Source: Salinimicrobium sediminis (GTDB lineage Bacteria > Bacteroidota > Bacteroidia > Flavobacteriales > Flavobacteriaceae). Taken from it: a DNA stretch of 64,000 bases. The notes beneath the pieces are model-generated. The model saw nothing but the letters and a program-made list of their open reading frames with translations, had not been told where the DNA came from and searched no databases. The stretch spans positions 310,001-374,000 of the forward strand of contig NZ_OCMF01000004.1 of NCBI RefSeq assembly GCF_900215295.1. The letters run 5' to 3'. The position numbers and the translations under genes are program-made. The number at the start of each line of letters is the position of its first letter. The first letter of the stretch is position 1. Shown in pieces: positions 1 to 64,000 of this stretch.

Positions 1-398
1 TCATGGTCAGGATAATCTGATTGCTGCACCAGTTCGCGGTAAGTAAGATCGTAACTTAAATGCTCGCTGATGTAGTAGCTGTGGACGAATGTCACAGGAT
101 TTTTCTCTTCCAGGTAAGCAATAGGACGCGGCGTACCTATTCCTTTCTCAAGTAATCTTTGAGCATAGGTAAAGGATCTTTCTGCCTTGGATTTTCTGAA
201 AAACCGGTATACTACCCGATTAACAGCATTCGGTACTTTAAAAGCTTTGACATTGACCCTCATTCCTTGGAGATCGAACAATTTTATCCGGTTGCGGACT
301 CCATTACCCAGCTGCTCCCCTTTCTTATCAAAATTGTCAATGAGATCGAGGATCTCTGCTTTTGAATTCCGGAAATTTTCTGAGATCACTAATTTCAT
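1..398 (-). CDS. Kdo/WaaP-like lipopolysaccharide kinase family protein (partial)
   Basis: Only the N-terminal 132 residues are present; the gene runs off the left edge. The readable part has the pattern of the WaaP/Kdo-kinase family: a basic strand (residues about 45-60, NVKAFK) followed by KSKAERSFTYAQRLLEKGIGTPRPIAYLE, the usual N-lobe helix and strand of this kinase-like fold, broken here only for description. Such enzymes phosphorylate LPS inner-core sugars at the cytoplasmic face of the inner membrane. The start overlaps the stop of the downstream GT2 gene by four bases (ATGA), so the two are translationally coupled, which supports a role in LPS core assembly. The catalytic loop is outside the window, so activity cannot be judged. 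Confidence 0.7.
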   Translation of the reverse strand, partial: MKLVISENFRNSKAEILDLIDNFDKKGEQLGNGVRNRIKLFDLQGMRVNVKAFKVPNAVNRVVYRFFRKSKAERSFTYAQRLLEKGIGTPRPIAYLEEKNPVTFVHSYYISEHLSYDLTYRELVQQSDYPDH

Positions 399-1189
399 GC
401 TTGCTCAAGATATTTATCAATCCCCTTTTCACAGCGAAGTTTCTTCTCTCTCATTGTTCGTTCCTGGATCTCGTTATTACGCTCCAAAAATTCTTTGGAC
501 TTTTCAGGATGAAATATATGATAGACAATTCCGCCATATCGAAGCCTTTTTCCTTTAACGCCATAGTTCAAAAGCCTTATTACATACTCTGAATCTTCCC
601 TTCCCCAGCCTTCCATAACTTCATCATAACCATTTACTGCAATAAAATCTTCACGCCAGTAAGAAAGATTACAGCCTCTCGTCTTCCCTGAAAACCCGGA
701 GGTAGGTTTATAAAACCTTTGCACCAATGGAATTCTCAGGTTTCGGGATTTATTTTTAATAGCTTCGGAAAGTAAAGAAAATTTTGCCTGATCCATTTCC
801 AACACCTCGCTTACTGCTGAAGGTTTAATGTTGACCCTGGAGCCAAAAAGAAAAATTCCTTTTTCTGCACGAGCCAGATGATCTTTAATAAAATGCGGAT
901 GTAAAATGCAGTCCCCATCGATTTGGATGATATAATCTGCTTTTGTTCCTGCAACAGCTTTATTTAAGATAGCCGACTTACGGAAGCCTTTATCCTCCTG
1001 CCAAACATGCTTCACCGCAACCCTGCTTTTATTAGAGAATTCCTCAATAACTGCTTTAGTCTGGGCTCCCGAACCATCATCGGCAATAAGGATCTCATCC
1101 GGAAGCCGGGATTGGATAATGATGCTGTTCAAAACAGACCTCAGTGCTTCGGGCCAGTTATATGTTGAAAGTAGTAAGGCTGTCTTCAT
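395..1189 (-). CDS. Glycosyltransferase family 2 protein
   Basis: A 264-residue GT-A fold glycosyltransferase. The N-terminus has the family's opening strand (ALLLSTYNWPE, residues 4-14) and ADDGSG (36-41). The metal and nucleotide-sugar binding DGD lies at residues 91-93. A C-terminal GWGREDSE block (194-201) is typical of the subgroup with a galactosyltransferase-like C-terminal half. It probably adds a sugar to LPS core or capsule on the cytoplasmic side. It lies between a WaaP-like kinase gene (4-bp ATGA overlap) and a GT4 gene (1-nt gap), so the three form one leftward operon. Donor and acceptor cannot be read from sequence. Confidence 0.85.
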   Translation of the reverse strand: MKTALLLSTYNWPEALRSVLNSIIIQSRLPDEILIADDGSGAQTKAVIEEFSNKSRVAVKHVWQEDKGFRKSAILNKAVAGTKADYIIQIDGDCILHPHFIKDHLARAEKGIFLFGSRVNIKPSAVSEVLEMDQAKFSLLSEAIKNKSRNLRIPLVQRFYKPTSGFSGKTRGCNLSYWREDFIAVNGYDEVMEGWGREDSEYVIRLLNYGVKGKRLRYGGIVYHIFHPEKSKEFLERNNEIQERTMREKKLRCEKGIDKYLEQA

Positions 1190-1190
1190 A

Positions 1191-2309
1191 TTAATGAACC
1201 AGGTTTCTTTTTGAGGTCACTAATTCCTTATATACATCGAGGGTTTTTTTTCCCAAATGTTCCGCAGTAAATTCGTTCCGGTATTTTTCAAAAGAAAGAT
1301 CACCAAATTGCTTTTCAAGCTCCGGATTCCTGATAAATTCTATCAATTTTTGAGCTAGAGCCTCAGGATTTTCAGGTTCTACAAAAAATCCATTTCTCCC
1401 GTTTTCAATAACTTCCTCCACAACTCCCACTCTAGTTGTGATCACTGCCGTTTTCTGAGAAAAGGCTTCCATTAAAGAAGATGGCCCTCCTTCTCTTTTT
1501 GAGCTTATAACGAGAGCATCAAGCTGTGGCATGAAAGAAACCGCATTAGCTACAAATCCTAAAAAGGTAAAATATGGACCAATTCCTGCAGCTTCAACAG
1601 CCTTTTTAAATTCCGGGGTCAGTTTAGAAGGTGAACCCATTTGAACCAGGTGGAAATTAGTAACCCCTTTTTTTACCACAATTTCTACAGCTTTAACAAG
1701 AGTCATTAGATCTTTTGCCCTGGTATGGTTTGCAATATTTCCAAAAAGTACAAGCTCCTCTTGCAAGCCAAGTTTTTTTCTAATGGAAAATTCAGGTTCT
1801 CCACGGTCAATTTGTTTGATCCCATTATGAACCGTTACCATTTTGCTGTGATTCTTTCTTTTAAGTACCTTTTTGAAGTTCTCTCTGACATATTCAGAGA
1901 TCACTATGATCCGGTCAATAGCGGGGTAATTGTACTTGTATTTGCTCAGGATGCTGTTCTTTTCCCTTACCCCTTTTTTAGCAAAAACAGTAGGAATTCC
2001 AATAACTTTAAATAGGTCCGTGACCACAAAACCTGTAACAGAATCACTGGTGTGAAGGTGAATAACATCAATTTTATGTTGTTCCACAAGATTCCTAAAG
2101 AACTTCCTGTATGCTGAAGTATGAGGCTTTTTATACTCCATGGCTAAGATTTCCACGGGATGGTTTTTCACCTCTTCAAATAAAGGGGTTCCGGTAAAAC
2201 AAAAGATTTTCTGTTCCACCCCCAGCTTTTCCAGCTCATCAATTAGGTACATCAACTGCTGTTCATTACCACCCCAGCTGCGGGCGCCCGAAACGTGTAA
2301 TACTTTCAT
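1191..2309 (-). CDS. Glycosyltransferase family 4 protein
   Basis: A GT-B fold retaining glycosyltransferase of about 372 residues. The N-terminal MKVLHVSGARSWGG strand-loop and the C-terminal EGGPSSLMEAF block (the E-x7-E nucleotide-sugar motif) are diagnostic of GT4. I start it at the ATG at 2309 because the conserved first strand begins there; an upstream in-frame ATG at 2318 would add only MIF. A TACCTTTG box (2336-2329 on this strand) lies 19 nt upstream, matching a Bacteroidota -7 element. It is first gene of the leftward envelope-glycan operon and is paralogous to the divergently transcribed GT4 gene starting at 2470. Confidence 0.85.
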   Translation of the reverse strand: MKVLHVSGARSWGGNEQQLMYLIDELEKLGVEQKIFCFTGTPLFEEVKNHPVEILAMEYKKPHTSAYRKFFRNLVEQHKIDVIHLHTSDSVTGFVVTDLFKVIGIPTVFAKKGVREKNSILSKYKYNYPAIDRIIVISEYVRENFKKVLKRKNHSKMVTVHNGIKQIDRGEPEFSIRKKLGLQEELVLFGNIANHTRAKDLMTLVKAVEIVVKKGVTNFHLVQMGSPSKLTPEFKKAVEAAGIGPYFTFLGFVANAVSFMPQLDALVISSKREGGPSSLMEAFSQKTAVITTRVGVVEEVIENGRNGFFVEPENPEALAQKLIEFIRNPELEKQFGDLSFEKYRNEFTAEHLGKKTLDVYKELVTSKRNLVH

Positions 2310-2328
2310 AAAGATCAATCTTCACAAA

Positions 2329-2336
2329 CAAAGGTA
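2329..2336 (-). promoter_or_regulatory. Candidate -7 promoter element for the leftward glycosyltransferase operon
   Basis: On the minus strand this reads TACCTTTG, an exact match to the Bacteroidota -7 consensus TAnnTTTG. It lies 19 nt before the ATG at 2309. I see no clear TTTG at the expected -33 distance, so only half of the promoter is supported. Confidence 0.4.
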
Positions 2337-2469
2337 AAGGTTTTCCCTTGCAGTACCCATTTTGTATACAGTCCCAATAAAAATTTACTGAAATAACGGC
2401 TTTTTGGATACCTCCTTTCCTCCCCTGTTTTAAAATTATAAAGTAATTTTACCGGCGTAAAAAATTGAA

Positions 2470-3588
2470 GTGAAGATCTTACATCTTTCGGCTGCGGAAA
2501 AATGGGGCGGTGGTGAAAACCACCTGGAAAACCTGTGTCATGAGCTGAAAAATGAGATTTCCAACACGGTTTTTTGCGTAGCTGAAGGCATGCTGCACGA
2601 ACGCCTGAAAAAAAATGGAACGAGGATAATACCTGCCCCCCTGGCCAACAAAATGGATCCGCGTTTTGTCCTGAAGCTGGCACGTACCTGCAAAAAGGAA
2701 AAATTCGACCTGCTTCACATTCACGACAGCACAGCGCTCACCCTTGCAGTGATGGCCGACCATTTTGGGGAACTGCCGCCATTCATTTTCAGTAAAAAAA
2801 CATCTTTTCCCATAAGACCCCGACGCCAAACCCTTTTTAAATATAATTATCCCAAGGTCAAAAAGATCCTTTGTGTTTCAGAAGCTACCCGCAGGATCAG
2901 TTCAGAGAATCTAATTGGACAGGAACGCCTCGAAGTAATTTACCACGGCACCCGTCTTGACAACAAGCGTCAAAAATCCCCTTTTTGGATAAGAGATAAA
3001 TATGAAATTCCTGAAGGTGCAAAATTGGTAGGGAATATTGGAAATCATATTGAAGCAAAAGACCTGGAGACCTTTATTCGCACTGCACATCACCTGGTGA
3101 ACCTGAAGCAGCAAAAAGATCTTTATTTCATCCAGATTGGAAGTTTTAGCAGGAGGACCGAAGCCTTACTGGCGATGGTAGAAGAATTTCAGCTTCAAAA
3201 GCATGTGATCTTCACAGATTATATTCCGGAGGCTTCTGCATTGATCCCACAGTTTGACGTGATGCTGCTGACTTCAGAAAATGAAGGTATTCCGCAGGTG
3301 ATCTATGAATCATTTTACTATAATGTGCCGGTAATTAGTACCGAAGTCGGCGGAATTGCTGAAGTCATTGAAGACGAGGTGAACGGGTTCTTATGCAAAC
3401 CATATGATCACACGGGAATAGGTGAAAAGCTGTTGTTTTTAATTGCTAATCCGCAGGTAATCCCGACCTTTGCAAAAATTTCCAGGGAAAAACTGTTGCA
3501 GCATTTTACAAGTGATATAATGGCGCAGAAAACCCTGAAAGAATATAAAACAGCGATCAATGGTAGATTATACAGAGGAACTGAATAA
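2470..3588 (+). CDS. Glycosyltransferase family 4 protein (GTG start)
   Basis: A 372-residue GT-B glycosyltransferase. It opens with KILHLSAAEKWGGGENH, closely resembling the opening of the divergent neighbour, and has the C-terminal ENEGIPQVIYESF block (E-x7-E). The first strand begins right at the GTG codon, with no in-frame ATG before it, so GTG is the likely start. The two GT4 genes look like an old duplication placed head to head around a 160-bp spacer. The 3' end overlaps the following tsaC gene by 29 bp, so tsaC is probably translated from the same transcript. Likely role: LPS or surface-glycan synthesis; the sugar is unknown. Confidence 0.83.
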   Translation: MKILHLSAAEKWGGGENHLENLCHELKNEISNTVFCVAEGMLHERLKKNGTRIIPAPLANKMDPRFVLKLARTCKKEKFDLLHIHDSTALTLAVMADHFGELPPFIFSKKTSFPIRPRRQTLFKYNYPKVKKILCVSEATRRISSENLIGQERLEVIYHGTRLDNKRQKSPFWIRDKYEIPEGAKLVGNIGNHIEAKDLETFIRTAHHLVNLKQQKDLYFIQIGSFSRRTEALLAMVEEFQLQKHVIFTDYIPEASALIPQFDVMLLTSENEGIPQVIYESFYYNVPVISTEVGGIAEVIEDEVNGFLCKPYDHTGIGEKLLFLIANPQVIPTFAKISREKLLQHFTSDIMAQKTLKEYKTAINGRLYRGTE

Positions 3589-4129
3589 CGCATTAGCCGT
3601 TCTTAAAAGAGGCGGAATTATTTTATATCCTACCGATACGGTATGGGGAATTGGCTGTGATGCAACCAATGCCGATGCCATAGACAAGATCTATGCTTTA
3701 AAGAAAAGGAGTGAAGAAAAGGCCCTTATCTGCCTGGTTTCAGATTTTAAAATGCTGAACCAGTTTGTTGAAGAAGTACCCGAAGTAGCATACGATATCC
3801 TAAAATATGCCGCTAAACCTACCACGATCATCTACGATAAACCTATTAGAGTAGCAGAAAACCTGGTGGGCAAGGATAATACTTTAGGAATACGGGTTAC
3901 CAAGGACGATTTTTGCCAGAAATTGATCCGGAAATTAAAGCGGCCCCTTGTTTCTACATCGGCAAATTTAAGTAACCAGCCCACCCCTGAATCCTTTGCC
4001 CAAATTGCTCCCGAAATTTTAAAGGGTGTAGACTATGTGGTAAATTTACAACAGTCTATAAAGACTCCTAAGCCTTCAGCTATTATCAAGCTGAGCAATG
4101 ATGGAGAAGTAAAAGTAATTAGAAAGTAA
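3560..4129 (+). CDS. tsaC: L-threonylcarbamoyladenylate synthase (Sua5/YciO/YrdC family)
   Basis: This enzyme makes threonylcarbamoyl-AMP from threonine, bicarbonate and ATP, the first step of the t6A37 tRNA modification, in the cytoplasm. At 189 residues it is the short single-domain TsaC type, not the longer Sua5 form. Visible family motifs are YPTDTVWGIGCDATN (about residues 21-35), KKRSEEKA, and VSTSANLSNQPTP near residue 135. The start lies inside the end of the preceding glycosyltransferase gene, a 29-bp overlap. The next gene, cca, is also a tRNA-maturation gene, so the two share a theme, but a perfect palindrome separates them. Confidence 0.92.
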   Translation: MVDYTEELNNALAVLKRGGIILYPTDTVWGIGCDATNADAIDKIYALKKRSEEKALICLVSDFKMLNQFVEEVPEVAYDILKYAAKPTTIIYDKPIRVAENLVGKDNTLGIRVTKDDFCQKLIRKLKRPLVSTSANLSNQPTPESFAQIAPEILKGVDYVVNLQQSIKTPKPSAIIKLSNDGEVKVIRK

Positions 4130-4141
4130 AAATTTTTATAG

Positions 4142-4171
4142 ACCTCACAGGTTTTTAAAAACCTGTGAGGT
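4142..4171. terminator. Perfect 30-bp palindrome, probable terminator after tsaC
   Basis: Bases 4142-4156 and 4157-4171 are exact reverse complements (arm ACCTCACAGGTTTTT), followed by TTT. It begins 12 nt after the tsaC stop, so it probably ends that transcript in either direction. The same style of element, with core CCTGACAGG, recurs at 44151-44184. It also overlaps the far upstream TTG codon that could otherwise be taken as the cca start, which argues for the later GTG. Confidence 0.6.
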
Positions 4172-4220
4172 TTTGCCTCTGAAAATATTCGTGGATTCGT
4201 GGCAAGAAAAATTACAATAC

Positions 4221-5636
4221 GTGAACAACTATAAGCAAGCCCTTTCAAACAACATTTTTAAAGTTATTTCTTTAGCAGCCAAAGAACTGCAGTTGGAAAG
4301 CTATGTAATTGGTGGTTTTGTGAGGGATTATATTCTGCAGCGTGGGGAACATAAGGATATTGATATAGTCGCAGTGGGCAGCGGGATCGAACTGGCAAAA
4401 AAAGTATCTTCCCTGCTTCCACATAAGCCAAAAGTGCAGATCTTCAAAACCTACGGTACGGCTATGCTACGGGCATATGATATGGAAGTGGAATTTGTTG
4501 GCGCCCGTAAAGAAAGCTATTCTGAAGAAAGCAGGAATCCGGAAGTTGAGACCGGTACTCTTGAAGATGATCAAAACCGAAGGGATTTTACCATCAACGC
4601 CCTTGCCCTAAGCCTTAATGATGAGACCTATGGCGACCTGCTGGACCCGTTTAACGGACTGCAGGATCTAAGCGCCGGAGTGATAAGAACTCCGTTGGAC
4701 CCCGACGTTACTTATTCTGATGACCCGCTTAGAATGCTAAGGGCAATACGATTTGCCTCGCAATTACAATTCAGGATCGAGAAGGATTCTCTGCAGGCGA
4801 TCACCCGCAACAGGAACCGGATCAAGATCATCTCGCGTGAAAGAATTGTTGATGAACTGAACAAGATCCTGCTTTCTCCAAAACCTTCAGTTGGTTTCAG
4901 CCTTTTACACAAAACCGGAATGTTGGGATTGCTCCTGCCCGAACTTACTGCACTTGAAGGGATAGATGAAATTGAAGGGCAGCGCCACAAAGATAATTTT
5001 TGGCACACCCTGGAGGTGGTCGACAACATTTCAGAAAACACTAATGACCTGTGGCTGCGATGGGCAGCCTTACTTCATGATATAGGTAAAGCTCCCACAA
5101 AAAAGTTTGATGAGAATTTGGGCTGGACCTTCCATGGTCACGAATTTGTAGGATCCAAAATGGTGTACAAGCTATTTAAGCGCCTTAAAATGCCATTGAA
5201 TGAAAAGATGAAGTTCGTACAAAAGATGGTCTATATGAGTTCGCGTCCTATTGTTCTTTCGCAAGAGGTAACGGATTCGGCAGTGAGAAGACTTATTTTT
5301 GATGCAGGAGAAGATATTGAAGATCTCATGACACTTTGTGAAGCAGATATTACCACGAAGAATCCGAGGAGGTATCGCAGGTATCACAATAATTTCAAGG
5401 TTGTAAGACAAAAAATTAAAGAAGTCGAGGAGCGGGACCATGTGCGGAATTTCCAACCCCCGGTTTCGGGAGAAGAGATCATGGAAACTTTTGACCTTAA
5501 ACCTTCCAGGGAAATAGGAGTCATAAAAGATGCAATCAAAGAAGCCATTTTAGAAGGAGTTATTCCAAATGAATATGATGCGGCCAGAGAGTTTATGCTT
5601 CAAAAAGGAAAAGAAATAGGTTTATCCCCTAAATAA
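4221..5636 (+). CDS. cca: CCA tRNA nucleotidyltransferase with HD domain
   Basis: Adds or repairs the 3'-terminal CCA of tRNAs. The class II nucleotidyltransferase head shows GGFVRDYIL, the metal-binding DID within HKDIDIV, and RRDFTINALAL. A C-terminal HD domain shows ALLHDIGK; the HD form is the usual one in Bacteroidota. From the GTG at 4221 the protein is 471 residues. I prefer this start to the TTG at 4173, because that codon lies just beyond the terminator palindrome and the extra residues look unconserved. The product stops 28 bp before ctaA. Function is secure; the start is less so. Confidence 0.92.
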   Translation: MNNYKQALSNNIFKVISLAAKELQLESYVIGGFVRDYILQRGEHKDIDIVAVGSGIELAKKVSSLLPHKPKVQIFKTYGTAMLRAYDMEVEFVGARKESYSEESRNPEVETGTLEDDQNRRDFTINALALSLNDETYGDLLDPFNGLQDLSAGVIRTPLDPDVTYSDDPLRMLRAIRFASQLQFRIEKDSLQAITRNRNRIKIISRERIVDELNKILLSPKPSVGFSLLHKTGMLGLLLPELTALEGIDEIEGQRHKDNFWHTLEVVDNISENTNDLWLRWAALLHDIGKAPTKKFDENLGWTFHGHEFVGSKMVYKLFKRLKMPLNEKMKFVQKMVYMSSRPIVLSQEVTDSAVRRLIFDAGEDIEDLMTLCEADITTKNPRRYRRYHNNFKVVRQKIKEVEERDHVRNFQPPVSGEEIMETFDLKPSREIGVIKDAIKEAILEGVIPNEYDAAREFMLQKGKEIGLSPK

Positions 5637-5664
5637 ATCATGCGTTACCTTCACATTCACCCCC

Positions 5665-6678
5665 ATGAAAGACAATAAGAAAGTAGTTTACTGGCTGTAC
5701 ACCGGTTGTTTTCTAATTTTTGTAATGGTTGTTGTAGGTGGGATCACCCGCCTTACAAATTCCGGTTTATCTATTTCAGATTACAAATTGATCACCGGGA
5801 CCATTCCCCCTTTGACAGAGGAACAATGGGTGGAAGAATTCGAATTCTACAAACAATTTCCTGAATACCAGAAATTGCATTACCACTTCACCCTTGAAGA
5901 TTTTAAAGGAATTTATTTTTGGGAATGGCTGCACCGGGTTATTGGAAGGCTCATAGGACTGGTCTTTGTTTTTCCATTCCTCTATTTCCTGGCCACCAAA
6001 CAACTTACGCGTCCCACGATTTATAAATCTATTGTTCTGTTATTCCTGGGTGGATTTCAGGGATTTCTTGGCTGGTACATGGTTAAAAGTGGCCTTGTAG
6101 ATATGCCGGCAGTTAGCCATTATCGCCTCGCTGCCCATCTAACTACAGCTTTTGTAACTTTTGCCTACTGTTTTTGGGTTGCCATGGACCTGGTCTATCC
6201 AAAGAAAAAACAGATCAATAAAAGCTTCAGGAATCTTATTTGGGTGGGAATGATCATTCTGCTCCTGCAGATCATTTGGGGCGCTTTTGTAGCCGGCCTG
6301 GATGCAGGATGGATCCATAATTTCTGGCCAAAAATGACAGGTGGCGAATGGATCCATGAGACCGTTTATATCGAACAAAACCCGCTGTGGAGGAATTTCA
6401 TCGAAGGAAAAAGTGGGGTGCAATTCGTTCACCGCTACCTGGCTTATGTGGTAGTAGGGGTCATAGTATATATCTGGTTCAGATCAAGAAAAATGGCACT
6501 CACTCTTCCGCAGCAAAAAGGAATAAACTGGCTCCTGGGATTAGTGTTTCTGCAATTTATTTTGGGTGTCCTAACCTTGATCTATGCGGTGCCGCTATGG
6601 TTAGGAGTTGCACACCAGGTGGGAGCATTTTTCCTGCTTACGGCGATGACATTTACGCTCCACAGATTTAGCAGATAG
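5665..6678 (+). CDS. ctaA: Heme A synthase (CtaA/COX15 family)
   Basis: A 337-residue integral membrane protein that oxidises the C8 methyl of heme O to a formyl group, giving heme A for aa3-type cytochrome oxidase. About eight hydrophobic segments are visible. Family signatures are GGITRLTNSGLSISDYK just after the first membrane span, EWLHRVIGR (heme-ligand His in the HRxxG motif), and late HRYLAY and VAHQVGAF histidines. The large loop between the two halves (about residues 205-255) is polar. It follows cca after 28 bp and may be co-transcribed. Its presence points to aerobic respiration. Confidence 0.92.
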   Translation: MKDNKKVVYWLYTGCFLIFVMVVVGGITRLTNSGLSISDYKLITGTIPPLTEEQWVEEFEFYKQFPEYQKLHYHFTLEDFKGIYFWEWLHRVIGRLIGLVFVFPFLYFLATKQLTRPTIYKSIVLLFLGGFQGFLGWYMVKSGLVDMPAVSHYRLAAHLTTAFVTFAYCFWVAMDLVYPKKKQINKSFRNLIWVGMIILLLQIIWGAFVAGLDAGWIHNFWPKMTGGEWIHETVYIEQNPLWRNFIEGKSGVQFVHRYLAYVVVGVIVYIWFRSRKMALTLPQQKGINWLLGLVFLQFILGVLTLIYAVPLWLGVAHQVGAFFLLTAMTFTLHRFSR

Positions 6679-6701
6679 CTGAAAAATGTCATCTAAAAAT
6701 G

Positions 6702-6709
6702 TATCTTTG
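6702..6709 (+). promoter_or_regulatory. Candidate -7 promoter element
   Basis: TATCTTTG matches TAnnTTTG exactly and lies 19 nt upstream of the ATG at 6729, just after the ctaA stop. No clear -33 TTTG is seen, so the call rests on the -7 match and its position. Confidence 0.4.
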
Positions 6710-6728
6710 CAATCCAATTTTTTGATTT

Positions 6729-7238
6729 ATGCTTTATAGATTTAGAATTATTCTTGATGCCGAAGAAGATGTGTTTCGTGATATAGAGATCATGGCCGAT
6801 AACACATTGGAAGACTTACACAACACCATACTACAATCATTTGGTTTTGATGGCACCGAGATGGCTTCATTCTACATAAGTGACGACGATTGGAACCAGG
6901 GGGAGGAGATCTCCCAGTTTGACGTTACAGATGGAGATGCATCTGTACGCCTCATGAATGAGACAACACTTGATGATGTGGTTTCAGAATCCCAGACCAA
7001 ATTGATCTACATTTACGACTTCCTTAGCATGTGGACTTTTTTGGTGGAACTGGCAGAGATCGCAGAACCCGATCCACAAATGGACTACCCGAATCTTCTC
7101 TTTGTACACGGTCAATTGCCCGTGGCTGCACCCGAAAAGGAGTTTGAAGCTGAAGCCGATGACCTAGGGCTGGACTTTAATGATGATTTCGACGTAGACG
7201 ATTACGACGATCTTTCTTTCGACGAGAACTGGAACTAG
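6729..7238 (+). CDS. IS1096 passenger TnpR-like / plasmid pRiA4b ORF-3 family protein
   Basis: A 169-residue acidic protein. The N-terminal 60 residues (RFRIILDAEEDVFRDIEI, then LEDLHNTILQSFGFDG) match the pRiA4b ORF-3 fold. The last 30 residues are almost wholly Asp, Glu and aromatic, ending FDENWN. The family name comes from mobile elements, but chromosomal flavobacterial copies occur without transposase, and I see no inverted repeats or transposase here, so it is probably a resident gene. Biochemical function is unknown. A -7 promoter box lies 19 nt upstream, and the nucleoid-associated-protein gene follows after 60 bp. Confidence 0.7.
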   Translation: MLYRFRIILDAEEDVFRDIEIMADNTLEDLHNTILQSFGFDGTEMASFYISDDDWNQGEEISQFDVTDGDASVRLMNETTLDDVVSESQTKLIYIYDFLSMWTFLVELAEIAEPDPQMDYPNLLFVHGQLPVAAPEKEFEAEADDLGLDFNDDFDVDDYDDLSFDENWN

Positions 7239-7298
7239 TTCCTTTTTTCCTATTTTTCGCATTTAATTAACCCGGTAACTTAACCGCAGCTTTTCAAT

Positions 7299-8357
7299 AT
7301 GATCAATTTATATAACGCTCAAATTGAGTCTCTATCTATTCACAGGGTTGGCAACAAGAGCCGAAATGAGAATATTTTTCTCTCCACCCAGCCTTTTCAT
7401 TTGAATGATGAGATCACTCCTCTTATTAAGGAATATTTCCTGAAGCCCTTTAGGGAAAAAGAAGAGAATTATTTTCAGTTCTCAAACGAGGTGGATGTGG
7501 ATTTCAACCCGTTGTATGAGATCGTAAATCACATTTTTGACAATCCGCAGGATGTACATGAGCAGTCAAAGAAGATCACCACCTTGCTTTTTGAACAGTC
7601 TGCCCATCCGCATATTAAAAGTGGAGAGGTTTACGTGGTACATTTTGAGAACATCATGCTCGATAATGAAAAGACCAACGCTATCGGAATTTTTAAATCT
7701 GAATTGAAGCACGATTTCCTGCAGTTTCAGGAAAAGGAGAGCATTTTGGAAATGATCATTCAGCAGGGGATCAACCTGAACAAACTTGACAAAGGTGCTC
7801 TTATTTTAAACCGCAACAGAGCCGAAGGTTATAAGATCCTTTCGGTAGATTCCAATAAATATGATACCAAATACTGGCTTGAAAATTTTTTAGGGGTTGA
7901 TGTACTGGCCGATGAGAATTTCCACACTAAAAAGTACCTGAAATTCTGCCAGAATTTCGCTAAAGACGTGGTGCTTCCTGCGGAAGATAAAAAGGAAGAA
8001 GTGATGTTCATGAACCGAAGTGTGGATTACTTCGCCAAGAATGATGAATTTGAAGAAACTGCCTTCCTGAATTCGGTAATAGACAATCCCGATCTAATTC
8101 CGGAATTTAAAAACTATAAAACTGAAAAGGCTCCAAAATACAAGATCGAAGACCTTACCAGTTTTCCAATTTCCAATACAGCTGTGACCGCAGCCAGGAA
8201 ATCTATAAAGAACACGATCAATCTAGACACCAACATCCAGATAAGAATGGATTTCATCAACCCGGAATCTGCGGAAAAATTTGTAGAAAAAGGCTGGGAT
8301 GAAGAAAAACAGATGTATTACTACCTGGTGTATTTTAACAAAGAGCAAAAAAGTTAA
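7299..8357 (+). CDS. Nucleoid-associated protein (NdpA/YejK family)
   Basis: A 352-residue protein matching the 37-kDa nucleoid-associated family. The N-terminal INLYNAQIESLSIHRVGNK and the long mixed alpha/beta body are characteristic. E. coli YejK binds the nucleoid and interacts with topoisomerase IV; the flavobacterial form has no established role that I know of. There is no signal peptide. The start is the first ATG of the frame. A 7-bp-periodic array (8368-8430) begins 10 nt after the stop, followed by a bidirectional terminator hairpin. Confidence 0.8.
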   Translation: MINLYNAQIESLSIHRVGNKSRNENIFLSTQPFHLNDEITPLIKEYFLKPFREKEENYFQFSNEVDVDFNPLYEIVNHIFDNPQDVHEQSKKITTLLFEQSAHPHIKSGEVYVVHFENIMLDNEKTNAIGIFKSELKHDFLQFQEKESILEMIIQQGINLNKLDKGALILNRNRAEGYKILSVDSNKYDTKYWLENFLGVDVLADENFHTKKYLKFCQNFAKDVVLPAEDKKEEVMFMNRSVDYFAKNDEFEETAFLNSVIDNPDLIPEFKNYKTEKAPKYKIEDLTSFPISNTAVTAARKSIKNTINLDTNIQIRMDFINPESAEKFVEKGWDEEKQMYYYLVYFNKEQKS

Positions 8358-8367
8358 GACAGCTACG

Positions 8368-8430
8368 GTCTAGAGTCAAGAACCTAGAGCCAGGACTTTT
8401 TAATTCAAGATTTCGGATTCAGGGTTTAAA
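8368..8430 (+). repeat. Heptanucleotide-periodic array 3' of the nucleoid-associated protein gene
   Basis: Nine consecutive 7-bp words can be read in register: GTCTAGA, GTCAAGA, ACCTAGA, GCCAGGA, CTTTTTA, ATTCAAG, ATTTCGG, ATTCAGG, GTTTAAA. The copies are degenerate but the period is kept. The array fills the space between the stop codon and the hairpin at 8442-8486. The words ATTCAAG and ATTCAGG recur in arrays at 8493-8520 and 51570-51639. Confidence 0.65.
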
Positions 8431-8441
8431 ATCCCTGGAGA

Positions 8442-8486
8442 AAAAGAAGGAGCCTCAAAAATCACATTTTTGAGGCTCCTTCTTTT
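8442..8486. terminator. Bidirectional terminator between convergent genes
   Basis: A 20-bp stem (8442-8461 with 8467-8486), starting AAAAGAAGGAGCC and closed by a 5-nt loop, has A-rich and T-rich ends on both sides. It can terminate the nucleoid-associated-protein gene from the left and the convergent kinase-like gene from the right. Confidence 0.8.
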
Positions 8487-8492
8487 AGAGGT

Positions 8493-8520
8493 AGTCAATC
8501 CTGAATTTTGAATTTTGAAT
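8493..8520 (-). repeat. Heptanucleotide-periodic array 3' of the kinase-like gene
   Basis: Read on the minus strand, starting with the last A of the TGA stop codon, the words are ATTCAAA, ATTCAAA, ATTCAGG, ATTGACT. The same words, also starting from the last A of the stop, follow the decarboxylase gene at 51639. Confidence 0.65.
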
Positions 8521-9581
8521 CATATAAGTCTTTTCATATTCACATCCTCATAATTTCTTTTTACAAAGTCGAGGGCGGTTCTAAGGATTTGTCCCATGGA
8601 GCGGGCTCTTTTGAACTTCATATCATTCGAGAATTCATAGAGTTCTTTTCGCAGCTGCCTTACATTAGGTTCATTGGAGATCTGGTCATTTAGTATACAG
8701 CGCATCAATTCTTTATACCTCGTCTGGGCGTTGATTATTCTCTTTGCAAGTAAAGAACGCTCTTCCCTTCTGTATTGTTCTATTGAATTCTCCTGAAGCT
8801 TTTCCGCAACCAGCTGCACCATCTTAAAGTTCTCCTTAAAGAACTGTGGCCGGTAAACTTTCAGATTCCCTTCATAGCATTGCTGATCAAAATCTATAGC
8901 CCGAATCTGGTACTCCACATGATCAAAATCATGAGTAGGAATGATCACATAATTATAGGATCTCATGTCCCCCAAAAGCCGAATTGTACAGCGTTCATTG
9001 AATTTCACAAACTGCTTGGCGATCTGTGTTTTAGCACGTTCATCACACATAGGCAATTCGTTTTCAATAAATACATCCCCGGGAATTCCGGCAATATGTT
9101 CCTCAATAAGAGTATCGCGGTACACCAGGAAGTTGATCCTGTGAGGAGAAAGTATATGTTCAAATTCAAGCCCGTAAATGCGGGAAGCATCGGCTTTCTT
9201 TACATAGAAATAAGTAAAACTGTCGTTGAGAATATTCCTGACCTTGATCCTGAAAGGCTTTGAATTTCCGAAGGTGCAGTAATCAATAGCATCAACATTC
9301 AGAAATTCCAGGGAATCATCGCTCCCGTCTGAATGCAGGATGGTATATACCTGTTTGAGGCTGTTATCTATGTCATCCCTTTCATAATCCGGGTAATAGC
9401 AACGCACCCAATAAGTATCCTCTTCATGCTGATCGTAGACCACTATTGATCCCGAAAACCGGAGCAGGTCATCATAAAAAACGGGAATTTTTGTATTGCG
9501 ATTGTATTTTGCAAGGTATTTATGAAACCTGTCATTTACGGGAAATGACGGCTTCTTTTTTGACATTAACTTTTCCTGCAT
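8520..9581 (-). CDS. Uncharacterised protein with protein-kinase-like motifs
   Basis: A 353-residue soluble protein I cannot assign to a named family. What can be seen is an ordered set of motifs like those of aminoglycoside-phosphotransferase or HipA-type kinases: a strand with tandem lysines (YFYVKK, 124-129), an acidic helix (GLEFEHIL, 137-144), a hinge-like EEHIAGIPGD (160-169), a catalytic-loop-like GDMRSYN (204-210) and IDFD (229-232), which would be the metal-binding Asp. The C-terminal third is charged and helical. An alternative start is the ATG at 9566 (MSKKK), which has a better purine tract before it. Kinase function is inference. It converges on the nucleoid-associated-protein gene. 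Confidence 0.6.
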   Translation of the reverse strand: MQEKLMSKKKPSFPVNDRFHKYLAKYNRNTKIPVFYDDLLRFSGSIVVYDQHEEDTYWVRCYYPDYERDDIDNSLKQVYTILHSDGSDDSLEFLNVDAIDYCTFGNSKPFRIKVRNILNDSFTYFYVKKADASRIYGLEFEHILSPHRINFLVYRDTLIEEHIAGIPGDVFIENELPMCDERAKTQIAKQFVKFNERCTIRLLGDMRSYNYVIIPTHDFDHVEYQIRAIDFDQQCYEGNLKVYRPQFFKENFKMVQLVAEKLQENSIEQYRREERSLLAKRIINAQTRYKELMRCILNDQISNEPNVRQLRKELYEFSNDMKFKRARSMGQILRTALDFVKRNYEDVNMKRLI

Positions 9582-9671
9582 ACCTTGAATTTCCTCAAAA
9601 ATAAGACTTCTTTTTATTTACGGGTGTAACAAAACGTTAACTTAGACGTCGAATGTTAAAACGCGTTAATT

Positions 9672-10574
9672 TTGAGCACCATACTTCGACTGAATAACCT
9701 TACAAAAAAATATGGACCGGTCACTGCCGTAAAGGATCTGTCTTTTTCCATTGAAAAAGGCAATGTATATGGCATTCTGGGTCCCAACGGGAGCGGAAAA
9801 TCCACAACTCTCGGTATAGTCCTGAATGTTGTGAACAAGACCAGTGGAGATTTCCAATGGTTTGACGGCACCCAAAATACCCATGAAGCCCTTAAGAAAG
9901 TTGGTGCGATCATAGAACGACCCAACTTCTATCCTTATATGACTGCAGCTCAAAACCTGGAGCTGGTTTGTAAAATTAAAAATGTACCTCCTAATAAAAT
10001 TGATGAAAAGCTGGAACTGGTGGGTTTATTAGACAGGAGGAACAGTAAATTTCGCACCTTTTCGCTGGGAATGAAACAGCGGCTTGCTATAGGGTCTGCC
10101 CTTTTAAACGATCCTGAAATTCTCATTTTAGATGAACCTACCAACGGACTCGACCCACAGGGAATTCACCAGATACGGGAGATCATTACCAGGATCGCCG
10201 CCGGCGGAACCACTATTTTGCTGGCATCTCACCTGCTTGATGAAGTTGAAAAGGTGTGTACGCATGTGGTGATCATTAGGAAAGGTGAAAAACTATACAG
10301 TGGGCCGGTGGATCAAATGAACGCCAGCTTCGGATTTTTTGAGCTTAAAGCTGCCAATGAGGAAAAACTACTGGCGCTATTAAATTCTCATCCTGCCATT
10401 GGTAAGGTGAGTCAAAAAGGGGAAATATATACTGCTTTCCTGGAAGAACCGCTGGAGCCGGAAGCTTTAAACACTTACCTTTTTGAAAATGGTCTTATTC
10501 TTTCCCAGCTCGTAAAACGTAAAGAAAGCCTGGAAGAGCAATTCCTGTTGTTAACCAACCAAACCACCGTCTAA
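9672..10574 (+). CDS. ABC transporter ATP-binding protein (TTG start)
   Basis: A 300-residue ABC ATPase of the export type (DrrA/CcmA-like). Walker A is GPNGSGKST (about residues 37-45), the signature is FSLGMKQRL, and Walker B is ILILDEPTNGLDP. The C-terminal 80 residues form the domain usual in this subgroup. The frame has no suitable ATG before the first strand, so the TTG at 9672 is chosen; the ATG at 9653 is out of frame. The stop overlaps the start of the permease gene (TAATG), so the two subunits are translationally coupled. Substrate unknown. Confidence 0.9.
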   Translation: MSTILRLNNLTKKYGPVTAVKDLSFSIEKGNVYGILGPNGSGKSTTLGIVLNVVNKTSGDFQWFDGTQNTHEALKKVGAIIERPNFYPYMTAAQNLELVCKIKNVPPNKIDEKLELVGLLDRRNSKFRTFSLGMKQRLAIGSALLNDPEILILDEPTNGLDPQGIHQIREIITRIAAGGTTILLASHLLDEVEKVCTHVVIIRKGEKLYSGPVDQMNASFGFFELKAANEEKLLALLNSHPAIGKVSQKGEIYTAFLEEPLEPEALNTYLFENGLILSQLVKRKESLEEQFLLLTNQTTV

Positions 10575-11410
10575 TGCTACGATTACTCAACATAGAATAT
10601 CATAAACTAAGGTACAGCAAATCGTCCAAAGTACTTATCACCACCTATTTTATCCTGATCACCTTTATCGCACTAATCGCGTCTATAGAATTTAAATTTG
10701 GAGGGATAAATTTTCGGGTGGCAGATCAGGGGATATTTAATTTTCCATACATCTGGCATTTTAACAGTTATATCGCTGCGCTGCTTAAGCTGTTTCTGGC
10801 TATCGTGATTGTTTCCATGGTTTCCAATGAATACAGCAATCGCACGATCAAACAAAACCTCATCGACGGGCTGAGCAAAAAGGAATTTATCCTTTCAAAA
10901 TTCCTTACAGTGGTCTCTTTTTCCTTTTTATCCACCGTATTCCTTTTCGTTGTATCCCTGATCCTTGGTCTTATATTTTCAGATTATACAGAGATCTCCA
11001 TCATATTTTCTGATATGGAATATCTGCTGGCATATTTTATAAAACTTACAGGATTTTTCGCCTTTTGCATGTTCCTGGGAATGTTGATCAAACGTTCGGC
11101 TTTTGCATTGGGCTTCCTCTTCGTTTGGTGGATCCTCGAAAGCATCGCCCGCGGACTTATGAAATACCAGATCTTCAGGGATACCGATATTGCTGAAAAT
11201 ATAGCACAATTCTTTCCGCTGGAATCTATGGCGCTGCTGGTAAAAGAGCCTTTTTCACGATTGAACGTTATTCAATCGGCGGCTACACAACTGGGATCAG
11301 AATTCACCAAGGACTACGGGGTGCATTGGTATCAATTGTTGGTCGTTATTATTTGGACCGCAATTTTTGTCTATTTCTCCTATTTGCTGCTGAAGAAACG
11401 CGACCTGTAA
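10574..11410 (+). CDS. ABC transporter permease (ABC-2 type)
   Basis: A 278-residue membrane protein with about six hydrophobic segments: one near residues 20-40, then after the EYSNRTIKQNLIDGLS coupling region a cluster from residue 110 to 205 and a last one at 250-270. The EYSNRTIKQNLIDG stretch is characteristic of ABC-2 permeases that pair with DrrA-like ATPases, supplied by the gene immediately upstream (TAATG overlap). It probably acts as a homodimer in the inner membrane. The exported substrate cannot be inferred from context. Confidence 0.87.
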   Translation: MLRLLNIEYHKLRYSKSSKVLITTYFILITFIALIASIEFKFGGINFRVADQGIFNFPYIWHFNSYIAALLKLFLAIVIVSMVSNEYSNRTIKQNLIDGLSKKEFILSKFLTVVSFSFLSTVFLFVVSLILGLIFSDYTEISIIFSDMEYLLAYFIKLTGFFAFCMFLGMLIKRSAFALGFLFVWWILESIARGLMKYQIFRDTDIAENIAQFFPLESMALLVKEPFSRLNVIQSAATQLGSEFTKDYGVHWYQLLVVIIWTAIFVYFSYLLLKKRDL

Positions 11411-11446
11411 GAGCGCTCATCTTTATGATTTTGGGAGCAGGCATAA

Positions 11447-11478
11447 TTTGCCGAAAACCATGGAATTAGCTACTTTTG
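11447..11478 (+). promoter_or_regulatory. Bacteroidota-type promoter of uvrB
   Basis: TTTG at 11447-11450 and TACTTTTG at 11471-11478 are separated by 20 nt, matching the Bacteroidota consensus (-33 TTTG, -7 TAnnTTTG). The -7 box ends 19 nt before the uvrB ATG at 11498. It is the cleanest two-element promoter seen in this window. Confidence 0.75.
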
Positions 11479-11497
11479 CAGGTCAGCAAAAAATTCT

Positions 11498-13501
11498 ATG
11501 AAATTCAAGGTAAAATCTGATTTTAAACCCACCGGGGACCAGCCTCAGGCAATTAGCCAGCTGGTCAACGGCATCAATAATAAAGAGAAATATCAAACCT
11601 TACTTGGAGTAACCGGTTCCGGAAAAACCTTTTCGGTTGCCAATGTCATCCAGGAAGTGCAGAAGCCTACGCTGGTCCTGGCGCACAATAAAACCCTTGC
11701 AGCTCAGCTTTATTCCGAATTCAAGCAATTCTTCCCCGATAATGCCGTGGAATATTTTGTGAGCTACTACGACTATTATCAGCCGGAAGCCTTTATTCCC
11801 ACTTCGGGCACTTATATTGAAAAGGATCTTTCCATAAACGAAGAGCTCGAAAAAATGCGTTTGAGCACTACCTCTTCCCTGCTTTCCGGAAGAAGGGATA
11901 TTATTGTGGTGGCATCTGTTTCCTGTCTCTACGGAATTGGGAATCCCGTGGAATTCAAGAAGAACGTCGTTTCCATTCAGAGAGATATGGTGATCTCCCG
12001 AACTCAATTGCTTCACAGGCTGGTACAGAGTTTATATTCCCGAACTGAAGCCGAATTCAGCCACGGAAACTTTCGTATAAAGGGAGATACGGTTGACATT
12101 TTTCCAAGTTATGCAGATAACGCTTTTAGAGTCCACTTTTTTGGAGACGAGATCGAAGAAATTGAAGCTTTTAATCCTGCTACTAATGACATTATTGAGA
12201 AATACGACCGTTTGAATATCTATCCGGCCAATATGTTCGTGACCTCTCCTGATGTTTTGCAGGGAGCAATAAGAGAAATACAGGACGACCTTGTCAAACA
12301 AGTGAATTACTTCCAGGACATTGGGAAACATCTTGAGGCAAAACGCCTGGATGAGCGAACCAACTTTGATTTGGAAATGATCCGGGAATTAGGTTACTGC
12401 TCCGGAATCGAGAACTATTCCCGTTACCTCGACGGCCGCCTGCCCGGCACCAGGCCATTCTGTTTGCTGGATTATTTCCCGGATGATTATTTAATGGTAG
12501 TGGATGAAAGTCACGTTACCATCCCACAAGTGCATGCCATGTATGGCGGAGACAGGTCTAGAAAAGAGACACTGGTAGATTACGGTTTCAGGTTGCCTGC
12601 AGCTATGGATAACCGTCCGTTAAAATTTGAGGAATTTGAAGCGCTTCAGAATCAGGTGATCTATGTAAGTGCGACGCCGGCAGATTATGAGCTTCAGAAA
12701 ACAGAAGGGATGTATGTTGAACAGGTGATACGTCCTACCGGACTGTTGGATCCTGTGATCGAAGTGCGGCCAAGTCTGAACCAGATCGATGACCTTATCG
12801 AGGAAATGCAACTACGAATTGATAAAGATCAACGAATTCTCGTTACAACGCTTACCAAACGCATGGCCGAAGAGCTTACAAAATATCTTACCCGGATCAA
12901 TATACGTTGCCGTTACATTCACAGTGATGTGGACACCTTGGAGCGGGTGGAAATTATGCAGGACCTTCGAAAAGGGCTTTTTGACGTTCTGGTTGGGGTG
13001 AACCTGTTGAGAGAAGGTCTTGACCTTCCGGAAGTCTCTTTGGTAGCCATTCTGGATGCAGATAAGGAAGGTTTTCTTCGTAGTAACCGTTCCCTTACCC
13101 AAACCATTGGTCGTGCGGCCCGTCATCTGGAAGGAAAAGCTATCATGTATGCAGACAAGATCACAGACAGCATGCAGAAAACGATCGATCAAACCGAGTA
13201 CAGGAGAGAAAAGCAGCTAAAATATAACGCCGATAATAACATCACTCCTACTGCCCTGAAAAAATCTTTCGAAAACATGCTGGTTCGCAAAAAGCCGGAG
13301 CTATATACCTACGAGGTGGCGCCCGATCTTAAAGCTGCGGAAGCGGAAACAGAATACTTCAGCAAACCTCAACTGGAGAAGCGCATCAGGGAAAAACGCA
13401 AGGCAATGGAGTCGGCAGCGAAAGAGCTGGATTTTATGACAGCGGCAAAGTTGCGGGATGAGATCAAAATGCTTCAGGAGAAAGTGCAGACTGCATCATA
13501 A
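11498..13501 (+). CDS. uvrB: UvrABC excinuclease subunit B
   Basis: The 667-residue damage-verification helicase of nucleotide excision repair; it receives DNA from UvrA and recruits UvrC. Motifs are Walker A GVTGSGKT (about residues 38-45), the damage-probing beta-hairpin region YYDYYQPEAFIP, the DESHVTIPQ motif, and helicase motifs through the C-terminal half (QTIGRAAR). The C-terminal UVR domain (EKRIREKRKAMESAAKEL) that binds UvrC is complete. Length matches the family. It has its own promoter (11447-11478). I see no SOS-type operator. Confidence 0.97.
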   Translation: MKFKVKSDFKPTGDQPQAISQLVNGINNKEKYQTLLGVTGSGKTFSVANVIQEVQKPTLVLAHNKTLAAQLYSEFKQFFPDNAVEYFVSYYDYYQPEAFIPTSGTYIEKDLSINEELEKMRLSTTSSLLSGRRDIIVVASVSCLYGIGNPVEFKKNVVSIQRDMVISRTQLLHRLVQSLYSRTEAEFSHGNFRIKGDTVDIFPSYADNAFRVHFFGDEIEEIEAFNPATNDIIEKYDRLNIYPANMFVTSPDVLQGAIREIQDDLVKQVNYFQDIGKHLEAKRLDERTNFDLEMIRELGYCSGIENYSRYLDGRLPGTRPFCLLDYFPDDYLMVVDESHVTIPQVHAMYGGDRSRKETLVDYGFRLPAAMDNRPLKFEEFEALQNQVIYVSATPADYELQKTEGMYVEQVIRPTGLLDPVIEVRPSLNQIDDLIEEMQLRIDKDQRILVTTLTKRMAEELTKYLTRINIRCRYIHSDVDTLERVEIMQDLRKGLFDVLVGVNLLREGLDLPEVSLVAILDADKEGFLRSNRSLTQTIGRAARHLEGKAIMYADKITDSMQKTIDQTEYRREKQLKYNADNNITPTALKKSFENMLVRKKPELYTYEVAPDLKAAEAETEYFSKPQLEKRIREKRKAMESAAKELDFMTAAKLRDEIKMLQEKVQTAS

Positions 13502-13591
13502 AGTGTTAAATTATTTATAGAAGCCTCTGCTTCAGAAGAATAAATATTTATATTTAATTCTCTTTGGTGCCTCCCCACAATACTTTCAGCT

Positions 13592-14803
13592 TTGAAAAAG
13601 ATCACTATTATTTTAGTGCTGGGCTTCCTGTGGTTGACAGAAACTGCTGCACAGGTGGGGATAAATACTACAGATCCCAAGGCACAACTGGATATTCACA
13701 CCTCAGATCCTGCGACTCCCGGTCCTGCAGATGGTATTTTGATCCCGAGGCTTGACAAATTTCCGGCCACCAATCCGGGTACAGATCAAAACGGAATGCT
13801 GATCTTCCTTACCTCCCAAAAAGGGGAATTTTCTCCGGGGTTTTACTGGTGGAATTCTTCCGAAGGAAAATGGGAAGGCATGTCGGGAAAAGCATCTTCA
13901 GATTTTTATAAGGTAGGTACTACAGGCCCGGCAGCCAATCCCAACGAGGCAGTTTTCCGGAAAGGAAATGTAAATATTGGAGGCTCTTCCCAGAACGTGA
14001 AACTCAAAGTTATGATAGATGCCACTGAGGAAGCAACCACCCGCACCGGACTGGAGGTGGAGAATGCCAGTTCCACTCCGACGAATGTCACCTATGGCAT
14101 TGTGAGCAACAACAAAAGTCTAACTGCTGATAAAAAATATGGGATCAAAAACAGCGTTTCGGCCGACGGAATAGGAATACATTACGGGATCTTCAATGAG
14201 GTTAATCAAAATACCAATGAAGAGATCTATGGGATTTGGAACGATGTGGGGAAAACCTTCGGTGCAACCAAGAACCATTATGGCATCTACAACGTCATTG
14301 GCACTATACAGGGAACCGGCTTTGTCTATGGTATTTACAGCAAAGCACTGGGAAATGATCCGAAAAAATTATTTGCCGGCTATTTTGAAGGCAGAGTGGG
14401 AATAGGTACCCCGGGCACAGATTACATACTTCCTGCCACCCGAGGTAGTCTGGACCAGGTGCTGGTTACCGACGCCGGCGGAATTGTCTCCTGGAAATAT
14501 CCATATTTCAAGACCTACTCCTCCACTACTTCTTCCACAGGAGCTTATTCCATTCCTGATGACACCTATACTTTAAGAATAAACAACCAGGTGAGCAGTA
14601 TAATAATTCCGGATGCAGCAGCTAATAAAGGTCGGTTGCTATACCTCATCAACTGGCCGGGAAATTCTTATAAAAGTTTCGACTTTTTGGGCAGTAATGA
14701 TCTTTTTGACATTACTACGAATTCGACTGTTACAGGAATTGCCGCGGGACAGAAATATTTGATCCAAAGCGCAGGGAACAGGTGGATACTTTTAGATAAA
14801 TAA
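13592..14803 (+). CDS. Secreted protein with six phased YGI repeats
   Basis: A 403-residue exported protein. The signal peptide (1-20, ending ETAA) is followed by QVGINTTDPKAQLDI, a start common in flavobacterial secreted and fibre-like proteins. Residues 168-248 contain YGI at positions 168, 183, 198, 213, 230 and 246, a 15-17-residue period; weaker units lie before (TGLEVEN, 152) and after (AGYFEG, 262). A second GIGTPGTDYILP unit (271-282) resembles the N-terminal one. The C-terminal 100 residues form a distinct domain. I see no T9SS sorting tail. The start is a TTG (13592). A beta-helical or trimeric-fibre shape is inference. Confidence 0.65.
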   Translation: MKKITIILVLGFLWLTETAAQVGINTTDPKAQLDIHTSDPATPGPADGILIPRLDKFPATNPGTDQNGMLIFLTSQKGEFSPGFYWWNSSEGKWEGMSGKASSDFYKVGTTGPAANPNEAVFRKGNVNIGGSSQNVKLKVMIDATEEATTRTGLEVENASSTPTNVTYGIVSNNKSLTADKKYGIKNSVSADGIGIHYGIFNEVNQNTNEEIYGIWNDVGKTFGATKNHYGIYNVIGTIQGTGFVYGIYSKALGNDPKKLFAGYFEGRVGIGTPGTDYILPATRGSLDQVLVTDAGGIVSWKYPYFKTYSSTTSSTGAYSIPDDTYTLRINNQVSSIIIPDAAANKGRLLYLINWPGNSYKSFDFLGSNDLFDITTNSTVTGIAAGQKYLIQSAGNRWILLDK

Positions 14804-14814
14804 ACTTAAGAAAG

Positions 14815-14970
14815 ATTTTGGCTAAAGCCCTGCTGATATTTTAATTCTAAATCCTCCGGGTAAATCCGGGGGCAATTCATGGAATCCATATTAATCTTTC
14901 CGGGGAATTGAATTACCTCCGCCTTTAGGCGGAGGTTAAGAAGCCGCTATTCCAAGGGCTTTAGCCCAAC
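14815..14970. repeat. REP-like intergenic element with nested palindromes
   Basis: Terminal inverted repeats TTGGCTAAAGCCCT (14818-14831) and AGGGCTTTAGCCCAA (14955-14969) enclose an imperfect CCTCCGGG/CCGGGGG hairpin (14854-14873) and a perfect ACCTCCGCCT/AGGCGGAGGT stem (14915-14936). Such modules resemble Bacteroidota REP sequences mobilised by Y1 (RAYT) transposases. No transposase is nearby. It fills the convergent gap between the secreted repeat protein and the acyl-CoA synthetase, and may also act as a terminator. Confidence 0.6.
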
Positions 14971-14987
14971 TGGATTTCAGATTCAAT

Positions 14988-17084
14988 TTAAACGAACTCA
15001 TTTGTCTCATTAGGCTGCAGCTTCTTAACTGATCTTTCCAAACGAATTCTTACGTCTACGGCTGTAAGGTCTTTTTCAGATGCCATGAGAGGATTCAGAT
15101 CTAATTCTGCAATTTCGGGCACTAGAGTCAGGAGATCTGAAATTTTTACGATGGTTTCAGCAAATAATTTAATGTTGATACTGGCCTGACCTCTAATCCC
15201 TTTTAAGATCGGAGCTGCTTTTAGATCTGTGATCATCTTTAAAGCCTCTTCTTCTGAAACAGGGATCATAGAAGCACTTATATCTTTTAGAACTTCCACA
15301 AAAATACCTCCGAGTCCGCATAGAATGACGTGAGGATAGTTTGTTTCTTTCTTTGCTCCAATGAATATTTCCTTGCCTTTTATCATAGGCTGGATCATGA
15401 CAGAAGTTGCTCCTTCGATCTGCATCAACTTGTGGAAACCATCATGTAGTTCGGATTTATTAGATACGTTTAAAATGACCCCACCGACATCAGATTTATG
15501 CAACGGACCTTCAACCTTTAGAACTACCGGAAAAATTACAGTATTTGCAAAATAGTTTAGCTTTGCTTCATTCTTAACCTGAAGTGGAACAGCGAATTTC
15601 ACTCCTGCAGTTTCCAGCAATGTAACGGCTGCTTCTGTGGGCATATATCCATCGGGAAGTGCATCTATCAATTTCCTGATTTCTGTAGAAAATTTGGGGT
15701 CAGGATTTTCAGTTTTTATACTAACCGACGCGTGATTATAAACCTTAGCTAAGGCCTGTCCGAATAAGACCTCATCCTGAAAAGCAATATTTCCTTTCTT
15801 TAAAAACACCTGAATTTCATCTTTCACATTCACCACTGATGGTAAAACGGCGTAGATCGGTTTTTCAGAAGATTTTATTCTCTCATTCAATACTTGATAA
15901 ACATCGTCTACAGCTGTTAAACCGGGACTTCCAAAAATAACTGCCATAGCATCGATCCGGGGACTGGATTCACAAACTTCAAGAATTGCTTTTAACTGCC
16001 CGGCATTGCCTGTAGCCAAAAAATCAATTGGATTGGAGACCGAGGAGCCGTCAAACAATTGATCCAGTAGAGCTTCACTTTCTTTACCTTCTATATGCGG
16101 AATTTTCAAACCGTTATTTGACAGCACATCTGTCAGCATTACCGCAGGTCCGCCGGCATGGGTGATGATAGCTATATTTTTTCCGGCGGTTTCTTTTTGC
16201 TGAAGGATCCCGGCAACTGTAATAAGTTCGTTCCTGCCAAAACATCGAATGATTCCGGCTTTTTTGAACAGGGTGTCTACAAAGACATCAGAATTGGCAA
16301 TAGCTCCGGTATGCGACGAAGCCGCCCTATTCCCTTCTTCAGAACTACCCGCTTTAATAGCTGCTATCTTGCAGCCCTTAGCTATTAAGGAAGTGGTATG
16401 CCTTAAGAACTTCAGTGGATCCTTGATACTCTCTATGTAAAGCAATTTAACTTTCGAACTTACTCCTTTCTCAAAAGAATGATCTAAATATTCAAGGATC
16501 TCCTCCACCCCTATCTGGGCGCTGTTTCCAACGGTATACACACTGGAAAACGTCAATCCAAAACTCTGAGCCGCTTCAATAATAAAAACTGCCGTCGCCC
16601 CGGAACCTGAGATGAGATCAACTCCTTTTTCATCAAGTTTTGGTATGGGAGTGGTAAAGACTCCGGCATAATGTTTATTGATCATTCCAATATTGTTGGG
16701 ACCTAAAAAACTACCGCCTGCTTTGTCAAGGAGCTTAACGATCTCCTTCTCCAATAGCGCACCGGCCTCATCTTTTTCACTAAAGCCTGCCGAGAAAATT
16801 ATGAAGCCTTTCGTATTTTTCTTTTGCGTAAGCACCCTAACGGCTTCAACAACATATTTTGCAGCAATGGCGATAATTGCCAGATCCACTTCAGGCAGAT
16901 CATTGATGTCATTATAAGATCTCACCCCCTGCACCATGTCCTGTTTGGGATTGACCACGAATAAATCGCCTTCGAATTGATGGTCGAGCAGGTTTTTCAA
17001 AACTCTTCCCCCGGGACTGTGAATATTGTCGGAACCTCCAACAACTACTATGCTTTCAGGATGGATCAATTTCGAGTGCAGCAT
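14988..17084 (-). CDS. ADP-forming acyl-CoA synthetase (fused alpha-beta)
   Basis: A 698-residue NDP-forming acyl-CoA synthetase: acyl-CoA + ADP + Pi gives acid + CoA + ATP, reversibly. Domain order: CoA-binding Rossmann domain (1-130, SIVVVGGSDN), ligase domains carrying the phospho-histidine His258 in SSHTGA, and a C-terminal ATP-grasp domain (from about 480, with HKSDVGGV). Alpha and beta parts, separate in Pyrococcus, are fused, a known arrangement of normal length. It is divergent from an aminotransferase gene and close to iorAB, so the likely substrates are aryl- or branched-acyl-CoAs from amino acids. That specificity is inference; acetate is an alternative. Confidence 0.88.
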   Translation of the reverse strand: MLHSKLIHPESIVVVGGSDNIHSPGGRVLKNLLDHQFEGDLFVVNPKQDMVQGVRSYNDINDLPEVDLAIIAIAAKYVVEAVRVLTQKKNTKGFIIFSAGFSEKDEAGALLEKEIVKLLDKAGGSFLGPNNIGMINKHYAGVFTTPIPKLDEKGVDLISGSGATAVFIIEAAQSFGLTFSSVYTVGNSAQIGVEEILEYLDHSFEKGVSSKVKLLYIESIKDPLKFLRHTTSLIAKGCKIAAIKAGSSEEGNRAASSHTGAIANSDVFVDTLFKKAGIIRCFGRNELITVAGILQQKETAGKNIAIITHAGGPAVMLTDVLSNNGLKIPHIEGKESEALLDQLFDGSSVSNPIDFLATGNAGQLKAILEVCESSPRIDAMAVIFGSPGLTAVDDVYQVLNERIKSSEKPIYAVLPSVVNVKDEIQVFLKKGNIAFQDEVLFGQALAKVYNHASVSIKTENPDPKFSTEIRKLIDALPDGYMPTEAAVTLLETAGVKFAVPLQVKNEAKLNYFANTVIFPVVLKVEGPLHKSDVGGVILNVSNKSELHDGFHKLMQIEGATSVMIQPMIKGKEIFIGAKKETNYPHVILCGLGGIFVEVLKDISASMIPVSEEEALKMITDLKAAPILKGIRGQASINIKLFAETIVKISDLLTLVPEIAELDLNPLMASEKDLTAVDVRIRLERSVKKLQPNETNEFV

Positions 17085-17137
17085 AAGAAATAAGGAATTT
17101 TGGTATGGTAAAGGAAGAAATTTTAAAAAGGTTTTTA

Positions 17138-17153
17138 GCTGATATTGATCAGC
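17138..17153. promoter_or_regulatory. Candidate operator between the synthetase and aminotransferase genes
   Basis: The inverted repeat GCTGAT-N4-ATCAGC lies in the 123-bp spacer between the divergent synthetase (start 17084) and aminotransferase (start 17208) genes, where a regulator could control both. A related half-site (CAGCTAAA) follows near 17190. The repeat is short and could be chance. Confidence 0.25.
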
Positions 17154-17207
17154 ATCTGTTTGATTACATCTTCGTTAATTTGATAAAACAGCTAAATTTT
17201 TCAGGTT

Positions 17208-18425
17208 ATGTATGCATTTTCGAAAGCAGTCAATTCCATGCATTCAGAGGACGTTAAACAATTGATGAAACAGGCTTCGGGGAAGAACCTGATCTCTTTT
17301 GCCGGCGGTATGCCGAACAATGATCTGTTTCCTGTAGAACAGATCGATGAGCTATATAATTCTTTATCCCCAGAGATCAAAAAATTATGTTTTCAATACG
17401 GCCCTACCTCGGGATATCCTCCCCTGGTGAAATCATTGGAGAGCTACCTGGAAAAGAAAGGCCTGATCATAGGCGATAATAAGATCCTGATCACGACCGG
17501 GTCACTGCAGGCAATATCCATAATTACCCAGGAATTTGTCAATGAAGGAGATATCATACTTACAGAAAATCCTTGTTTTGTGGGAGCTTTAACAGTCTTT
17601 GAAACTTTTGGAGCCGAGATCCACAGTATACCTATAGATAAGCATGGCATCAATATCGAAGCCTTAAAAAGTAAAATCGAATCTTTAGATCGAAAACCCA
17701 AGTTCTTATATGTTACGCCTAACTATCATAATCCTGCCGGAATCATTTATTCCCCCGAAAGGAAGAAAGAACTCCTGGAAACCCTGGCCGGTACCGGGAT
17801 TATCTTAATTGAAGATGATGCCTACAGTGATCTTTATTTCAACGAGGAAGAGAAATCTCTGACTAAAGCCATGAAATCTAATGGGGTTCAGGATGTAGAG
17901 ATCATCTATACCGGATCATTTTCAAAAATACTGGGTCCGGGTTTCAGACTGGGTTATATGCTTTCTTCTGAAGAGATCTTCGAAAAAGCAGAAACGGTGA
18001 AACAAGCCCTGGATGCCTGTACTTCCAGTTTTATGCAGATACTGGCAAATGAATTTTTAGTTCAAAATAAACTTGAGCCATATTTGACATTTTTGAGGAG
18101 TGAGTATCTGGAACGCAAGGATTTGCTTCAGCAGTATCTGAAGACTTACATGCCCGAAGAAGTTACCTGGAATGAACCAAAAGGAGGTTTTTATGTCTGG
18201 CTGAAATTACCTTCTCATATCAAGTCAACCGAGATCTTCAATGAAAGTGTTTCCAGAGGTGTGGTCTTTGTGACAGGTCGAACCTTTGATCCCGCCAGTG
18301 AAAAAGATGACAGGCTGCGACTTTCCTTTTCAAACATGCCAAAGGATCAAATTGAAAAAGGGGTTATTATTTTGTCTGAAGCAATAAAAAAAGTGCTTCA
18401 GAATTCAAAAATGGTGCTTTCATAA
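17208..18425 (+). CDS. PLP-dependent aminotransferase, class I/II (2-aminoadipate/aromatic type)
   Basis: A 405-residue fold-type I aminotransferase. NLISFAGGMPNNDLFP near the N-terminus is typical of the LysN/2-aminoadipate and multi-substrate group related to MocR C-terminal domains. YHNPAG, DDAYSDLYF and the PLP-lysine block SFSKILGPGFRLGY are all present. These enzymes convert aromatic, branched-chain or 2-aminoadipate substrates into 2-oxo acids. With iorAB downstream on the other strand and the ADP-forming synthetase divergent upstream, the likely job is the first step of amino-acid oxidation. Substrate is inferred from context only. Confidence 0.88.
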   Translation: MYAFSKAVNSMHSEDVKQLMKQASGKNLISFAGGMPNNDLFPVEQIDELYNSLSPEIKKLCFQYGPTSGYPPLVKSLESYLEKKGLIIGDNKILITTGSLQAISIITQEFVNEGDIILTENPCFVGALTVFETFGAEIHSIPIDKHGINIEALKSKIESLDRKPKFLYVTPNYHNPAGIIYSPERKKELLETLAGTGIILIEDDAYSDLYFNEEEKSLTKAMKSNGVQDVEIIYTGSFSKILGPGFRLGYMLSSEEIFEKAETVKQALDACTSSFMQILANEFLVQNKLEPYLTFLRSEYLERKDLLQQYLKTYMPEEVTWNEPKGGFYVWLKLPSHIKSTEIFNESVSRGVVFVTGRTFDPASEKDDRLRLSFSNMPKDQIEKGVIILSEAIKKVLQNSKMVLS

Positions 18426-18463
18426 GTCAGCCGTAAATAGAAACCAGGTTCTGCTCAAAAAAA

Positions 18464-18505
18464 ATATCGGGAGATAAGCTTTTTAAAAAAGCCCACTCCC
18501 GATAT
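18464..18505. terminator. Bidirectional terminator between the aminotransferase gene and iorB
   Basis: ATATCGGGAG (18464-18473) pairs with CTCCCGATAT (18496-18505), with an inner AGCTTTTT/AAAAAGC stem. An A-tract lies to the left and a T-rich run to the right. It lies between two convergent genes and can serve both. Confidence 0.75.
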
Positions 18506-18531
18506 CTATTTTCAGAAATATTTTTGTTGAT

Positions 18532-19131
18532 CTATTGATTCGCAGCCAGATTAGTAATTCCTTCTGCTACTTTTTTACCTTCAGCAAAAGCTTCCAGGTT
18601 CAATTTTATGATCTTTTCACTTTTATGTTGAAACAGGGTTTTTATTGCTTCGAGCAAGCTGTCTTCGGACAAAGGAATGATGGCAGATGCTGTGCCCAGC
18701 AAGACCATATTTGCAACTTTTGAATTCCCGATGCTTTTCGCGATTTGAGTTGCATCAACGATCACATGATTCGGATGTTTTTTTATTTCTTCAAAGAGAT
18801 CGTCCTTTTCAGGATAATTGGAGGTGTTGATGAAAGGTTCTGAATCTGTTACCAGCCAGCCATCCTTTTTCAAAAAAGGTATATACCTCAACAGTTCCAT
18901 GGGTTCTACCGATAGGATAAGATCGGCTTTACCTTCGGGGATGAGATCAGAAAATATTTCCTTGTCAGATATTCTCACGTGAGATTGTACTGCTCCGCCA
19001 CGCTGGCTCATCCCGTGAACTTCAGATTGTTTTATGAACAGGTCCTGGTTTAGAGCAGCGGTATCCAAAACCGCAGCAATGGTAAGGATGCCCTGACCAC
19101 CAACTCCTGATAATATGATATTTGTATTCAT
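18532..19131 (-). CDS. iorB: Indolepyruvate oxidoreductase subunit beta
   Basis: The 199-residue gamma-type subunit of 2-oxoacid oxidoreductases. The N-terminal LSGVGGQGILTIAAVLDTAAL and the EVHGMSQRGGAVQSHVRIS block are diagnostic. It pairs with IorA to decarboxylate aryl-pyruvates to aryl-acyl-CoA. It lies 31 bp downstream of iorA in the same leftward operon and ends near a bidirectional terminator. There is no separate ferredoxin gene in the operon, which matters because the IorA here also lacks its ferredoxin domain. Confidence 0.9.
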   Translation of the reverse strand: MNTNIILSGVGGQGILTIAAVLDTAALNQDLFIKQSEVHGMSQRGGAVQSHVRISDKEIFSDLIPEGKADLILSVEPMELLRYIPFLKKDGWLVTDSEPFINTSNYPEKDDLFEEIKKHPNHVIVDATQIAKSIGNSKVANMVLLGTASAIIPLSEDSLLEAIKTLFQHKSEKIIKLNLEAFAEGKKVAEGITNLAANQ

Positions 19132-19162
19132 GGTTCTCTTAAATTTTAGTGGATGAGTTGGT

Positions 19163-20776
19163 CTAATTCAGGGCTGCGATCCTGGCTTTGATTTGCTCCT
19201 TTTGATCCCTGGATAATCGCACACAAGGCCTTTCTGAAATAATAACTGATACTCCTTTATATTTTAATTCATTACGCAGGATTTCCACATTTTCTTCGTG
19301 ATTCTTTTTCAGTGGCACTATAGTCTTCAAATGATCGGGATGGACCCCTATTCCTAAACAGATCTTGTGCAATCTTCCCACTGCCGTTGATTCCTGGGCT
19401 CCTGTCATAGCAACAGCCGAGTTATCTGAAATGATGACCGTGATAGGTGTATTTTCATAAACCGCATCCAGGAGTCCTGTCATGCCTGAATGTGTAAAAG
19501 TTGAATCTCCAATAACTGCAATCGCATTTTCCAGCCCGGCATCTGCGGCACCTTTGGCCATGGTAATTGAGGCTCCCATATCTATAAGGGTGTTGATGGT
19601 ACCCAGAGGTGGTAAGGCCCCGAGTGCATAACAGCCAATATCCCCAAATACATTTTTGTCTCCTATCACGGGAATTAATTCATTTATGGCGTTGAACAGA
19701 TCTGTATGACCGCATCCTTCGCAGAGTTGGGGCGGTCTGGGAGTCACCACAGAAGGAATGGGTGCCATTTTGTTCTGGAAAAGACCTAAAGATCTCCCTA
19801 CAATATTGGGATTAAGTTCTCCTGTTCGCGGCAGATCCCCCGATAACTTTCCTTTTATTTTGTCATCTTCATCAAAATAATTGTGCAGTAATTCTTCCAC
19901 TATAGGGTAACCATCCTCTACAACCAGGATCTCGTCACAATGATCGTAGAGCGCTTTTACTTTTTCTTTGGGTAAAGGGTACTGCGAGATCTTAAGGATC
20001 GAATAATCAGTTTCCTCATCTCCTATATTTTCCATTACATAATTATGGGCTATCCCACATGCAAGAATTCCCACTCCCCTGTTTTTGCCTTTTTTAAGGC
20101 TGTTCAAATTGGATTTTTCTGAATATTCGATCAAAGCGTCCTGTTTATTCACCAGGAGATCAAATTGCTTTCTCGCATTCATGGGAAGCAAAGCAAATCG
20201 CGAGGTATCTGTCGGTAAATTAATATCATTGGGGCCACGCCTCTTTCTTAATACTATACCAGCCCGGGAATGTGATAAACGGGTGACCATCCTTAGTAGA
20301 ACCGGCAGTTTTACCTCTTCTGAAAGATCAAAGGCATACAACATACTGTCATAAGCTTCCTGTTGATTTGACGGTTCCAGGATAGGGATCATCGCGAACT
20401 TACCGTAGAAGCGTGAATCCTGTTCATTTTGAGAGGAGTGCATGGAAGGATCATCAGCCACTACCACTACGAGTCCGCCATTAACTCCGGAAACAGCCAT
20501 ATTCATAAAAACATCTGAAGCCACATTGAGCCCCACATGCTTCATGACCACCATGGATCTCTTTCCAACATAGGACATACCCAGTGCAGCCTCCATGGCT
20601 GTCTTTTCGTTGACAGACCAGGTGGTATGTATATTCAGCTCCTTCGCGAGTTTTGACTTCTGAATGTACTCGGTTATTTCGGTTGACGGCGTACCGGGAT
20701 ATGCATAGACTCCCGAGAGACCTGCATCAATACTCCCCTGGGCAAGCGCTTCGTTACCTAAGAGTAAACTTTTCAT
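19163..20776 (-). CDS. iorA: Indolepyruvate oxidoreductase subunit alpha lacking the ferredoxin domain
   Basis: The catalytic thiamine-diphosphate subunit: arylpyruvate + CoA + oxidised carrier gives aryl-acetyl-CoA + CO2 + reduced carrier. It has the N-terminal pyrimidine-binding domain (YPGTPSTE, 26-33), the linker PRPPQLCEGCGH (346-357), and the diphosphate-binding block GDSTFTHSG (423-431) to DNSAVAMTG (451-459). Family members commonly carry a C-terminal domain with two CxxCxxCxxxC clusters, giving about 600-650 residues. This protein ends at residue 537, soon after SERPC, and has no such cysteine motifs. The stop is clean, and iorB follows after 31 bp, so truncation by a frameshift looks unlikely. 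Confidence 0.9.
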   Translation of the reverse strand: MKSLLLGNEALAQGSIDAGLSGVYAYPGTPSTEITEYIQKSKLAKELNIHTTWSVNEKTAMEAALGMSYVGKRSMVVMKHVGLNVASDVFMNMAVSGVNGGLVVVVADDPSMHSSQNEQDSRFYGKFAMIPILEPSNQQEAYDSMLYAFDLSEEVKLPVLLRMVTRLSHSRAGIVLRKRRGPNDINLPTDTSRFALLPMNARKQFDLLVNKQDALIEYSEKSNLNSLKKGKNRGVGILACGIAHNYVMENIGDEETDYSILKISQYPLPKEKVKALYDHCDEILVVEDGYPIVEELLHNYFDEDDKIKGKLSGDLPRTGELNPNIVGRSLGLFQNKMAPIPSVVTPRPPQLCEGCGHTDLFNAINELIPVIGDKNVFGDIGCYALGALPPLGTINTLIDMGASITMAKGAADAGLENAIAVIGDSTFTHSGMTGLLDAVYENTPITVIISDNSAVAMTGAQESTAVGRLHKICLGIGVHPDHLKTIVPLKKNHEENVEILRNELKYKGVSVIISERPCVRLSRDQKEQIKARIAALN

Positions 20777-20842
20777 CTGATTAAAAATACTTTTAGTTGT
20801 GCAAACTAATTTAGAAGGTTAAGAGGTAACAGAGTATGACCT

Positions 20843-21040
20843 ATGTCATACGATGAGGATTACACAAGCGAGAATAAGAAGGAGGTCTTAAAAAGGGGAT
20901 TTTTGAATGGTATTGGTAAAACCATTTCAGAAGGAGCTTTTTTTGTTCAACATGAACCCAGGATAATCCAGGGTGTTCAAGAAGATCTCAAAAGTACAGG
21001 TTACATGTTATCTCGGTCCGCAGCCGGAGGTAAGAAATAG
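20843..21040 (+). CDS. Small uncharacterised protein
   Basis: A 65-residue polar reading frame beginning MSYDEDYTSENKKEVLKRG and ending SRSAAGGKK. There is no signal peptide or membrane segment and I do not recognise the family. The ATG has an AAGAGG purine tract about 16 nt upstream, rather far away. It is divergent from iorA, with 66 bp between them, so its expression may be linked to the pathway. The composition looks coding, and a weak hairpin (GAAACC/GGTTTC, 21066-21085) follows. Moderate doubt remains that it is a gene. Confidence 0.5.
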   Translation: MSYDEDYTSENKKEVLKRGFLNGIGKTISEGAFFVQHEPRIIQGVQEDLKSTGYMLSRSAAGGKK

Positions 21041-21116
21041 CTCCATTTAAAAAGTTTAGTCAAAAGAAACCCTGGAAAAGGTTTCAAAAATGACATTTTA
21101 AAGAGGTATTAAAAAA

Positions 21117-21140
21117 AGAAACGCCCCGAAGGGCGTCTCT
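21117..21140 (-). terminator. Rho-independent terminator of the hsp20 gene
   Basis: On the minus strand an AGACGCCC-TTCG-GGGCGT hairpin with a stable UUCG tetraloop is followed by a run of seven T (AAAAAAA at 21111-21117 on the plus strand). It begins 38 nt after the hsp20 stop. Confidence 0.85.
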
Positions 21141-21177
21141 TAAATTTTAATCACCAGTTAACTAAATCTATCGTTCA

Positions 21178-21624
21178 TTATTTAATATCGATCATTCTCT
21201 TTGCCTGTACTTTAGCATCTTCGCGTTTTGGAAGCTCGATCTTCAATACCCCTTCATTATATTTTGCAGAGATCTTTTCGGGATCTACAGTTTCAGGCAA
21301 ACTAAAGGCTCTTTTGAAGCTGGTGTAGCTAAATTCGCGACGGGTGAATCTTCCTCCATTTTCTTTCTTCTCATCTTCTTTTTTGACTTCAGAAGAAATA
21401 GTAAGCACTCCATTATCCAGTTCAAGGTTGAAATCTTTTTTGGACATTCCGGGAGCAGCAACTTCCAGAGTGAAAGATTCATCATTTTCGGCGATGTTCA
21501 CTGCAGGTACGCTGGTTCCAATCCTGCTCATTCCATTGTTTCCATTGTCCATCCAGTCGGTTTTAAACATGTCATCAAAAATCGATGGAAGCCAATTGTC
21601 GGTGTTTCTTTTAATAAGGTTCAT
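21178..21624 (-). CDS. Small heat-shock protein, Hsp20/alpha-crystallin family
   Basis: A 148-residue ATP-independent holdase chaperone. The alpha-crystallin domain spans about residues 38-135, with FTLEVAAPGMSKKDF and the C-terminal block NEGVLKIELPK typical of the family. The C-terminal I-x-I-type anchor is represented by the MIDIK end. It forms cytoplasmic oligomers that bind unfolding proteins. The gene stands alone with a strong UUCG-loop terminator. No CIRCE or other heat-shock operator is obvious upstream. Confidence 0.95.
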   Translation of the reverse strand: MNLIKRNTDNWLPSIFDDMFKTDWMDNGNNGMSRIGTSVPAVNIAENDESFTLEVAAPGMSKKDFNLELDNGVLTISSEVKKEDEKKENGGRFTRREFSYTSFKRAFSLPETVDPEKISAKYNEGVLKIELPKREDAKVQAKRMIDIK

Positions 21625-21844
21625 AATTGTAATATTTTGAGGTTATACTTTTAAAATTTCAAAAACATCCAGTCAAATTAGATACCACAGCAATATTTCA
21701 GACTTTTTGGCGTATATCGATTGAGTTTTACCGACAAATTGTCATTCATTGAAAAAAGATGTACTCGTCCTTTTTTCTACTTTTGAAGTTGGAACTCCCA
21801 TTTATTTAGTAAGGTTTCGTAATTTTATCCCGTAAAAACAACCT

Positions 21845-22090
21845 ATGCCCCTATCCAATAACGATATCTTCAAAAAACTTAGAGTTGCTTTAAAGCTCCG
21901 CGATGAAGACATAGTACACATCTGCTCCCTGGTGGATTTCAAAGTCACCAAAAGTGAGATTGGAGCCATCTTTAGAAGTGAGGATCACCCAAAATACGTG
22001 GAATGCGGGGATCAATTCCTGCGGAATTTCCTTAACGGCCTGGTGATCTACAAACGCGGCCCAATGCCCAAAAAGGAAGAAAAGAAGTAG
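21845..22090 (+). CDS. DUF1456 family protein, single-domain form
   Basis: An 81-residue protein with one copy of the YehS/DUF1456 module: NNDIFKKLRVALKLRDEDI, then VTKSEIGAIFRSEDHPKY. E. coli YehS carries two tandem copies (about 156 residues), so this is a half-length single-module form. Function unknown. It ends in a basic KKEEKK tail and sits 3 nt upstream of the APS reductase gene, making co-transcription nearly certain. Confidence 0.8.
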   Translation: MPLSNNDIFKKLRVALKLRDEDIVHICSLVDFKVTKSEIGAIFRSEDHPKYVECGDQFLRNFLNGLVIYKRGPMPKKEEKK

Positions 22091-22093
22091 TTC

Positions 22094-22783
22094 ATGGAGG
22101 TAATTTCAGAAAAACGAGAGGTTTCAGCTGCTGAAATAGCACAGCTGAATCAAAAATACAAAGACCTCAACCTTCACCAGAGAATTTCAGAATTATATAA
22201 TGATTTTAATGAGGCAGAAGTGATGTTAACCAGTTCATTTGCTGCCACCTCTGCTTTTCTGCTCAAACTATTTTCTGATGTTAACAGGAATCAGCTTGTT
22301 TACTTCATTGACACCGGATACCATTTTGAACAAACTCTGGAATATAAGGAGCAGCTAACAGAACTCTATGGGCTGCGGGTAAAATCTATTAGTGCGGTGA
22401 AGGAAGAACACGAGTTCACCAAAACTGACGAGACCTGGAAGAAGAATCCCGATTTTTGCTGTTACATCAATAAAGTTAAGCCGCTGGACCTCATAAAATC
22501 CAAATATACCGTTTGGGTAAGCGGATTAATGGAGTGGCAAAGCGACCATAGGGCCACATTAGATATTTTTGAACAGAGAGGAGAGATCCTGAAATTTTAT
22601 CCTCTCTTAGATGTTTCAAAAAAAGAACGGAACGAATTCATTGAAAAACATCAATTGCCTTTTCACCCTCTTGTGGCAAAAGGATATCATTCTATTGGCT
22701 GCTCCCACTGCACTGTAGCAGGTGATGAACGTAGCGGCCGCTGGAATAACAATCCCAAGACAGAATGTGGGTTACATCTGTAA
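22094..22783 (+). CDS. cysH: Phosphoadenylyl/adenylyl-sulfate reductase, Fe-S (APS) type
   Basis: Reduces activated sulfate to sulfite in assimilation, using thioredoxin. The 229-residue protein has TSSFAATSA and DTGYHFEQT (PAPS-reductase core) and all cysteines of the [4Fe-4S] APS-reductase subtype: Cys122-Cys123, Cys203-x2-Cys206, and the catalytic Cys225 in the C-terminal ECGLH. It should therefore use adenylyl-sulfate rather than PAPS. The partner sulfurylase genes are not in this window. It forms an operon with the DUF1456 gene, and a heptad array and hairpin follow. Confidence 0.93.
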   Translation: MEVISEKREVSAAEIAQLNQKYKDLNLHQRISELYNDFNEAEVMLTSSFAATSAFLLKLFSDVNRNQLVYFIDTGYHFEQTLEYKEQLTELYGLRVKSISAVKEEHEFTKTDETWKKNPDFCCYINKVKPLDLIKSKYTVWVSGLMEWQSDHRATLDIFEQRGEILKFYPLLDVSKKERNEFIEKHQLPFHPLVAKGYHSIGCSHCTVAGDERSGRWNNNPKTECGLHL

Positions 22784-22793
22784 CTTTAAAGAC

Positions 22794-22828
22794 CCAGGAA
22801 CCTGTAGGCAGGAATCAGGACATGACAT
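22794..22828 (+). repeat. Heptanucleotide-periodic array 3' of cysH
   Basis: Five 7-bp words in register, CCAGGAA, CCTGTAG, GCAGGAA, TCAGGAC, ATGACAT, start 10 nt after the cysH stop and run up to the terminator hairpin at 22834. The first, third and fourth share CAGGA. Confidence 0.5.
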
Positions 22829-22833
22829 AAAAA

Positions 22834-22860
22834 AATCCCGGAGTGATGAGTTCCGGGATT
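22834..22860. terminator. Bidirectional terminator between cysH and a small secreted-protein gene
   Basis: AATCCCGGA (22834-22842) pairs with TCCGGGATT (22852-22860). A seven-A run on the left serves the minus-strand gene. A T-containing run on the right serves cysH less well. Confidence 0.75.
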
Positions 22861-22885
22861 CTTTGTTTAGTAAATTCGGCTAAAT

Positions 22886-23209
22886 CTAACATAGAGGCTT
22901 TACCACTGTAAGTTCATAGATCTTACCTTTCATCCAATCTGAAGGCAAGGCTTTATTGGCAAGTTTCTCTTCCAGCAATTTGCTCACTTCCTTATTGTCT
23001 GAGGCTACAGACAGACTCTGGATCTTTTGATCTTCAGAAACCGAGAAGAACAAAGTTACTTGCAGGGTTTTACCGTCTGCCGATTTAAACTCCTTCAGGA
23101 TTTTTTCAATTTCTAGAGAAACTGAATCCGGATTGCCAACTGTTCCGGCCTGTGTGGCCGAAGTAAGGATCATTGCAACTACTACTAACAACATCTTGAT
23201 ACTTTTCAT
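22886..23209 (-). CDS. Small secreted protein, paralogue 1
   Basis: A 107-residue exported protein. A signal peptide (1-21, MKSIKMLLVVVAMILTSATQA) precedes a mature part of about 86 residues with SLEIEKILKE, the strand pattern VTLFFSVSEDQKIQSLSV, and the C-terminal KIYELTVVKPLC. It aligns along its whole length with the protein encoded at 23390-23731 (shared pattern: EIEK.L, VT..F.V...QKI...SV.S.N.EV, K.YEL.V). Function unknown. Each of the two genes has its own terminator, so they are probably expressed separately. Confidence 0.75.
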   Translation of the reverse strand: MKSIKMLLVVVAMILTSATQAGTVGNPDSVSLEIEKILKEFKSADGKTLQVTLFFSVSEDQKIQSLSVASDNKEVSKLLEEKLANKALPSDWMKGKIYELTVVKPLC

Positions 23210-23347
23210 AATATTCGTTTTAAGATTGACTGATTTATTTTTTGATGATTAATGATTTACTATAAAGACTTAAAAAAGAGAGAGTTGTTACAACCAGAAA
23301 TATATTTTAACAAAACTTTCACTATATTTAATGTAAGGATAAAAAAA

Positions 23348-23368
23348 AACCCGGGGATGAGCCGGGTT
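23348..23368 (-). terminator. Terminator of small secreted-protein gene 2
   Basis: An AACCCGG/CCGGGTT hairpin with a run of nine A on the plus strand at its left, i.e. a T-tract for the minus-strand gene ending at 23390. Confidence 0.8.
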
Positions 23369-23389
23369 CTTTATTTAAAGGAATGAAGA

Positions 23390-23731
23390 TTATCTCCTGG
23401 ATTTCACCTTAACAGGTAACTCATAGAATTTTTCTGTAGACCAACCTTCTCCCTTTAATTTGCGATGGTTCAATCTCTTTTCAATAAATTCATTCACTTC
23501 CTCGTTCTGAGATTTTACCGAATAGATCTCAATCTTTTGTTCCTGATTCACTTCGAAGATAACAGTGACAGTAAATTCTTCTTCAATGATTAACCCTGAA
23601 TCTTTCAGCATCTTTTCAATTTCATAGGTGATGCTGCCCCTGTTAGCTTCAAAATAATAAGCTGAATTGGCAAAAGTTGATGCAGTCAACATTAAGGCAA
23701 AAGCCGCGAAAAATAATTTTAGTTTTCTCAT
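23390..23731 (-). CDS. Small secreted protein, paralogue 2
   Basis: A 113-residue exported protein with a signal peptide (1-21, ending STFA). The mature part has ITYEIEKMLKDSG, the VTVIFEVNQEQKIEIYSVKS strand block and a basic C-terminus (KVKSRR). It is paralogous to the downstream 22886-23209 gene. The shape (helix, then two or three strands) recalls small periplasmic proteins, but I cannot name a family. It ends just before its own strong terminator. Confidence 0.75.
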   Translation of the reverse strand: MRKLKLFFAAFALMLTASTFANSAYYFEANRGSITYEIEKMLKDSGLIIEEEFTVTVIFEVNQEQKIEIYSVKSQNEEVNEFIEKRLNHRKLKGEGWSTEKFYELPVKVKSRR

Positions 23732-23858
23732 GACAGTTCGTTTTTAGTTATTGATTATTGATTGATGTTATACCTTAAAGACTGCCGGGATATATTTCTT
23801 GTTACAGTACTATTTTCTTCTTAACTACAATTTAACATTTTAGATTCTGCATAAAAAA

Positions 23859-23878
23859 ACCCCGGCAGTTGCCGGGGT
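23859..23878 (-). terminator. Terminator of sucC
   Basis: ACCCCGGC (23859-23866) pairs with GCCGGGGT (23871-23878). A seven-A run on the plus strand (23853-23859) is the T-tract for the minus-strand sucC, which ends 26 nt away. Confidence 0.85.
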
Positions 23879-23904
23879 CCGTATTCATTAAGTTTTGGCA
23901 CACT

Positions 23905-25095
23905 TTAAGCCAACACTTCCTGTACTTTATCTGCTGCTTCCTGAAATTCTACTGCACTGTAGACATCCAGTCCGCTATTGTCGATCAATTCCTTTGCAAT
24001 ATCTGCATTGGTTCCCTGTAAACGCACAATGATAGGTACGTGGATGTTCCCCATGTTCTTATATGCATCAACAATTCCCTGAGCAACTCGATCACAACGA
24101 ACAATTCCTCCAAAAATATTTACGAGGATAGCCTTTACTTTTTCATCTTTTAAAATAAGACGGAAAGCTTCTTCCACTCTCTTGGCATCTGCTGTACCTC
24201 CCACGTCAAGGAAGTTTGCAGGTTCTCCTCCGGCCTGTTTAATAAGGTCCATTGTTGCCATTGCAAGTCCGGCACCATTTACCATACAACCTACGTTTCC
24301 GTCAAGGTCCACATAATTAAGTCCCACTGCACGCGCTTCTACTTCTACAGGACTTTCTTCCCGCTCGTCGCGCATTTCAGCGTAATCTTTATGACGGAAA
24401 AGGGCGTTATCATCTAAAGTTACTTTAGCATCAACAGCCATGATTTTGTCATCACTTGTCTTCAAGACAGGGTTGATCTCAAAAAGAGTAGAATCAGATT
24501 TTGTGAAGGCTTCATAAAGCGACATCACAAATTTGGTCATTTCTTTAAAAGCAGTTCCGCTAAGACCAAGATTGAAAGCAATTCTGCGGGCCTGGAAAGG
24601 CAGTAATCCTGTTGAAGGATCAATTTCTTCATTAAAGATAAGATGCGGAGTCTTCTCTGCAACTGTTTCTATATCCATCCCACCTTCGGTAGAATACATG
24701 ATCATATTTCTTCCGGTGGCCCGGTTTAGGAGCACAGACATATAATATTCTTCCGGCTCATTATCTCCCGGATAATATACATCTTCAGCGATTAAAACCT
24801 GGTGTACCTTTTTACCTTCCGCAGAAGTTTGAGGCGTTACAAGATTCATCCCAATGATTTGTCCCGAGATCTCTTCTACTTCCTGAAGGTTTTTGGCAAG
24901 TTTTACTCCTCCACCTTTTCCACGTCCACCAGCATGAACCTGAGCTTTAATTACATGCCAACCTGTACCGGTTTGTTCTGTAAGTTTTTTTGCAGCTTCT
25001 ACTGCCTCTTTTGGATCCTGGGCAACGATCCCACGCTGTATGCGCACTCCAAAACTGCTTAAAATCTCTTTTCCCTGATATTCGTGTATATTCAT
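23905..25095 (-). CDS. sucC: Succinyl-CoA synthetase subunit beta, ADP-forming
   Basis: The 396-residue ATP-grasp subunit that, with SucD, interconverts succinyl-CoA and succinate with ATP formation in the TCA cycle. The N-terminal MNIHEYQGKEIL, the glycine-rich GRGKGGGVKLAK and the C-terminal NIFGGIVRCD are canonical. sucD is not adjacent, as often in this group. It has a matching Bacteroidota promoter upstream (25130-25161) and a terminator downstream, so it is probably monocistronic. It belongs to the same ligase superfamily as the ADP-forming synthetase at 14988, but the two are clearly separate genes. Confidence 0.96.
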   Translation of the reverse strand: MNIHEYQGKEILSSFGVRIQRGIVAQDPKEAVEAAKKLTEQTGTGWHVIKAQVHAGGRGKGGGVKLAKNLQEVEEISGQIIGMNLVTPQTSAEGKKVHQVLIAEDVYYPGDNEPEEYYMSVLLNRATGRNMIMYSTEGGMDIETVAEKTPHLIFNEEIDPSTGLLPFQARRIAFNLGLSGTAFKEMTKFVMSLYEAFTKSDSTLFEINPVLKTSDDKIMAVDAKVTLDDNALFRHKDYAEMRDEREESPVEVEARAVGLNYVDLDGNVGCMVNGAGLAMATMDLIKQAGGEPANFLDVGGTADAKRVEEAFRLILKDEKVKAILVNIFGGIVRCDRVAQGIVDAYKNMGNIHVPIIVRLQGTNADIAKELIDNSGLDVYSAVEFQEAADKVQEVLA

Positions 25096-25129
25096 AATAA
25101 GGTGTTTCTTCAGTGTTTGTTATGGTCCA

Positions 25130-25161
25130 CAAAAGTAACAAATGTTATAGGATAATGCCAA
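25130..25161 (-). promoter_or_regulatory. Bacteroidota-type promoter of sucC
   Basis: On the minus strand TTGG (25161-25158) and TACTTTTG (25137-25130) are about 20 nt apart, matching the TTG/TTTG and TAnnTTTG elements. The -7 box ends 34 nt before the sucC start. Confidence 0.55.
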
Positions 25162-25199
25162 TCTTTTTTAGGCGCAGCGCGCAGCTCGTGGGAATTTTG

Positions 25200-25856
25200 C
25201 TATTTTTTGGTCCTCAACCTAAATTCGGTAAAATCCAGGGGATCAAAATTCCTGAAATGCCCATTCAATTCAATAGTCTGTTTGGTGCGATTTAATTCCT
25301 GAATTATGGGGATTGTAATGAGAAGATGATTAATTAAAAATTCCTGCCTTGCCTTTTCTGAATCCAGTTTTAACAGGGTATATTCCTGTTCCAGGGACAG
25401 GCCGATTTTATGTGCTAAAGTATAGCTTCGGAAGGAGGGGATATCGATCTTTGGACCCGGCACCCCTAGATGCATATAAAGTTCCCGGATCAACTCCAGC
25501 AATTGATTCTTTAAAGTTTCTGAAGCATCATCTTTATCCTGTAGAAATTCCACATCTCCCCCGGCATAATATTTCCCCTTTTCCATGGGGTCAAAATTTT
25601 TAATCCTAAAAACTCTTAGGCCCCGACAAATAATATCCTTCGCTCCATTTTCATAGTTCACCACTACATTTAACAGCTCCATTTCAGTTCCGTATTCCAG
25701 CTGATTGTCTTTATACAAAGGAATGCCAAAGTTAATCCCGGATTTTTCACAATCGGTGATCAACTGCTTGTAGCGTTTTTCAAAAATGTGCAAGGGCAGC
25801 TTCTCCCCGGGATAAACCACGTTTTGTAAAGGAAAAAGCGCCAGTCTGGATAACAT
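25200..25856 (-). CDS. Lon-protease N-terminal (substrate-binding) domain protein
   Basis: A 218-residue protein consisting only of a LON N-domain: LALFPLQNVVYPGEKLPLHIFEKRYKQL at the N-terminus (split here as LALFPLQNVVYPGE and LHIFEKRYKQL) followed by INFGIPLY. It has no AAA+ or protease domain, so it is not Lon itself. Such stand-alone proteins are common in bacteria; their role is not firmly known. No clear partner gene is nearby: sucC follows after a 104-bp gap and lysA is divergent. Confidence 0.85.
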   Translation of the reverse strand: MLSRLALFPLQNVVYPGEKLPLHIFEKRYKQLITDCEKSGINFGIPLYKDNQLEYGTEMELLNVVVNYENGAKDIICRGLRVFRIKNFDPMEKGKYYAGGDVEFLQDKDDASETLKNQLLELIRELYMHLGVPGPKIDIPSFRSYTLAHKIGLSLEQEYTLLKLDSEKARQEFLINHLLITIPIIQELNRTKQTIELNGHFRNFDPLDFTEFRLRTKK

Positions 25857-26012
25857 AAGACTCTGATTTTCAATATGGAAAATTACAAAATTTCTTTACC
25901 TAATTTAATTTTTCTCACCTAAATTTTACAACTCTGTCTCATATGCAAATAACAATTCACGGGAATTGGTTATTTTTAAACCGGTGGTGCGTTCCACCTA
26001 AAAAATCTCCCT

Positions 26013-26020
26013 TATTTTTG
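26013..26020 (+). promoter_or_regulatory. Candidate -7 promoter element of lysA
   Basis: TATTTTTG matches TAnnTTTG and ends 20 nt before the lysA ATG at 26041, the same spacing as seen for uvrB. No convincing -33 TTTG is present. Confidence 0.45.
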
Positions 26021-26040
26021 CAGCTTTAATTTTAGATAGC

Positions 26041-27267
26041 ATGACAAACCAGGATCTTTTAAAAATAGCAGAAAAATTCGGCAGCCCGGTATACGTATAT
26101 GATTCAGAAAAGATCATTTCGCAATATAACAGGCTTACCAATGCCTTTAGCAAGGTAAAAAACCTGCGAATTCACTATGCTGTCAAAGCTTTATCAAATA
26201 TTTCCATTTTAAGTCTTTTCCAAAACCTTGGTGCAGGTCTTGACACAGTTTCTGTGCAGGAAGTAAAACTGGGATTACAGGCCGGAGTAGATCCTTCAAA
26301 GATTATTTATACACCTAACGGGGTTTCTCTTGAAGAAATTGAGATGGTTGCCAAAATGGGAGTCCAGATCAATATCGACAACCTCTCTATACTGGAACAG
26401 TTTGGTACAAAACATCCGGAAGTTCCGGTATGTATAAGGATCAATCCTCACGTAATGGCCGGGGGCAACACCAATATTTCTGTAGGGCACATAGATTCAA
26501 AATTCGGCATTTCAATTCACCAGATCCCGCATGTTCTAAGGATCGTGGAGAACACCGGGATGAACATCAATGGAATTCACATGCACACAGGAAGTGATAT
26601 CCTGGATATTGAAGTGTTCCTGTATGCTTCAGAGATTTTGTTTAGCACTGCCCTCCAGTTTAAAGACCTGGAATTTCTTGACTTTGGAAGCGGTTTTAAA
26701 GTGCCTTATAAAGAAGACGACATTGAAACCAATATAGAAGAGTTAGGAGAAAAACTTACTGCTAAATTCCAGTCTTTCTGTAAACAATATGGAAAGGAAC
26801 TTACCCTGGCATTTGAACCGGGAAAATTCCTTGTTAGTGAAGCCGGGAAATTCCTGGTAAAGGTCAATGTGATCAAGCAAACCACCTCCACAGTTTTTGC
26901 GCAGGTAGACAGCGGTTTTAATCATCTCATCAGGCCGATGCTCTACGGTTCCCGTCATGAGATCTACAACATTTCCAATCCCGAGGGAAAAGAAAGATTT
27001 TATTCGGTTGTGGGTTACATCTGCGAAACCGACACCTTTGCCAGCAACAGAAGAATTTCAGAGATCAAGGAAGGCGATATTTTGGCTTTTAAAAATGCAG
27101 GAGCTTATTGTTTTTCTATGGCAAGCAATTACAATTCAAGGTTCCGTCCGCCCGAAGTGCTGTGGCATGAAGGCAAAGCACACCTCATTAGAAAAAGAGA
27201 AACTTTTGAAGACCTTATCCGCGGACAGGTAAAGATGGAATTCACTCCGGAAAAAGCCGAAAAATAA
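26041..27267 (+). CDS. lysA: Diaminopimelate decarboxylase
   Basis: Catalyses the last step of lysine synthesis, meso-diaminopimelate to lysine and CO2, with PLP. The 408-residue protein has the fold-type III pattern: PLP-lysine in HYAVKALSN (about residue 49), HMHTGSDI, and the phosphate-binding EPGKFLVSEAG. The substrate-binding CESD motif appears as CETD in GYICETDTFA. The EPGK (rather than EPGR) variant is visible, but the rest supports DAP decarboxylase. A -7 promoter box lies upstream. It converges closely (15 bp) on the ion-channel gene. Confidence 0.93.
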   Translation: MTNQDLLKIAEKFGSPVYVYDSEKIISQYNRLTNAFSKVKNLRIHYAVKALSNISILSLFQNLGAGLDTVSVQEVKLGLQAGVDPSKIIYTPNGVSLEEIEMVAKMGVQINIDNLSILEQFGTKHPEVPVCIRINPHVMAGGNTNISVGHIDSKFGISIHQIPHVLRIVENTGMNINGIHMHTGSDILDIEVFLYASEILFSTALQFKDLEFLDFGSGFKVPYKEDDIETNIEELGEKLTAKFQSFCKQYGKELTLAFEPGKFLVSEAGKFLVKVNVIKQTTSTVFAQVDSGFNHLIRPMLYGSRHEIYNISNPEGKERFYSVVGYICETDTFASNRRISEIKEGDILAFKNAGAYCFSMASNYNSRFRPPEVLWHEGKAHLIRKRETFEDLIRGQVKMEFTPEKAEK

Positions 27268-27282
27268 TTTCTCCTAAAAACA

Positions 27283-28260
27283 TCATTTTTGAAAGGCCTT
27301 GAGCCGGTAAACATCTTCCCAGTCCCAACCTGCATATTGCAGGCTGGAATTGAATTGTTTATCGATATAAGTATTTTCAGGAAATTCGTACCCATGCTTT
27401 TTCCAGTAACTTCTAAGGGTTTTCAGCTTTTCAGGATTGAATTCTCCCGCTTCAGGTTCTTCCAGGCCTAATTCAAGAAATTTTTCGATTGCCTTAATAA
27501 TAGAGTTAATCTTCTCATATTGGATGGTATTGGGCTGCCAATCCAGCCTCACTACCTTTAGCACCTCGTACATGGCAGCCAATTGCACGATAAGCACAGA
27601 TTTTCTTTCTCTGCTCAAAAAGTAATTCGACATAGGAAAAGCGAGATAACTACTGGAGTTCTGCAGAATTTGCTGTCTAAAACTGGACGCATCAGAAACA
27701 AGAGAAGCCAGATCGTCCTGCTTCTTTAAGTATTGAAATAACTCCTCCACATCTTCTCCTGTTGTAGAAATAAAAAAGGATAATTGCTTTTTTGAAAGAA
27801 CTGCGTTTAAAACACTCAGGAGATAAGTAAGTCCGGTGGTTATCAAAACAAAACCGGTGAAAGAAAGTATTCCGGTTAGTATCCTGCTCGTTTCATTCCC
27901 CGGCACGAAATCTCCAATTCCCAGCGTTGACAACACATAACCGGTAAAGTAGAATCTTTCTATTTTGGTGGCAGGCAATCCTGTTGTCCCATTGACTACC
28001 ATTTGTTCATCTGCAGTATAAATGATAAAAACTCCTAAAAACAGGATTGCGAGCCAGAGAAATGTGGTAACCAGGAGGTGAGTAATTCCTGAATAGGTGA
28101 AGATTTTCCTGTTCCTGTTTTGAAGGATTAATCTGTTAAGCAGTTGGTTTATAATCCTTGAGAAAATTCCGAACCCGTTTCCTGACAGGGTTGTATGGAA
28201 AAAATCAAGGAAGATCAATACAATAATAAGTACTCCAACTGCGATTTGAACGGTTTGCAT
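27283..28260 (-). CDS. Two-helix potassium channel family protein
   Basis: A 325-residue membrane protein. N-terminal hydrophobic segments (about residues 5-25 and 60-85) are followed by a pore helix and selectivity filter STLGIGDFVPG (about 111-121), a TxGxGD variant of the K+ channel TVGYGD, and a further segment near 130-155. The C-terminal half (about 160-325) is a soluble, helical, charged region, not an obvious RCK domain. It probably conducts K+ across the inner membrane. Gating is unknown. It stands alone, convergent with lysA. Confidence 0.8.
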   Translation of the reverse strand: MQTVQIAVGVLIIVLIFLDFFHTTLSGNGFGIFSRIINQLLNRLILQNRNRKIFTYSGITHLLVTTFLWLAILFLGVFIIYTADEQMVVNGTTGLPATKIERFYFTGYVLSTLGIGDFVPGNETSRILTGILSFTGFVLITTGLTYLLSVLNAVLSKKQLSFFISTTGEDVEELFQYLKKQDDLASLVSDASSFRQQILQNSSSYLAFPMSNYFLSRERKSVLIVQLAAMYEVLKVVRLDWQPNTIQYEKINSIIKAIEKFLELGLEEPEAGEFNPEKLKTLRSYWKKHGYEFPENTYIDKQFNSSLQYAGWDWEDVYRLKAFQK

Positions 28261-28380
28261 ATTTCTAAAATTACAGAAAAAATGATAAAAGCATCCTTAA
28301 ACTTTTCTAAAGCTCCTACTAAACCTTTCCTTCCCCTGCTTCATTTTTGGTAACTTCATACAAATCAAATTTTTAGCATC

Positions 28381-29679
28381 ATGATATCAAATTTTTCAGA
28401 TAAAAGTAATTTTGAACATATTACTCCCTTGCAGGAACCTAAAGATCTGGATCCTCTTATTGAAAAGATAGGAGATTCCAAATATGTCCTTTTGGGAGAA
28501 GCCAGCCACGGAACGCATGAATACTATACCTGGCGTGCAGAAATATCCAAACGATTAATAAAAGAAAAAGGATTTTCCTTCGTTGCGGTAGAAGGTGACT
28601 GGCCGGATTGTTTTAAGATCAATCGCTGGATAAAAAGCCAGAAAGGCACTCCGTCTTCTATTGCCGAAGTGCTGCAGGAATTCAATCGTTGGCCCACCTG
28701 GATGTGGGCGAATTGGGAAATTGCCGCCTTTTCTGAATGGCTTAAAGATTATAACCGGCACCTGGAGTACAAAAAGAAGATTGGATTCTACGGCCTGGAC
28801 GTTTACAGTCTTTGGGAATCCATGGAAACTATTGTAAAGTATCTGGAAAAAGAAGACCCTGAAACTGCTGCCCTGGCCCGGCAAACAGCAGAATGTTTTG
28901 AACCCTACAGGAGAAATGATTCCTACGTTACCGCCTACCGCGGATTAAAACAAAAGTGTCGTAATGAGGTGGTCCAATTGCTGCGGGAAGTGCGTCAAAG
29001 AGCAGACCGGTATGAGGATGAGCCTGAAGCAGGCCTTAACGCCGAACTTAATTCCTTGGTACTTAAGAATGCCGAAAAATATTATGAAGCCATGGCACAT
29101 TTTGACCATTCCTCCTGGAATGTGAGGGACAGCCATATGGTAGAAACCTTAAATACTTTGATGGACTACCACGAAGAGGACGCCAAAGTCATTGTCTGGG
29201 AACACAATACGCATATTGGAGATGCGCGCGCCACAGATATGGCAGCTTCAGGTTTACACAACGTGGGGCAGCTGGTAAGGCAACAGCATAAAAAAGATGG
29301 CGTGGTACTGGTAGGATTTGGATCTTATGAAGGATCTGTAATGGCAGGTGAATTCTGGGGCGCCCCTATGCAGAACATGGAGTTACCCAAGGCCATTGAT
29401 GGAAGTATTGAAAAATTGCTTCATACCATGGATTCGAGAAATAAGTTGTTGCTCTTTGAAGAAGGATCTGATCTCAACGAAAAGCTCAAAAAGAGTATTG
29501 GTCATCGTGCAGTGGGTGTAGTGTATGATCCTCACCGGGAAAGAGGAAATTATGTTCCCTCAAAAATGGCAAAAAGGTATGATGCTTTCCTGTTTCTCGA
29601 CAAAACCCAGGCTTTACATCCACTCCATCTCAAACCTGACGGAAGTAAAATTCCGGAAACCTATCCTTTTGGAATTTAA
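28381..29679 (+). CDS. Erythromycin esterase family protein
   Basis: A 432-residue hydrolase-like protein of the Ere family. Motifs are GEASHGTHEYY (about 39-49), VAVEGDWPDC, and EHNTHIGDARATDM, carrying the catalytic-type His and Glu residues. Most chromosomal members are not shown to act on macrolides, so resistance should not be assumed. The signal-less N-terminus suggests a cytoplasmic enzyme. It is 9 bp upstream of the MBL hydrolase gene and probably co-transcribed, so a shared hydrolytic pathway is possible. Confidence 0.85.
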   Translation: MISNFSDKSNFEHITPLQEPKDLDPLIEKIGDSKYVLLGEASHGTHEYYTWRAEISKRLIKEKGFSFVAVEGDWPDCFKINRWIKSQKGTPSSIAEVLQEFNRWPTWMWANWEIAAFSEWLKDYNRHLEYKKKIGFYGLDVYSLWESMETIVKYLEKEDPETAALARQTAECFEPYRRNDSYVTAYRGLKQKCRNEVVQLLREVRQRADRYEDEPEAGLNAELNSLVLKNAEKYYEAMAHFDHSSWNVRDSHMVETLNTLMDYHEEDAKVIVWEHNTHIGDARATDMAASGLHNVGQLVRQQHKKDGVVLVGFGSYEGSVMAGEFWGAPMQNMELPKAIDGSIEKLLHTMDSRNKLLLFEEGSDLNEKLKKSIGHRAVGVVYDPHRERGNYVPSKMAKRYDAFLFLDKTQALHPLHLKPDGSKIPETYPFGI

Positions 29680-29688
29680 GCTGAAGTT

Positions 29689-30375
29689 ATGAAGATCAGG
29701 ATACTTGGAACCCGCGGAAAAATTGAACCCAAAGCTGAAGATCATGTGAACCATACGGGTTTTTTAATTGATGAAAAGATACTGGTAGATGTGGGAGAGG
29801 AAAAATATATGGATTACAGGCCGGAAGCTGTCGTTTTCACCCATTTTCATCCCGATCATGCTTTCTTTGTCCCCGAAAAACAAAAATTCTCTCCAAAAAT
29901 TCCCCTTTTTGGACCCGAAGCTCACGAGCTAATTCCGCAACTCAAGGTCATTACAGGACCCTTTGAGATTGATGGCTACAAATTCACTCCTGTGCCCGTG
30001 ATCCATGCCTTAAGGCTGAAGTCTTTAGGGTATATTATTCAAAAAGGGCAAAAAAAAGTCTTTATTACAGGTGATGTTGCCTGGATCGAAAAAGCAAATC
30101 TTGCTGAAATATCAAACCTGGACCTGGTAATTACTGAAGCCACTTTTATCCAAAAAGGTGGCAGGATAAACCGCAAAAAAGACCGAATTTTTGGCCATAC
30201 GGGCATTCCGGATCTTATTCGATTACTGAGTCCGCTTTCCCCCAAAATCGCTTTTTGCCATTATGGGGAATGGTTCTTTGAGAACAAGGCTGAAGAAAGC
30301 AAAGAATGGATCAAATCTATGGAAGCAGACGTTGAATTGATCCCGGCGTATGATGGTATGCAGATCGAAATCTAA
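29689..30375 (+). CDS. MBL-fold metallo-hydrolase
   Basis: A 228-residue metallo-beta-lactamase-fold enzyme. The metal motif HFHPDH lies near residue 47, the bridging Asp is in FITGDVAW, and later metal histidines are in HALRLKSLGYI and FCHYGEWFF. The sequence MKIRILGTRGKIEP resembles the RNase Z/phosphodiesterase-like branch. Substrate unknown. It follows the Ere-family gene by 9 bp, and its stop overlaps the convergent DUF72 gene by four bases. Confidence 0.85.
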   Translation: MKIRILGTRGKIEPKAEDHVNHTGFLIDEKILVDVGEEKYMDYRPEAVVFTHFHPDHAFFVPEKQKFSPKIPLFGPEAHELIPQLKVITGPFEIDGYKFTPVPVIHALRLKSLGYIIQKGQKKVFITGDVAWIEKANLAEISNLDLVITEATFIQKGGRINRKKDRIFGHTGIPDLIRLLSPLSPKIAFCHYGEWFFENKAEESKEWIKSMEADVELIPAYDGMQIEI

Positions 30376-31094
30376 TCCTGTCCAAAAAGCTCTTTTAGCT
30401 GAACAGCATTTTTGGGAGCATGGGCGTGAATATCATTATTGAAATAGATATAGATCTCTTTGAGTCCGCTGTCTGTGATCTTTTTATGCCACTCCTTCAA
30501 TTCATCTTTAGAGTAAAGATGGTCATACCAGTTCTTTGAGGTGCCATGAAAGCGTAAATAACCTGTTTTACCTGTCGTGATGAGATCATCGGGAAATTCC
30601 GGGCTGGAAATAGCACAGAAAATGATTTTGTTTTTCTCCAGGATCTTATAAACTTCCGGCTCATACCAGGAGTTATGTCTAAATTCGATTACATTTTTAA
30701 ATGAAGGATCAAGGATGTCGCAGAACTCCTCCAGTTTTTCATCATTCCTGTGGAGATTGGGCGGCAATTGCCAAAGAATGCAGCCAAGATTTTCTTTAAG
30801 CATTTTTGCCAGGACCTCGAAATCCTTAACCGGACGTGCAGCCTCCTTTAATTTTTTCCTGTGCGTTACAAACCTGTGGCCCTTTAGGGTAAACTGAAAT
30901 TTCTTATCTACAGTTGCTGCCCAATTCTCCAGCATTGACTCCCTCGGAAATCTGTAAAATGTATTATTGATCTCCACCGTATCAAAGACTGAAGCATAAT
31001 GCTCAAGCCACTTTCTTTGCGCCAGTTTTTGTGGATAAAACGGCCCCCGCCACTCTTTATAGTTATATCCCGAACAGCCAATGTGCACCTTCAT
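30372..31094 (-). CDS. DUF72 domain protein (TIM-barrel)
   Basis: A 240-residue member of the YecE/DUF72 family: VHIGCSGYNYKEWRGPFYP at the N-terminus, then FDTVEINNTFYRFP, LWQLPPNL and FRHNSWY. I place the start at the ATG at 31094, where the conserved first strand begins; this overlaps the stop of the Fpg/Nei gene by four bases (ATGA). A longer frame starting at 31214 would run through the end of that gene and add 40 unconserved residues. The function of the family is not established. Confidence 0.87.
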   Translation of the reverse strand: MKVHIGCSGYNYKEWRGPFYPQKLAQRKWLEHYASVFDTVEINNTFYRFPRESMLENWAATVDKKFQFTLKGHRFVTHRKKLKEAARPVKDFEVLAKMLKENLGCILWQLPPNLHRNDEKLEEFCDILDPSFKNVIEFRHNSWYEPEVYKILEKNKIIFCAISSPEFPDDLITTGKTGYLRFHGTSKNWYDHLYSKDELKEWHKKITDSGLKEIYIYFNNDIHAHAPKNAVQLKELFGQD

Positions 31095-31876
31095 CCTTCC
31101 TCTTTTTGACAGGTGGGACAAAAATAGGTACTCCGCCCTCCTACTTTGATCTTTTTTACCTTTCCGTCGCATTTGGAACAATCGGCTCCATCCTTGCGAT
31201 GTTGTATCATCCATGTCTTCGGAAAATCCTTTCTCACCCCCTCTTTGTCAATGGCCATCTCTAATACATGCTTCATCTTCTTGTATAGCTTCTTTTTATC
31301 TGAAGCTGAAATTTCACTGGTCTTTGTCTTGGGGTGTATCTTACACTGATACAACATTTCGTCTGAATATACATTGCCTATCCCGGAGATCACATGTTGA
31401 TCTGTTAGTACGGCTTTTATGGCTCCGGTTTTTTCCTCCAGTAAATTCAGAAACTCTTTTTCAGAAATTTCCAATGCATCGGGCCCCAGCTCATTCTCCT
31501 TCTTAAATGACTCAAGATCTTCAGTTAAATAGATCTTTCCCAGTTTTCTCCTGCAGGTAAAAGCCAAACGATAATCATCTTCAAAATAAAGTATCATCTT
31601 GGAATATTTCGGCGGATCCTGGTTTGAATAATACTCCAACTTTCCGGTCATTCCAAAATGAAAGATAAGGGAAGGGCTACCTGTGGTGGTGATCACCAGG
31701 TATTTGCCTAACCTTTCCGCAGCCTGGAATTTCTTACCGATAAGTTCATTTTTGAAGTCTTCAGCAGGAGCCTGAAGCAGGGAGGACTCGGGAAAATCGA
31801 TCTTTTTAATGGTCTTTTTTAAGGAGGTTTCTCGTACATAATTTCTAAAGAGGGTGATCTCGGGAAGCTCTGGCAT
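31091..31876 (-). CDS. Formamidopyrimidine/endonuclease VIII-type DNA glycosylase
   Basis: A 261-residue Fpg/Nei-family base-excision repair enzyme. It has the catalytic N-terminus MPELPE (Pro as nucleophile after Met removal, Glu next), HFGMTGKLEYY, the helix-two-turn-helix with ISGIGNVYSDEMLY, and a C-terminal zinc finger CSKC...CPTC. The finger is complete (GRSTYFCPTC), which favours Fpg/Nei activity rather than a plant-type zincless form. It is coupled by an ATGA overlap to the DUF72 gene. Whether Fpg or Nei specificity holds is not clear from sequence. Confidence 0.9.
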   Translation of the reverse strand: MPELPEITLFRNYVRETSLKKTIKKIDFPESSLLQAPAEDFKNELIGKKFQAAERLGKYLVITTTGSPSLIFHFGMTGKLEYYSNQDPPKYSKMILYFEDDYRLAFTCRRKLGKIYLTEDLESFKKENELGPDALEISEKEFLNLLEEKTGAIKAVLTDQHVISGIGNVYSDEMLYQCKIHPKTKTSEISASDKKKLYKKMKHVLEMAIDKEGVRKDFPKTWMIQHRKDGADCSKCDGKVKKIKVGGRSTYFCPTCQKEEG

Positions 31877-31981
31877 AATGTATGTCTTAACTGGTTTAGC
31901 ATTAAATTACTTAAAAACAATCTGCTACGCCACATTTTAGGAAAAGTTTCAAATAATTGAATTAAGGAAACTTTATATTGA

Positions 31982-32689
31982 ATGGACGTGCCGAAAAATC
32001 ATATTGTTATTTTGAAAAGACCTTTGTACCTGATTCTTATAATGATTCCCCTACTTGCGGGAAACTGGAGTTGTGCAGCAAAAAAAGACATGGAAGAAAA
32101 AAAGATCGTATATCAGAAAAATAAGATAATTCCCGAAAGTATTTTGAATGAAGCTAAGATCGCGCTTTCTTACTATCCCGAACTGGAAGATGTGGAAATA
32201 GAGTTTAAGTTCAAGGAGGATATCAAGAAGTCGTTCATGCAGGCACAGCCAAAAGTTAGCAACCTCTTTAAGGGCAGGAAACATCGAAGCTATTATGTCT
32301 TTATGAGCAGTAAGTTTGCTATTGAAAAGGAAGAATTCTCTATGGCCGACGTGCCTCCGGAAGTTCTCATTGGATGGCTGGGGCATGAACTTGGACATAT
32401 TATGGATTACCGCGATAAATCGGCTATGGGGCTGGTGATCTTCGGCTTAAGGTATATCACTTCTGCCAATTACATTAAACAAGCCGAACGCGCTGCCGAT
32501 ACATTCGCTGTTAAAGGCGGCATGGGAGAATATATTCTTGCCACCAAGAATTTTATCCTGAACCATTCCCATCTCTCAGATTCCTACAAGGCACGCATTG
32601 CCAGACTTTATCTTTCGCCTGACGAGATCCTGGTGCTGGTCAACAAATTGGAAGCAGACCTGGAAGAAGCGGAACGGGAAGGAGGGTGA
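31982..32689 (+). CDS. Putative M48-like metallopeptidase, tandem copy A
   Basis: A 235-residue exported protein. An N-terminal hydrophobic segment (about 14-27) leads to GNWSCAAKK, where Cys31 could be lipidated, although the residues before it do not form a canonical lipobox. A zinc-binding HELGH motif is at 135-139 and a downstream Glu in QAERAAD (Glu169) could be the third ligand, as in gluzincins. It is a close paralogue of the next gene (32865-33647). Envelope metallopeptidase is the best guess; substrate unknown. A heptad array starts just after the stop. Confidence 0.75.
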   Translation: MDVPKNHIVILKRPLYLILIMIPLLAGNWSCAAKKDMEEKKIVYQKNKIIPESILNEAKIALSYYPELEDVEIEFKFKEDIKKSFMQAQPKVSNLFKGRKHRSYYVFMSSKFAIEKEEFSMADVPPEVLIGWLGHELGHIMDYRDKSAMGLVIFGLRYITSANYIKQAERAADTFAVKGGMGEYILATKNFILNHSHLSDSYKARIARLYLSPDEILVLVNKLEADLEEAEREGG

Positions 32690-32691
32690 TT

Positions 32692-32726
32692 GAGTAATGA
32701 GTAATGAGTAATGAGTAATGAGTAAT
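32692..32726 (+). repeat. (GAGTAAT)5 tandem repeat between the two metallopeptidase genes
   Basis: Five exact copies of GAGTAAT begin 3 nt after the stop codon of copy A. Rotated, the word is TAATGAG, one base different from the TATTGAG word at 51217. Every frame meets a stop codon within the array. Confidence 0.95.
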
Positions 32727-32864
32727 GTGAAATTTTCTTTAGAGTTAGTACCACGATTTTCCCTGAAATAATATTCCTGAAAAAGGGAGACCATCATAGG
32801 TTGTGGCACGCTGGTTGATTTACTAACTATTAAATTTCTCTAACCAGCACGCAGCCCCTCTTCT

Positions 32865-33647
32865 ATGAAAATTTTTAAAAAATCCGGTTTCTTTTGGCAC
32901 CTCTCATTTCAGGATTTACAAAAATTAAAATTCCCCAGATCCATTAAAAAAATTATTTTTTTCACGTTGATTTTACCTTTCCTCGCAGGGAATTGGAGTT
33001 GTGCTGCAAAGAAAAATTATCAGGAGAATAAAACTGTTCACCGGGGAAATAAAACAATTCCAAAAACCATTCTGGAGGAAGCGACCATCGCCCTCTCACA
33101 TTATCATGAACTCGAAGAGGTAGAAATAGAGTTTAGATATAAAAGCAACATCAAAAATGCCTTTATGCAGGCACAGCCAAAATTCTCTAATCTGTTCAAA
33201 AGCAAAAAAAACCGTGGCTATTATGTTTTTATGAGTAATAAATTTCTCATTGAGGACGAAGAATTTTCTATGGCCGATGTGCCTTTAGAAGTCCTTATCG
33301 GCTGGTTGGGTCACGAGCTGGGACATATTGTAGATTATACAGATAAATCGGCAATGGGACTGGTGATATTTGGAACCCGATATATTGCTTCAGAAAAATT
33401 TATCAAAAAAGCTGAACGAACAGCAGATACCCACGCTATAAATCACGGGATGGGCAATTATATTTTTTCAACGAAAGATTTTATTCTTAACCACTCCGGT
33501 CTGTCCGAATCCTATAAGAAAAGAAAAGCCCGCCTTTACCTCTCTCCCCAGGAGATCCTGGTACTAGTAAATGGCCTGGATGAAGAAGTTGCGGCGGAAT
33601 TAGATGAAGAACTTATTTTAGAATTAGAAGAAGAACCGGAAAGCTAA
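32865..33647 (+). CDS. Putative M48-like metallopeptidase, tandem copy B
   Basis: A 260-residue paralogue of the preceding protein, with the same AGNWSCAAKK exit (Cys46), FMQAQPKFSNLFKSKK, SMADVPLEVLIGWLG, HELGH and ERTAD. The N-terminus is longer and more basic than that of copy A (residues 1-30 precede the hydrophobic segment), so a later start is possible. The acidic C-terminus (EEDEELI-type run) is much richer in Glu than in copy A. The duplication seems recent relative to other paralogues here, as long blocks remain identical. A heptad repeat follows the stop. Confidence 0.75.
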   Translation: MKIFKKSGFFWHLSFQDLQKLKFPRSIKKIIFFTLILPFLAGNWSCAAKKNYQENKTVHRGNKTIPKTILEEATIALSHYHELEEVEIEFRYKSNIKNAFMQAQPKFSNLFKSKKNRGYYVFMSNKFLIEDEEFSMADVPLEVLIGWLGHELGHIVDYTDKSAMGLVIFGTRYIASEKFIKKAERTADTHAINHGMGNYIFSTKDFILNHSGLSESYKKRKARLYLSPQEILVLVNGLDEEVAAELDEELILELEEEPES

Positions 33648-33653
33648 ATCAAT

Positions 33654-33687
33654 GTATATTGTATATTGAATATGTATATTGTAGAAT
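33654..33687 (+). repeat. Heptad array (GTATATT) 3' of metallopeptidase copy B
   Basis: GTATATT at 33654-33660, 33661-33667 and 33674-33680, with a six-base slip between the second and third copies, then GTAGAAT. It begins 6 nt after the stop. Confidence 0.6.
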
Positions 33688-33785
33688 AGTGTGTATTTAG
33701 TAAAATTATTAGACAGGGTGTTAGACTAAACTCCCGTCCATTGACGATCGCCTATCCTAGTTACCATTGATGATGGGTAACTGCT

Positions 33786-33820
33786 AATTATTCCCTGTTA
33801 ATTGTTTATTGTTTATTGTT
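33786..33820 (-). repeat. Heptad array running through the stop codon of the GH3 gene
   Basis: On the minus strand the words are AACAATA, AACAATA, AACAATT, AACAGGG, AATAATT. The first two lie in the coding region: they encode the final Asn-Asn-Lys-Gln and supply the TAA stop (33808-33806). The array thus starts before the stop, unlike the others. Confidence 0.65.
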
Positions 33821-35344
33821 CATTGAACTCACAAATTCCTCCCACTCCGCAAATTTTTCTTCGTTCATCACCTTTTCCATTTTTACCTGTCCGCCCTTCT
33901 TTTTGTTGGTGGCGCTCCATTCGGTAAAAACTTTGGGAGAAACGGCAACTACTTCCACTCCTTTTAAGGCTTTACTTCGGGCTACACCGTAGTTTTTATT
34001 TGCCGCCTTAAGTTCTTTATCCAGCGCTTCGGCGAGTTCTTCCTCTCCTGCTTTTCCTTCCTCAATTCCTAAATACCATTTATGGATATAATCTCCTTCG
34101 GAATTCTTTACAGCTGCAACTGTAAATTCCGGAATGGTGATATCAAACTGCTGCTCCAGTTCCTTCACAGCATCATTCATTTTGTTGACGGACAATTGAG
34201 ACCCTACCACATTAAGGAAGAATTTTGTCCTTCCGGTGATCCTGATCTCGTGCCTTTCAACATCTGTAAATTTTACGGTGTCTCCTATAAGGTATCTCCA
34301 CGCCCCAGATACAGTGCTGATAAGCAGCACGTAATCTACTTCGGGCTCTACATCTTCTAAAAGCACAACAGGGGCTTCAGGTTTGATGGAACCATCTTCA
34401 GCAATATATTCAGGTTTAAAGGGAACAAATTCGAAATAGATCCCGTTGTCCACTACCAGCTTCATCGAGTGAGTTTCGGGACGGGACTGGAAGGCCATGA
34501 ACCCTTCAGAAGCAAGGTAAGTGTCGATCACCACAAGCGGATGAGCCACGAGTTTCTCAAATGCTTTTTCATAGGGTTCAAAGGCCACTCCGCCTGTGGT
34601 ATAGACCATTAGATTTGGCCAGATCTCATGAATATTCTGCGCATTATGATATTCCAGGATCTTTTTGATCATTAACTCGGTCCAGGAAGGAATGCCGGAC
34701 ATAGCTCCAATATCCCAGTTCTTCGCCTCTTTTGCAATCTCCAGGACCCGCTCGTCCCAATTTTCTATCTGTGATATTTCTACTCCGGGTTTATAAAAAT
34801 TCCGGAACCAAAAAGGAATATTGCTGGCGCTAATCCCACTTATCTCCCCTTCCTCATGGTCTTCCACCTTATTAAGATCTGTAGAACTCCCCAGCATCAT
34901 GATCTCCTTTGTAAAAAAATCTGACGGCAATTCGTAGTTCGCCAGAGATCCTACCTGCTTGATCCCGGTTTGACGAATGGCTTCTACCATATCATCTGTT
35001 ACCGGAATCCTTTTACTGGATTTTCCGGTGGTTCCCGAACTTAGTGCAAAATATGGCGGCTTCCCCGGCCAGGTAACATTTTCTTCCCCCGCATGCATCC
35101 TGCTCCACCATTCCTCATTGATTTTGTTGTAATTAAAATAAGGGACTTTTTCAGCAAAAGCCTTTTTTACATTCTCACTACCAAGGATCTCTTCAAAATT
35201 ATAATTTTGTCCAAAAGCAGTATCCTTTGCTTTTTCAAGAAGGTCTCTCAAAACCTTTTCCTGAGCTTCAACAGCATCGGGTTCAGAAACCACTGCATCT
35301 CTTGCATGAATTAATCCTTTAATAATTGATCCTATAACGGCCAT
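33806..35344 (-). CDS. GH3 auxin-responsive-promoter family protein
   Basis: A 512-residue member of the GH3 acyl-adenylate family (ANL-like fold). The ATP-binding motif SSGTTGKSSKRIP is present, with later YTTGGVAFEPYEKAF and GRTKFFLNVVGSQLS blocks. Plant GH3 enzymes conjugate auxin or jasmonate to amino acids; bacterial members are common in Bacteroidota and their acceptors are not established. There is no signal peptide, so it is cytoplasmic. It is convergent with the metallopeptidase pair and has no obvious operon partner. The last four residues are encoded by a heptad repeat. Confidence 0.87.
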   Translation of the reverse strand: MAVIGSIIKGLIHARDAVVSEPDAVEAQEKVLRDLLEKAKDTAFGQNYNFEEILGSENVKKAFAEKVPYFNYNKINEEWWSRMHAGEENVTWPGKPPYFALSSGTTGKSSKRIPVTDDMVEAIRQTGIKQVGSLANYELPSDFFTKEIMMLGSSTDLNKVEDHEEGEISGISASNIPFWFRNFYKPGVEISQIENWDERVLEIAKEAKNWDIGAMSGIPSWTELMIKKILEYHNAQNIHEIWPNLMVYTTGGVAFEPYEKAFEKLVAHPLVVIDTYLASEGFMAFQSRPETHSMKLVVDNGIYFEFVPFKPEYIAEDGSIKPEAPVVLLEDVEPEVDYVLLISTVSGAWRYLIGDTVKFTDVERHEIRITGRTKFFLNVVGSQLSVNKMNDAVKELEQQFDITIPEFTVAAVKNSEGDYIHKWYLGIEEGKAGEEELAEALDKELKAANKNYGVARSKALKGVEVVAVSPKVFTEWSATNKKKGGQVKMEKVMNEEKFAEWEEFVSSMNNKQ

Positions 35345-35499
35345 TTCTCTGATTTTTGCGGAAGTTAATTAAAAGCCGAAAGTCCGCTTCTTAACCTGAA
35401 TTTAATTACCAAGATTTTAACCTTTTAAAAGTCCCATTCCGCCTGAAATCTTTCAGAAAAAACATCAATAAATTTTACCATTATTAAGACCTTTCGGCC

Positions 35500-35733
35500 A
35501 TGGAACTTAAACCCGATCACAAGGCGTTGATAGAACTGGCTCATGCCAAAATGCATTTTGGCAAATACAAAGGGCGTTATCTTTCGGAATTGCCTGAATT
35601 TTACCTGGTCTGGTTCAGGCAACAGGGATTTCCGAAGGGAAAAACCGGAGACCTGCTCCAACAGGTGCTGGACCTAAAAGTGAACGGGATGGAAGATATC
35701 CTGCGCAGCATAAGACAACGCTATCCAAAATAG
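35500..35733 (+). CDS. DUF3820 family protein
   Basis: A 77-residue protein with MHFGKYKGRYLSELPEFYLVWF, the signature of DUF3820, related to the C-terminal domain of exodeoxyribonuclease X and to a Pseudomonas quorum-regulated protein. It is the usual stand-alone length. Function is not known. The ATG at 35500 gives the conserved full-length form. It lies between the GH3 gene (divergent) and pyrG. Confidence 0.85.
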   Translation: MELKPDHKALIELAHAKMHFGKYKGRYLSELPEFYLVWFRQQGFPKGKTGDLLQQVLDLKVNGMEDILRSIRQRYPK

Positions 35734-35849
35734 GCTTCAGAACCGGCATTTTTAGGGCTGCAGGAAGTCTTAAGGTTTTGCTAACATATTCTCCTGCAAA
35801 TGGTTTCTTTTTCTATTCTTCTTCGTAATTTAGCGCCCTGAATAATTGA

Positions 35850-37508
<1,659 letters not shown>

Positions 37509-37575
37509 CCTCTTTTGGCCGCATTATTGACCAGGCAAAGACAGCGGAAAAATTTCGCCTTTATTTAAATTTAGA

Positions 37576-39414
37576 ATGGAAGAAAAAAAATTAGATATCA
37601 ATTCCCTTATAGGATTTCTATTAATTGGAGGGATCCTGCTTTGGATGTTGTACATGAATCCTTCTGCTCCCGACGAAGCAGAACAAACCACAACAGAACA
37701 GGTTACAACTCCGGATGTCTCCCAGGCAACTGCACAACCTGAAGCAATACCTTCAGATTCTGCCGCGGTAGCCCAGGCAGCGAGTAGATTGGGAGCTTTT
37801 GGATATTCAGCTACCTTACCTTCGGCTTCAGATGCCGAAACCACAGTAGGAAACGACGTACTTGAACTCAGCATTACCAATAAAGGAGGATATATTTCCG
37901 AGGCAAAAATGAAGAATTATAAGACCTATGATTCTATCCCGGTTTACCTGGTAAAGGACAATAATGCCGCCTTTAACATCAGCTTCACGACTACAGACGG
38001 GCGGGTGCTGAATACACAGGACATGTATTTTGAACCTACGGTTACCAAAAATGGAGAAAACACCGTTGTTTCCATGAAACTGAAGGTATCTCCAAATGAA
38101 TTTCTGGAATACCGTTACGTCCTGAAGCCGGGAGAATACATGATGGACTTCAGCATAAGAAGTCAGGGCCTGAATGACGTCTTTAATTCTACAGCCCCAC
38201 TTACCCTGGACTGGAAATTAAAAGGGTATCGCCATGCTAAAAGTATTCCTTACGAAAACCGATATACCAAACTCGTATTCGAATATGAAGGTGGGGATGA
38301 TGATGATATAGCCGATGGAACAGAGGAAGCTGAAGATGTGAGCTATGTTGCTTACAAACAACATTTCTTCTCATCCATTCTACTTACCGATACTCCTTTT
38401 GCAAAAGGGGAATTTGTTTCTGAAGATCTTGTAGAAGATGAAGAAGTAGACACCGTTTATACCAAAGCCTTTGCTTCCACCTTCCCTCTGGAATTAAAAG
38501 GAGGAGAACTAAACTATAATATGAACTGGTACTATGGTCCCAGCGATTACAAGATCCTGAATGATTATGACAAGAACCTTGATGAGATCCTGCCACTTGG
38601 TTGGGGTATCTTTGGGTGGATCAACAGGTACGTTTTCATTCCGTTGTTCTCATTTATCACCGAGTACATGGGCTACGGGCTCGCGATCATCCTTATGACC
38701 GTCCTTATTAAGATTGTGCTTTCTCCGGTTCAGTATAAACAGTATTTGTCACAGGCTAAGATGAAGGTTCTAAGACCGGAGATCAATGAGCTCAATGAAA
38801 AGTACAAGGATAACCCGATGAAAAAGCAGCAGGAAACCATGAAGCTGTACAGCAAAGCGGGAGCAAGTCCCATGAGCGGATGTCTTCCTGCGCTGGTACA
38901 ACTTCCGGTGTTCTATGCTTTGTTCATGTTCTTCCCCAGCGCATTTCAGCTAAGACAAAAAGGATTCCTGTGGGCAGATGACCTTTCAAGTTATGATACA
39001 ATAGCACAATTGCCATTTTATATCCCGTTCTACGGAGATCACGTAAGCTTATTTCCAATTTTGGCATCAATCGCCATCTTTATCTATATGATGATGACCA
39101 CAGGGCAAAGCATGCAGAACATGCAACAACCCGGAATGCCAAATATGAAATTCATTATGTATCTGTCGCCGCTGTTCATGTTGATCTTCTTCAACAACTA
39201 TGCGAGTGGATTATCATTGTATTATCTTACTTCGAATCTTATTACCATAGGGATCATGCTGGTGATCAAGAACTTTATCATCGATGAAGACAAGATCCAT
39301 GCAAAAATCCAGGAGAACAAGAAGAAGCCTAAAAAACAAGGGAAATTTGCACGTAAGATGCAGGAAATGATGGAGCAGGCAGAACAACAGCAAAAACAAA
39401 AAGGAAAAAAGTAA
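37576..39414 (+). CDS. yidC: Membrane protein insertase YidC
   Basis: Inserts and folds inner-membrane proteins, with or without SecYEG. The 612-residue protein has an N-terminal anchor (about residues 8-24), a low-complexity Thr/Gln/Ala linker, a large periplasmic domain (about 90-340), and a C-terminal insertase domain with four or five membrane segments. The latter starts at WINRYVFIPLFSFI and includes AIILMTVLIKIVLSPVQYKQ and SPMSGCLPALVQLPVFYALF. The C-terminus is basic, as expected for ribosome contact. It follows pyrG and ends before a bidirectional terminator. Confidence 0.96.
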   Translation: MEEKKLDINSLIGFLLIGGILLWMLYMNPSAPDEAEQTTTEQVTTPDVSQATAQPEAIPSDSAAVAQAASRLGAFGYSATLPSASDAETTVGNDVLELSITNKGGYISEAKMKNYKTYDSIPVYLVKDNNAAFNISFTTTDGRVLNTQDMYFEPTVTKNGENTVVSMKLKVSPNEFLEYRYVLKPGEYMMDFSIRSQGLNDVFNSTAPLTLDWKLKGYRHAKSIPYENRYTKLVFEYEGGDDDDIADGTEEAEDVSYVAYKQHFFSSILLTDTPFAKGEFVSEDLVEDEEVDTVYTKAFASTFPLELKGGELNYNMNWYYGPSDYKILNDYDKNLDEILPLGWGIFGWINRYVFIPLFSFITEYMGYGLAIILMTVLIKIVLSPVQYKQYLSQAKMKVLRPEINELNEKYKDNPMKKQQETMKLYSKAGASPMSGCLPALVQLPVFYALFMFFPSAFQLRQKGFLWADDLSSYDTIAQLPFYIPFYGDHVSLFPILASIAIFIYMMMTTGQSMQNMQQPGMPNMKFIMYLSPLFMLIFFNNYASGLSLYYLTSNLITIGIMLVIKNFIIDEDKIHAKIQENKKKPKKQGKFARKMQEMMEQAEQQQKQKGKK

Positions 39415-39435
39415 AATCTTATTTCTTTATAAAGA

Positions 39436-39466
39436 GAAGAGCCCGGGAAAAAATCCCGCGCTCTTC
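39436..39466. terminator. Bidirectional terminator between yidC and the fasciclin gene
   Basis: GAAGAGCCCGGGA (39436-39448) pairs with TCCCGCGCTCTTC (39454-39466) with one mismatch, around an AAAAA loop, in the 81-bp convergent gap. Confidence 0.75.
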
Positions 39467-39495
39467 TTATTTAACCTATCAACAATTATGAAAAA

Positions 39496-40470
39496 CTACA
39501 TCGTGGGTAAAAGTACGGTGTCAATAACGTGAATCACTCCGTTGTTTGCCTGCACATCTGTGGCGATAATATTTGAAGTTCTTTCATTAGCATCCGTGAT
39601 CACAGCACTATCTCCAAGATTAATGGTAAAAGCTTCTTCGGCAAGAGTGTTAACTTCCATATCATCTTCTAGATTTGTGGATCTCACATTCGCACCTGCA
39701 ACTACGTGGTAACTTAAAGTGGAAGCCAAGACATCTGAAGAAATATCTCCAAGGTTCTCCATTTCCAACTCTTCAAGTAAAGCCATAAAAGCATCATTGG
39801 TTGGTGCGAACACAGTAAATGGAGCCGGACTTCCTGTTTGGCTAAGCACGCCTACAAAAGGAAAATCTTCTTCCCGGGTAAGAGCAGCTACAAGCGTATC
39901 AAAAGTAGGATCGGCCAACGCAAAAGTCACAATAGTTGGTAAACCTATAACAGCGTCAACTGCATGAATCACTCCGTTATCCGCTTCAACGTTGGCTGTG
40001 GTCACTGTTGCCACTCCATTGATCATTACCCCGTCATCTGTATTGATATACATGGAAAGATTTTCTTCGGAAGCGCCTCCAACAGCCATACTTTCTATAT
40101 ACCCGGTAGAAAGATCGGCAGCCATCAACTCACCCATTTGCACATGATTAAGCAGTACTTGAGTCAACAAGTCTACAGGTACATCATTTAGAGTTGCAAA
40201 ATTATTATCTTCTAAAAATGCTGCAAAAGCATCATTATCGGGTGCAAAGACAGTATACTTTTGTGTTCCATCGAGCGTGGAGGTAAGGCCGGTCACATCG
40301 AGGGCGGCAGCTAAAGAGGAATAATCGTCATTTGAAGCAACAAAGTCGGCTATGGTGTTGGTCTCGACCACAACAGGGTTCACTGCGTCATCGTCATCAC
40401 TACAGGCGGTAAAGCCTATAAAAAGGAATAAAGCTGTGGTGAATTTTGCTAAGTTTGGAAAACGTTTCAT
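39496..40470 (-). CDS. Surface lipoprotein with two fasciclin domains
   Basis: A 324-residue lipoprotein. The signal peptide ends in FTAC (Cys23), followed by SDDDD, an acidic lipoprotein export signal of the Bacteroidota kind, so it is probably surface exposed. Two fasciclin (FAS1) domains follow, about residues 40-175 and 180-322, each with the paired TVFAP(D/T)N(D/E)AF block and the NGVIHVID-type end. FAS1 domains usually bind partners or polysaccharides in adhesion. A CAAAGTTA box (minus-strand TAACTTTG) lies 30 nt upstream (40501-40508). Confidence 0.9.
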   Translation of the reverse strand: MKRFPNLAKFTTALFLFIGFTACSDDDDAVNPVVVETNTIADFVASNDDYSSLAAALDVTGLTSTLDGTQKYTVFAPDNDAFAAFLEDNNFATLNDVPVDLLTQVLLNHVQMGELMAADLSTGYIESMAVGGASEENLSMYINTDDGVMINGVATVTTANVEADNGVIHAVDAVIGLPTIVTFALADPTFDTLVAALTREEDFPFVGVLSQTGSPAPFTVFAPTNDAFMALLEELEMENLGDISSDVLASTLSYHVVAGANVRSTNLEDDMEVNTLAEEAFTINLGDSAVITDANERTSNIIATDVQANNGVIHVIDTVLLPTM

Positions 40471-40500
40471 ATAGAATCAATTTAAGTATTAAGTTAGGTT

Positions 40501-40508
40501 CAAAGTTA
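40501..40508 (-). promoter_or_regulatory. Candidate -7 element of the fasciclin lipoprotein gene
   Basis: The minus strand reads TAACTTTG, an exact TAnnTTTG match, 30 nt before the ATG at 40470. No -33 TTTG is evident. Confidence 0.35.
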
Positions 40509-40576
40509 AACTACAAAATCAATAGATACTGTTTAAGTTTAGTTAAACTTATTTAAACAAAATAATTTTTAAAATC

Positions 40577-41257
40577 ATGAGAGCTTTTAATTTATTTTTC
40601 ACCATCTCCTTCCTTTGCTCAACACTTGCATCTACAGCGCAAGACTCCTCTATTAATCAGTATGATCAAAATGGAGAACGTCATGGTGAGTGGAAGGAAT
40701 ATTATGACGAAAGCAATAACCTATTGAAATTTGAGGGTGAATTTGTTCATGGAAAAGAAATAGGTTTGTTTAAGTTTTATCAGGAAGGATTAAAACAACC
40801 TGCCGCGATTATGGAATTCGATCCTGCCTCAGATACCGTCAGGGGAAAATACCTTACCCAAAAAGGAAAGACCATTAGTGAGGGTAATCTGGTAAACCAA
40901 CAACGTACCGGTCTTTGGACCTATTATCATAAAGATTCAGATGAAGTGATGATGATTGAGACCTATAGTAATGGAAAATTAAGTGGCACCAAAAAGATCT
41001 TCTATCCCGGTGGCAAATTGGCCGAAGAAGCCAATTATGTAAACGGAGAACTCCACGGGCCCCGAAAGCTTTTTTCAGTAAAAGGAGTTGTGCTGGAAGA
41101 CCTTCTCTATAAAAATGGAGAACTACACGGCCCTGCGAAGTTCTATAACGGAAAGGGAGAATTAATGAGTGAAGGAGAATATCGCAATAATAAACACTCA
41201 GGAATCTGGAAGTATTTTGAAAATGGCCAGTTGAAAGAGGAAAAAGAATTTAAATAA
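40577..41257 (+). CDS. Secreted MORN-variant (YwqK-like) repeat protein
   Basis: A 226-residue exported protein with a signal peptide (1-21). The mature part is made of YwqK/MORN-variant repeats, for example GERHGEWKEYYDE, GKLSGTKKIFYPGGKLAEEA, GELHGPRKLF, GELHGPAKFYNGKGE and HSGIWKYFENGQLKEE, each with a G-x-W/K-x-Y-Y/F strand pair. Database entries often call this family an antitoxin, but the signal peptide and the lack of a toxin gene nearby argue for an envelope role instead. Partner unknown. Confidence 0.85.
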   Translation: MRAFNLFFTISFLCSTLASTAQDSSINQYDQNGERHGEWKEYYDESNNLLKFEGEFVHGKEIGLFKFYQEGLKQPAAIMEFDPASDTVRGKYLTQKGKTISEGNLVNQQRTGLWTYYHKDSDEVMMIETYSNGKLSGTKKIFYPGGKLAEEANYVNGELHGPRKLFSVKGVVLEDLLYKNGELHGPAKFYNGKGELMSEGEYRNNKHSGIWKYFENGQLKEEKEFK

Positions 41258-41425
41258 CTAATAGGGAATTAGTATAGGGGTTACCCGACAAAAATGTCCT
41301 AATTTTTTGGCTCCACCCCCCCTAAGAAATGGCTATTTTCAAATATAATTAACTTATATTTAGTTAATTACAATTTTTTTTCTCTTATTATTGGTTAAAG
41401 TTAATCTTCACCAACAATCACTGTT

Positions 41426-41818
41426 ATGAAAAAATTTTTAATCCTTTTCGCGGCAATAAGCCTTTTCGCCACCACTTCCTGTACCAATGATGATGATAAC
41501 AATGACCAGAACCCTATAATTGGAGAATGGACCCTTGTTAGTGTAAATCCCACAGTTATTAATCCTGCTGCCTGCACCAATAGTTCTACCATAAGCGTAA
41601 ATGGAGACAATTCCATGAGCTCAAATTTTTACCTGGAACAAAATAATTGTGACCTATTGACTGCTTCAGGAAGTTGGGAAGACAATGGAAATTCTCAATA
41701 CACCATGAATTTCCCGCAGTTAGGAGAAGTAACCGGAACAGTAAATTTCAATTCGGCCAATTCCTTCACTTTCACAACGTCAACTGACGTAGTTTTTACA
41801 TTCAACAGGCAAATTTAA
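41426..41818 (+). CDS. Lipocalin-like lipoprotein 1
   Basis: A 130-residue lipoprotein. The signal peptide ends TTSC (Cys19), followed by TNDDDNND, an acidic export-type tail suggesting surface display. The body has GEWTLVSVNP, two conserved cysteines (PAACTN and NNCDLL) that could form a disulfide, ASGSWEDNG, and a C-terminal TFTF-rich strand block, as in flavobacterial lipocalin-like (copper-resistance-NlpE/lipocalin_4-like) proteins. It is the first of three tandem paralogues. A terminator follows. Confidence 0.82.
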   Translation: MKKFLILFAAISLFATTSCTNDDDNNDQNPIIGEWTLVSVNPTVINPAACTNSSTISVNGDNSMSSNFYLEQNNCDLLTASGSWEDNGNSQYTMNFPQLGEVTGTVNFNSANSFTFTTSTDVVFTFNRQI

Positions 41819-41840
41819 CCAGGATCAACCGATATTCAGA

Positions 41841-41867
41841 AGCAGGGATTTGTTCCCTGCTTTTTTA
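41841..41867 (+). terminator. Rho-independent terminator after lipocalin-like gene 1
   Basis: AGCAGGGA (41841-41848) pairs with TCCCTGCT (41854-41861), a 5-nt loop, followed by a seven-T run. It separates lipoprotein gene 1 from gene 2. Confidence 0.9.
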
Positions 41868-41889
41868 TTTTTAATCGTAAGGATTGATT

Positions 41890-41897
41890 TATCTTTG
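41890..41897 (+). promoter_or_regulatory. Candidate -7 element of lipocalin-like gene 2
   Basis: TATCTTTG matches TAnnTTTG and lies 23 nt before the ATG at 41921. Lying after the terminator at 41841, it suggests gene 2 has its own promoter. Confidence 0.5.
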
Positions 41898-41920
41898 AAC
41901 CTCTTTAAACTCTTATCCCC

Positions 41921-42325
41921 ATGAAACTAAAAATATCTTTTCTTTTGCTCATAGCTTGCAGTACCCTCTCCTCTTGTAGTATAATTGACGATAAAGAGGA
42001 GGGAGAAGAACTCCAGGGGAATTGGAAGCTTATTGAAATAAATGATGATGCAGTTTACGATCCTTTCGCCTGCCCCAGGGAAACCCGTATCATATTAAAA
42101 GAAGAGAACCTAATCAAAACAACTTATTATGATCCGGCGGCAGATTGTATCGAAAAAGTTTCCACCGGCAGCTGGGAATATTTAGAAGATGATCAATATG
42201 CTATTGAGATTCTTCCGGAAATAGGTCAAACAGAAGGAAGAATAGATTTCGAGAGTATAAATATCTTTAATTTCTTCACCAGATCCAATGATAAGGTCCT
42301 AATCTTCACCTTCGAAAGAATCTAA
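41921..42325 (+). CDS. Lipocalin-like lipoprotein 2, without an acidic export signal
   Basis: A 134-residue paralogue of the flanking two lipoproteins. The lipobox LSSC (Cys19) is followed by SIIDDKEE, so the acidic residues come later than in paralogues 1 and 3 (TNDDD and SEDDD). The body keeps the pattern: QGNWKLIEIND, cysteines FACPR and ADCIEK, STGSWEYLEDD, and FTFERI at the end. A reading frame of normal length with a clear start supports a real gene. The different +2/+3 residues could mean periplasmic rather than surface location. Confidence 0.8.
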   Translation: MKLKISFLLLIACSTLSSCSIIDDKEEGEELQGNWKLIEINDDAVYDPFACPRETRIILKEENLIKTTYYDPAADCIEKVSTGSWEYLEDDQYAIEILPEIGQTEGRIDFESINIFNFFTRSNDKVLIFTFERI

Positions 42326-42389
42326 TTAAAAAAGCTTTTTACCTTCTTATTAAATTTAAATACTTTAGTCTTTCAAAATTAAAACCATT

Positions 42390-42794
42390 ATGAAAAAGTA
42401 TCTTTTATTATTAGCCGCATTCGGACTCTTCTTATTTAGCTCATGCAGCGAAGACGACGACGGTGGCGAAACCGAAAATTCAATAGTTGCAACCTGGCAG
42501 CTAACAGCAGTGAATCCAACTATTCCTGGATGGGATCTTTCTGCCTGTGACGAAAATCCAGAGATCACTTTCTCTACAAACGGTTCTGCAGACTGGACGT
42601 TATACGATTCTGAAAATAATTGTGCTGCAGTTTCCAGTACAGGAGACTGGGTAAAAAATTCCGACGGAACATATACCATCACTATTCCGGACGTGGGAGA
42701 ATTTGATGGAACTGTAAACTTCTCAGGAGCGAATAAATTCACTTTCAATACTTCAGTTCAAACTTTTCCGGTAGTACTTACCTTCGAAAAATAG
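42390..42794 (+). CDS. Lipocalin-like lipoprotein 3
   Basis: A 134-residue paralogue. The lipobox FSSC (Cys19) is followed by SEDDDGGE, an acidic export signal. The body has ATWQLTAVNP, cysteines SACDEN and NNCAAV, STGDWVKN, DVGEFDGTVNF and VLTFEK. It aligns with lipoprotein 1 from NP to the end with few gaps. A terminator hairpin follows and overlaps the region upstream of mnmA, so the lipoprotein transcript probably ends here. Confidence 0.82.
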   Translation: MKKYLLLLAAFGLFLFSSCSEDDDGGETENSIVATWQLTAVNPTIPGWDLSACDENPEITFSTNGSADWTLYDSENNCAAVSSTGDWVKNSDGTYTITIPDVGEFDGTVNFSGANKFTFNTSVQTFPVVLTFEK

Positions 42795-42816
42795 TCTGAA
42801 GAAATAACATCTTGAG

Positions 42817-42842
42817 AAAGCGGCCCGGTGCCGCTTTTTTTG
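42817..42842 (+). terminator. Terminator after lipocalin-like gene 3
   Basis: A GAAAGCGGC/GCCGCTTTT stem is followed by a run of T (42835-42841). Its position rules out a far-upstream start for mnmA, which would read through it. Confidence 0.85.
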
Positions 42843-42896
42843 TTTCCTGCATTAATCCCTCAAATGCCTTTCCCTCGAAAAATGGCAAATTTTATG

Positions 42897-42904
42897 TAAT
42901 TTTG
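42897..42904 (+). promoter_or_regulatory. Candidate -7 promoter element of mnmA
   Basis: TAATTTTG matches TAnnTTTG, 39 nt before the mnmA ATG. A GGAGA ribosome-binding-like sequence lies 9 nt before the ATG. No -33 TTTG is seen. Confidence 0.4.
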
Positions 42905-42943
42905 CCGCTTGTTAGCAGACTCAAGATCGAGGAGAAAATTAAT

Positions 42944-44131
42944 ATGAAAAGAGTTGTTGTAGGTTTATCGGGAGGTGTAGATTCAAGTGTTGCAGCCTAT
43001 CTTTTAAAGGAGAAGGGTTACGAGGTTATCGGGCTATTCATGAAGAACTGGCACGATGAAGGAGTGACTATTTCCAAAGAATGTCCCTGGCTGGATGATT
43101 CCAATGATGCCATGCTGGTTGCAGATAAACTCGGTATCCCATTTCAAACAGTAGATCTTAGTGCAGAATATAAGGAGCGTATCGTGGATTATATGTTCAA
43201 TGAATATGAACGCGGCCGCACTCCTAATCCCGATGTTCTTTGTAACAGGGAGATAAAGTTCGACGTGTTTATGAAGATCGCCCTTTCCCTGGGTGCCGAC
43301 TTTGTTGCTACCGGGCATTATTGCCGCAAAGGAGAAGCCGAAGTGAATGGTAAACCCGTTTACCGCCTGCTCTCCGGAAAGGATAATAACAAGGATCAAT
43401 CCTATTTCCTATGTCAGTTATCTCAGGAGCAGCTGGCAAAAACCTTATTTCCAATTGGGGAACTTCAAAAGAGCGAGGTGCGAAAAATAGCTTCGGAACA
43501 AGATCTCATTACTGCTGAAAAAAAGGATTCTCAGGGCCTATGTTTTATAGGAAAGGTAAGACTTCCGGAATTCCTTCAGCAAAAATTACAGCCAAAAGAA
43601 GGAGATATTGTAGAGATCTCTGCTACTGAAGCTAAATACCAACCTGAAGCCCCTCAATTTCAGAACAAACAGGAAGAACTGGAATACCTTTCCAGGAAAT
43701 ACAGCTATAACCCTGCGGAAGGAAAAAAAGTAGGCAGACATCAGGGGGCACATTATTTCACCAAAGGCCAACGCAAAGGCCTGGCAGTTGGTGGTACGCC
43801 AGAACCGCTTTTTGTGATCGAGACAGATGTGGAGGAGAATGTGATCTATACCGGGCAGGGAAAGGACCATCCCGGGATCTATCGAAAGGCTTTATTCGTT
43901 TCTCCCGATGAAACTCATTGGGTGAGGCAGGATCTTAAATTAGCTCCCAATGGCGAAATGCAGGTAAAGGCTCGAATTCGATACAGGCAACCCCTGCAGG
44001 ATGCTACGCTTCACCAAACTGAAAACGGTCTTTATATTGAATTCCGCGAACCACAGGCTTCCATAACCGAAGGTCAATTCGTAGCCTGGTATCTGGAAGA
44101 TGAATTAATTGGATCGGGAGTAATTTCGTAA
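42944..44131 (+). CDS. mnmA: tRNA-specific 2-thiouridylase
   Basis: Installs the 2-thio group of s2U34 in tRNA-Lys, -Glu and -Gln. I start it at ATG 42944 (GGAGA upstream), giving 395 residues; the open frame extends upstream only through a terminator. The PP-loop [10 protein letters not shown] (about residues 8-17), [11 protein letters not shown] with the first catalytic Cys, and GLCFIGK with the second are present. A 30-40-residue insertion rich in Glu and Lys (about 235-270) before [17 protein letters not shown] is common in Bacteroidota. It is followed by a large hairpin. Confidence 0.95.
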
Positions 44132-44150
44132 TTTCGCGAAACAACTTTCC

Positions 44151-44184
44151 AACCCTGTCAGGGTTCCAAACCCCTGACAGGGTT
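44151..44184. terminator. Large palindromic hairpin after mnmA
   Basis: AACCCTGTCAGGG (44151-44163) pairs exactly with CCCTGACAGGGTT (44172-44184) around an 8-nt loop. Each half is nearly palindromic itself. The palindrome at 4142-4171 has the same arrangement with core CACAGG. Probable terminator and member of a dispersed flavobacterial palindrome family. Confidence 0.6.
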
Positions 44185-44198
44185 TATACAACCTGATT

Positions 44199-45140
44199 AT
44201 GACCAACAGAATTACTCAACTCTTCAACATACAATACCCCATGATACAAGCCGGAATGATCTGGGCCAGTGGCTGGAAACTTGCCAGTGCCGTGAGCAAC
44301 ACCGGCGGACTCGGTATTATTGGTGCCGGTTCCATGTATCCGGAAGTGCTGCGGGAGCACATCCAAAAATGTAAAAAAGCGACTTCCTTTCCTTTTGCTG
44401 TAAATGTCCCTATGCTCTACCCCAACCTGGAGCAGATCATGGAGATCATCATTGACGAAGGCGTGAAGATCGTTTTCACTTCTGCCGGAAATCCGAAGAC
44501 CTGGACTTCACATCTTCAGGAAAAAGGAATTAAAGTGGTACACGTGGTGAGCAGCGTAAAATTCGCTTTAAAAGCTCAGGAAGCCGGAGTAGATGCCGTG
44601 GTAGCCGAAGGTTTTGAGGCCGGTGGCCACAACGGGAGAGACGAAACCACCACTTTCACACTCATCCCCATGGTCAGGGAACAGATAAAAATTCCCCTTA
44701 TTGCCGCCGGAGGCATTGCGACCGGTCGGGGAATGCTTGCCGCTATGGTCCTGGGAGCAGATGCTGTGCAGGTTGGCAGCAGGTTCGTTGCCAGCGATGA
44801 AGCTTCATCACACCCAAATTTTAAGGAGTTGGTGGTAAAAGCAAAGGAAGGAGATACAATTCTCACTTTAAAAGAACTTGCGCCGGTAAGGCTTCTCAAA
44901 AATCGCTTTTTTGAGCAGGTAACAGAACTTTATTCAAAAAATCCGACCAAGGAACAGCTTATCGAACTTCTAGGCCGTGCAAGAGCTAAAAAAGGAATGT
45001 TCGAAGGGGATCTCGAGGAAGGGGAACTGGAAATAGGCCAGATCGCCGGACTTATTCATGACATTAAACCCGCTGCTCAAATTGTAAAGGAAATAATTGC
45101 TGAATTCAATGCCGCAAAAGCTGAAGTCGCTCTGCTTTAA
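44199..45140 (+). CDS. NAD(P)H-dependent flavin oxidoreductase (nitronate monooxygenase family)
   Basis: A 313-residue FMN-binding TIM-barrel of the 2-nitropropane dioxygenase/FabK type. Motifs are YPMIQAGMIWASGWKLASAV, GGLGIIGAG, EGFEAGGHNG, IAAGGIATGRGMLAAMVLGA and VQVGSRFVASDEA. It may be a nitronate monooxygenase, or an enoyl-ACP reductase II (FabK-like); the sequence alone does not decide. It probably lies in its own unit after the hairpin, and its stop overlaps the convergent DUF922 gene by four bases. Confidence 0.87.
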   Translation: MTNRITQLFNIQYPMIQAGMIWASGWKLASAVSNTGGLGIIGAGSMYPEVLREHIQKCKKATSFPFAVNVPMLYPNLEQIMEIIIDEGVKIVFTSAGNPKTWTSHLQEKGIKVVHVVSSVKFALKAQEAGVDAVVAEGFEAGGHNGRDETTTFTLIPMVREQIKIPLIAAGGIATGRGMLAAMVLGADAVQVGSRFVASDEASSHPNFKELVVKAKEGDTILTLKELAPVRLLKNRFFEQVTELYSKNPTKEQLIELLGRARAKKGMFEGDLEEGELEIGQIAGLIHDIKPAAQIVKEIIAEFNAAKAEVALL

Positions 45141-45685
45141 GAAGAAAAATCTGAAAGCTTTTCCAGCTCTTCCTTAATGTATTTCTGCCATTTAAGCTGG
45201 GTTTCTGCATCCATGCTGTGACGGGTTTCAGAATCAAACTGTTGTTGCATATCCGCCCGGGAAGATTCAACATTTTTATAAATACTTTGTAAAGCCGGTT
45301 TTAGGTTTGGTGTTTTCAAATCAACCTCTTCCATTGCCTTTCTCAATTTTCGGGCATGTAGTTCGGTGATATCAAAATGAAGCTGCTCATGCGCCAGAAG
45401 GTGAGCTGAATCCCTTCCCGGTTTCACCCAGGATTCTCCCGGCAGGAAATAAGACTGCACCTCATAAATAAATTCAATATTGATCCCGGTTTGTTTCATT
45501 GACCACGAATAGGAAATTCCCGAACTGGTATTGGCATGAAAAGGGTTTGCCGGATCTGGTTTACCTGCAAAATTTTCCCAGGTAAGTAAATCAGTAGTCC
45601 AGGAAATACGATTATCAGGCAGCTGAGCATTGGCGCTAAAGCCGAGAAAGAAAATTAATAAGGTGCTAAAAAATGCTTTTTTCAT
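45137..45685 (-). CDS. DUF922 family, putative secreted Zn-dependent protease
   Basis: A 182-residue exported protein with a signal peptide (1-20, ending SANA). The DUF922 core shows LLAHEQLHFDITELHARKLR, with an HExxH-like zinc motif (HEQLH) and a following E-LHAR; the family is thought to be secreted metalloproteases, unproven. It lies last in the leftward operon guaA - LysM protein - OsmC - this gene. It overlaps OsmC by 20 bp, so the two are coupled. Confidence 0.8.
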   Translation of the reverse strand: MKKAFFSTLLIFFLGFSANAQLPDNRISWTTDLLTWENFAGKPDPANPFHANTSSGISYSWSMKQTGINIEFIYEVQSYFLPGESWVKPGRDSAHLLAHEQLHFDITELHARKLRKAMEEVDLKTPNLKPALQSIYKNVESSRADMQQQFDSETRHSMDAETQLKWQKYIKEELEKLSDFSS

Positions 45686-46085
45686 GCTTATAATGAAAGC
45701 TTATGTCCAGGACGATGTCAGGGTGTAAACTGAAAAGCACGGGACAGGTCTTAGCCGCACGCTCCAGGATCTTCCTGTCTTTATCTTCATAGGAAGCCGG
45801 GAAGGTAATTGCAACTTTTATGCCCGATATTCTTCGTGGATCGGCAGCCATGGTCTTGGTAACTTCAGCATAAGCCCCCTCTACTTTTAAGCCGTTATCC
45901 CTGGCTTTGATCCCAATAATGGTAAACATACAGCTGGCAAGTGCTGTTGCAACAGTATCTGTGGGAGAAAAAGCTTCTCCTTTTCCCTGGTTGTCAAGGG
46001 GAGCATCGGTAATAAAGGTGGACTTGCTTTGCAGGTGCTCACATTCTGATCTCAGATCGCCCAGATAAGTAACTTTTGAAGTCAT
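45666..46085 (-). CDS. OsmC family protein
   Basis: A 139-residue member of the OsmC/Ohr family of thiol peroxidases. The two conserved redox cysteines are visible, ALASCMFTIIG and KTCPVLFS. The LVV-type N-terminal strand begins VTYLGDLRSECEH. Members reduce organic or fatty hydroperoxides. The bacillithiol gene bshC in this window is the likely redox background but is not adjacent. It sits 2 nt after the LysM/PBP-like gene and overlaps the DUF922 gene. Confidence 0.87.
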   Translation of the reverse strand: MTSKVTYLGDLRSECEHLQSKSTFITDAPLDNQGKGEAFSPTDTVATALASCMFTIIGIKARDNGLKVEGAYAEVTKTMAADPRRISGIKVAITFPASYEDKDRKILERAAKTCPVLFSLHPDIVLDISFHYKHEKSIF

Positions 46086-46087
46086 TA

Positions 46088-48016
46088 TTACTGCACCACT
46101 TTTAAATTAAGGTTCCTGTCATAAGCCAGAATATAAATAGCTTTGTTCATATAACCACCACCCGGCCTGTGATCATAATCAAATTTGTTCTCCACATATT
46201 GTGTAGTTCCTTCTTCATTAATGGAGGAATACAGATCCTGGGCAGAAGCCAATCTTAACAACACATCATATGTCACATCAAAACCTCTAACGGCAAAGCG
46301 ACTGGGAGTGACGCCATATTTCTCTTCGTACTTTTTAATAAAGCTTCTGTTTTTCACCAGATCAAAAGCCCGGTCAACAGAAGGATAATGGAAATTAAGT
46401 TTCCCCAAATGACTGTTGGAAATGATATCACTTTCAAAGGATTTGTTCCTGTCTGTAGTAAAAAGTGTGATCTTATGAGAATCTGCTCTGGAATTGAAGT
46501 AAGAGGTAGCATTGCTTAGCAAACCAATCTTATCCGATTCCAGGATCACCCAATTGGGTCTGGAATTATCTAAAGCGGCGGCCATTGCTCCCTGGCTTAT
46601 AGTGCCGCTTTCTCCGGGAGAAACTACTTTTGCTGAAGGCAAGGCTGCGGAAAGTTTTCTTCTTTTCTCATAATTATCTGCAATGATCACCAGGTTTTTT
46701 CCTGCAGAATTTTCTGAAATATATGAGATCATCGCGTTAGCCAGCATTTCATCTGTTGGTACAGTTTGCAAAAAATTTGATATGGAACCGGCCTCTTTTG
46801 AGGTAAGTGGTGAAACTACAGGAATATTTCTTCTCTCCAGGCCACGGGCAGCCGTTTCCACAGTAGATTGAAGAAGCGGTCCAATAACTGCATCTACATC
46901 ATCAAAATTATGAGTATTCAAAAGAACATTCACCTTTCCTGAATTCCCTTCAGTATCCAGGATGGTGACTTTGGAAGAAATACCTCTCGCTTTGGCCGAG
47001 TCAACCGCTATGAGGACTCCGCTGTAAAAATCCAGGGATACCTGCATCACTTTGTCATTTTTGATCCTATCGGCAGCATTGCTGGAAGAATCTGTAGCCA
47101 CTATCCTATTTTTATTGAATGGCAACATGACCACCAGGTTCTTTGTACTATAATTGGAAATCCTATTTTCGAGGTTCACTGTAGCACTTTCGGTATATTC
47201 TTCAATCTCAGCAGAATCTACATTTGGAATCTTTAGCACCATACCCGACTTTAAACCATCGGCAAGCGCCGGATTTAAAGAAACAAGAGAGTCCCGGCTA
47301 ATTCCGAAGCGACGGGTGAGGCTGAACAAGGTTTCCTGCGGCTGCACCTGGTAATATTTGAAAAGATTACCCTCTACCTCCACTACTTTTTCCACATTTC
47401 CATTCCTCACTTTAAGGACCATCCCCGGTTTTAGTGTCTCTAAAGTTGGGTTAAGTCTTTGCAGGTCGGCAATGGTGATATTGTACTTTCTGGAAATTCC
47501 GTAAAGGGTTTCCTGCGGAAGAACAAGATGTTCCTTTACTGAAAGATCCAGGGGATTAGAGGCCGAAGGAACAGGCTCAGTCTTTTGAACTGTTGCAAGA
47601 TTCTTTGGTATCCTAATCCTTTCTCCTCTCCGCAATTCTGCCGAATAGAGGTGTTTATTGAATCTCTTAATATCCTCTATGCTTACATTATATTGCTGGG
47701 AAAGGCTGAAAAGAGTTTCCTGTCGCTTCACCCGGTGCATTTGAAACTGCACATTTGCATCTCCCGGATCTTGCTGAACGGTCTTAACATTTTGATCCTG
47801 CCCTACATTAATTGGCACCACGAGTTTCCCCTGTGGTTTTATTCCGCGACGGGCATCGGGATTATACTTAAAGAGCGTTTCTTCAGAAATATTATACTGT
47901 TTGGCGATCTGGGAAGTTGTTTCTCCCTGCTTTACAATATGGTACTTGTACTGCTGTGCGAAAGCCTGTACGGTAAACAATTGTAAAAACAGGATAAGAA
48001 CTGCAATTTTTTTCAT
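46088..48016 (-). CDS. Four-LysM protein with LpoA-like periplasmic-binding-protein domain
   Basis: A 642-residue exported protein: signal peptide (1-21), four LysM repeats (about 25-69, 94-138, 163-204, 221-264) that bind peptidoglycan, then a type 1 periplasmic-binding-protein-like domain (about 293-642). The latter has DFYSGVLIAVDSAKARG, VDAVIGPLLQSTVETAA and IPVVSPLTSKEAG, which resembles the C-terminal domain of E. coli LpoA, the outer-membrane activator of PBP1A. In LpoA that domain is preceded by TPR repeats; here LysM repeats take their place. The gene lies 10 nt after guaA. The LpoA-like role is inference. Confidence 0.82.
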   Translation of the reverse strand: MKKIAVLILFLQLFTVQAFAQQYKYHIVKQGETTSQIAKQYNISEETLFKYNPDARRGIKPQGKLVVPINVGQDQNVKTVQQDPGDANVQFQMHRVKRQETLFSLSQQYNVSIEDIKRFNKHLYSAELRRGERIRIPKNLATVQKTEPVPSASNPLDLSVKEHLVLPQETLYGISRKYNITIADLQRLNPTLETLKPGMVLKVRNGNVEKVVEVEGNLFKYYQVQPQETLFSLTRRFGISRDSLVSLNPALADGLKSGMVLKIPNVDSAEIEEYTESATVNLENRISNYSTKNLVVMLPFNKNRIVATDSSSNAADRIKNDKVMQVSLDFYSGVLIAVDSAKARGISSKVTILDTEGNSGKVNVLLNTHNFDDVDAVIGPLLQSTVETAARGLERRNIPVVSPLTSKEAGSISNFLQTVPTDEMLANAMISYISENSAGKNLVIIADNYEKRRKLSAALPSAKVVSPGESGTISQGAMAAALDNSRPNWVILESDKIGLLSNATSYFNSRADSHKITLFTTDRNKSFESDIISNSHLGKLNFHYPSVDRAFDLVKNRSFIKKYEEKYGVTPSRFAVRGFDVTYDVLLRLASAQDLYSSINEEGTTQYVENKFDYDHRPGGGYMNKAIYILAYDRNLNLKVVQ

Positions 48017-48026
48017 AGGTTAATTT

Positions 48027-49556
48027 TTATTCCCACTCAATAGTGGCTGGCGGCTTGGAGCTTATATCATACACTACCCTATTAACGCCTTTAACTCTGT
48101 TAATTATTGTATTGGAAGTTTTTTGCAGAAAATCATAGGGTAAATTCACCCAGTCTGCCGTCATTCCGTCTGTTGATTCTACGGCACGTAAAGCTACTAC
48201 TTTCTCATAAGTTCTTTCGTCGCCCATCACTCCTACGGAATTCACCGGAAGCAGGATGGCTCCTGCCTGCCAAACCTTATCATAAAGCCCCCATTCCCTG
48301 AGGCCATTTATGAAGATGGCATCCACTTCCTGGATCACCCGCACTTTTTCTGCAGTGATGTCTCCAAGGATCCTTATAGCGAGCCCGGGACCGGGGAAAG
48401 GATGTCTGCCAAGCAGCTCCTTATCGATCTCCAGTTCTGCACCAACTCTCCTAACCTCATCCTTAAACAACATTCTTAATGGTTCCACCACCTTTAATTT
48501 CATATAATCTGGCAAACCACCCACGTTGTGGTGAGATTTTATAGTTGCTGAAGGCCCGTTCACAGAAATGGATTCAATAACATCGGGATAAATAGTTCCC
48601 TGCGCTAAATATTTCACGTCCTGAATGCGGTGTGCTTCATCATCAAAAACATCAATAAAGGTTTTCCCTATCGCCTTCCGCTTTCCTTCAGGGTCTGAGA
48701 TTCCCGCGAGGGCATCCAAAAAACGTGCCGAAGCATCTACCCCTTTTACGTTAAGGCCCATGTGCTTGTATTGGTCCAATACGCTTTCGAACTCATCTTT
48801 TCTAAGCAAACCATTGTTCACGAAGATACAGTAGAGATTCTTTCCAATAGCTCTGTGGAGTAACACAGCAGCGACCGTGGAATCTACACCACCACTTAAC
48901 CCCAGTACAACTTTATCATCTTTAATTTGTTCCTGAAGATCTGCAACGGTCATTTCTACAAAAGCTTCAGGAGTCCATTCCTGTTCCACTTTTGCAATGT
49001 TTACAAGGAAGTTCTCCAACAACTGTTTTCCATCTGTAGAATGATATACTTCGGGATGGAATTGAATGGCGAAGGTTTCCTCTCCTTCTATACGGTAGGC
49101 AGCATTGAGTACATCTGAGGTACTTGCGAGCCTCACACCATTTTCGGGTAATTCTTTTATAGTATCACTGTGGCTCATCCATACCTGCGAATTTTCAGCA
49201 ATATTTTCAAACAGAGCTTCTTCAGCTTTAATTACTGAAAGATTAGCGCGGCCATATTCCCTGATTTCTGAAGCTTCCACTTTTCCGCCGTTAAAATGCG
49301 CCAGGTATTGGGCTCCGTAACATACCGCCAAAAGCGGCACTTTTTTCCTGATCTTCGAAAGATCGGGATGTGGAGCCTGTTCTCCTCTCACTGAAAAAGG
49401 GCTTCCCGAGAGAATGACCGCTTTGAACTGAGAAATGTCTTCAGGGATCTTGTTGTAAGGATGGATTTCGCAATAGATGTTGAGTTCTCTAACCCGTCTT
49501 GCAATAAGCTGAGTGTATTGCGAGCCGAAATCTAAAATAAGGACGTTATTTTGCAT
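48027..49556 (-). CDS. guaA: GMP synthase (glutamine-hydrolysing)
   Basis: Converts XMP to GMP. The 509-residue protein has a class I glutamine amidotransferase domain (Cys in [12 protein letters not shown], about residue 80; FHPEVYHS), the PP-loop [11 protein letters not shown], and the C-terminal dimerisation domain ending ATIEWE. I choose the ATG at 49556: an upstream TTG (49562) would add only two residues. A TACTTTTG box ends 3 nt before this ATG, so the transcript may be leaderless. It heads a four-gene leftward operon with the LysM protein. Confidence 0.95.
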
Positions 49557-49559
49557 GCA

Positions 49560-49567
49560 CAAAAGTA
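49560..49567 (-). promoter_or_regulatory. -7 promoter element abutting the guaA start
   Basis: The minus strand reads TACTTTTG, an exact TAnnTTTG match. Only three bases separate it from the ATG at 49556, so transcription would start at or next to the start codon. A -33 element is not clear. Confidence 0.4.
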
Positions 49568-49643
49568 AGAATTTGAGGTAAAATCTAAGCCTGCTATTTC
49601 TTATTTTCTACCTTTATACAAATTCCCTTTTTTACAAGGTCTT

Positions 49644-50369
49644 ATGAAACATGTTGCTGCAATTATTTTTTCGATAGCTATAGTAGTGGCTGCTTACATC
49701 CTTGGGAGCTCTTATGTCAAAAGAGCAACACCTACGGGAGTCATCGCCGTGACAGGTTCGGGCAGTGAAGATTTCACCTCAGACCTTATTGTTTGGGAAG
49801 GAACTTTTTCTCAAACCAATATCAACTTACAAGCGGCTTACGAGCAGTTGAATAAAGACAAGGAAACTGTAAGGCAATACCTGCTATCCAAAGGGATTGC
49901 AGAAGAAAACCTTGTTTTTAATTCCGTACAGACCATTGAACAAAGAGAACCCCAGTATCAAAACGGTAATTATATAGGAGAAATTTTTAAAGGATATGAA
50001 CTGCGACAAACTGTAAAGATCGAATCTAAAGACGTGCCCATGGTCGAACAGGTCTCCCGGGAGATCACAGAACTATTGCAAAAAGGCGTGCAGTTCAATT
50101 CCACTCCACCCCGATACTACTATACAAAACTTTCTGATCTCAAGATCCAGATGATCGCTGCAGCTACCGAAGATGCAAGGATCAGGGCTGAAAGAATTGC
50201 CGAGAACAGCGGAAGCGACCTTGGCTCCCTTCGCAGTGCTGATCTTGGAGTTTTCCAGATCATTGGACAAAACAGCGGCGAAGACTTCACCTGGGGTGGG
50301 GCATATAACACGGCCGACAAAAAGAAAACGGCTTCGGTAACTATGAGGCTGGAGTTCGAAATAGATTAA
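49644..50369 (+). CDS. SIMPL domain protein, membrane anchored
   Basis: A 241-residue protein with an N-terminal hydrophobic segment (about 5-22) that is either a signal anchor or a signal peptide, then a SIMPL domain: ITVTGSGSEDF-like start (VIAVTGSGSEDFTSD), repeated pairs of strands, VEQVSREITELLQKGVQF, and AATEDARIRAERIAENSG. The family (E. coli YggE) is exported and linked to oxidative stress, without a known activity. It stands alone, divergent from guaA. Confidence 0.85.
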   Translation: MKHVAAIIFSIAIVVAAYILGSSYVKRATPTGVIAVTGSGSEDFTSDLIVWEGTFSQTNINLQAAYEQLNKDKETVRQYLLSKGIAEENLVFNSVQTIEQREPQYQNGNYIGEIFKGYELRQTVKIESKDVPMVEQVSREITELLQKGVQFNSTPPRYYYTKLSDLKIQMIAAATEDARIRAERIAENSGSDLGSLRSADLGVFQIIGQNSGEDFTWGGAYNTADKKKTASVTMRLEFEID

Positions 50370-50462
50370 AGAGTAGCCGGAACACCTTCGGAAATGGGCA
50401 TTTTTGGCTGGTCCGGTTTTTAAACTTTTCACAAACTTACCTGTTTACTCTTTTAGCTTTAA

Positions 50463-50470
50463 TAAATTTG
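50463..50470 (+). promoter_or_regulatory. Candidate -7 element of the DUF2071 gene
   Basis: TAAATTTG matches TAnnTTTG and lies 22 nt before the ATG at 50493. The -33 region has only a partial TGTTT match. Confidence 0.4.
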
Positions 50471-50492
50471 AGAGAAAGCCATCAAAATAGTT

Positions 50493-51209
50493 ATGAAATT
50501 ATCCATTTCTTCGGAATTCCGGAAAGTAGCGCTTCTCAATTATATCGTACCGCCGGAAGTTGTTGAAAAATACCTGCCAAAGTACACGAAACCCGATCTT
50601 TTCAACGGAAATTGCTATATAAGTCTAGTAGGATTTCAGGTTAAAAAGCTGAAAGTAAATGACTTAAAAGTGCCTATGATAAAGGATCTGGACGAAATAG
50701 ACCTGCAGATCTATGTGAAACGCTTTGATGGTGCAAGTTGGGTCAAAGGAGTGGTAGTGATCTCCCGGCTCTTTGATCAACCCGGGCTAGCAGAATTGAC
50801 TAATACGCTTTTTAAAACCAACTACACATCTGTGCCTGCTATGGGCGAAGTAAACGAAACTGAAAAAAGTATCGAAGTAAAATATTCATGGCAGCTCAAT
50901 GGGAAAGAGCAAAAATTCAGCGTAAAGAGCAACAAACTGGCAGCGCCATATGATAAAGATACTGAAGCTGCCTTCCTGCTCGATAGGCCTTTCGGATTTA
51001 TTAAAGCCGGCGAGGAAGAAACTTACCTATATGCTATTAAACATGCTTCCTGGCATTTGTACACCGTGGAAGAATATGCAGTAAATGTGGATTTTTCACG
51101 GCAATTCGATCCTGTCTTCAACATCTTAAACTCTAGGGTGCCCCATTCGGTTATTCTCACAGAAGGTTCTACAGTGGAGATTGGGGAAAATGTGGAAGTG
51201 AGTAGTTAG
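50493..51209 (+). CDS. DUF2071 domain protein
   Basis: A 238-residue cytoplasmic protein of the YqjF/DUF2071 family: LNYIVPPEVVEKYLPKYTKPD, CYISLVGFQVKKLK, and VKGVVVISRLFDQPG are typical. Function is not established; it resembles acetoacetate-decarboxylase-like folds, which I infer from family lore. The stop lies immediately before a TATTGAG heptad array. No operon partner; the next gene is convergent, 429 bp away. Confidence 0.78.
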   Translation: MKLSISSEFRKVALLNYIVPPEVVEKYLPKYTKPDLFNGNCYISLVGFQVKKLKVNDLKVPMIKDLDEIDLQIYVKRFDGASWVKGVVVISRLFDQPGLAELTNTLFKTNYTSVPAMGEVNETEKSIEVKYSWQLNGKEQKFSVKSNKLAAPYDKDTEAAFLLDRPFGFIKAGEEETYLYAIKHASWHLYTVEEYAVNVDFSRQFDPVFNILNSRVPHSVILTEGSTVEIGENVEVSS

Positions 51210-51216
51210 TAGTTAG

Positions 51217-51279
51217 TATTGAGTATTGAGTATTGAGTATTGAGATTTGAGATGTGAGATTTGAGATATAGAATTTTTG
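51217..51279 (+). repeat. Heptad array 3' of the DUF2071 gene
   Basis: Four exact TATTGAG copies (51217-51244) are followed by ATTTGAG, ATGTGAG, ATTTGAG, ATATAGA and ATTTTTG in the same register. The array starts 8 nt after the stop codon. Confidence 0.85.
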
Positions 51280-51280
51280 T

Positions 51281-51480
51281 TTCTCGCAAAGGGCGCAAAG
51301 ATTCCGAAAAGGGCGCACAGCTGCCGTTTTTGAATTCCGAAATTCCGGAATCTTCAAATTATTCGAATCGCCCTATTATCAAATTCGCTTTTTCCCGCAG
51401 ATTTCGCAGATTAGCGCAGATTTTAGAAACAGAAAATCATTGCTCTCAAAGCGCACAAAGATTCCGCCAAGGGAGCAAAA
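51281..51480. repeat. Two diverged 40-bp copies of a CGCAAAG-rich repeat
   Basis: Copy one is 51281-51320 and copy two 51441-51480. They align without gaps at 31 of 40 positions, both containing AAAGATTCCG. A different motif, CGCAGATT-like and repeated with variation, lies between them (51396-51424). Confidence 0.6.
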
Positions 51481-51569
51481 CCATGCGACTTTTTTTCACC
51501 CCAGTCTATTTTCAAATTCTCAAATTCTCAAATTTATTTCTCCGGATTTTGAATAGTAATTAAAATAAT

Positions 51570-51639
51570 CTTGAATCTTGAATCTTGAATTTTGAATTTT
51601 AAATCCTGAATTTTAAATCCTGAATTTTAAATCCTGAAT
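51570..51639 (-). repeat. Heptad array 3' of the PLP decarboxylase gene
   Basis: On the minus strand, starting with the last A of the TAA stop, the words are ATTCAGG, ATTTAAA, ATTCAGG, ATTTAAA, ATTCAGG, ATTTAAA, ATTCAAA, ATTCAAG, ATTCAAG. The first six form 14-bp units. Confidence 0.85.
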
Positions 51640-53024
51640 TATCCCATCGTTCCCAAAATCAGATCAATGTCAGCCTCGGTGGTTTCAGGGTTGATAAAGC
51701 AGAAACGGGATATTGTTTCATAGCCGTTCTTTCCATACCATTTTGTCGGGGTTACCAATGCAATTCCGGCTTTGTGGTTTCTGTAGGTCCAATCCCGGTA
51801 TTCCTCCGGAGTCCAGCCTTTTCTCCGGAAAAGAACCACAGACAAACTTGCCGGCCTTACCAGTTCCAGGTTTTCATGCTCCTCAATCTTTTTGGCTGCG
51901 ATCTTCGCCAGTTCAATGCCTTTTTCGATAGCATTAGTGTATTTATCAGTTCCATGCATGGCCAGGGAAAACCACAACGGCATTCCCCGAAGTCTGCGGG
52001 TAAGCTGTATCTGATAATCAGCAGGATTGAAGCCATGGGCACCCTCATCCTTAAAAATTTCAAGATAGGATCCTTTTTGAGAATGTGCTTCTGCAGCCAG
52101 TTCCATATTCTTATAGATCACCGCCCCACAATCATAGGGCGAAAAAAGCCATTTATGAGGATCGATAGTAATACTGTCTGCCCGTTCAATTCCGTTGAAG
52201 AGGTGGCGCACAGAGGGTGCAGCGAGGGCACCTCCGCCATAGGCTGCATCTACATGGAACCATACATTCTCCTTCTCGCAAACTTCGGCAATAGAATCAA
52301 GTTCGTCAATAATCCCGGCATTGGTAGTACCACCCGTGGCTACCACTCCAAAAAGCCTTTTTCTGTCTTTTTCTCCCAATTCATCAATAGCTGACTGCAA
52401 TATGCCTCCACGAAGATTTTCATCGGGGCAATCGATCATCACCACATCTGCATCCATAACCTTGGCCATTGCCTGGATAGAGGAATGTGCTCCATTTGAG
52501 GTTAACAGCAACGCCCGCACCCCAATATTTCCTGTATCTCTTTTCCGCCAGGCTTCTCTGGCAGTGACCATAGCCGAAAGGTTTGCAGCCGTTCCGCCAC
52601 TGGTGAATACTCCGAAGGAATCTTTAGGCAGTCCGGTGAGGGAAACCAGCCACTTCATAGCCTGATTTTCACAAAAGATCCCGCCGGCACCCTCCATCCA
52701 ATAGGCACCATGGATACTAGAAGCTGAAGTCACAAGGTCGAACATGATCGCAGCACGCGTAGGCGCAGCCGGAACAAAAGCCAGATGTCGGGGATGGTCA
52801 ATAGGCACGGTTGCCTTTACCAGAATATCCCGAAACATCTTAAAGGCTACTTCTCCCCCAATTCCTTTGGGAGTGACGGTTTCCCCAATCATTTCGAAAA
52901 GTTCCTCCTCTTTTTTCGGAACACCGAGTTCGGGGGTTATATTTGAAATTCTGTCAATAGTATATTTCATCACATCGAGGGTCATTTCAACCAGTTCGAT
53001 GTCGATCTTATGCATTTTGTTCAT
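51639..53024 (-). CDS. Pyridoxal-dependent (group II) amino-acid decarboxylase
   Basis: A 461-residue fold-type I PLP enzyme of the aromatic-amino-acid/glutamate decarboxylase group. VFTSGGTAANLSAM, WFHVDAAYGGGALAAP and the PLP-lysine block SITIDPHKWLF are present, with FVPAAPTRAA near the N-terminus. Possible substrates are aromatic L-amino acids, glutamate or 2,4-diaminobutyrate; the sequence does not settle which. Its ATG overlaps the bshC stop by four bases (ATGA), so it is coupled to bshC and transcribed with it. A heptad array follows the stop. Confidence 0.88.
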   Translation of the reverse strand: MNKMHKIDIELVEMTLDVMKYTIDRISNITPELGVPKKEEELFEMIGETVTPKGIGGEVAFKMFRDILVKATVPIDHPRHLAFVPAAPTRAAIMFDLVTSASSIHGAYWMEGAGGIFCENQAMKWLVSLTGLPKDSFGVFTSGGTAANLSAMVTAREAWRKRDTGNIGVRALLLTSNGAHSSIQAMAKVMDADVVMIDCPDENLRGGILQSAIDELGEKDRKRLFGVVATGGTTNAGIIDELDSIAEVCEKENVWFHVDAAYGGGALAAPSVRHLFNGIERADSITIDPHKWLFSPYDCGAVIYKNMELAAEAHSQKGSYLEIFKDEGAHGFNPADYQIQLTRRLRGMPLWFSLAMHGTDKYTNAIEKGIELAKIAAKKIEEHENLELVRPASLSVVLFRRKGWTPEEYRDWTYRNHKAGIALVTPTKWYGKNGYETISRFCFINPETTEADIDLILGTMG

Positions 53025-54640
53025 AGTGCTATTATGTCAAATTTTAATTCCAGCGGCTCCAGGCTGTTTAATAGCGCCGGAATAAGGTCTTCTCCATATT
53101 CCAGATAGAATTCAGAAAAGTTATGGTGCCGCTCCTGAAGTCCGCCATTGGGGAAAAGTTCATTCTGCAGGTCTGCGATCCTTGAAACCTCATCTTCCAG
53201 CTTCCTTTTTTGAGCCTTCAGCAATCTCTTTTCCAGGTGATCAAGACCTTTTAGCTGCTTAACCTCCTGAGCTTTTACGGCATTAAGAAAAGTTTTATCT
53301 GTTTTTTCGGCAAGTTCATACATGCCACGGAATTGCTCCACCAAATGCTCTTTTTGAGGGGAAAAGTCGATATCAATGTTGGAGATCTTTCGAACTTTTC
53401 GGTTGATGAGCTCGTGACGCTTCAGGAATAACTCCGGCAGGGAGATATTTAATTTTTGCCTTTTTTGATCCTGCTTTTCAGTTTGAAGCAAGACTGAATT
53501 CCGAAGCAATAAAACAGGAAAGGTAATATTCACCGCTTCAAAAAGTCCTTTAAGCTCCAGCCAGTATGCCAATTCTCCTCCCCCTCCAATGTAACAGAGG
53601 TTAGGCAGGATCACCTCCTCATAGAGTGGCCGCAATAAAACATTGGGACTAAATCTTTCAGGATGATTTTCCAACAGCTCCAGTAATTCCTCCTTGCTCC
53701 AGGAGATTTCATTTTCATGAACAAAGAATTTTCCGTTCTTTTCAATAATACGCTCCCTAAGGCCTTTTTGTATATAGAACAGGTTGATCTCCCGCGTATT
53801 TACCTGCACGTTATAGCCTTCCTGTTCAAGAGTTTCAGATTTTTTTTGCACTGCTTTATAAGAGACCTGGTCCAGCAGCTCTTTCTTCATCTGTGGAATG
53901 TAAAGCCTCTTTAATTCGGCATGATGGGCATCCATGATCACCAGCCCCTGCTCGCCAAAAAGTTCATTGGCAAGATATCGGGTAGCATCAGCCAGATTAT
54001 CGTGCTCCAGGTAAGCTTTTTTAAACCACTGCTTCAATTGACCGGCATTTTTAGTATTCCCGATTTCCGCAGAAAATAGTTCAAAAACATCATTTAATCC
54101 GGTGGTAGGAAGTTCCCCAACAGGGCCTCCTGTCTTTTCAGATTTTGGGGGATTCCATTGAAATTTTTTCCCATGCAGATAAAAAAAGCTGATCTCCTCA
54201 AAATCGTGATCCTCTGTCGCCATCCAGTAAACAGGCACAAAATTATATTGCGGATACGCCTTTTTTAGATCCCTTGCGAGATTGATAGCGCTAACGATCT
54301 TGTATAGAAAATATAAAGGTCCAGTAAATAGATTGAGCTGGTGACCCGTAGTGACGGTAAAAGTAGTTTCTTCCTTAAGCAGGTCAAAATTGGATGCTGT
54401 AGCTTCAGAAATTTTAATATCCCTGTACTGTTCCTTCAGGATCCCGGTCAAGACCTCGCGTTTTTCTGTTCCGCCGGCAGCATCATAATTTTCCTTTTTA
54501 AGGGCAATCTGTTCTTGAAAGTTTTCCAGGGTGGGAAATAATCCGTAAAACTGCTGCACATTCTCTTTTTGATCCAGATAATCGGTCACTAAAGGTGTGA
54601 AATAATTAGTATCCCGATACGCAAGAGAATTTTTATGCAT
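53021..54640 (-). CDS. bshC: Bacillithiol biosynthesis cysteine-adding enzyme BshC
   Basis: Adds cysteine to GlcN-malate, the last step of bacillithiol synthesis. The 539-residue protein has the BshC pattern TVTTGHQLNLFTGPLYFLYK, PVYWMATEDHDFEE and LPNLCYIGGGGELAYWLELK. Bacillithiol is the main low-molecular-weight thiol of many Bacteroidota. bshA and bshB are not in this window. The gene is followed, with a 4-bp overlap, by a PLP decarboxylase gene, which is unexpected for bacillithiol synthesis. Confidence 0.95.
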   Translation of the reverse strand: MHKNSLAYRDTNYFTPLVTDYLDQKENVQQFYGLFPTLENFQEQIALKKENYDAAGGTEKREVLTGILKEQYRDIKISEATASNFDLLKEETTFTVTTGHQLNLFTGPLYFLYKIVSAINLARDLKKAYPQYNFVPVYWMATEDHDFEEISFFYLHGKKFQWNPPKSEKTGGPVGELPTTGLNDVFELFSAEIGNTKNAGQLKQWFKKAYLEHDNLADATRYLANELFGEQGLVIMDAHHAELKRLYIPQMKKELLDQVSYKAVQKKSETLEQEGYNVQVNTREINLFYIQKGLRERIIEKNGKFFVHENEISWSKEELLELLENHPERFSPNVLLRPLYEEVILPNLCYIGGGGELAYWLELKGLFEAVNITFPVLLLRNSVLLQTEKQDQKRQKLNISLPELFLKRHELINRKVRKISNIDIDFSPQKEHLVEQFRGMYELAEKTDKTFLNAVKAQEVKQLKGLDHLEKRLLKAQKRKLEDEVSRIADLQNELFPNGGLQERHHNFSEFYLEYGEDLIPALLNSLEPLELKFDIIAL

Positions 54641-54759
54641 TTAAAAGAATTTTCGCAAATATACAATTAAGAGCGTTGGCGGTAAAATCAATAATTACAT
54701 ATTGGCACAGATAAAGTTTTATATTTACATGCTAATTCGAATATTAAGATCAACCCCTT

Positions 54760-57258
54760 ATGAGAAAATTACCGGCTTTAATTACAGCGCTTTTAGTCAG
54801 TTTTCAATTCACTTTTGCACAACAATCCCCTTCAGAATTTCTGGGATATCCCCTGGGCAGCAATTTCACCCGCCACAGTAAAGTGGTAGATTACTTTGAA
54901 CATGTTGCAGAAAATTCTCCCCTTGTAACATTTCATAATTATGGAGAAACCTATGAAGGCAGACCACTTACCTATGCCGTCATTTCTTCGGAAGAAAATC
55001 TTGCAAATCTGGAGGAGATACGCCAGGCACACCTGGAAAATACCGGTATTAATCAAGGTTCCGCAGGTTCTCCTTCCAAAAAGGGAATTGTGTGGCTTAG
55101 CTATAATGTTCATGGGAATGAAGCTTCCAGTACCGAAGCTGCCATGCAAACCATCTATGAACTGGTCACTCAAAAACAGGATTGGTTAAAAGACCTAGTA
55201 GTGATTATGGATCCAGCTGTGAATCCCGATGGCCGCGATCGTTATGTGAACTGGTACAAACAGGTAAAAGCTACTCCAAACAATACTTCCCCCATGGCTA
55301 TTGAACATAATGAGCCCTGGCCCGGTGGCAGGCCAAACCATTACCTGTTTGACCTTAATCGTGACTGGGCATGGGCTACGCAGGTGGAGACCCAACAGCG
55401 TCTAAAAGTTTATAACCAGTGGCTACCGCATATCCACGTGGATTTTCATGAACAGGGAAAGAACAGCCCTTATTATTTTGCCCCTGCTGCAGAGCCTTTG
55501 CACGAAGTGATCACTCCGTTTCAAAGAGAATTTCAAAAGGAAATTGGTTTGAATCATGCTAAATATTTTGACAAAGAAGGTTGGCTGTATTTTACGAAAG
55601 AAAGATTTGACCTGCTCTACCCGAGTTATGGAGACACCTATCCAACGTATATGGGAGCAATAGGGATGACCTATGAACAGGCAGGCCACACGGGACTTTC
55701 TGTTGAGACAGATCATGGTTACCTCCTTACTCTCACAGATCGTGTAGCACATCATCACACTACCGGTTTGTCTACTGTAGAAATTGCAGCCCAAAATGTT
55801 GATCGTCTTAATTCAGAATTTTCGAAGTTCTATATCAATGAGGAAAAGAATGCAACTAATTACGTGTTAACAGGAAAAAAAGATCAACTTGACCTGCTAA
55901 AGGAATTGCTGGATAAGCATGAGATCACCTATGCGGCAGCAAGAGCCGGAAAGGTGAAAGGTTACGATGCACTTGAAAAAAAGAACCGCAGCATCGAAAC
56001 TTCAGAAGAAAGCCTGGTAATTAGTACCGCTCAACCTAAAGGAAAAATGGTGAAGGTGTTAATGGAACCCGCCGCCAAACTTTCCGATTCCCTTACTTAT
56101 GATATTACTGCCTGGAGCCTGCCATTTGCCTATGGTCTGGATGTTATTTCCACAGGATCTTCTGTTCCTACCACCACTACGGCCGAAGCCAACAAATCTG
56201 TGAATCAGCCTGCGCCACAGGCTGCAGCCTACCTTTTGGAATGGAATAGCATGAAAGATGCCCGCTTTCTTTCGGCTTTGTTAGACGCAGGAGTAATGGT
56301 ACGATTCACCGAAACTGCTTTGGAAACTTCAGGAAAAAAGTTTAGCCCGGGAAGTCTGGTGATCACCAAAGGTGATAATCGCAGCCTGGAAAATTTTGAC
56401 ACGATACTCACTAATCTCGCAAATGATCATAACAGAAACCTTACAGCTGCAACTACCGGATTTTCCACCTCGGGACCCGATTTTGGATCCTCACAGGTAA
56501 AGGTTATAAACAGTCCAAGAATAGGCGTTTTAAGAGGAGAAGGTATTTCTTCACTTAACTATGGAGAGATCTGGTATTTCTTTGAACAGGAACTCAATTA
56601 TCCTGTCACTTCTATTGATACAGAATATTTTGATCATGTAGATCTGTCAAAACTTGAGGTACTGGTTTTACCCATTGGGAACTACAGCAAACTGTTTGAT
56701 GAAAAAGGTCTTGCGCGACTTACCGACTGGGTAAAAGGAGGTGGTAAGGTTATAGCCATTGGAAGCGCAATGAAAACTTTTGCAGGAAAAGAAGGTTTTG
56801 ATCTTAAGTTAAAGGAAGAGGAAAAAGACACTGTGAATAAACCCAATCTTATCCCTTATGCCCAAAGGGAAAGAGAAGAAATCAAAGATCTTATCACAGG
56901 TAGCATAATTGAGACCCAAATGGACAATTCTCATCCCGTAGCTTTTGGCTATGATGACACCTATTTGAGCTTAAAGTTGAGCGATGAAAGCTACAGTCTT
57001 TTAAATGATGGTTTTAATGTAGGTTACCTTCAGGACTCTCCTAAAATAGTTTCAGGATTTGTGGGTGTTAAGGCAAAGGACAAGATCAATAATTCCCTTA
57101 GTTTTGGGGTGGAACCAATGGGTACAGGAAGTTTTGTTTACCTCGTGGATAATCCGCTATTTCGTGCCTTCTGGCAGAATGGAAAACTCTTGTTCGTGAA
57201 CGCCATTTTCTTCGAAAATAACAGCGAGATCACCAATTACACCAATTCCCTTAGATAA
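54760..57258 (+). CDS. Secreted M14-family zinc carboxypeptidase
   Basis: An 832-residue exported metallopeptidase with a signal peptide (1-20, ending TFA). The M14 domain (about 30-370) has the zinc motif HGNE (118-121) after SYN, the substrate-binding NPDGRDRY, the third zinc ligand in HVDFHEQG, and the likely catalytic Glu in SVETDHGYL. The C-terminal 430 residues form a second region with a glutamine-amidotransferase-like pattern (VLVLPIGNY), commonly seen in large Bacteroidota M14 proteins. It is one base upstream of the antiporter gene, so they share a transcript. Confidence 0.9.
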   Translation: MRKLPALITALLVSFQFTFAQQSPSEFLGYPLGSNFTRHSKVVDYFEHVAENSPLVTFHNYGETYEGRPLTYAVISSEENLANLEEIRQAHLENTGINQGSAGSPSKKGIVWLSYNVHGNEASSTEAAMQTIYELVTQKQDWLKDLVVIMDPAVNPDGRDRYVNWYKQVKATPNNTSPMAIEHNEPWPGGRPNHYLFDLNRDWAWATQVETQQRLKVYNQWLPHIHVDFHEQGKNSPYYFAPAAEPLHEVITPFQREFQKEIGLNHAKYFDKEGWLYFTKERFDLLYPSYGDTYPTYMGAIGMTYEQAGHTGLSVETDHGYLLTLTDRVAHHHTTGLSTVEIAAQNVDRLNSEFSKFYINEEKNATNYVLTGKKDQLDLLKELLDKHEITYAAARAGKVKGYDALEKKNRSIETSEESLVISTAQPKGKMVKVLMEPAAKLSDSLTYDITAWSLPFAYGLDVISTGSSVPTTTTAEANKSVNQPAPQAAAYLLEWNSMKDARFLSALLDAGVMVRFTETALETSGKKFSPGSLVITKGDNRSLENFDTILTNLANDHNRNLTAATTGFSTSGPDFGSSQVKVINSPRIGVLRGEGISSLNYGEIWYFFEQELNYPVTSIDTEYFDHVDLSKLEVLVLPIGNYSKLFDEKGLARLTDWVKGGGKVIAIGSAMKTFAGKEGFDLKLKEEEKDTVNKPNLIPYAQREREEIKDLITGSIIETQMDNSHPVAFGYDDTYLSLKLSDESYSLLNDGFNVGYLQDSPKIVSGFVGVKAKDKINNSLSFGVEPMGTGSFVYLVDNPLFRAFWQNGKLLFVNAIFFENNSEITNYTNSLR

Positions 57259-57259
57259 T

Positions 57260-58213
57260 ATGTTAGTAAACATTCTTCTGCTTTTAGGTGGCTTTGTCGC
57301 GCTAATTTTTGGAGCCAATGCTCTTGTTGATGCTGCTTCAAGCCTTGCAGCTCGTTGGGGAGTTCCCAGTATAGTCATTGGGTTGACCATTGTCGCTTTT
57401 GGAACCTCCGCTCCGGAGCTCGTGGTGAATGTTTTTGCCGCGACCTCGGGTAGTACAGATATGGTACTTGGAAACGTGCTTGGAAGTAATATATTCAACG
57501 TGCTGGGGATCCTGGGTATTTCTGCCCTGATATATCCGCTCACAGTAAAATCCAACACCACGTGGATCGAAATTCCGCTGAGTTTACTTGCAGCAATTTG
57601 TGTGTTTGTGGTAGCTTCCGACGTTGTTTTGGATGGCGCAACTACAAATCTTATCTCACGAAGTGAAGGAATTGTACTGCTCCTGTTCTTTTTGATCTTT
57701 CTGGTGTACAACCTTGTGGTTGCAAAAAGCGGAGGTGCAGATGAGGAGATGGAAACCAAAGAATATTCCGTAGGAAAAGGTATCCTGTTCATCATCCTGG
57801 GGCTTGCCGGACTTATTCTTGGTGGACGACTCATAGTAACCAGCGCGGTAAGTATTGCTGAAGTTATTGGTCTTTCTGAAAGAGTAATTGGTTTGACTGT
57901 GGTTTCCATAGGGACTTCCCTGCCGGAACTAGCCACTTCAATAATAGCCGTAAGAAAGAAAAATGTGGACATCGCTATTGGAAACGTGGTAGGATCCAAT
58001 ATTTTCAACATTTTTCTTATCCTTGGAGTTTCCGGAACCATTGTCCCGCTTACGATAAATCCGGATTCCTTTTTCGACATTCTCGTAAATATAGTTGCTG
58101 GCCTTTTGCTTTTCATTTTTGTCTTCACCGGCCGTGGCCGCAAGGTGGAGCGTTGGGAAGGCGCAGTATTTGTAATTGCTTACATTGCCTATGTCACCTA
58201 TCTAATCATGTAA
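57260..58213 (+). CDS. Calcium/sodium antiporter (CaCA family)
   Basis: A 317-residue inner-membrane exchanger with about ten hydrophobic segments in two inverted halves. The alpha repeats are GLTIVAFGTSAPELVVN with LGNVLGSNIFNVLGILG (first half) and GLTVVSIGTSLPELATSI with IGNVVGSNIFNIFLILG (second). This pair of TSxPE and GNxxGSNIFN motifs is diagnostic of the YrbG type. It swaps Ca2+ or Na+ across the membrane. It begins one base after the M14 peptidase gene and 18 bp before the M16 peptidase gene; a shared Ca2+ role is possible but unproven. Confidence 0.93.
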   Translation: MLVNILLLLGGFVALIFGANALVDAASSLAARWGVPSIVIGLTIVAFGTSAPELVVNVFAATSGSTDMVLGNVLGSNIFNVLGILGISALIYPLTVKSNTTWIEIPLSLLAAICVFVVASDVVLDGATTNLISRSEGIVLLLFFLIFLVYNLVVAKSGGADEEMETKEYSVGKGILFIILGLAGLILGGRLIVTSAVSIAEVIGLSERVIGLTVVSIGTSLPELATSIIAVRKKNVDIAIGNVVGSNIFNIFLILGVSGTIVPLTINPDSFFDILVNIVAGLLLFIFVFTGRGRKVERWEGAVFVIAYIAYVTYLIM

Positions 58214-58231
58214 TACTGAAATAAATTCTGA

Positions 58232-61063
58232 ATGAGATCAATTAAATTTCATATTCTGGCTTTCCTGTTCACTATTGTGGCAGGACAAGCCTGGTCTCAG
58301 CAAGTCGCTGAAGCAACCGGTTTTGAAGTAGATTTTGAAACCTTCACTCTTGATAACGGATTAAAAGTGATTTTTCACGTAGATCGTTCTGATCCTGTTG
58401 TGGCCGTAGCCTTGACCAGCCATGTAGGTTCTTCCCGTGAAAAGGAAGGAAGAACAGGTTTTGCTCACCTTTTTGAGCACCTGTTATTCCTGGAGTCTGA
58501 AAACCTCGGGAAAGGCGGACTGGATAAACTTAGTGCGCGTATTGGAGGAAGTGGTGCTAATGGTTCCACCAGCCGCGACCGCACCAACTATTTCCAGACA
58601 GTACCTAATGACGCCCTGGAGAAAATGCTCTGGGCAGAGGCCGATAAACTGGGCTACTTCATCAACACGGTTACTGAACCTGTACTCGCAAAAGAAAAGC
58701 AGGTGGTGAAAAACGAAAAAAGACAAAGTGTTGACAACCGTCCTTACGGCCATACCCAATATGTCATCGACAAGAATCTTTATCCCAAAGATCATCCCTA
58801 CAACTGGCAGGTAATTGGTTCTCTTGAAGACTTGCAAAATGCCACTTTAGGAGACGTAAAGGAATTCTTTAACCGCTGGTATGTTCCGAATAACGTAATT
58901 CTTACCGTTGCCGGGGATTTTGATAAGGATCAGGCAAAGGGATGGGTAGAAAAATATTTTGGGGAGATCAAAAGAGGCCCTGCAATTCCTGAACTTGAAA
59001 AACAACCTGCCAACCTGCAACAGATCAAAAAGTTGTATTACGAAGACAATTTTGCTCGCCTGCCCGAGCTTACCTATGCATGGCCAACTGTACCTTCATA
59101 TCACAAAGATGCCTATGCCCTGGAAGTATTGGCTAGTTATTTGGCCGATGGAAAGAATGCCCCCTTTTATAAGGAATTGGTAGCAGAACAAAAGCTCACC
59201 CCTAACGTGCAGATGTACAATTACACTTCAGAACTGGCGGGACAGCTGATGATGGAAATTCAGGCCTACGATGGAAAGGATCTGGATAGTGTTCACGCTG
59301 CCGTAGAAAAAACCTTCAAAAAATTTGAAGCAGAAGGTATTTCAGAAAAAGACCTGAAACGTATCAAAGCCGGGCAGGAAACTGCATTTTACAATAGTCT
59401 TTCCAGTGTTTTAGGCAAAGGTTTTCAACTTGCACAATATGAAATTTTCGCCAATGATCCCAATATGATCAATAAAGAAATCGATTTCATTCTTGCTGTC
59501 ACTCCCGAAGATGTGATGAGAGTTTATAAAAAATATGTGCAGGATAAACCATTTGTGGTTACCAGTTTTGTTCCAAAAGGTCAGACAGAGTTTGCGCTGG
59601 AAAATTCGCAGCTTGCTGAAGTTGAAGAGGAGCAGATCGTGATGGGAGCCGAACAGGAATTTGATTTGGAAGAGGAAGTGACTTATGAGAGAACTCCTTC
59701 CAGTTTTGATCGTACCGTAGAACCTCCTTATGGCAACAGCCCTAAGGTAAAGGTTCCGGAGATTTGGGAAGAAAACCTTTCTAACGGACTGGAGATCTAC
59801 GGGATCACTAATTCTGAAGTGCCGCTGGTGCAATTCATGTTGGAGATTAAAGGCGGAATGTTGCTGGAAGATCCTTCCACAACAGGGGTTTCAAATCTAC
59901 TCGCCAATTTGTTGACCAAAGGCACCAGGAATAAGACTCCGCAGGAGCTTGAGGAAGCCATTGAGCTGTTGGGCGCAACGATTAGGGTGAATGCCACAGA
60001 TGAAAAGATCATTATTAGCGGCAGCACACTTTCTAAAAATTACGAAGCGACCCTGGCTCTTGTAGAAGAGATCCTTTTAGAACCACGTTGGGATACTGAA
60101 GAGTTTGAGCTTACAAAGCAACAGGTGATAAGCCGGATTCAGCAGCAAAAAGCCTCTCCGAATAACATAGCTGCCAATGAGTTTAAAAAGCTTATTTATG
60201 GCACCAGTCACATCCTGGCCAATGACAATCTTGGCACAGAAGAATCGGTGCAAAGAATCACAATGAAAGACCTCCAGGATTATTACACCAATAACCTGTC
60301 CCCTAACCTTGCCTCTTTTCTTGTCGTGGGAGATATTGAACAGGATCGTGCGGTGACAGGAGTGAAGGACCTGACCGCAGATTGGAGTGTCAAAAAGGTG
60401 AATTTTAAAGACCTTCCGGAATTGGCCGCTCCGGAAAAATCCAGGGTGTATTTCTATGACGTACCTGGTGCAAAGCAATCTGTACTGCATATAGGGTATC
60501 CTGCCCTGGCAGAGACAGATGAAGATTTCTTTCCGGCTACTATCATGAACTATCGTTTGGGCGGTGGAAGTTTTGCTTCACAACTCACTCAGGAACTCAG
60601 AGAAGGAAAAGGTTATACTTACGGAATACGTTCAGGATTTGACGGCAGCACCTTAAAAGGTCCTTTTTTGATCTCCAGCGGCGTGCGTTCCAACATTACT
60701 TATGAAGCTGTGGACCTTGTAAAGCAGATCCTGGAAAATTATCCGAAGAATTTTAATGAGCAGGACCTGGAGGTTACCAAAGGTTTCATGACCAAAAGTA
60801 ACGCCCGTAAATTTGAAACTTTAGGTTCAAAACTGCAGATGCTTAGAGAAATAAGCAACTTTAACAGGCCTAAGGACTTTGTATTACAGCAGGAAGAAAC
60901 AGTAAGAAAAATTACTGTTCCACAGATCAAGGCCCTGGCCGAAAAGTATGTTGATCCAAATAAAATGTATTACCTGATCGTAGGAGATGCAGCAACCCAG
61001 CTGGATCGTCTTGAACAGTTAGGTTTTGGAAAACCGGTTTTGCTTAATGGGGAGGTAAAATAA
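58232..61063 (+). CDS. Secreted M16-family zinc peptidase, two domains fused
   Basis: A 943-residue exported pitrilysin/insulinase-family protein with a signal peptide (1-22, ending WSQ). The N-terminal half has the inverted zinc motif HLFEH (79-83) inside GFAHLFEHLLFL, and ENxxR-like EKRQSVDNRPYG downstream. The second half (about 500-943) is a related M16 domain in which I see no HxxEH, so it probably serves as the non-catalytic half. It is last in the M14 - antiporter - M16 operon. A heptad array and terminator follow. Confidence 0.92.
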   Translation: MRSIKFHILAFLFTIVAGQAWSQQVAEATGFEVDFETFTLDNGLKVIFHVDRSDPVVAVALTSHVGSSREKEGRTGFAHLFEHLLFLESENLGKGGLDKLSARIGGSGANGSTSRDRTNYFQTVPNDALEKMLWAEADKLGYFINTVTEPVLAKEKQVVKNEKRQSVDNRPYGHTQYVIDKNLYPKDHPYNWQVIGSLEDLQNATLGDVKEFFNRWYVPNNVILTVAGDFDKDQAKGWVEKYFGEIKRGPAIPELEKQPANLQQIKKLYYEDNFARLPELTYAWPTVPSYHKDAYALEVLASYLADGKNAPFYKELVAEQKLTPNVQMYNYTSELAGQLMMEIQAYDGKDLDSVHAAVEKTFKKFEAEGISEKDLKRIKAGQETAFYNSLSSVLGKGFQLAQYEIFANDPNMINKEIDFILAVTPEDVMRVYKKYVQDKPFVVTSFVPKGQTEFALENSQLAEVEEEQIVMGAEQEFDLEEEVTYERTPSSFDRTVEPPYGNSPKVKVPEIWEENLSNGLEIYGITNSEVPLVQFMLEIKGGMLLEDPSTTGVSNLLANLLTKGTRNKTPQELEEAIELLGATIRVNATDEKIIISGSTLSKNYEATLALVEEILLEPRWDTEEFELTKQQVISRIQQQKASPNNIAANEFKKLIYGTSHILANDNLGTEESVQRITMKDLQDYYTNNLSPNLASFLVVGDIEQDRAVTGVKDLTADWSVKKVNFKDLPELAAPEKSRVYFYDVPGAKQSVLHIGYPALAETDEDFFPATIMNYRLGGGSFASQLTQELREGKGYTYGIRSGFDGSTLKGPFLISSGVRSNITYEAVDLVKQILENYPKNFNEQDLEVTKGFMTKSNARKFETLGSKLQMLREISNFNRPKDFVLQQEETVRKITVPQIKALAEKYVDPNKMYYLIVGDAATQLDRLEQLGFGKPVLLNGEVK

Positions 61064-61066
61064 CCC

Positions 61067-61101
61067 TTTGGAAGGTTGAAAGCCTAAGGTCTAAGGATTA
61101 A
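61067..61101 (+). repeat. Heptad array 3' of the M16 peptidase gene
   Basis: Words in register are TTTGGAA, GGTTGAA, AGCCTAA, GGTCTAA, GGATTAA, each ending in AA and starting 4 nt after the stop. A terminator hairpin (61118-61140) follows. The signal is degenerate. Confidence 0.5.
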
Positions 61102-61117
61102 TATGATCATAATAAAA

Positions 61118-61140
61118 AATGCCCGGAGATTCCGGGCATT
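61118..61140. terminator. Bidirectional terminator between the M16 peptidase gene and phoU
   Basis: AATGCCCGGA (61118-61127) pairs with TCCGGGCATT (61131-61140), with an AAAAAA run on the left and TTTTTT on the right, so it works on both strands. Confidence 0.9.
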
Positions 61141-61325
61141 TTTTATTACACCCTGAATTTAGAGAGGGAGATTCGGAAAGCAAAGGGACACAGAAAGGGG
61201 ATTAAATTGGTTTTTTTGAGACAAATTATATTTCGTCCCTACAAGACATGACTGGTTTACAGGATAATTTACCCATCATTAATTCTAACATTCAAATTCT
61301 CAAATCTTCATATTCTCAAATCCAA

Positions 61326-61353
61326 TTGAAATTTGGTACTTGAAATTTGGTGC
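61326..61353 (-). repeat. Direct repeat of 14 bp (two heptads) 3' of phoU
   Basis: TTGAAATTTGGTAC (61326-61339) and TTGAAATTTGGTGC (61340-61353) abut with one mismatch, 5 nt after the phoU stop. Further left the sequence remains rich in ATTTGAG-like words (61285-61320), but the 7-bp register breaks there. Confidence 0.7.
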
Positions 61354-61358
61354 TTCAC

Positions 61359-62042
61359 CTATGAATCTTTCTTCTTTCCGCCTTTCTTCTTGCGGTGCTT
61401 CAGGACCTCAGCTTCTCTGAAGAAGATGATCTCTTCAGCAATATTAGTAATAAGATCCCCTATTCTTTCTACTTTTTTGATCACCGAAAATAACAACATC
61501 ACCTGATCGATCACCTGTGGATCTGCCTTTACTTCTTCAGAAATAATAGCAAAAGATTTCATGTTGATATCATTCAGGATCTTATCCTTTTTAAATACCT
61601 TTCTTGCCACCTTAGTATCAGATTCTGTATAGGCAAGAGTGATATCATCAAGCATGGATAAAGCAGTGGTAAACATCTCCTCCACCCGCATCCTTTCTAA
61701 AAGTCTGGGCTCTATCTTGGTATCGATCTTTACGATGTAGTTAGAAATTCCGTAGGCATGATCTCCAACCCGCTCGAGGTCAAAATTGATCTTTCTTAGT
61801 GCTAAAACAAACCGAAGATCGCTGGCAACAGGATTGTGCAAGGCGATAAAACGCTCACAATCACGATCAATTTTGAGATCCAGGGCATTTACCCTATTCT
61901 CTGTATGTAAAACCTCTTCGGCAAGATCGCTATCATGATTAAAGAAAGCCTCCTGTGCATTTTCCAGCTGCTTTATACAAAGCTCCAGCATTTCTAATCC
62001 CGACTGGTTCAGGGCTTCCCTATGTTGGTCTAAACTTATCAT
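61359..62042 (-). CDS. phoU: Phosphate transport system regulatory protein PhoU
   Basis: A 227-residue all-helical protein of two PhoU domains, each with the E/D-xxxD metal-binding repeat (LDLKIDRDCERFI and the related ILNDINMKSF). The N-terminal LHTENRVNALDLKIDRDCER and ALRKINFDLERVGDHAYGIS are typical. PhoU modulates the Pst transporter and the PhoR/PhoB signal. It lies 12 bp downstream of pstB, in the usual operon order, and has a basic C-terminus (KHRKKKGGKKK). Confidence 0.95.
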   Translation of the reverse strand: MISLDQHREALNQSGLEMLELCIKQLENAQEAFFNHDSDLAEEVLHTENRVNALDLKIDRDCERFIALHNPVASDLRFVLALRKINFDLERVGDHAYGISNYIVKIDTKIEPRLLERMRVEEMFTTALSMLDDITLAYTESDTKVARKVFKKDKILNDINMKSFAIISEEVKADPQVIDQVMLLFSVIKKVERIGDLITNIAEEIIFFREAEVLKHRKKKGGKKKDS

Positions 62043-62054
62043 ATATCTAAAGAT

Positions 62055-62849
62055 TTATCCGAATCTACCGGTAATATAATTCTCGGTTTGCTGTTTTTCG
62101 GGATTGGTAAATAACTTTTTTGACTTATCATATTCAATGAGCTCTCCCATATAGAAGAATGCGGTATAATCACTAATCCTCCCTGCCTGCTGCATGTTGT
62201 GGGTAACAATAACTATAGTGTACTTTTGTTTTAACTCATAAATAAGCTCCTCGATCTTGGCAGTAGAGATGGGATCTAAGGCAGAGGTAGGTTCATCCAT
62301 AAGGATTATGGAAGGCTCTACCGCCAGGGTACGGGCAATACAAAGCCTTTGTTGCTGCCCACCCGATAAGGCGAGAGCAGATTTATTAATATCCTCTTTT
62401 ACCTCATTCCAAAGCCCAACCTGCTTAAGCGAATCTTCTACTTTGTCCTTAAGATAACTTTTATCTTTAATACCCTGGATCTTTAACCCGTAAGCCACAT
62501 TTTCATAGATGGATTTCGGGAACGGGTTTGGTTTTTGGAATACCATCCCCACCTGCTTCCTAAGCTGCTCTACGTTGATATTCTTCTTATATATATTTTC
62601 TCCGTCGATAAGGATATTTCCTTCCATTCTAAAACCATCAACATAGTCATTCATACGGTTGAACAGCCTAAGGAAGGTCGATTTCCCGCAACCCGAGGGT
62701 CCAATAAAAGCCGTTATCTTATTTGCCCTGATGTTCATGTCAATGCCTTTAATAGCCATGAAATCATCATAAAAAACTTTCACTTCTTTAGCCTGAAGCT
62801 TATGCTTTTTCCTAACGGGAGTCTCTATTTTATCTTGATTTTCTTTCAT
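62055..62849 (-). CDS. pstB: Phosphate ABC transporter ATP-binding protein PstB
   Basis: The ATPase of the high-affinity phosphate importer. Walker A is GPSGCGKST (about residues 51-59), the signature is LSGGQQQRL, and Walker B is [13 protein letters not shown]. The N-terminal [20 protein letters not shown] is as expected. At 264 residues it is normal. It begins one base after the end of pstA and precedes phoU. Confidence 0.97.
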
Positions 62850-63704
62850 TTATTTAAATTTACTCTGCCACCTGTTTCTAAAATAAACTGCAATAGCATT
62901 CATTACAAAGGTGATGAACAAAAGGATGATGATGGCTGCTGCCGCGTTGATTTCAAACCCATGCTGCGGCCTGGAAATCCAGTTAAAGATCTGGATTGGC
63001 AGAACCGAAAATTCATCCATAGGTGATTCCGGCGCGAATGGCACATAAGCCAGGGCGCCAATTACAATTAATGGTGCAGTTTCTCCAACAGCTCTCGAAA
63101 GCGCCAGGATGATCCCTGTCAATATTCCCCCCGATGAGGCCGGCAATAATTGCCTCGAAACCGTTTGCCATTTGGAAGCACCTAAAGCAAAGGAGGCGTC
63201 TCTTATCGATTTAGGAACAGCCTTTAAAGCCTCCCGGGTTGAAACAATAACTATAGGTAAAATTAACAGGGCAAGGGTGAAACTTCCTGCCAGCACACTT
63301 GCTCCCATTTGCATTACTCTCACAAATATCTCTAAACCTAATAATCCGTAAATAATTGATGGCACCCCTGCAAGATTCGAAATATTGATCTCCAGAAGAG
63401 AAGATAGCTTGTTCTTTTTAGCATACTCTTCCAGGTAAATAGCAGCCGCTATTCCTACAGGCAGTGCGATAATGGTTGTGAGTACCAGAATCCACACACT
63501 GCCCATTAAAGCGGTGTAAATACCCGCTCTTTCAGCTTTTCTTGAAGGAAGGCTTGTGATAAAGTCCCAGTCAATTCTCTGGATCCCGTCTACCAGGATC
63601 GAACCTATAAAAATTGAAAGAAGAACAATTCCTAATAAGGTGCAAAAAATTCCCCAGAGCTTAAAAGCCTGATCCTTGAACCGGTTTTTCTTAATCCTAT
63701 TCAT
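62850..63704 (-). CDS. pstA: Phosphate ABC transporter permease PstA
   Basis: The 284-residue inner-membrane subunit with six hydrophobic segments. The permease coupling motif region is [20 protein letters not shown], with [17 protein letters not shown] and [24 protein letters not shown] ([19 protein letters not shown]) later. Its start overlaps pstC by eight bases, and pstB follows directly. Confidence 0.96.
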
Positions 63705-64000
63705 ACTTCTCCCTGAATTTTTTCCTTATTTGATAACTAATCGTATTAAGCAGAAAGGTGAAAATAAATAAGGTGATCCCTGCTGCAAAAATGGTTCGGT
63801 ATTCCAGCGAGCCATGCTGTACGTCCCCTAAACTCACCTGCACGATGTATGCAGTTATAGTCTCCACGGGAACAGTTGGGTCTAAAGTTAACCTTGGTTG
63901 TTGCCCTGCGGCAATTGCCACGATCATGGTTTCCCCAATGGCGCGGGAAATTGCGAGGATTATGGAAACAATAATTCCTGAAGAAGCTGCCGGAACCAAT
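63697..64000 (-). CDS. pstC: Phosphate ABC transporter permease PstC (C-terminal part)
   Basis: The C-terminal 100 residues of PstC; the gene continues beyond the right edge. The visible part has the [23 protein letters not shown] helix pair of Pst permeases and a basic C-terminus (RKKFREKYE). The 8-bp overlap with pstA confirms the order pstC-pstA-pstB-phoU. A substrate-binding protein gene (pstS) would be expected further right and is not visible. Confidence 0.93.

Follow-up and report, generated by a model that had tools for sequence, protein, structure and literature searches.

The window analysed here is a stretch of 64,000 nucleotides from contig 4 of the 3.48-Mb genome of Salinimicrobium sediminis (G000), in which a preliminary description had listed ten gene ends closely followed by repeats with a 7-bp period. 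For a protein of the window, the best matches with a species name are from Salinimicrobium (Flavobacteriaceae), headed by S. nanhaiense at 96% identity. All ten ends were recovered by a simple codon-usage gene caller, for which stops are exact and starts approximate, and nine of the ten belong to convergent pairs, as had been described. Using TRF and a lag-7 test (threshold 9), a 7-bp array was detected at six of them. On the plus strand, a TGAGTAA array of 5.3 units (32691..32727) begins 1 nt past the stop of the gene ending at 32689, in a tandem spacer, and a TGTATAT array of 4.6 units (33653..33683) lies 5 nt past the stop of the gene ending at 33647. Also on the plus strand, a TTGAGTA/TTGAGAT array (51199..51267) runs from the last codons of a DUF2071 gene through and beyond its stop at 51209. 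On the minus strand, a TTCAAAA array of 2.7 units (8502..8520) adjoins the stop of gene 8520-9581, an array reading AACAATA/AACAATT (33796..33825) spans the stop codon of a GH3-family gene (33806-35344), and a 7/14-bp array composed of TTCAGGATTTAAA and TTCAAGA (51567..51640) adjoins the stop of a decarboxylase gene (51639-53024).

The remaining four ends were less regular. Just beyond the stop of a phoU-like gene (61359-62042, minus strand) lies a 14-bp repeat of 2.1 copies (61326..61355) without a clear 7-bp array, and next to it is an 8/16-bp array at 61291-61322. At 8357, 22783 and 61063 the listed repetition amounted to a loose likeness of words, and neither TRF nor the lag-7 test at threshold 9 detected an array. 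Past the stop at 8357 are the plus-strand heptads CTAGAGT, CAAGAAC and CTAGAGC (8370..8397), at the place of which relatives carry related words, and past the stop at 22783 are CAGGAAC and CAGGAAT (22797..22824, plus strand), both sets falling below the threshold. Additionally, a short 7-bp array absent from the earlier list was found at 23737..23763 in a tandem spacer, with no strand assigned and with gene edges 44 and 141 nt away. Other periods occur within heptad-bearing spacers at 51396-51423 (9 bp) and 51508-51534 (8 bp).

The search was extended to a sample comprising the window and 34 further stretches of the same genome (686,439 bases). Its 90 kb of spacer contained 39 intergenic segments at lag 7 and 39 at lag 14, while every other lag from 4 to 15 gave 0-5; dinucleotide shuffles gave 0.1 lag-7 segments each. 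The 581 kb of coding sequence held five lag-7 segments and four at lag 6. Heptanucleotides were thus in excess over other unit lengths, as in heptanucleotide simple sequence repeats. The 39 segments were distributed over convergent (15), tandem (12) and divergent (12) spacers, corresponding to approximately 0.92, 0.25 and 0.45 per kb of spacer, respectively. The excess of matches at lags 7, 14 and 21 was significant in all three spacer types, and in tandem and divergent spacers lags 3, 6, 9 and 12 were raised too. No equal signal was seen at 5′ ends: in the 60 nt past stops the z-scores were 10.1 (lag 7) and 11.5 (lag 14), compared with 0.3 and 2.1 in the 60 nt ahead of starts. The lag profile after stops was nearly unchanged when the window was left out, and a phase-locked logo of the sequence past stops contained a weak period-7 signal in G only. 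The initial observation of period-7 arrays at gene ends was therefore largely right, and it reaches past the window. One divergent spacer of 1266 nt in this genome (L004:16818-18084) contains about ten different heptad arrays, including GGTTGCG repeated 22 times.

Position tests favoured a shared process with a 7-bp period that is linked to gene ends, as the preliminary description had suggested. Convergent spacers of at least 100 nt held 19 arrays, and 12 of these lay within 8 nt of a stop, when uniform placement in 2000 simulations gave a mean of 1.7 and a maximum of 7. The corresponding counts were 9 of 15 arrays without the window (1.4 expected), only 2 of 6 in a second Salinimicrobium genome, G010 (0.3 expected), and 16 of 41 in S. 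xinjiangense (1.6 expected). The latter assembly bears the labels G319 and G011, and its regions were chosen for holding CAGTGNTC arrays, so that its array densities are biased. In convergent spacers of at least 200 nt in G000, arrays occupied 18-19% of bases less than 50 nt from a stop, 9% at 50-75 nt and at most 2% deeper. Among the 17 arrays in tandem spacers of G000, four were within 8 nt of the upstream stop and three within 8 nt of the downstream start. Counting edges with an array within 30 nt, stops led starts in G000 (23/301 against 8/363), G010 (5/171 against 3/205), G319 (36/172 against 8/196), other Salinimicrobium (21/171 against 0/201) and Aequorivita (14/159 against 4/193). Starts are therefore not array-free, and since they carry the same words mirrored, though more rarely, "gene edges" describes the arrangement better than "gene ends". 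In the G319 sample, nine lag-8 and seven lag-15 segments were found beside 94 lag-7 segments, almost all of them in tandem spacers.

The words themselves had been thought unrelated from locus to locus. Instead, they recur in a consistent orientation from locus to locus and between species; in the direction leading away from the stop they include AGTGNTC, AGTATTG, AAGGTTY, ACAATTA, GAGAT-type words and others, and AGTGNTC behaves as a dispersed element. To compare orientations each locus was counted once, five overlapping named loci having been removed. When read outward from the gene, 79 of 83 stop-edge arrays matched other stop-edge arrays better than when reversed. Start-edge arrays read away from the start, i.e. 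antisense to the gene, fitted the stop-edge lexicon in 17 of 19 cases (p = 7e-4), and mid-spacer arrays read from the nearer edge did so in only 84 of 140 (p = 0.02). The polarity was also evident in single genomes, both in G000 (stop-edge 20/23, start-edge 7/8) and in G319 (31/36 and 7/8). Thus, arrays of recurrent 7-bp words begin at gene edges, mainly at stops, and read 5′ to 3′ into the spacer from either edge. Because start-edge arrays draw on the same lexicon in antisense to their gene, the polarity belongs to the gene edge rather than to transcription, and a function of the arrays at the RNA level is weakened as a candidate. An inward array orientation would suit Chi-like polar sites, a putative parallel.

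Relatives were next compared at corresponding places. Between the window and six relatives, the spacer at 51210 carried an array in 6 of 7 genomes, the spacer at 33648 in 3 of 3 and the spacer at 8358 in 4 of 5, with differing words; the spacers at 39415, 18426 and 22784 carried an array in none of the genomes compared. Array-free spacers tended to be short and steady in length. At the prfB end, an array starting no more than 12 nt past the stop was present in 7 of 11 Salinimicrobium genomes, in words of at least four kinds (AGTGNTC, AAGGTT, GAGATTT and ATTGAAT-type). At the efp end, 8 of 12 Salinimicrobium genomes had an array, mostly AGTGNTC and in one case CCAAATT, and within the efp-lpxD spacer the AGTGNTC array is followed by a short A-rich stretch and then by a second family facing back from the lpxD start. 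Unit number at efp varied between relatives, as in heptanucleotide simple sequence repeats, with four units in G000, G003, G005 and G009, seven in G011 and fewer in G007. At a given gene end, then, word, unit number or presence differed between species, and the efp and prfB ends provide natural variant sets inside one genus.

More widely in the family, lag-7 segments were counted across 80 named loci. There were 26 in Aequorivita (0-3 at other lags, lag 14 excepted), seven in Salinimicrobium, three in Leeuwenhoekiella, three in Galbibacter (which also had four at lag 8) and one in the 37 kb of spacer from Christiangramia; these loci contained none in Gillisia, Salegentibacter or Zunongwangia. 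Random stretches totalling 400 kb of G010 held eight. Of 299 family genomes, 23 contained the exact 21-mer of one word; a search of 199 genomes for a three-unit AGTGNTC pattern had hits in 11, G000 included. Among the matches listed, AGTGNTC arrays outside Salinimicrobium were mostly uniform in N and occupied few loci, as slippage would give.

Within Salinimicrobium, the three-unit AGTGNTC pattern had matches in 9 of 12 genomes, with at least 19 loci in G000 and at least 24 in G003 among the places listed. We inspected 41 arrays, all 19 of G000 and 22 of the 24 of G003. Thirty (14 and 16, respectively) were in sense with the first AGT no more than 25 nt past a stop; one was antisense by a stop, one in sense upstream of a start and two antisense upstream of a start, and none of the 41 lay inside a gene. 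The element's own TAG formed the stop codon in 13 arrays and its TGA in two. With a search pattern that requires at least three units, there were seven arrays of three units, 28 of four, three of five and three of six.

Nine of the 19 G000 loci matched a G003 AGTGNTC locus in place. To assess conservation, 14 pairs were hand-picked from the alignments where the element was in register; one lacked an anchor, leaving 13 counted pairs, four of them from one locus. In these, N differed at 24/52 sites, the other six positions at 37/312 and the next 45 nt at 164/492; without the out-of-register pair L276/L179 the values were 20/48, 19/288 and 142/450. Both locus lists were found by the pattern itself, so the pairs favour intact copies, and those left out include the decayed L284/L014, L288/L033 and L269/L191 as well as others such as L268/L285 and L288/L198. 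The efp set, which was fetched by protein, gave 9/16 for N and 4/96 for the other positions, counted in the 4 of 11 other genomes that have the full element; G004, G007 and G010 have a decayed or shortened copy, and G001, G002, G006 and G008 have none. Because frame sites differ less than the flank while N often differs, the AGTGNTC frame is better kept than its surroundings, whether by selection or by recopying, and the N position, the seventh, is free.

Two further observations concern this element. In a pool rich in AGTGNTC arrays, all six copies found of a C-rich hairpin (CCCCCGCTGAACAGCGGG and related sequences; L203:9646-, L211:10056+, L285:2048- and 2276-, L288:1999+, L301:1464-) came no more than 45 nt after such an array; the hairpin may represent another dispersed element, one targeting AGTGNTC. 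At L264 (1609 and 1930-), and likewise at L207 and L301, one AGTGNTC array lies in sense past the first stop and a second lies antisense, 8 nt before the next start; we take the flanking genes at L264 to be ffh (first) and folD (second). The N letters of this antisense copy are identical in three species.

Bacteria have long been known to contain heptamer repeats, for which no cause is generally accepted. The preliminary description knew of no established role, and we found none in the literature searched; heptamer arrays at stop codons, on the other hand, have already been described. GGGAATC and GGGGA(C/T)T heptamers of Xanthomonas and Nostoc form arrays near and overlapping stop codons (Rehm et al. 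2015, PMC4692102), and as that report presents them they share with Salinimicrobium the placement in sense past stops and antisense before starts and, with AGTGNTC, a preference for four units. They differ in consisting of a single G-rich word, interpreted as forming a quadruplex, whereas Salinimicrobium uses many words without G-runs, no word listed at its stop edges having three consecutive G residues, and has different words at the ends of orthologous genes. Beggiatoaceae, cyanobacteria and a few Bacteroidetes carry TAACTGA direct repeats (MacGregor 2015, PMC4679880), which are similarly 7 nt long, intergenic, sometimes overlapping a stop codon and missing from relatives at the same place, and the same source mentions other heptamer arrays beside TAACTGA in Gramella and Aequorivita. 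In its account, however, a single word lies mostly just upstream of starts, forward to the gene in BOGUAY, and a translational role is suggested; TAACTGA was not among the words at stop edges here, where arrays favour stops over starts. Period 7 was the commonest among the long simple sequence repeats of Mrazek 2007, for which slippage was proposed, and tandem heptanucleotides are known from Calothrix; in the introductions of PMC4692102 and PMC4679880, through which both are cited, edge polarity and word change are not among the features described. Some abundant families of prokaryotic satellites are heptamer-derived, e.g. (GATAGRA)n in Chloroflexus (PMC6749651), and these are portrayed there as long and spread by transposition, with no gene-edge link in the portion of the account available. 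Heptanucleotide arrays, and the edge anchoring of G-rich words, are therefore of an already known kind. Among the matches listed from the open-licence literature searched, we found no oriented lexicon of many words, no word change at orthologous ends and no four-unit element lacking G-runs, nor any account of edge-arranged heptads in Flavobacteriaceae.

Period, place and inward direction persist while the word changes, which argues against one-word explanations such as a quadruplex or a single regulator. We tentatively prefer, short of considering it probable, an explanation in which slippage by 7 nt is combined with the copying of arrays from one edge to another in the course of repair synthesis. 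Units would arise as DNA 3′ ends that point into the spacer slip by 7 nt while being extended in repair or restart; at a break within a spacer both 3′ ends would point inward, giving the mirror polarity, and words could move between edges when a 3′ end pairs with another array and is extended along it. Coding sequence would set the selective limit, so that arrays start directly at the stop codon or come to include it, and the four-unit AGTGNTC would persist either because it is copied anew time after time or because selection favours something that reads most of its positions. Slippage with copying would yield mirror polarity, a shared lexicon and word replacement at one place together, and is consistent with the specificity of the period, the edge anchoring, the word change at prfB, efp and the window spacers, the two edge arrays that face each other across the A-rich stretch of efp-lpxD and the uniform N of AGTGNTC outside Salinimicrobium among the matches listed. 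The break, the repair event and the copying step are nevertheless inferred. It does not predict the mode of four units (28/41), which a reader of four heptads would explain, and the 9 of 19 AGTGNTC loci shared with a related species look more like stable inheritance than steady replacement. Moreover, an array stood between the stop and an intrinsic terminator in 11 of the 12 cases having both, so a terminator can persist, and arrays are few in G010 (8 per 400 kb) and almost missing from sister genera. Slippage preferring 7 nt and acting neutrally, merely tolerated in unconstrained spacers, is in keeping with the near absence of arrays from coding sequence and with the short, steady array-free spacers; in many genomes, moreover, long repeats are most often heptanucleotides, and polymerase slippage has been proposed (Mrazek 2007, as related in PMC4679880). 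On its own this is unlikely, because it fails to account for polarity and anchoring: a common orientation, recurrent words, a four-unit mode and the concentration of arrays less than 75 nt from stops in spacers of at least 200 nt are not predicted by it.

A rather doubtful, though possible, alternative to slippage with copying is that the arrays are selected gene-boundary sites at which a factor reads tandem heptads directionally, typically four AGTGNTC units, with other words read by the same or sister factors. The predominance of four units and the position of 30/41 arrays in sense within 25 nt of a stop fit such sites, as do the nine loci kept in a relative although their alignable flank differs at 164/492 positions and the freedom of N relative to the frame, both in the 13 hand-picked pairs and at efp. 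Against this, the pattern-found lists are biased towards intact loci and decayed orthologues exist (L284/L014, L288/L033 and the efp copies of G004, G007 and G010), the upstream genes look unrelated when their sequences are judged by eye, words change between close species and the reader is hypothetical. Among dispersed short elements, REP sequences mobilized by RAYT transposases also favour gene 3′ ends; they are palindromic and have a dedicated Y1 transposase. Movement of a REP-like element by a Y1 transposase is improbable here. AGTGNTC and Y1_Tnp matches correlate across the 12 Salinimicrobium genomes (Spearman 0.71, p = 0.01, uncorrected for ancestry), and the C-rich hairpin follows AGTGNTC in every copy within the AGTGNTC-rich pool. 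However, the words are direct 7-bp repeats rather than palindromes, the hairpin being separate and present after some copies, AGTGNTC lies beside none of the four Y1_Tnp loci checked, and G001 has four Y1_Tnp matches and no AGTGNTC while G009 presents the reverse. Safety stop codons, which would recur in all frames since 7 is not a multiple of 3, are very improbable as the purpose of the arrays. Several words do contain a stop triplet, and the stop codons at edges with an array within 6 nt (27 TAG, 23 TAA and 12 TGA, n = 62) depart from those of 1519 genes (340, 968 and 211; p = 2e-5). Yet in G000 stop frequencies at +7, +14 and +21 showed no clear excess, at 8, 8 and 7% against a mean of 6%, with 10 and 12% at +13 and +20, the TGA of AGTGNTC depends on its freely varying N, and start edges carry the words mirrored. 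Formation of G-quadruplexes or other G-run structures, as for the GGGAATC repeats, is the faintest of these prospects: read inward, stop-edge arrays have G over C in 62 cases and the reverse in 18, but their words contain no GGG run, the N of AGTGNTC is free, and ACAATTA, TTCAAGA and CCAAATT are G-poor. Telomerase-like or reverse-transcribed repeats were rejected because G000 has no RVT_1 match at E <= 0.001; six of the 12 genomes have one.

Taken together, the arrays point either to a polar process acting on DNA where genes border spacers or to a reader of four-heptad sites. On a broader and distinctly speculative view, more apt to be wrong than right, bacterial gene edges would carry a polar boundary code in which tandem heptads on either side point into the spacer, and a dedicated factor would read them or a dedicated repair pathway would write them. 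The word would be interchangeable and the period, place and direction would not; GGGAATC, as used by Xanthomonas and Nostoc, would then count as a dialect of this code, and its quadruplex explanation would be incidental.

Finally, other spacer features were compared. Replacement of intrinsic terminators by arrays was rejected, as terminators occurred in 11/38 array-bearing and 35/90 other convergent spacers in the pooled samples (p = 0.32); the proportions were 3/18 and 23/42 in G000 (p = 0.01) and 7/18 and 7/20 in G319, using a rule that missed a hairpin at approximately 8440-8486 of the window. A candidate element of about 40 nt with the core ACCGCTYCGCT was likewise set aside, with no copies in the G000 and G010 samples and two in G319. 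In Aequorivita, a stop-codon frequency of 23% at +28 stood out as odd. The sequence AAATGTCATTT occurs in 10-12 distinct spacers per sample (G000, G319), where it resembles one side of the loop of a terminator hairpin that recurs.
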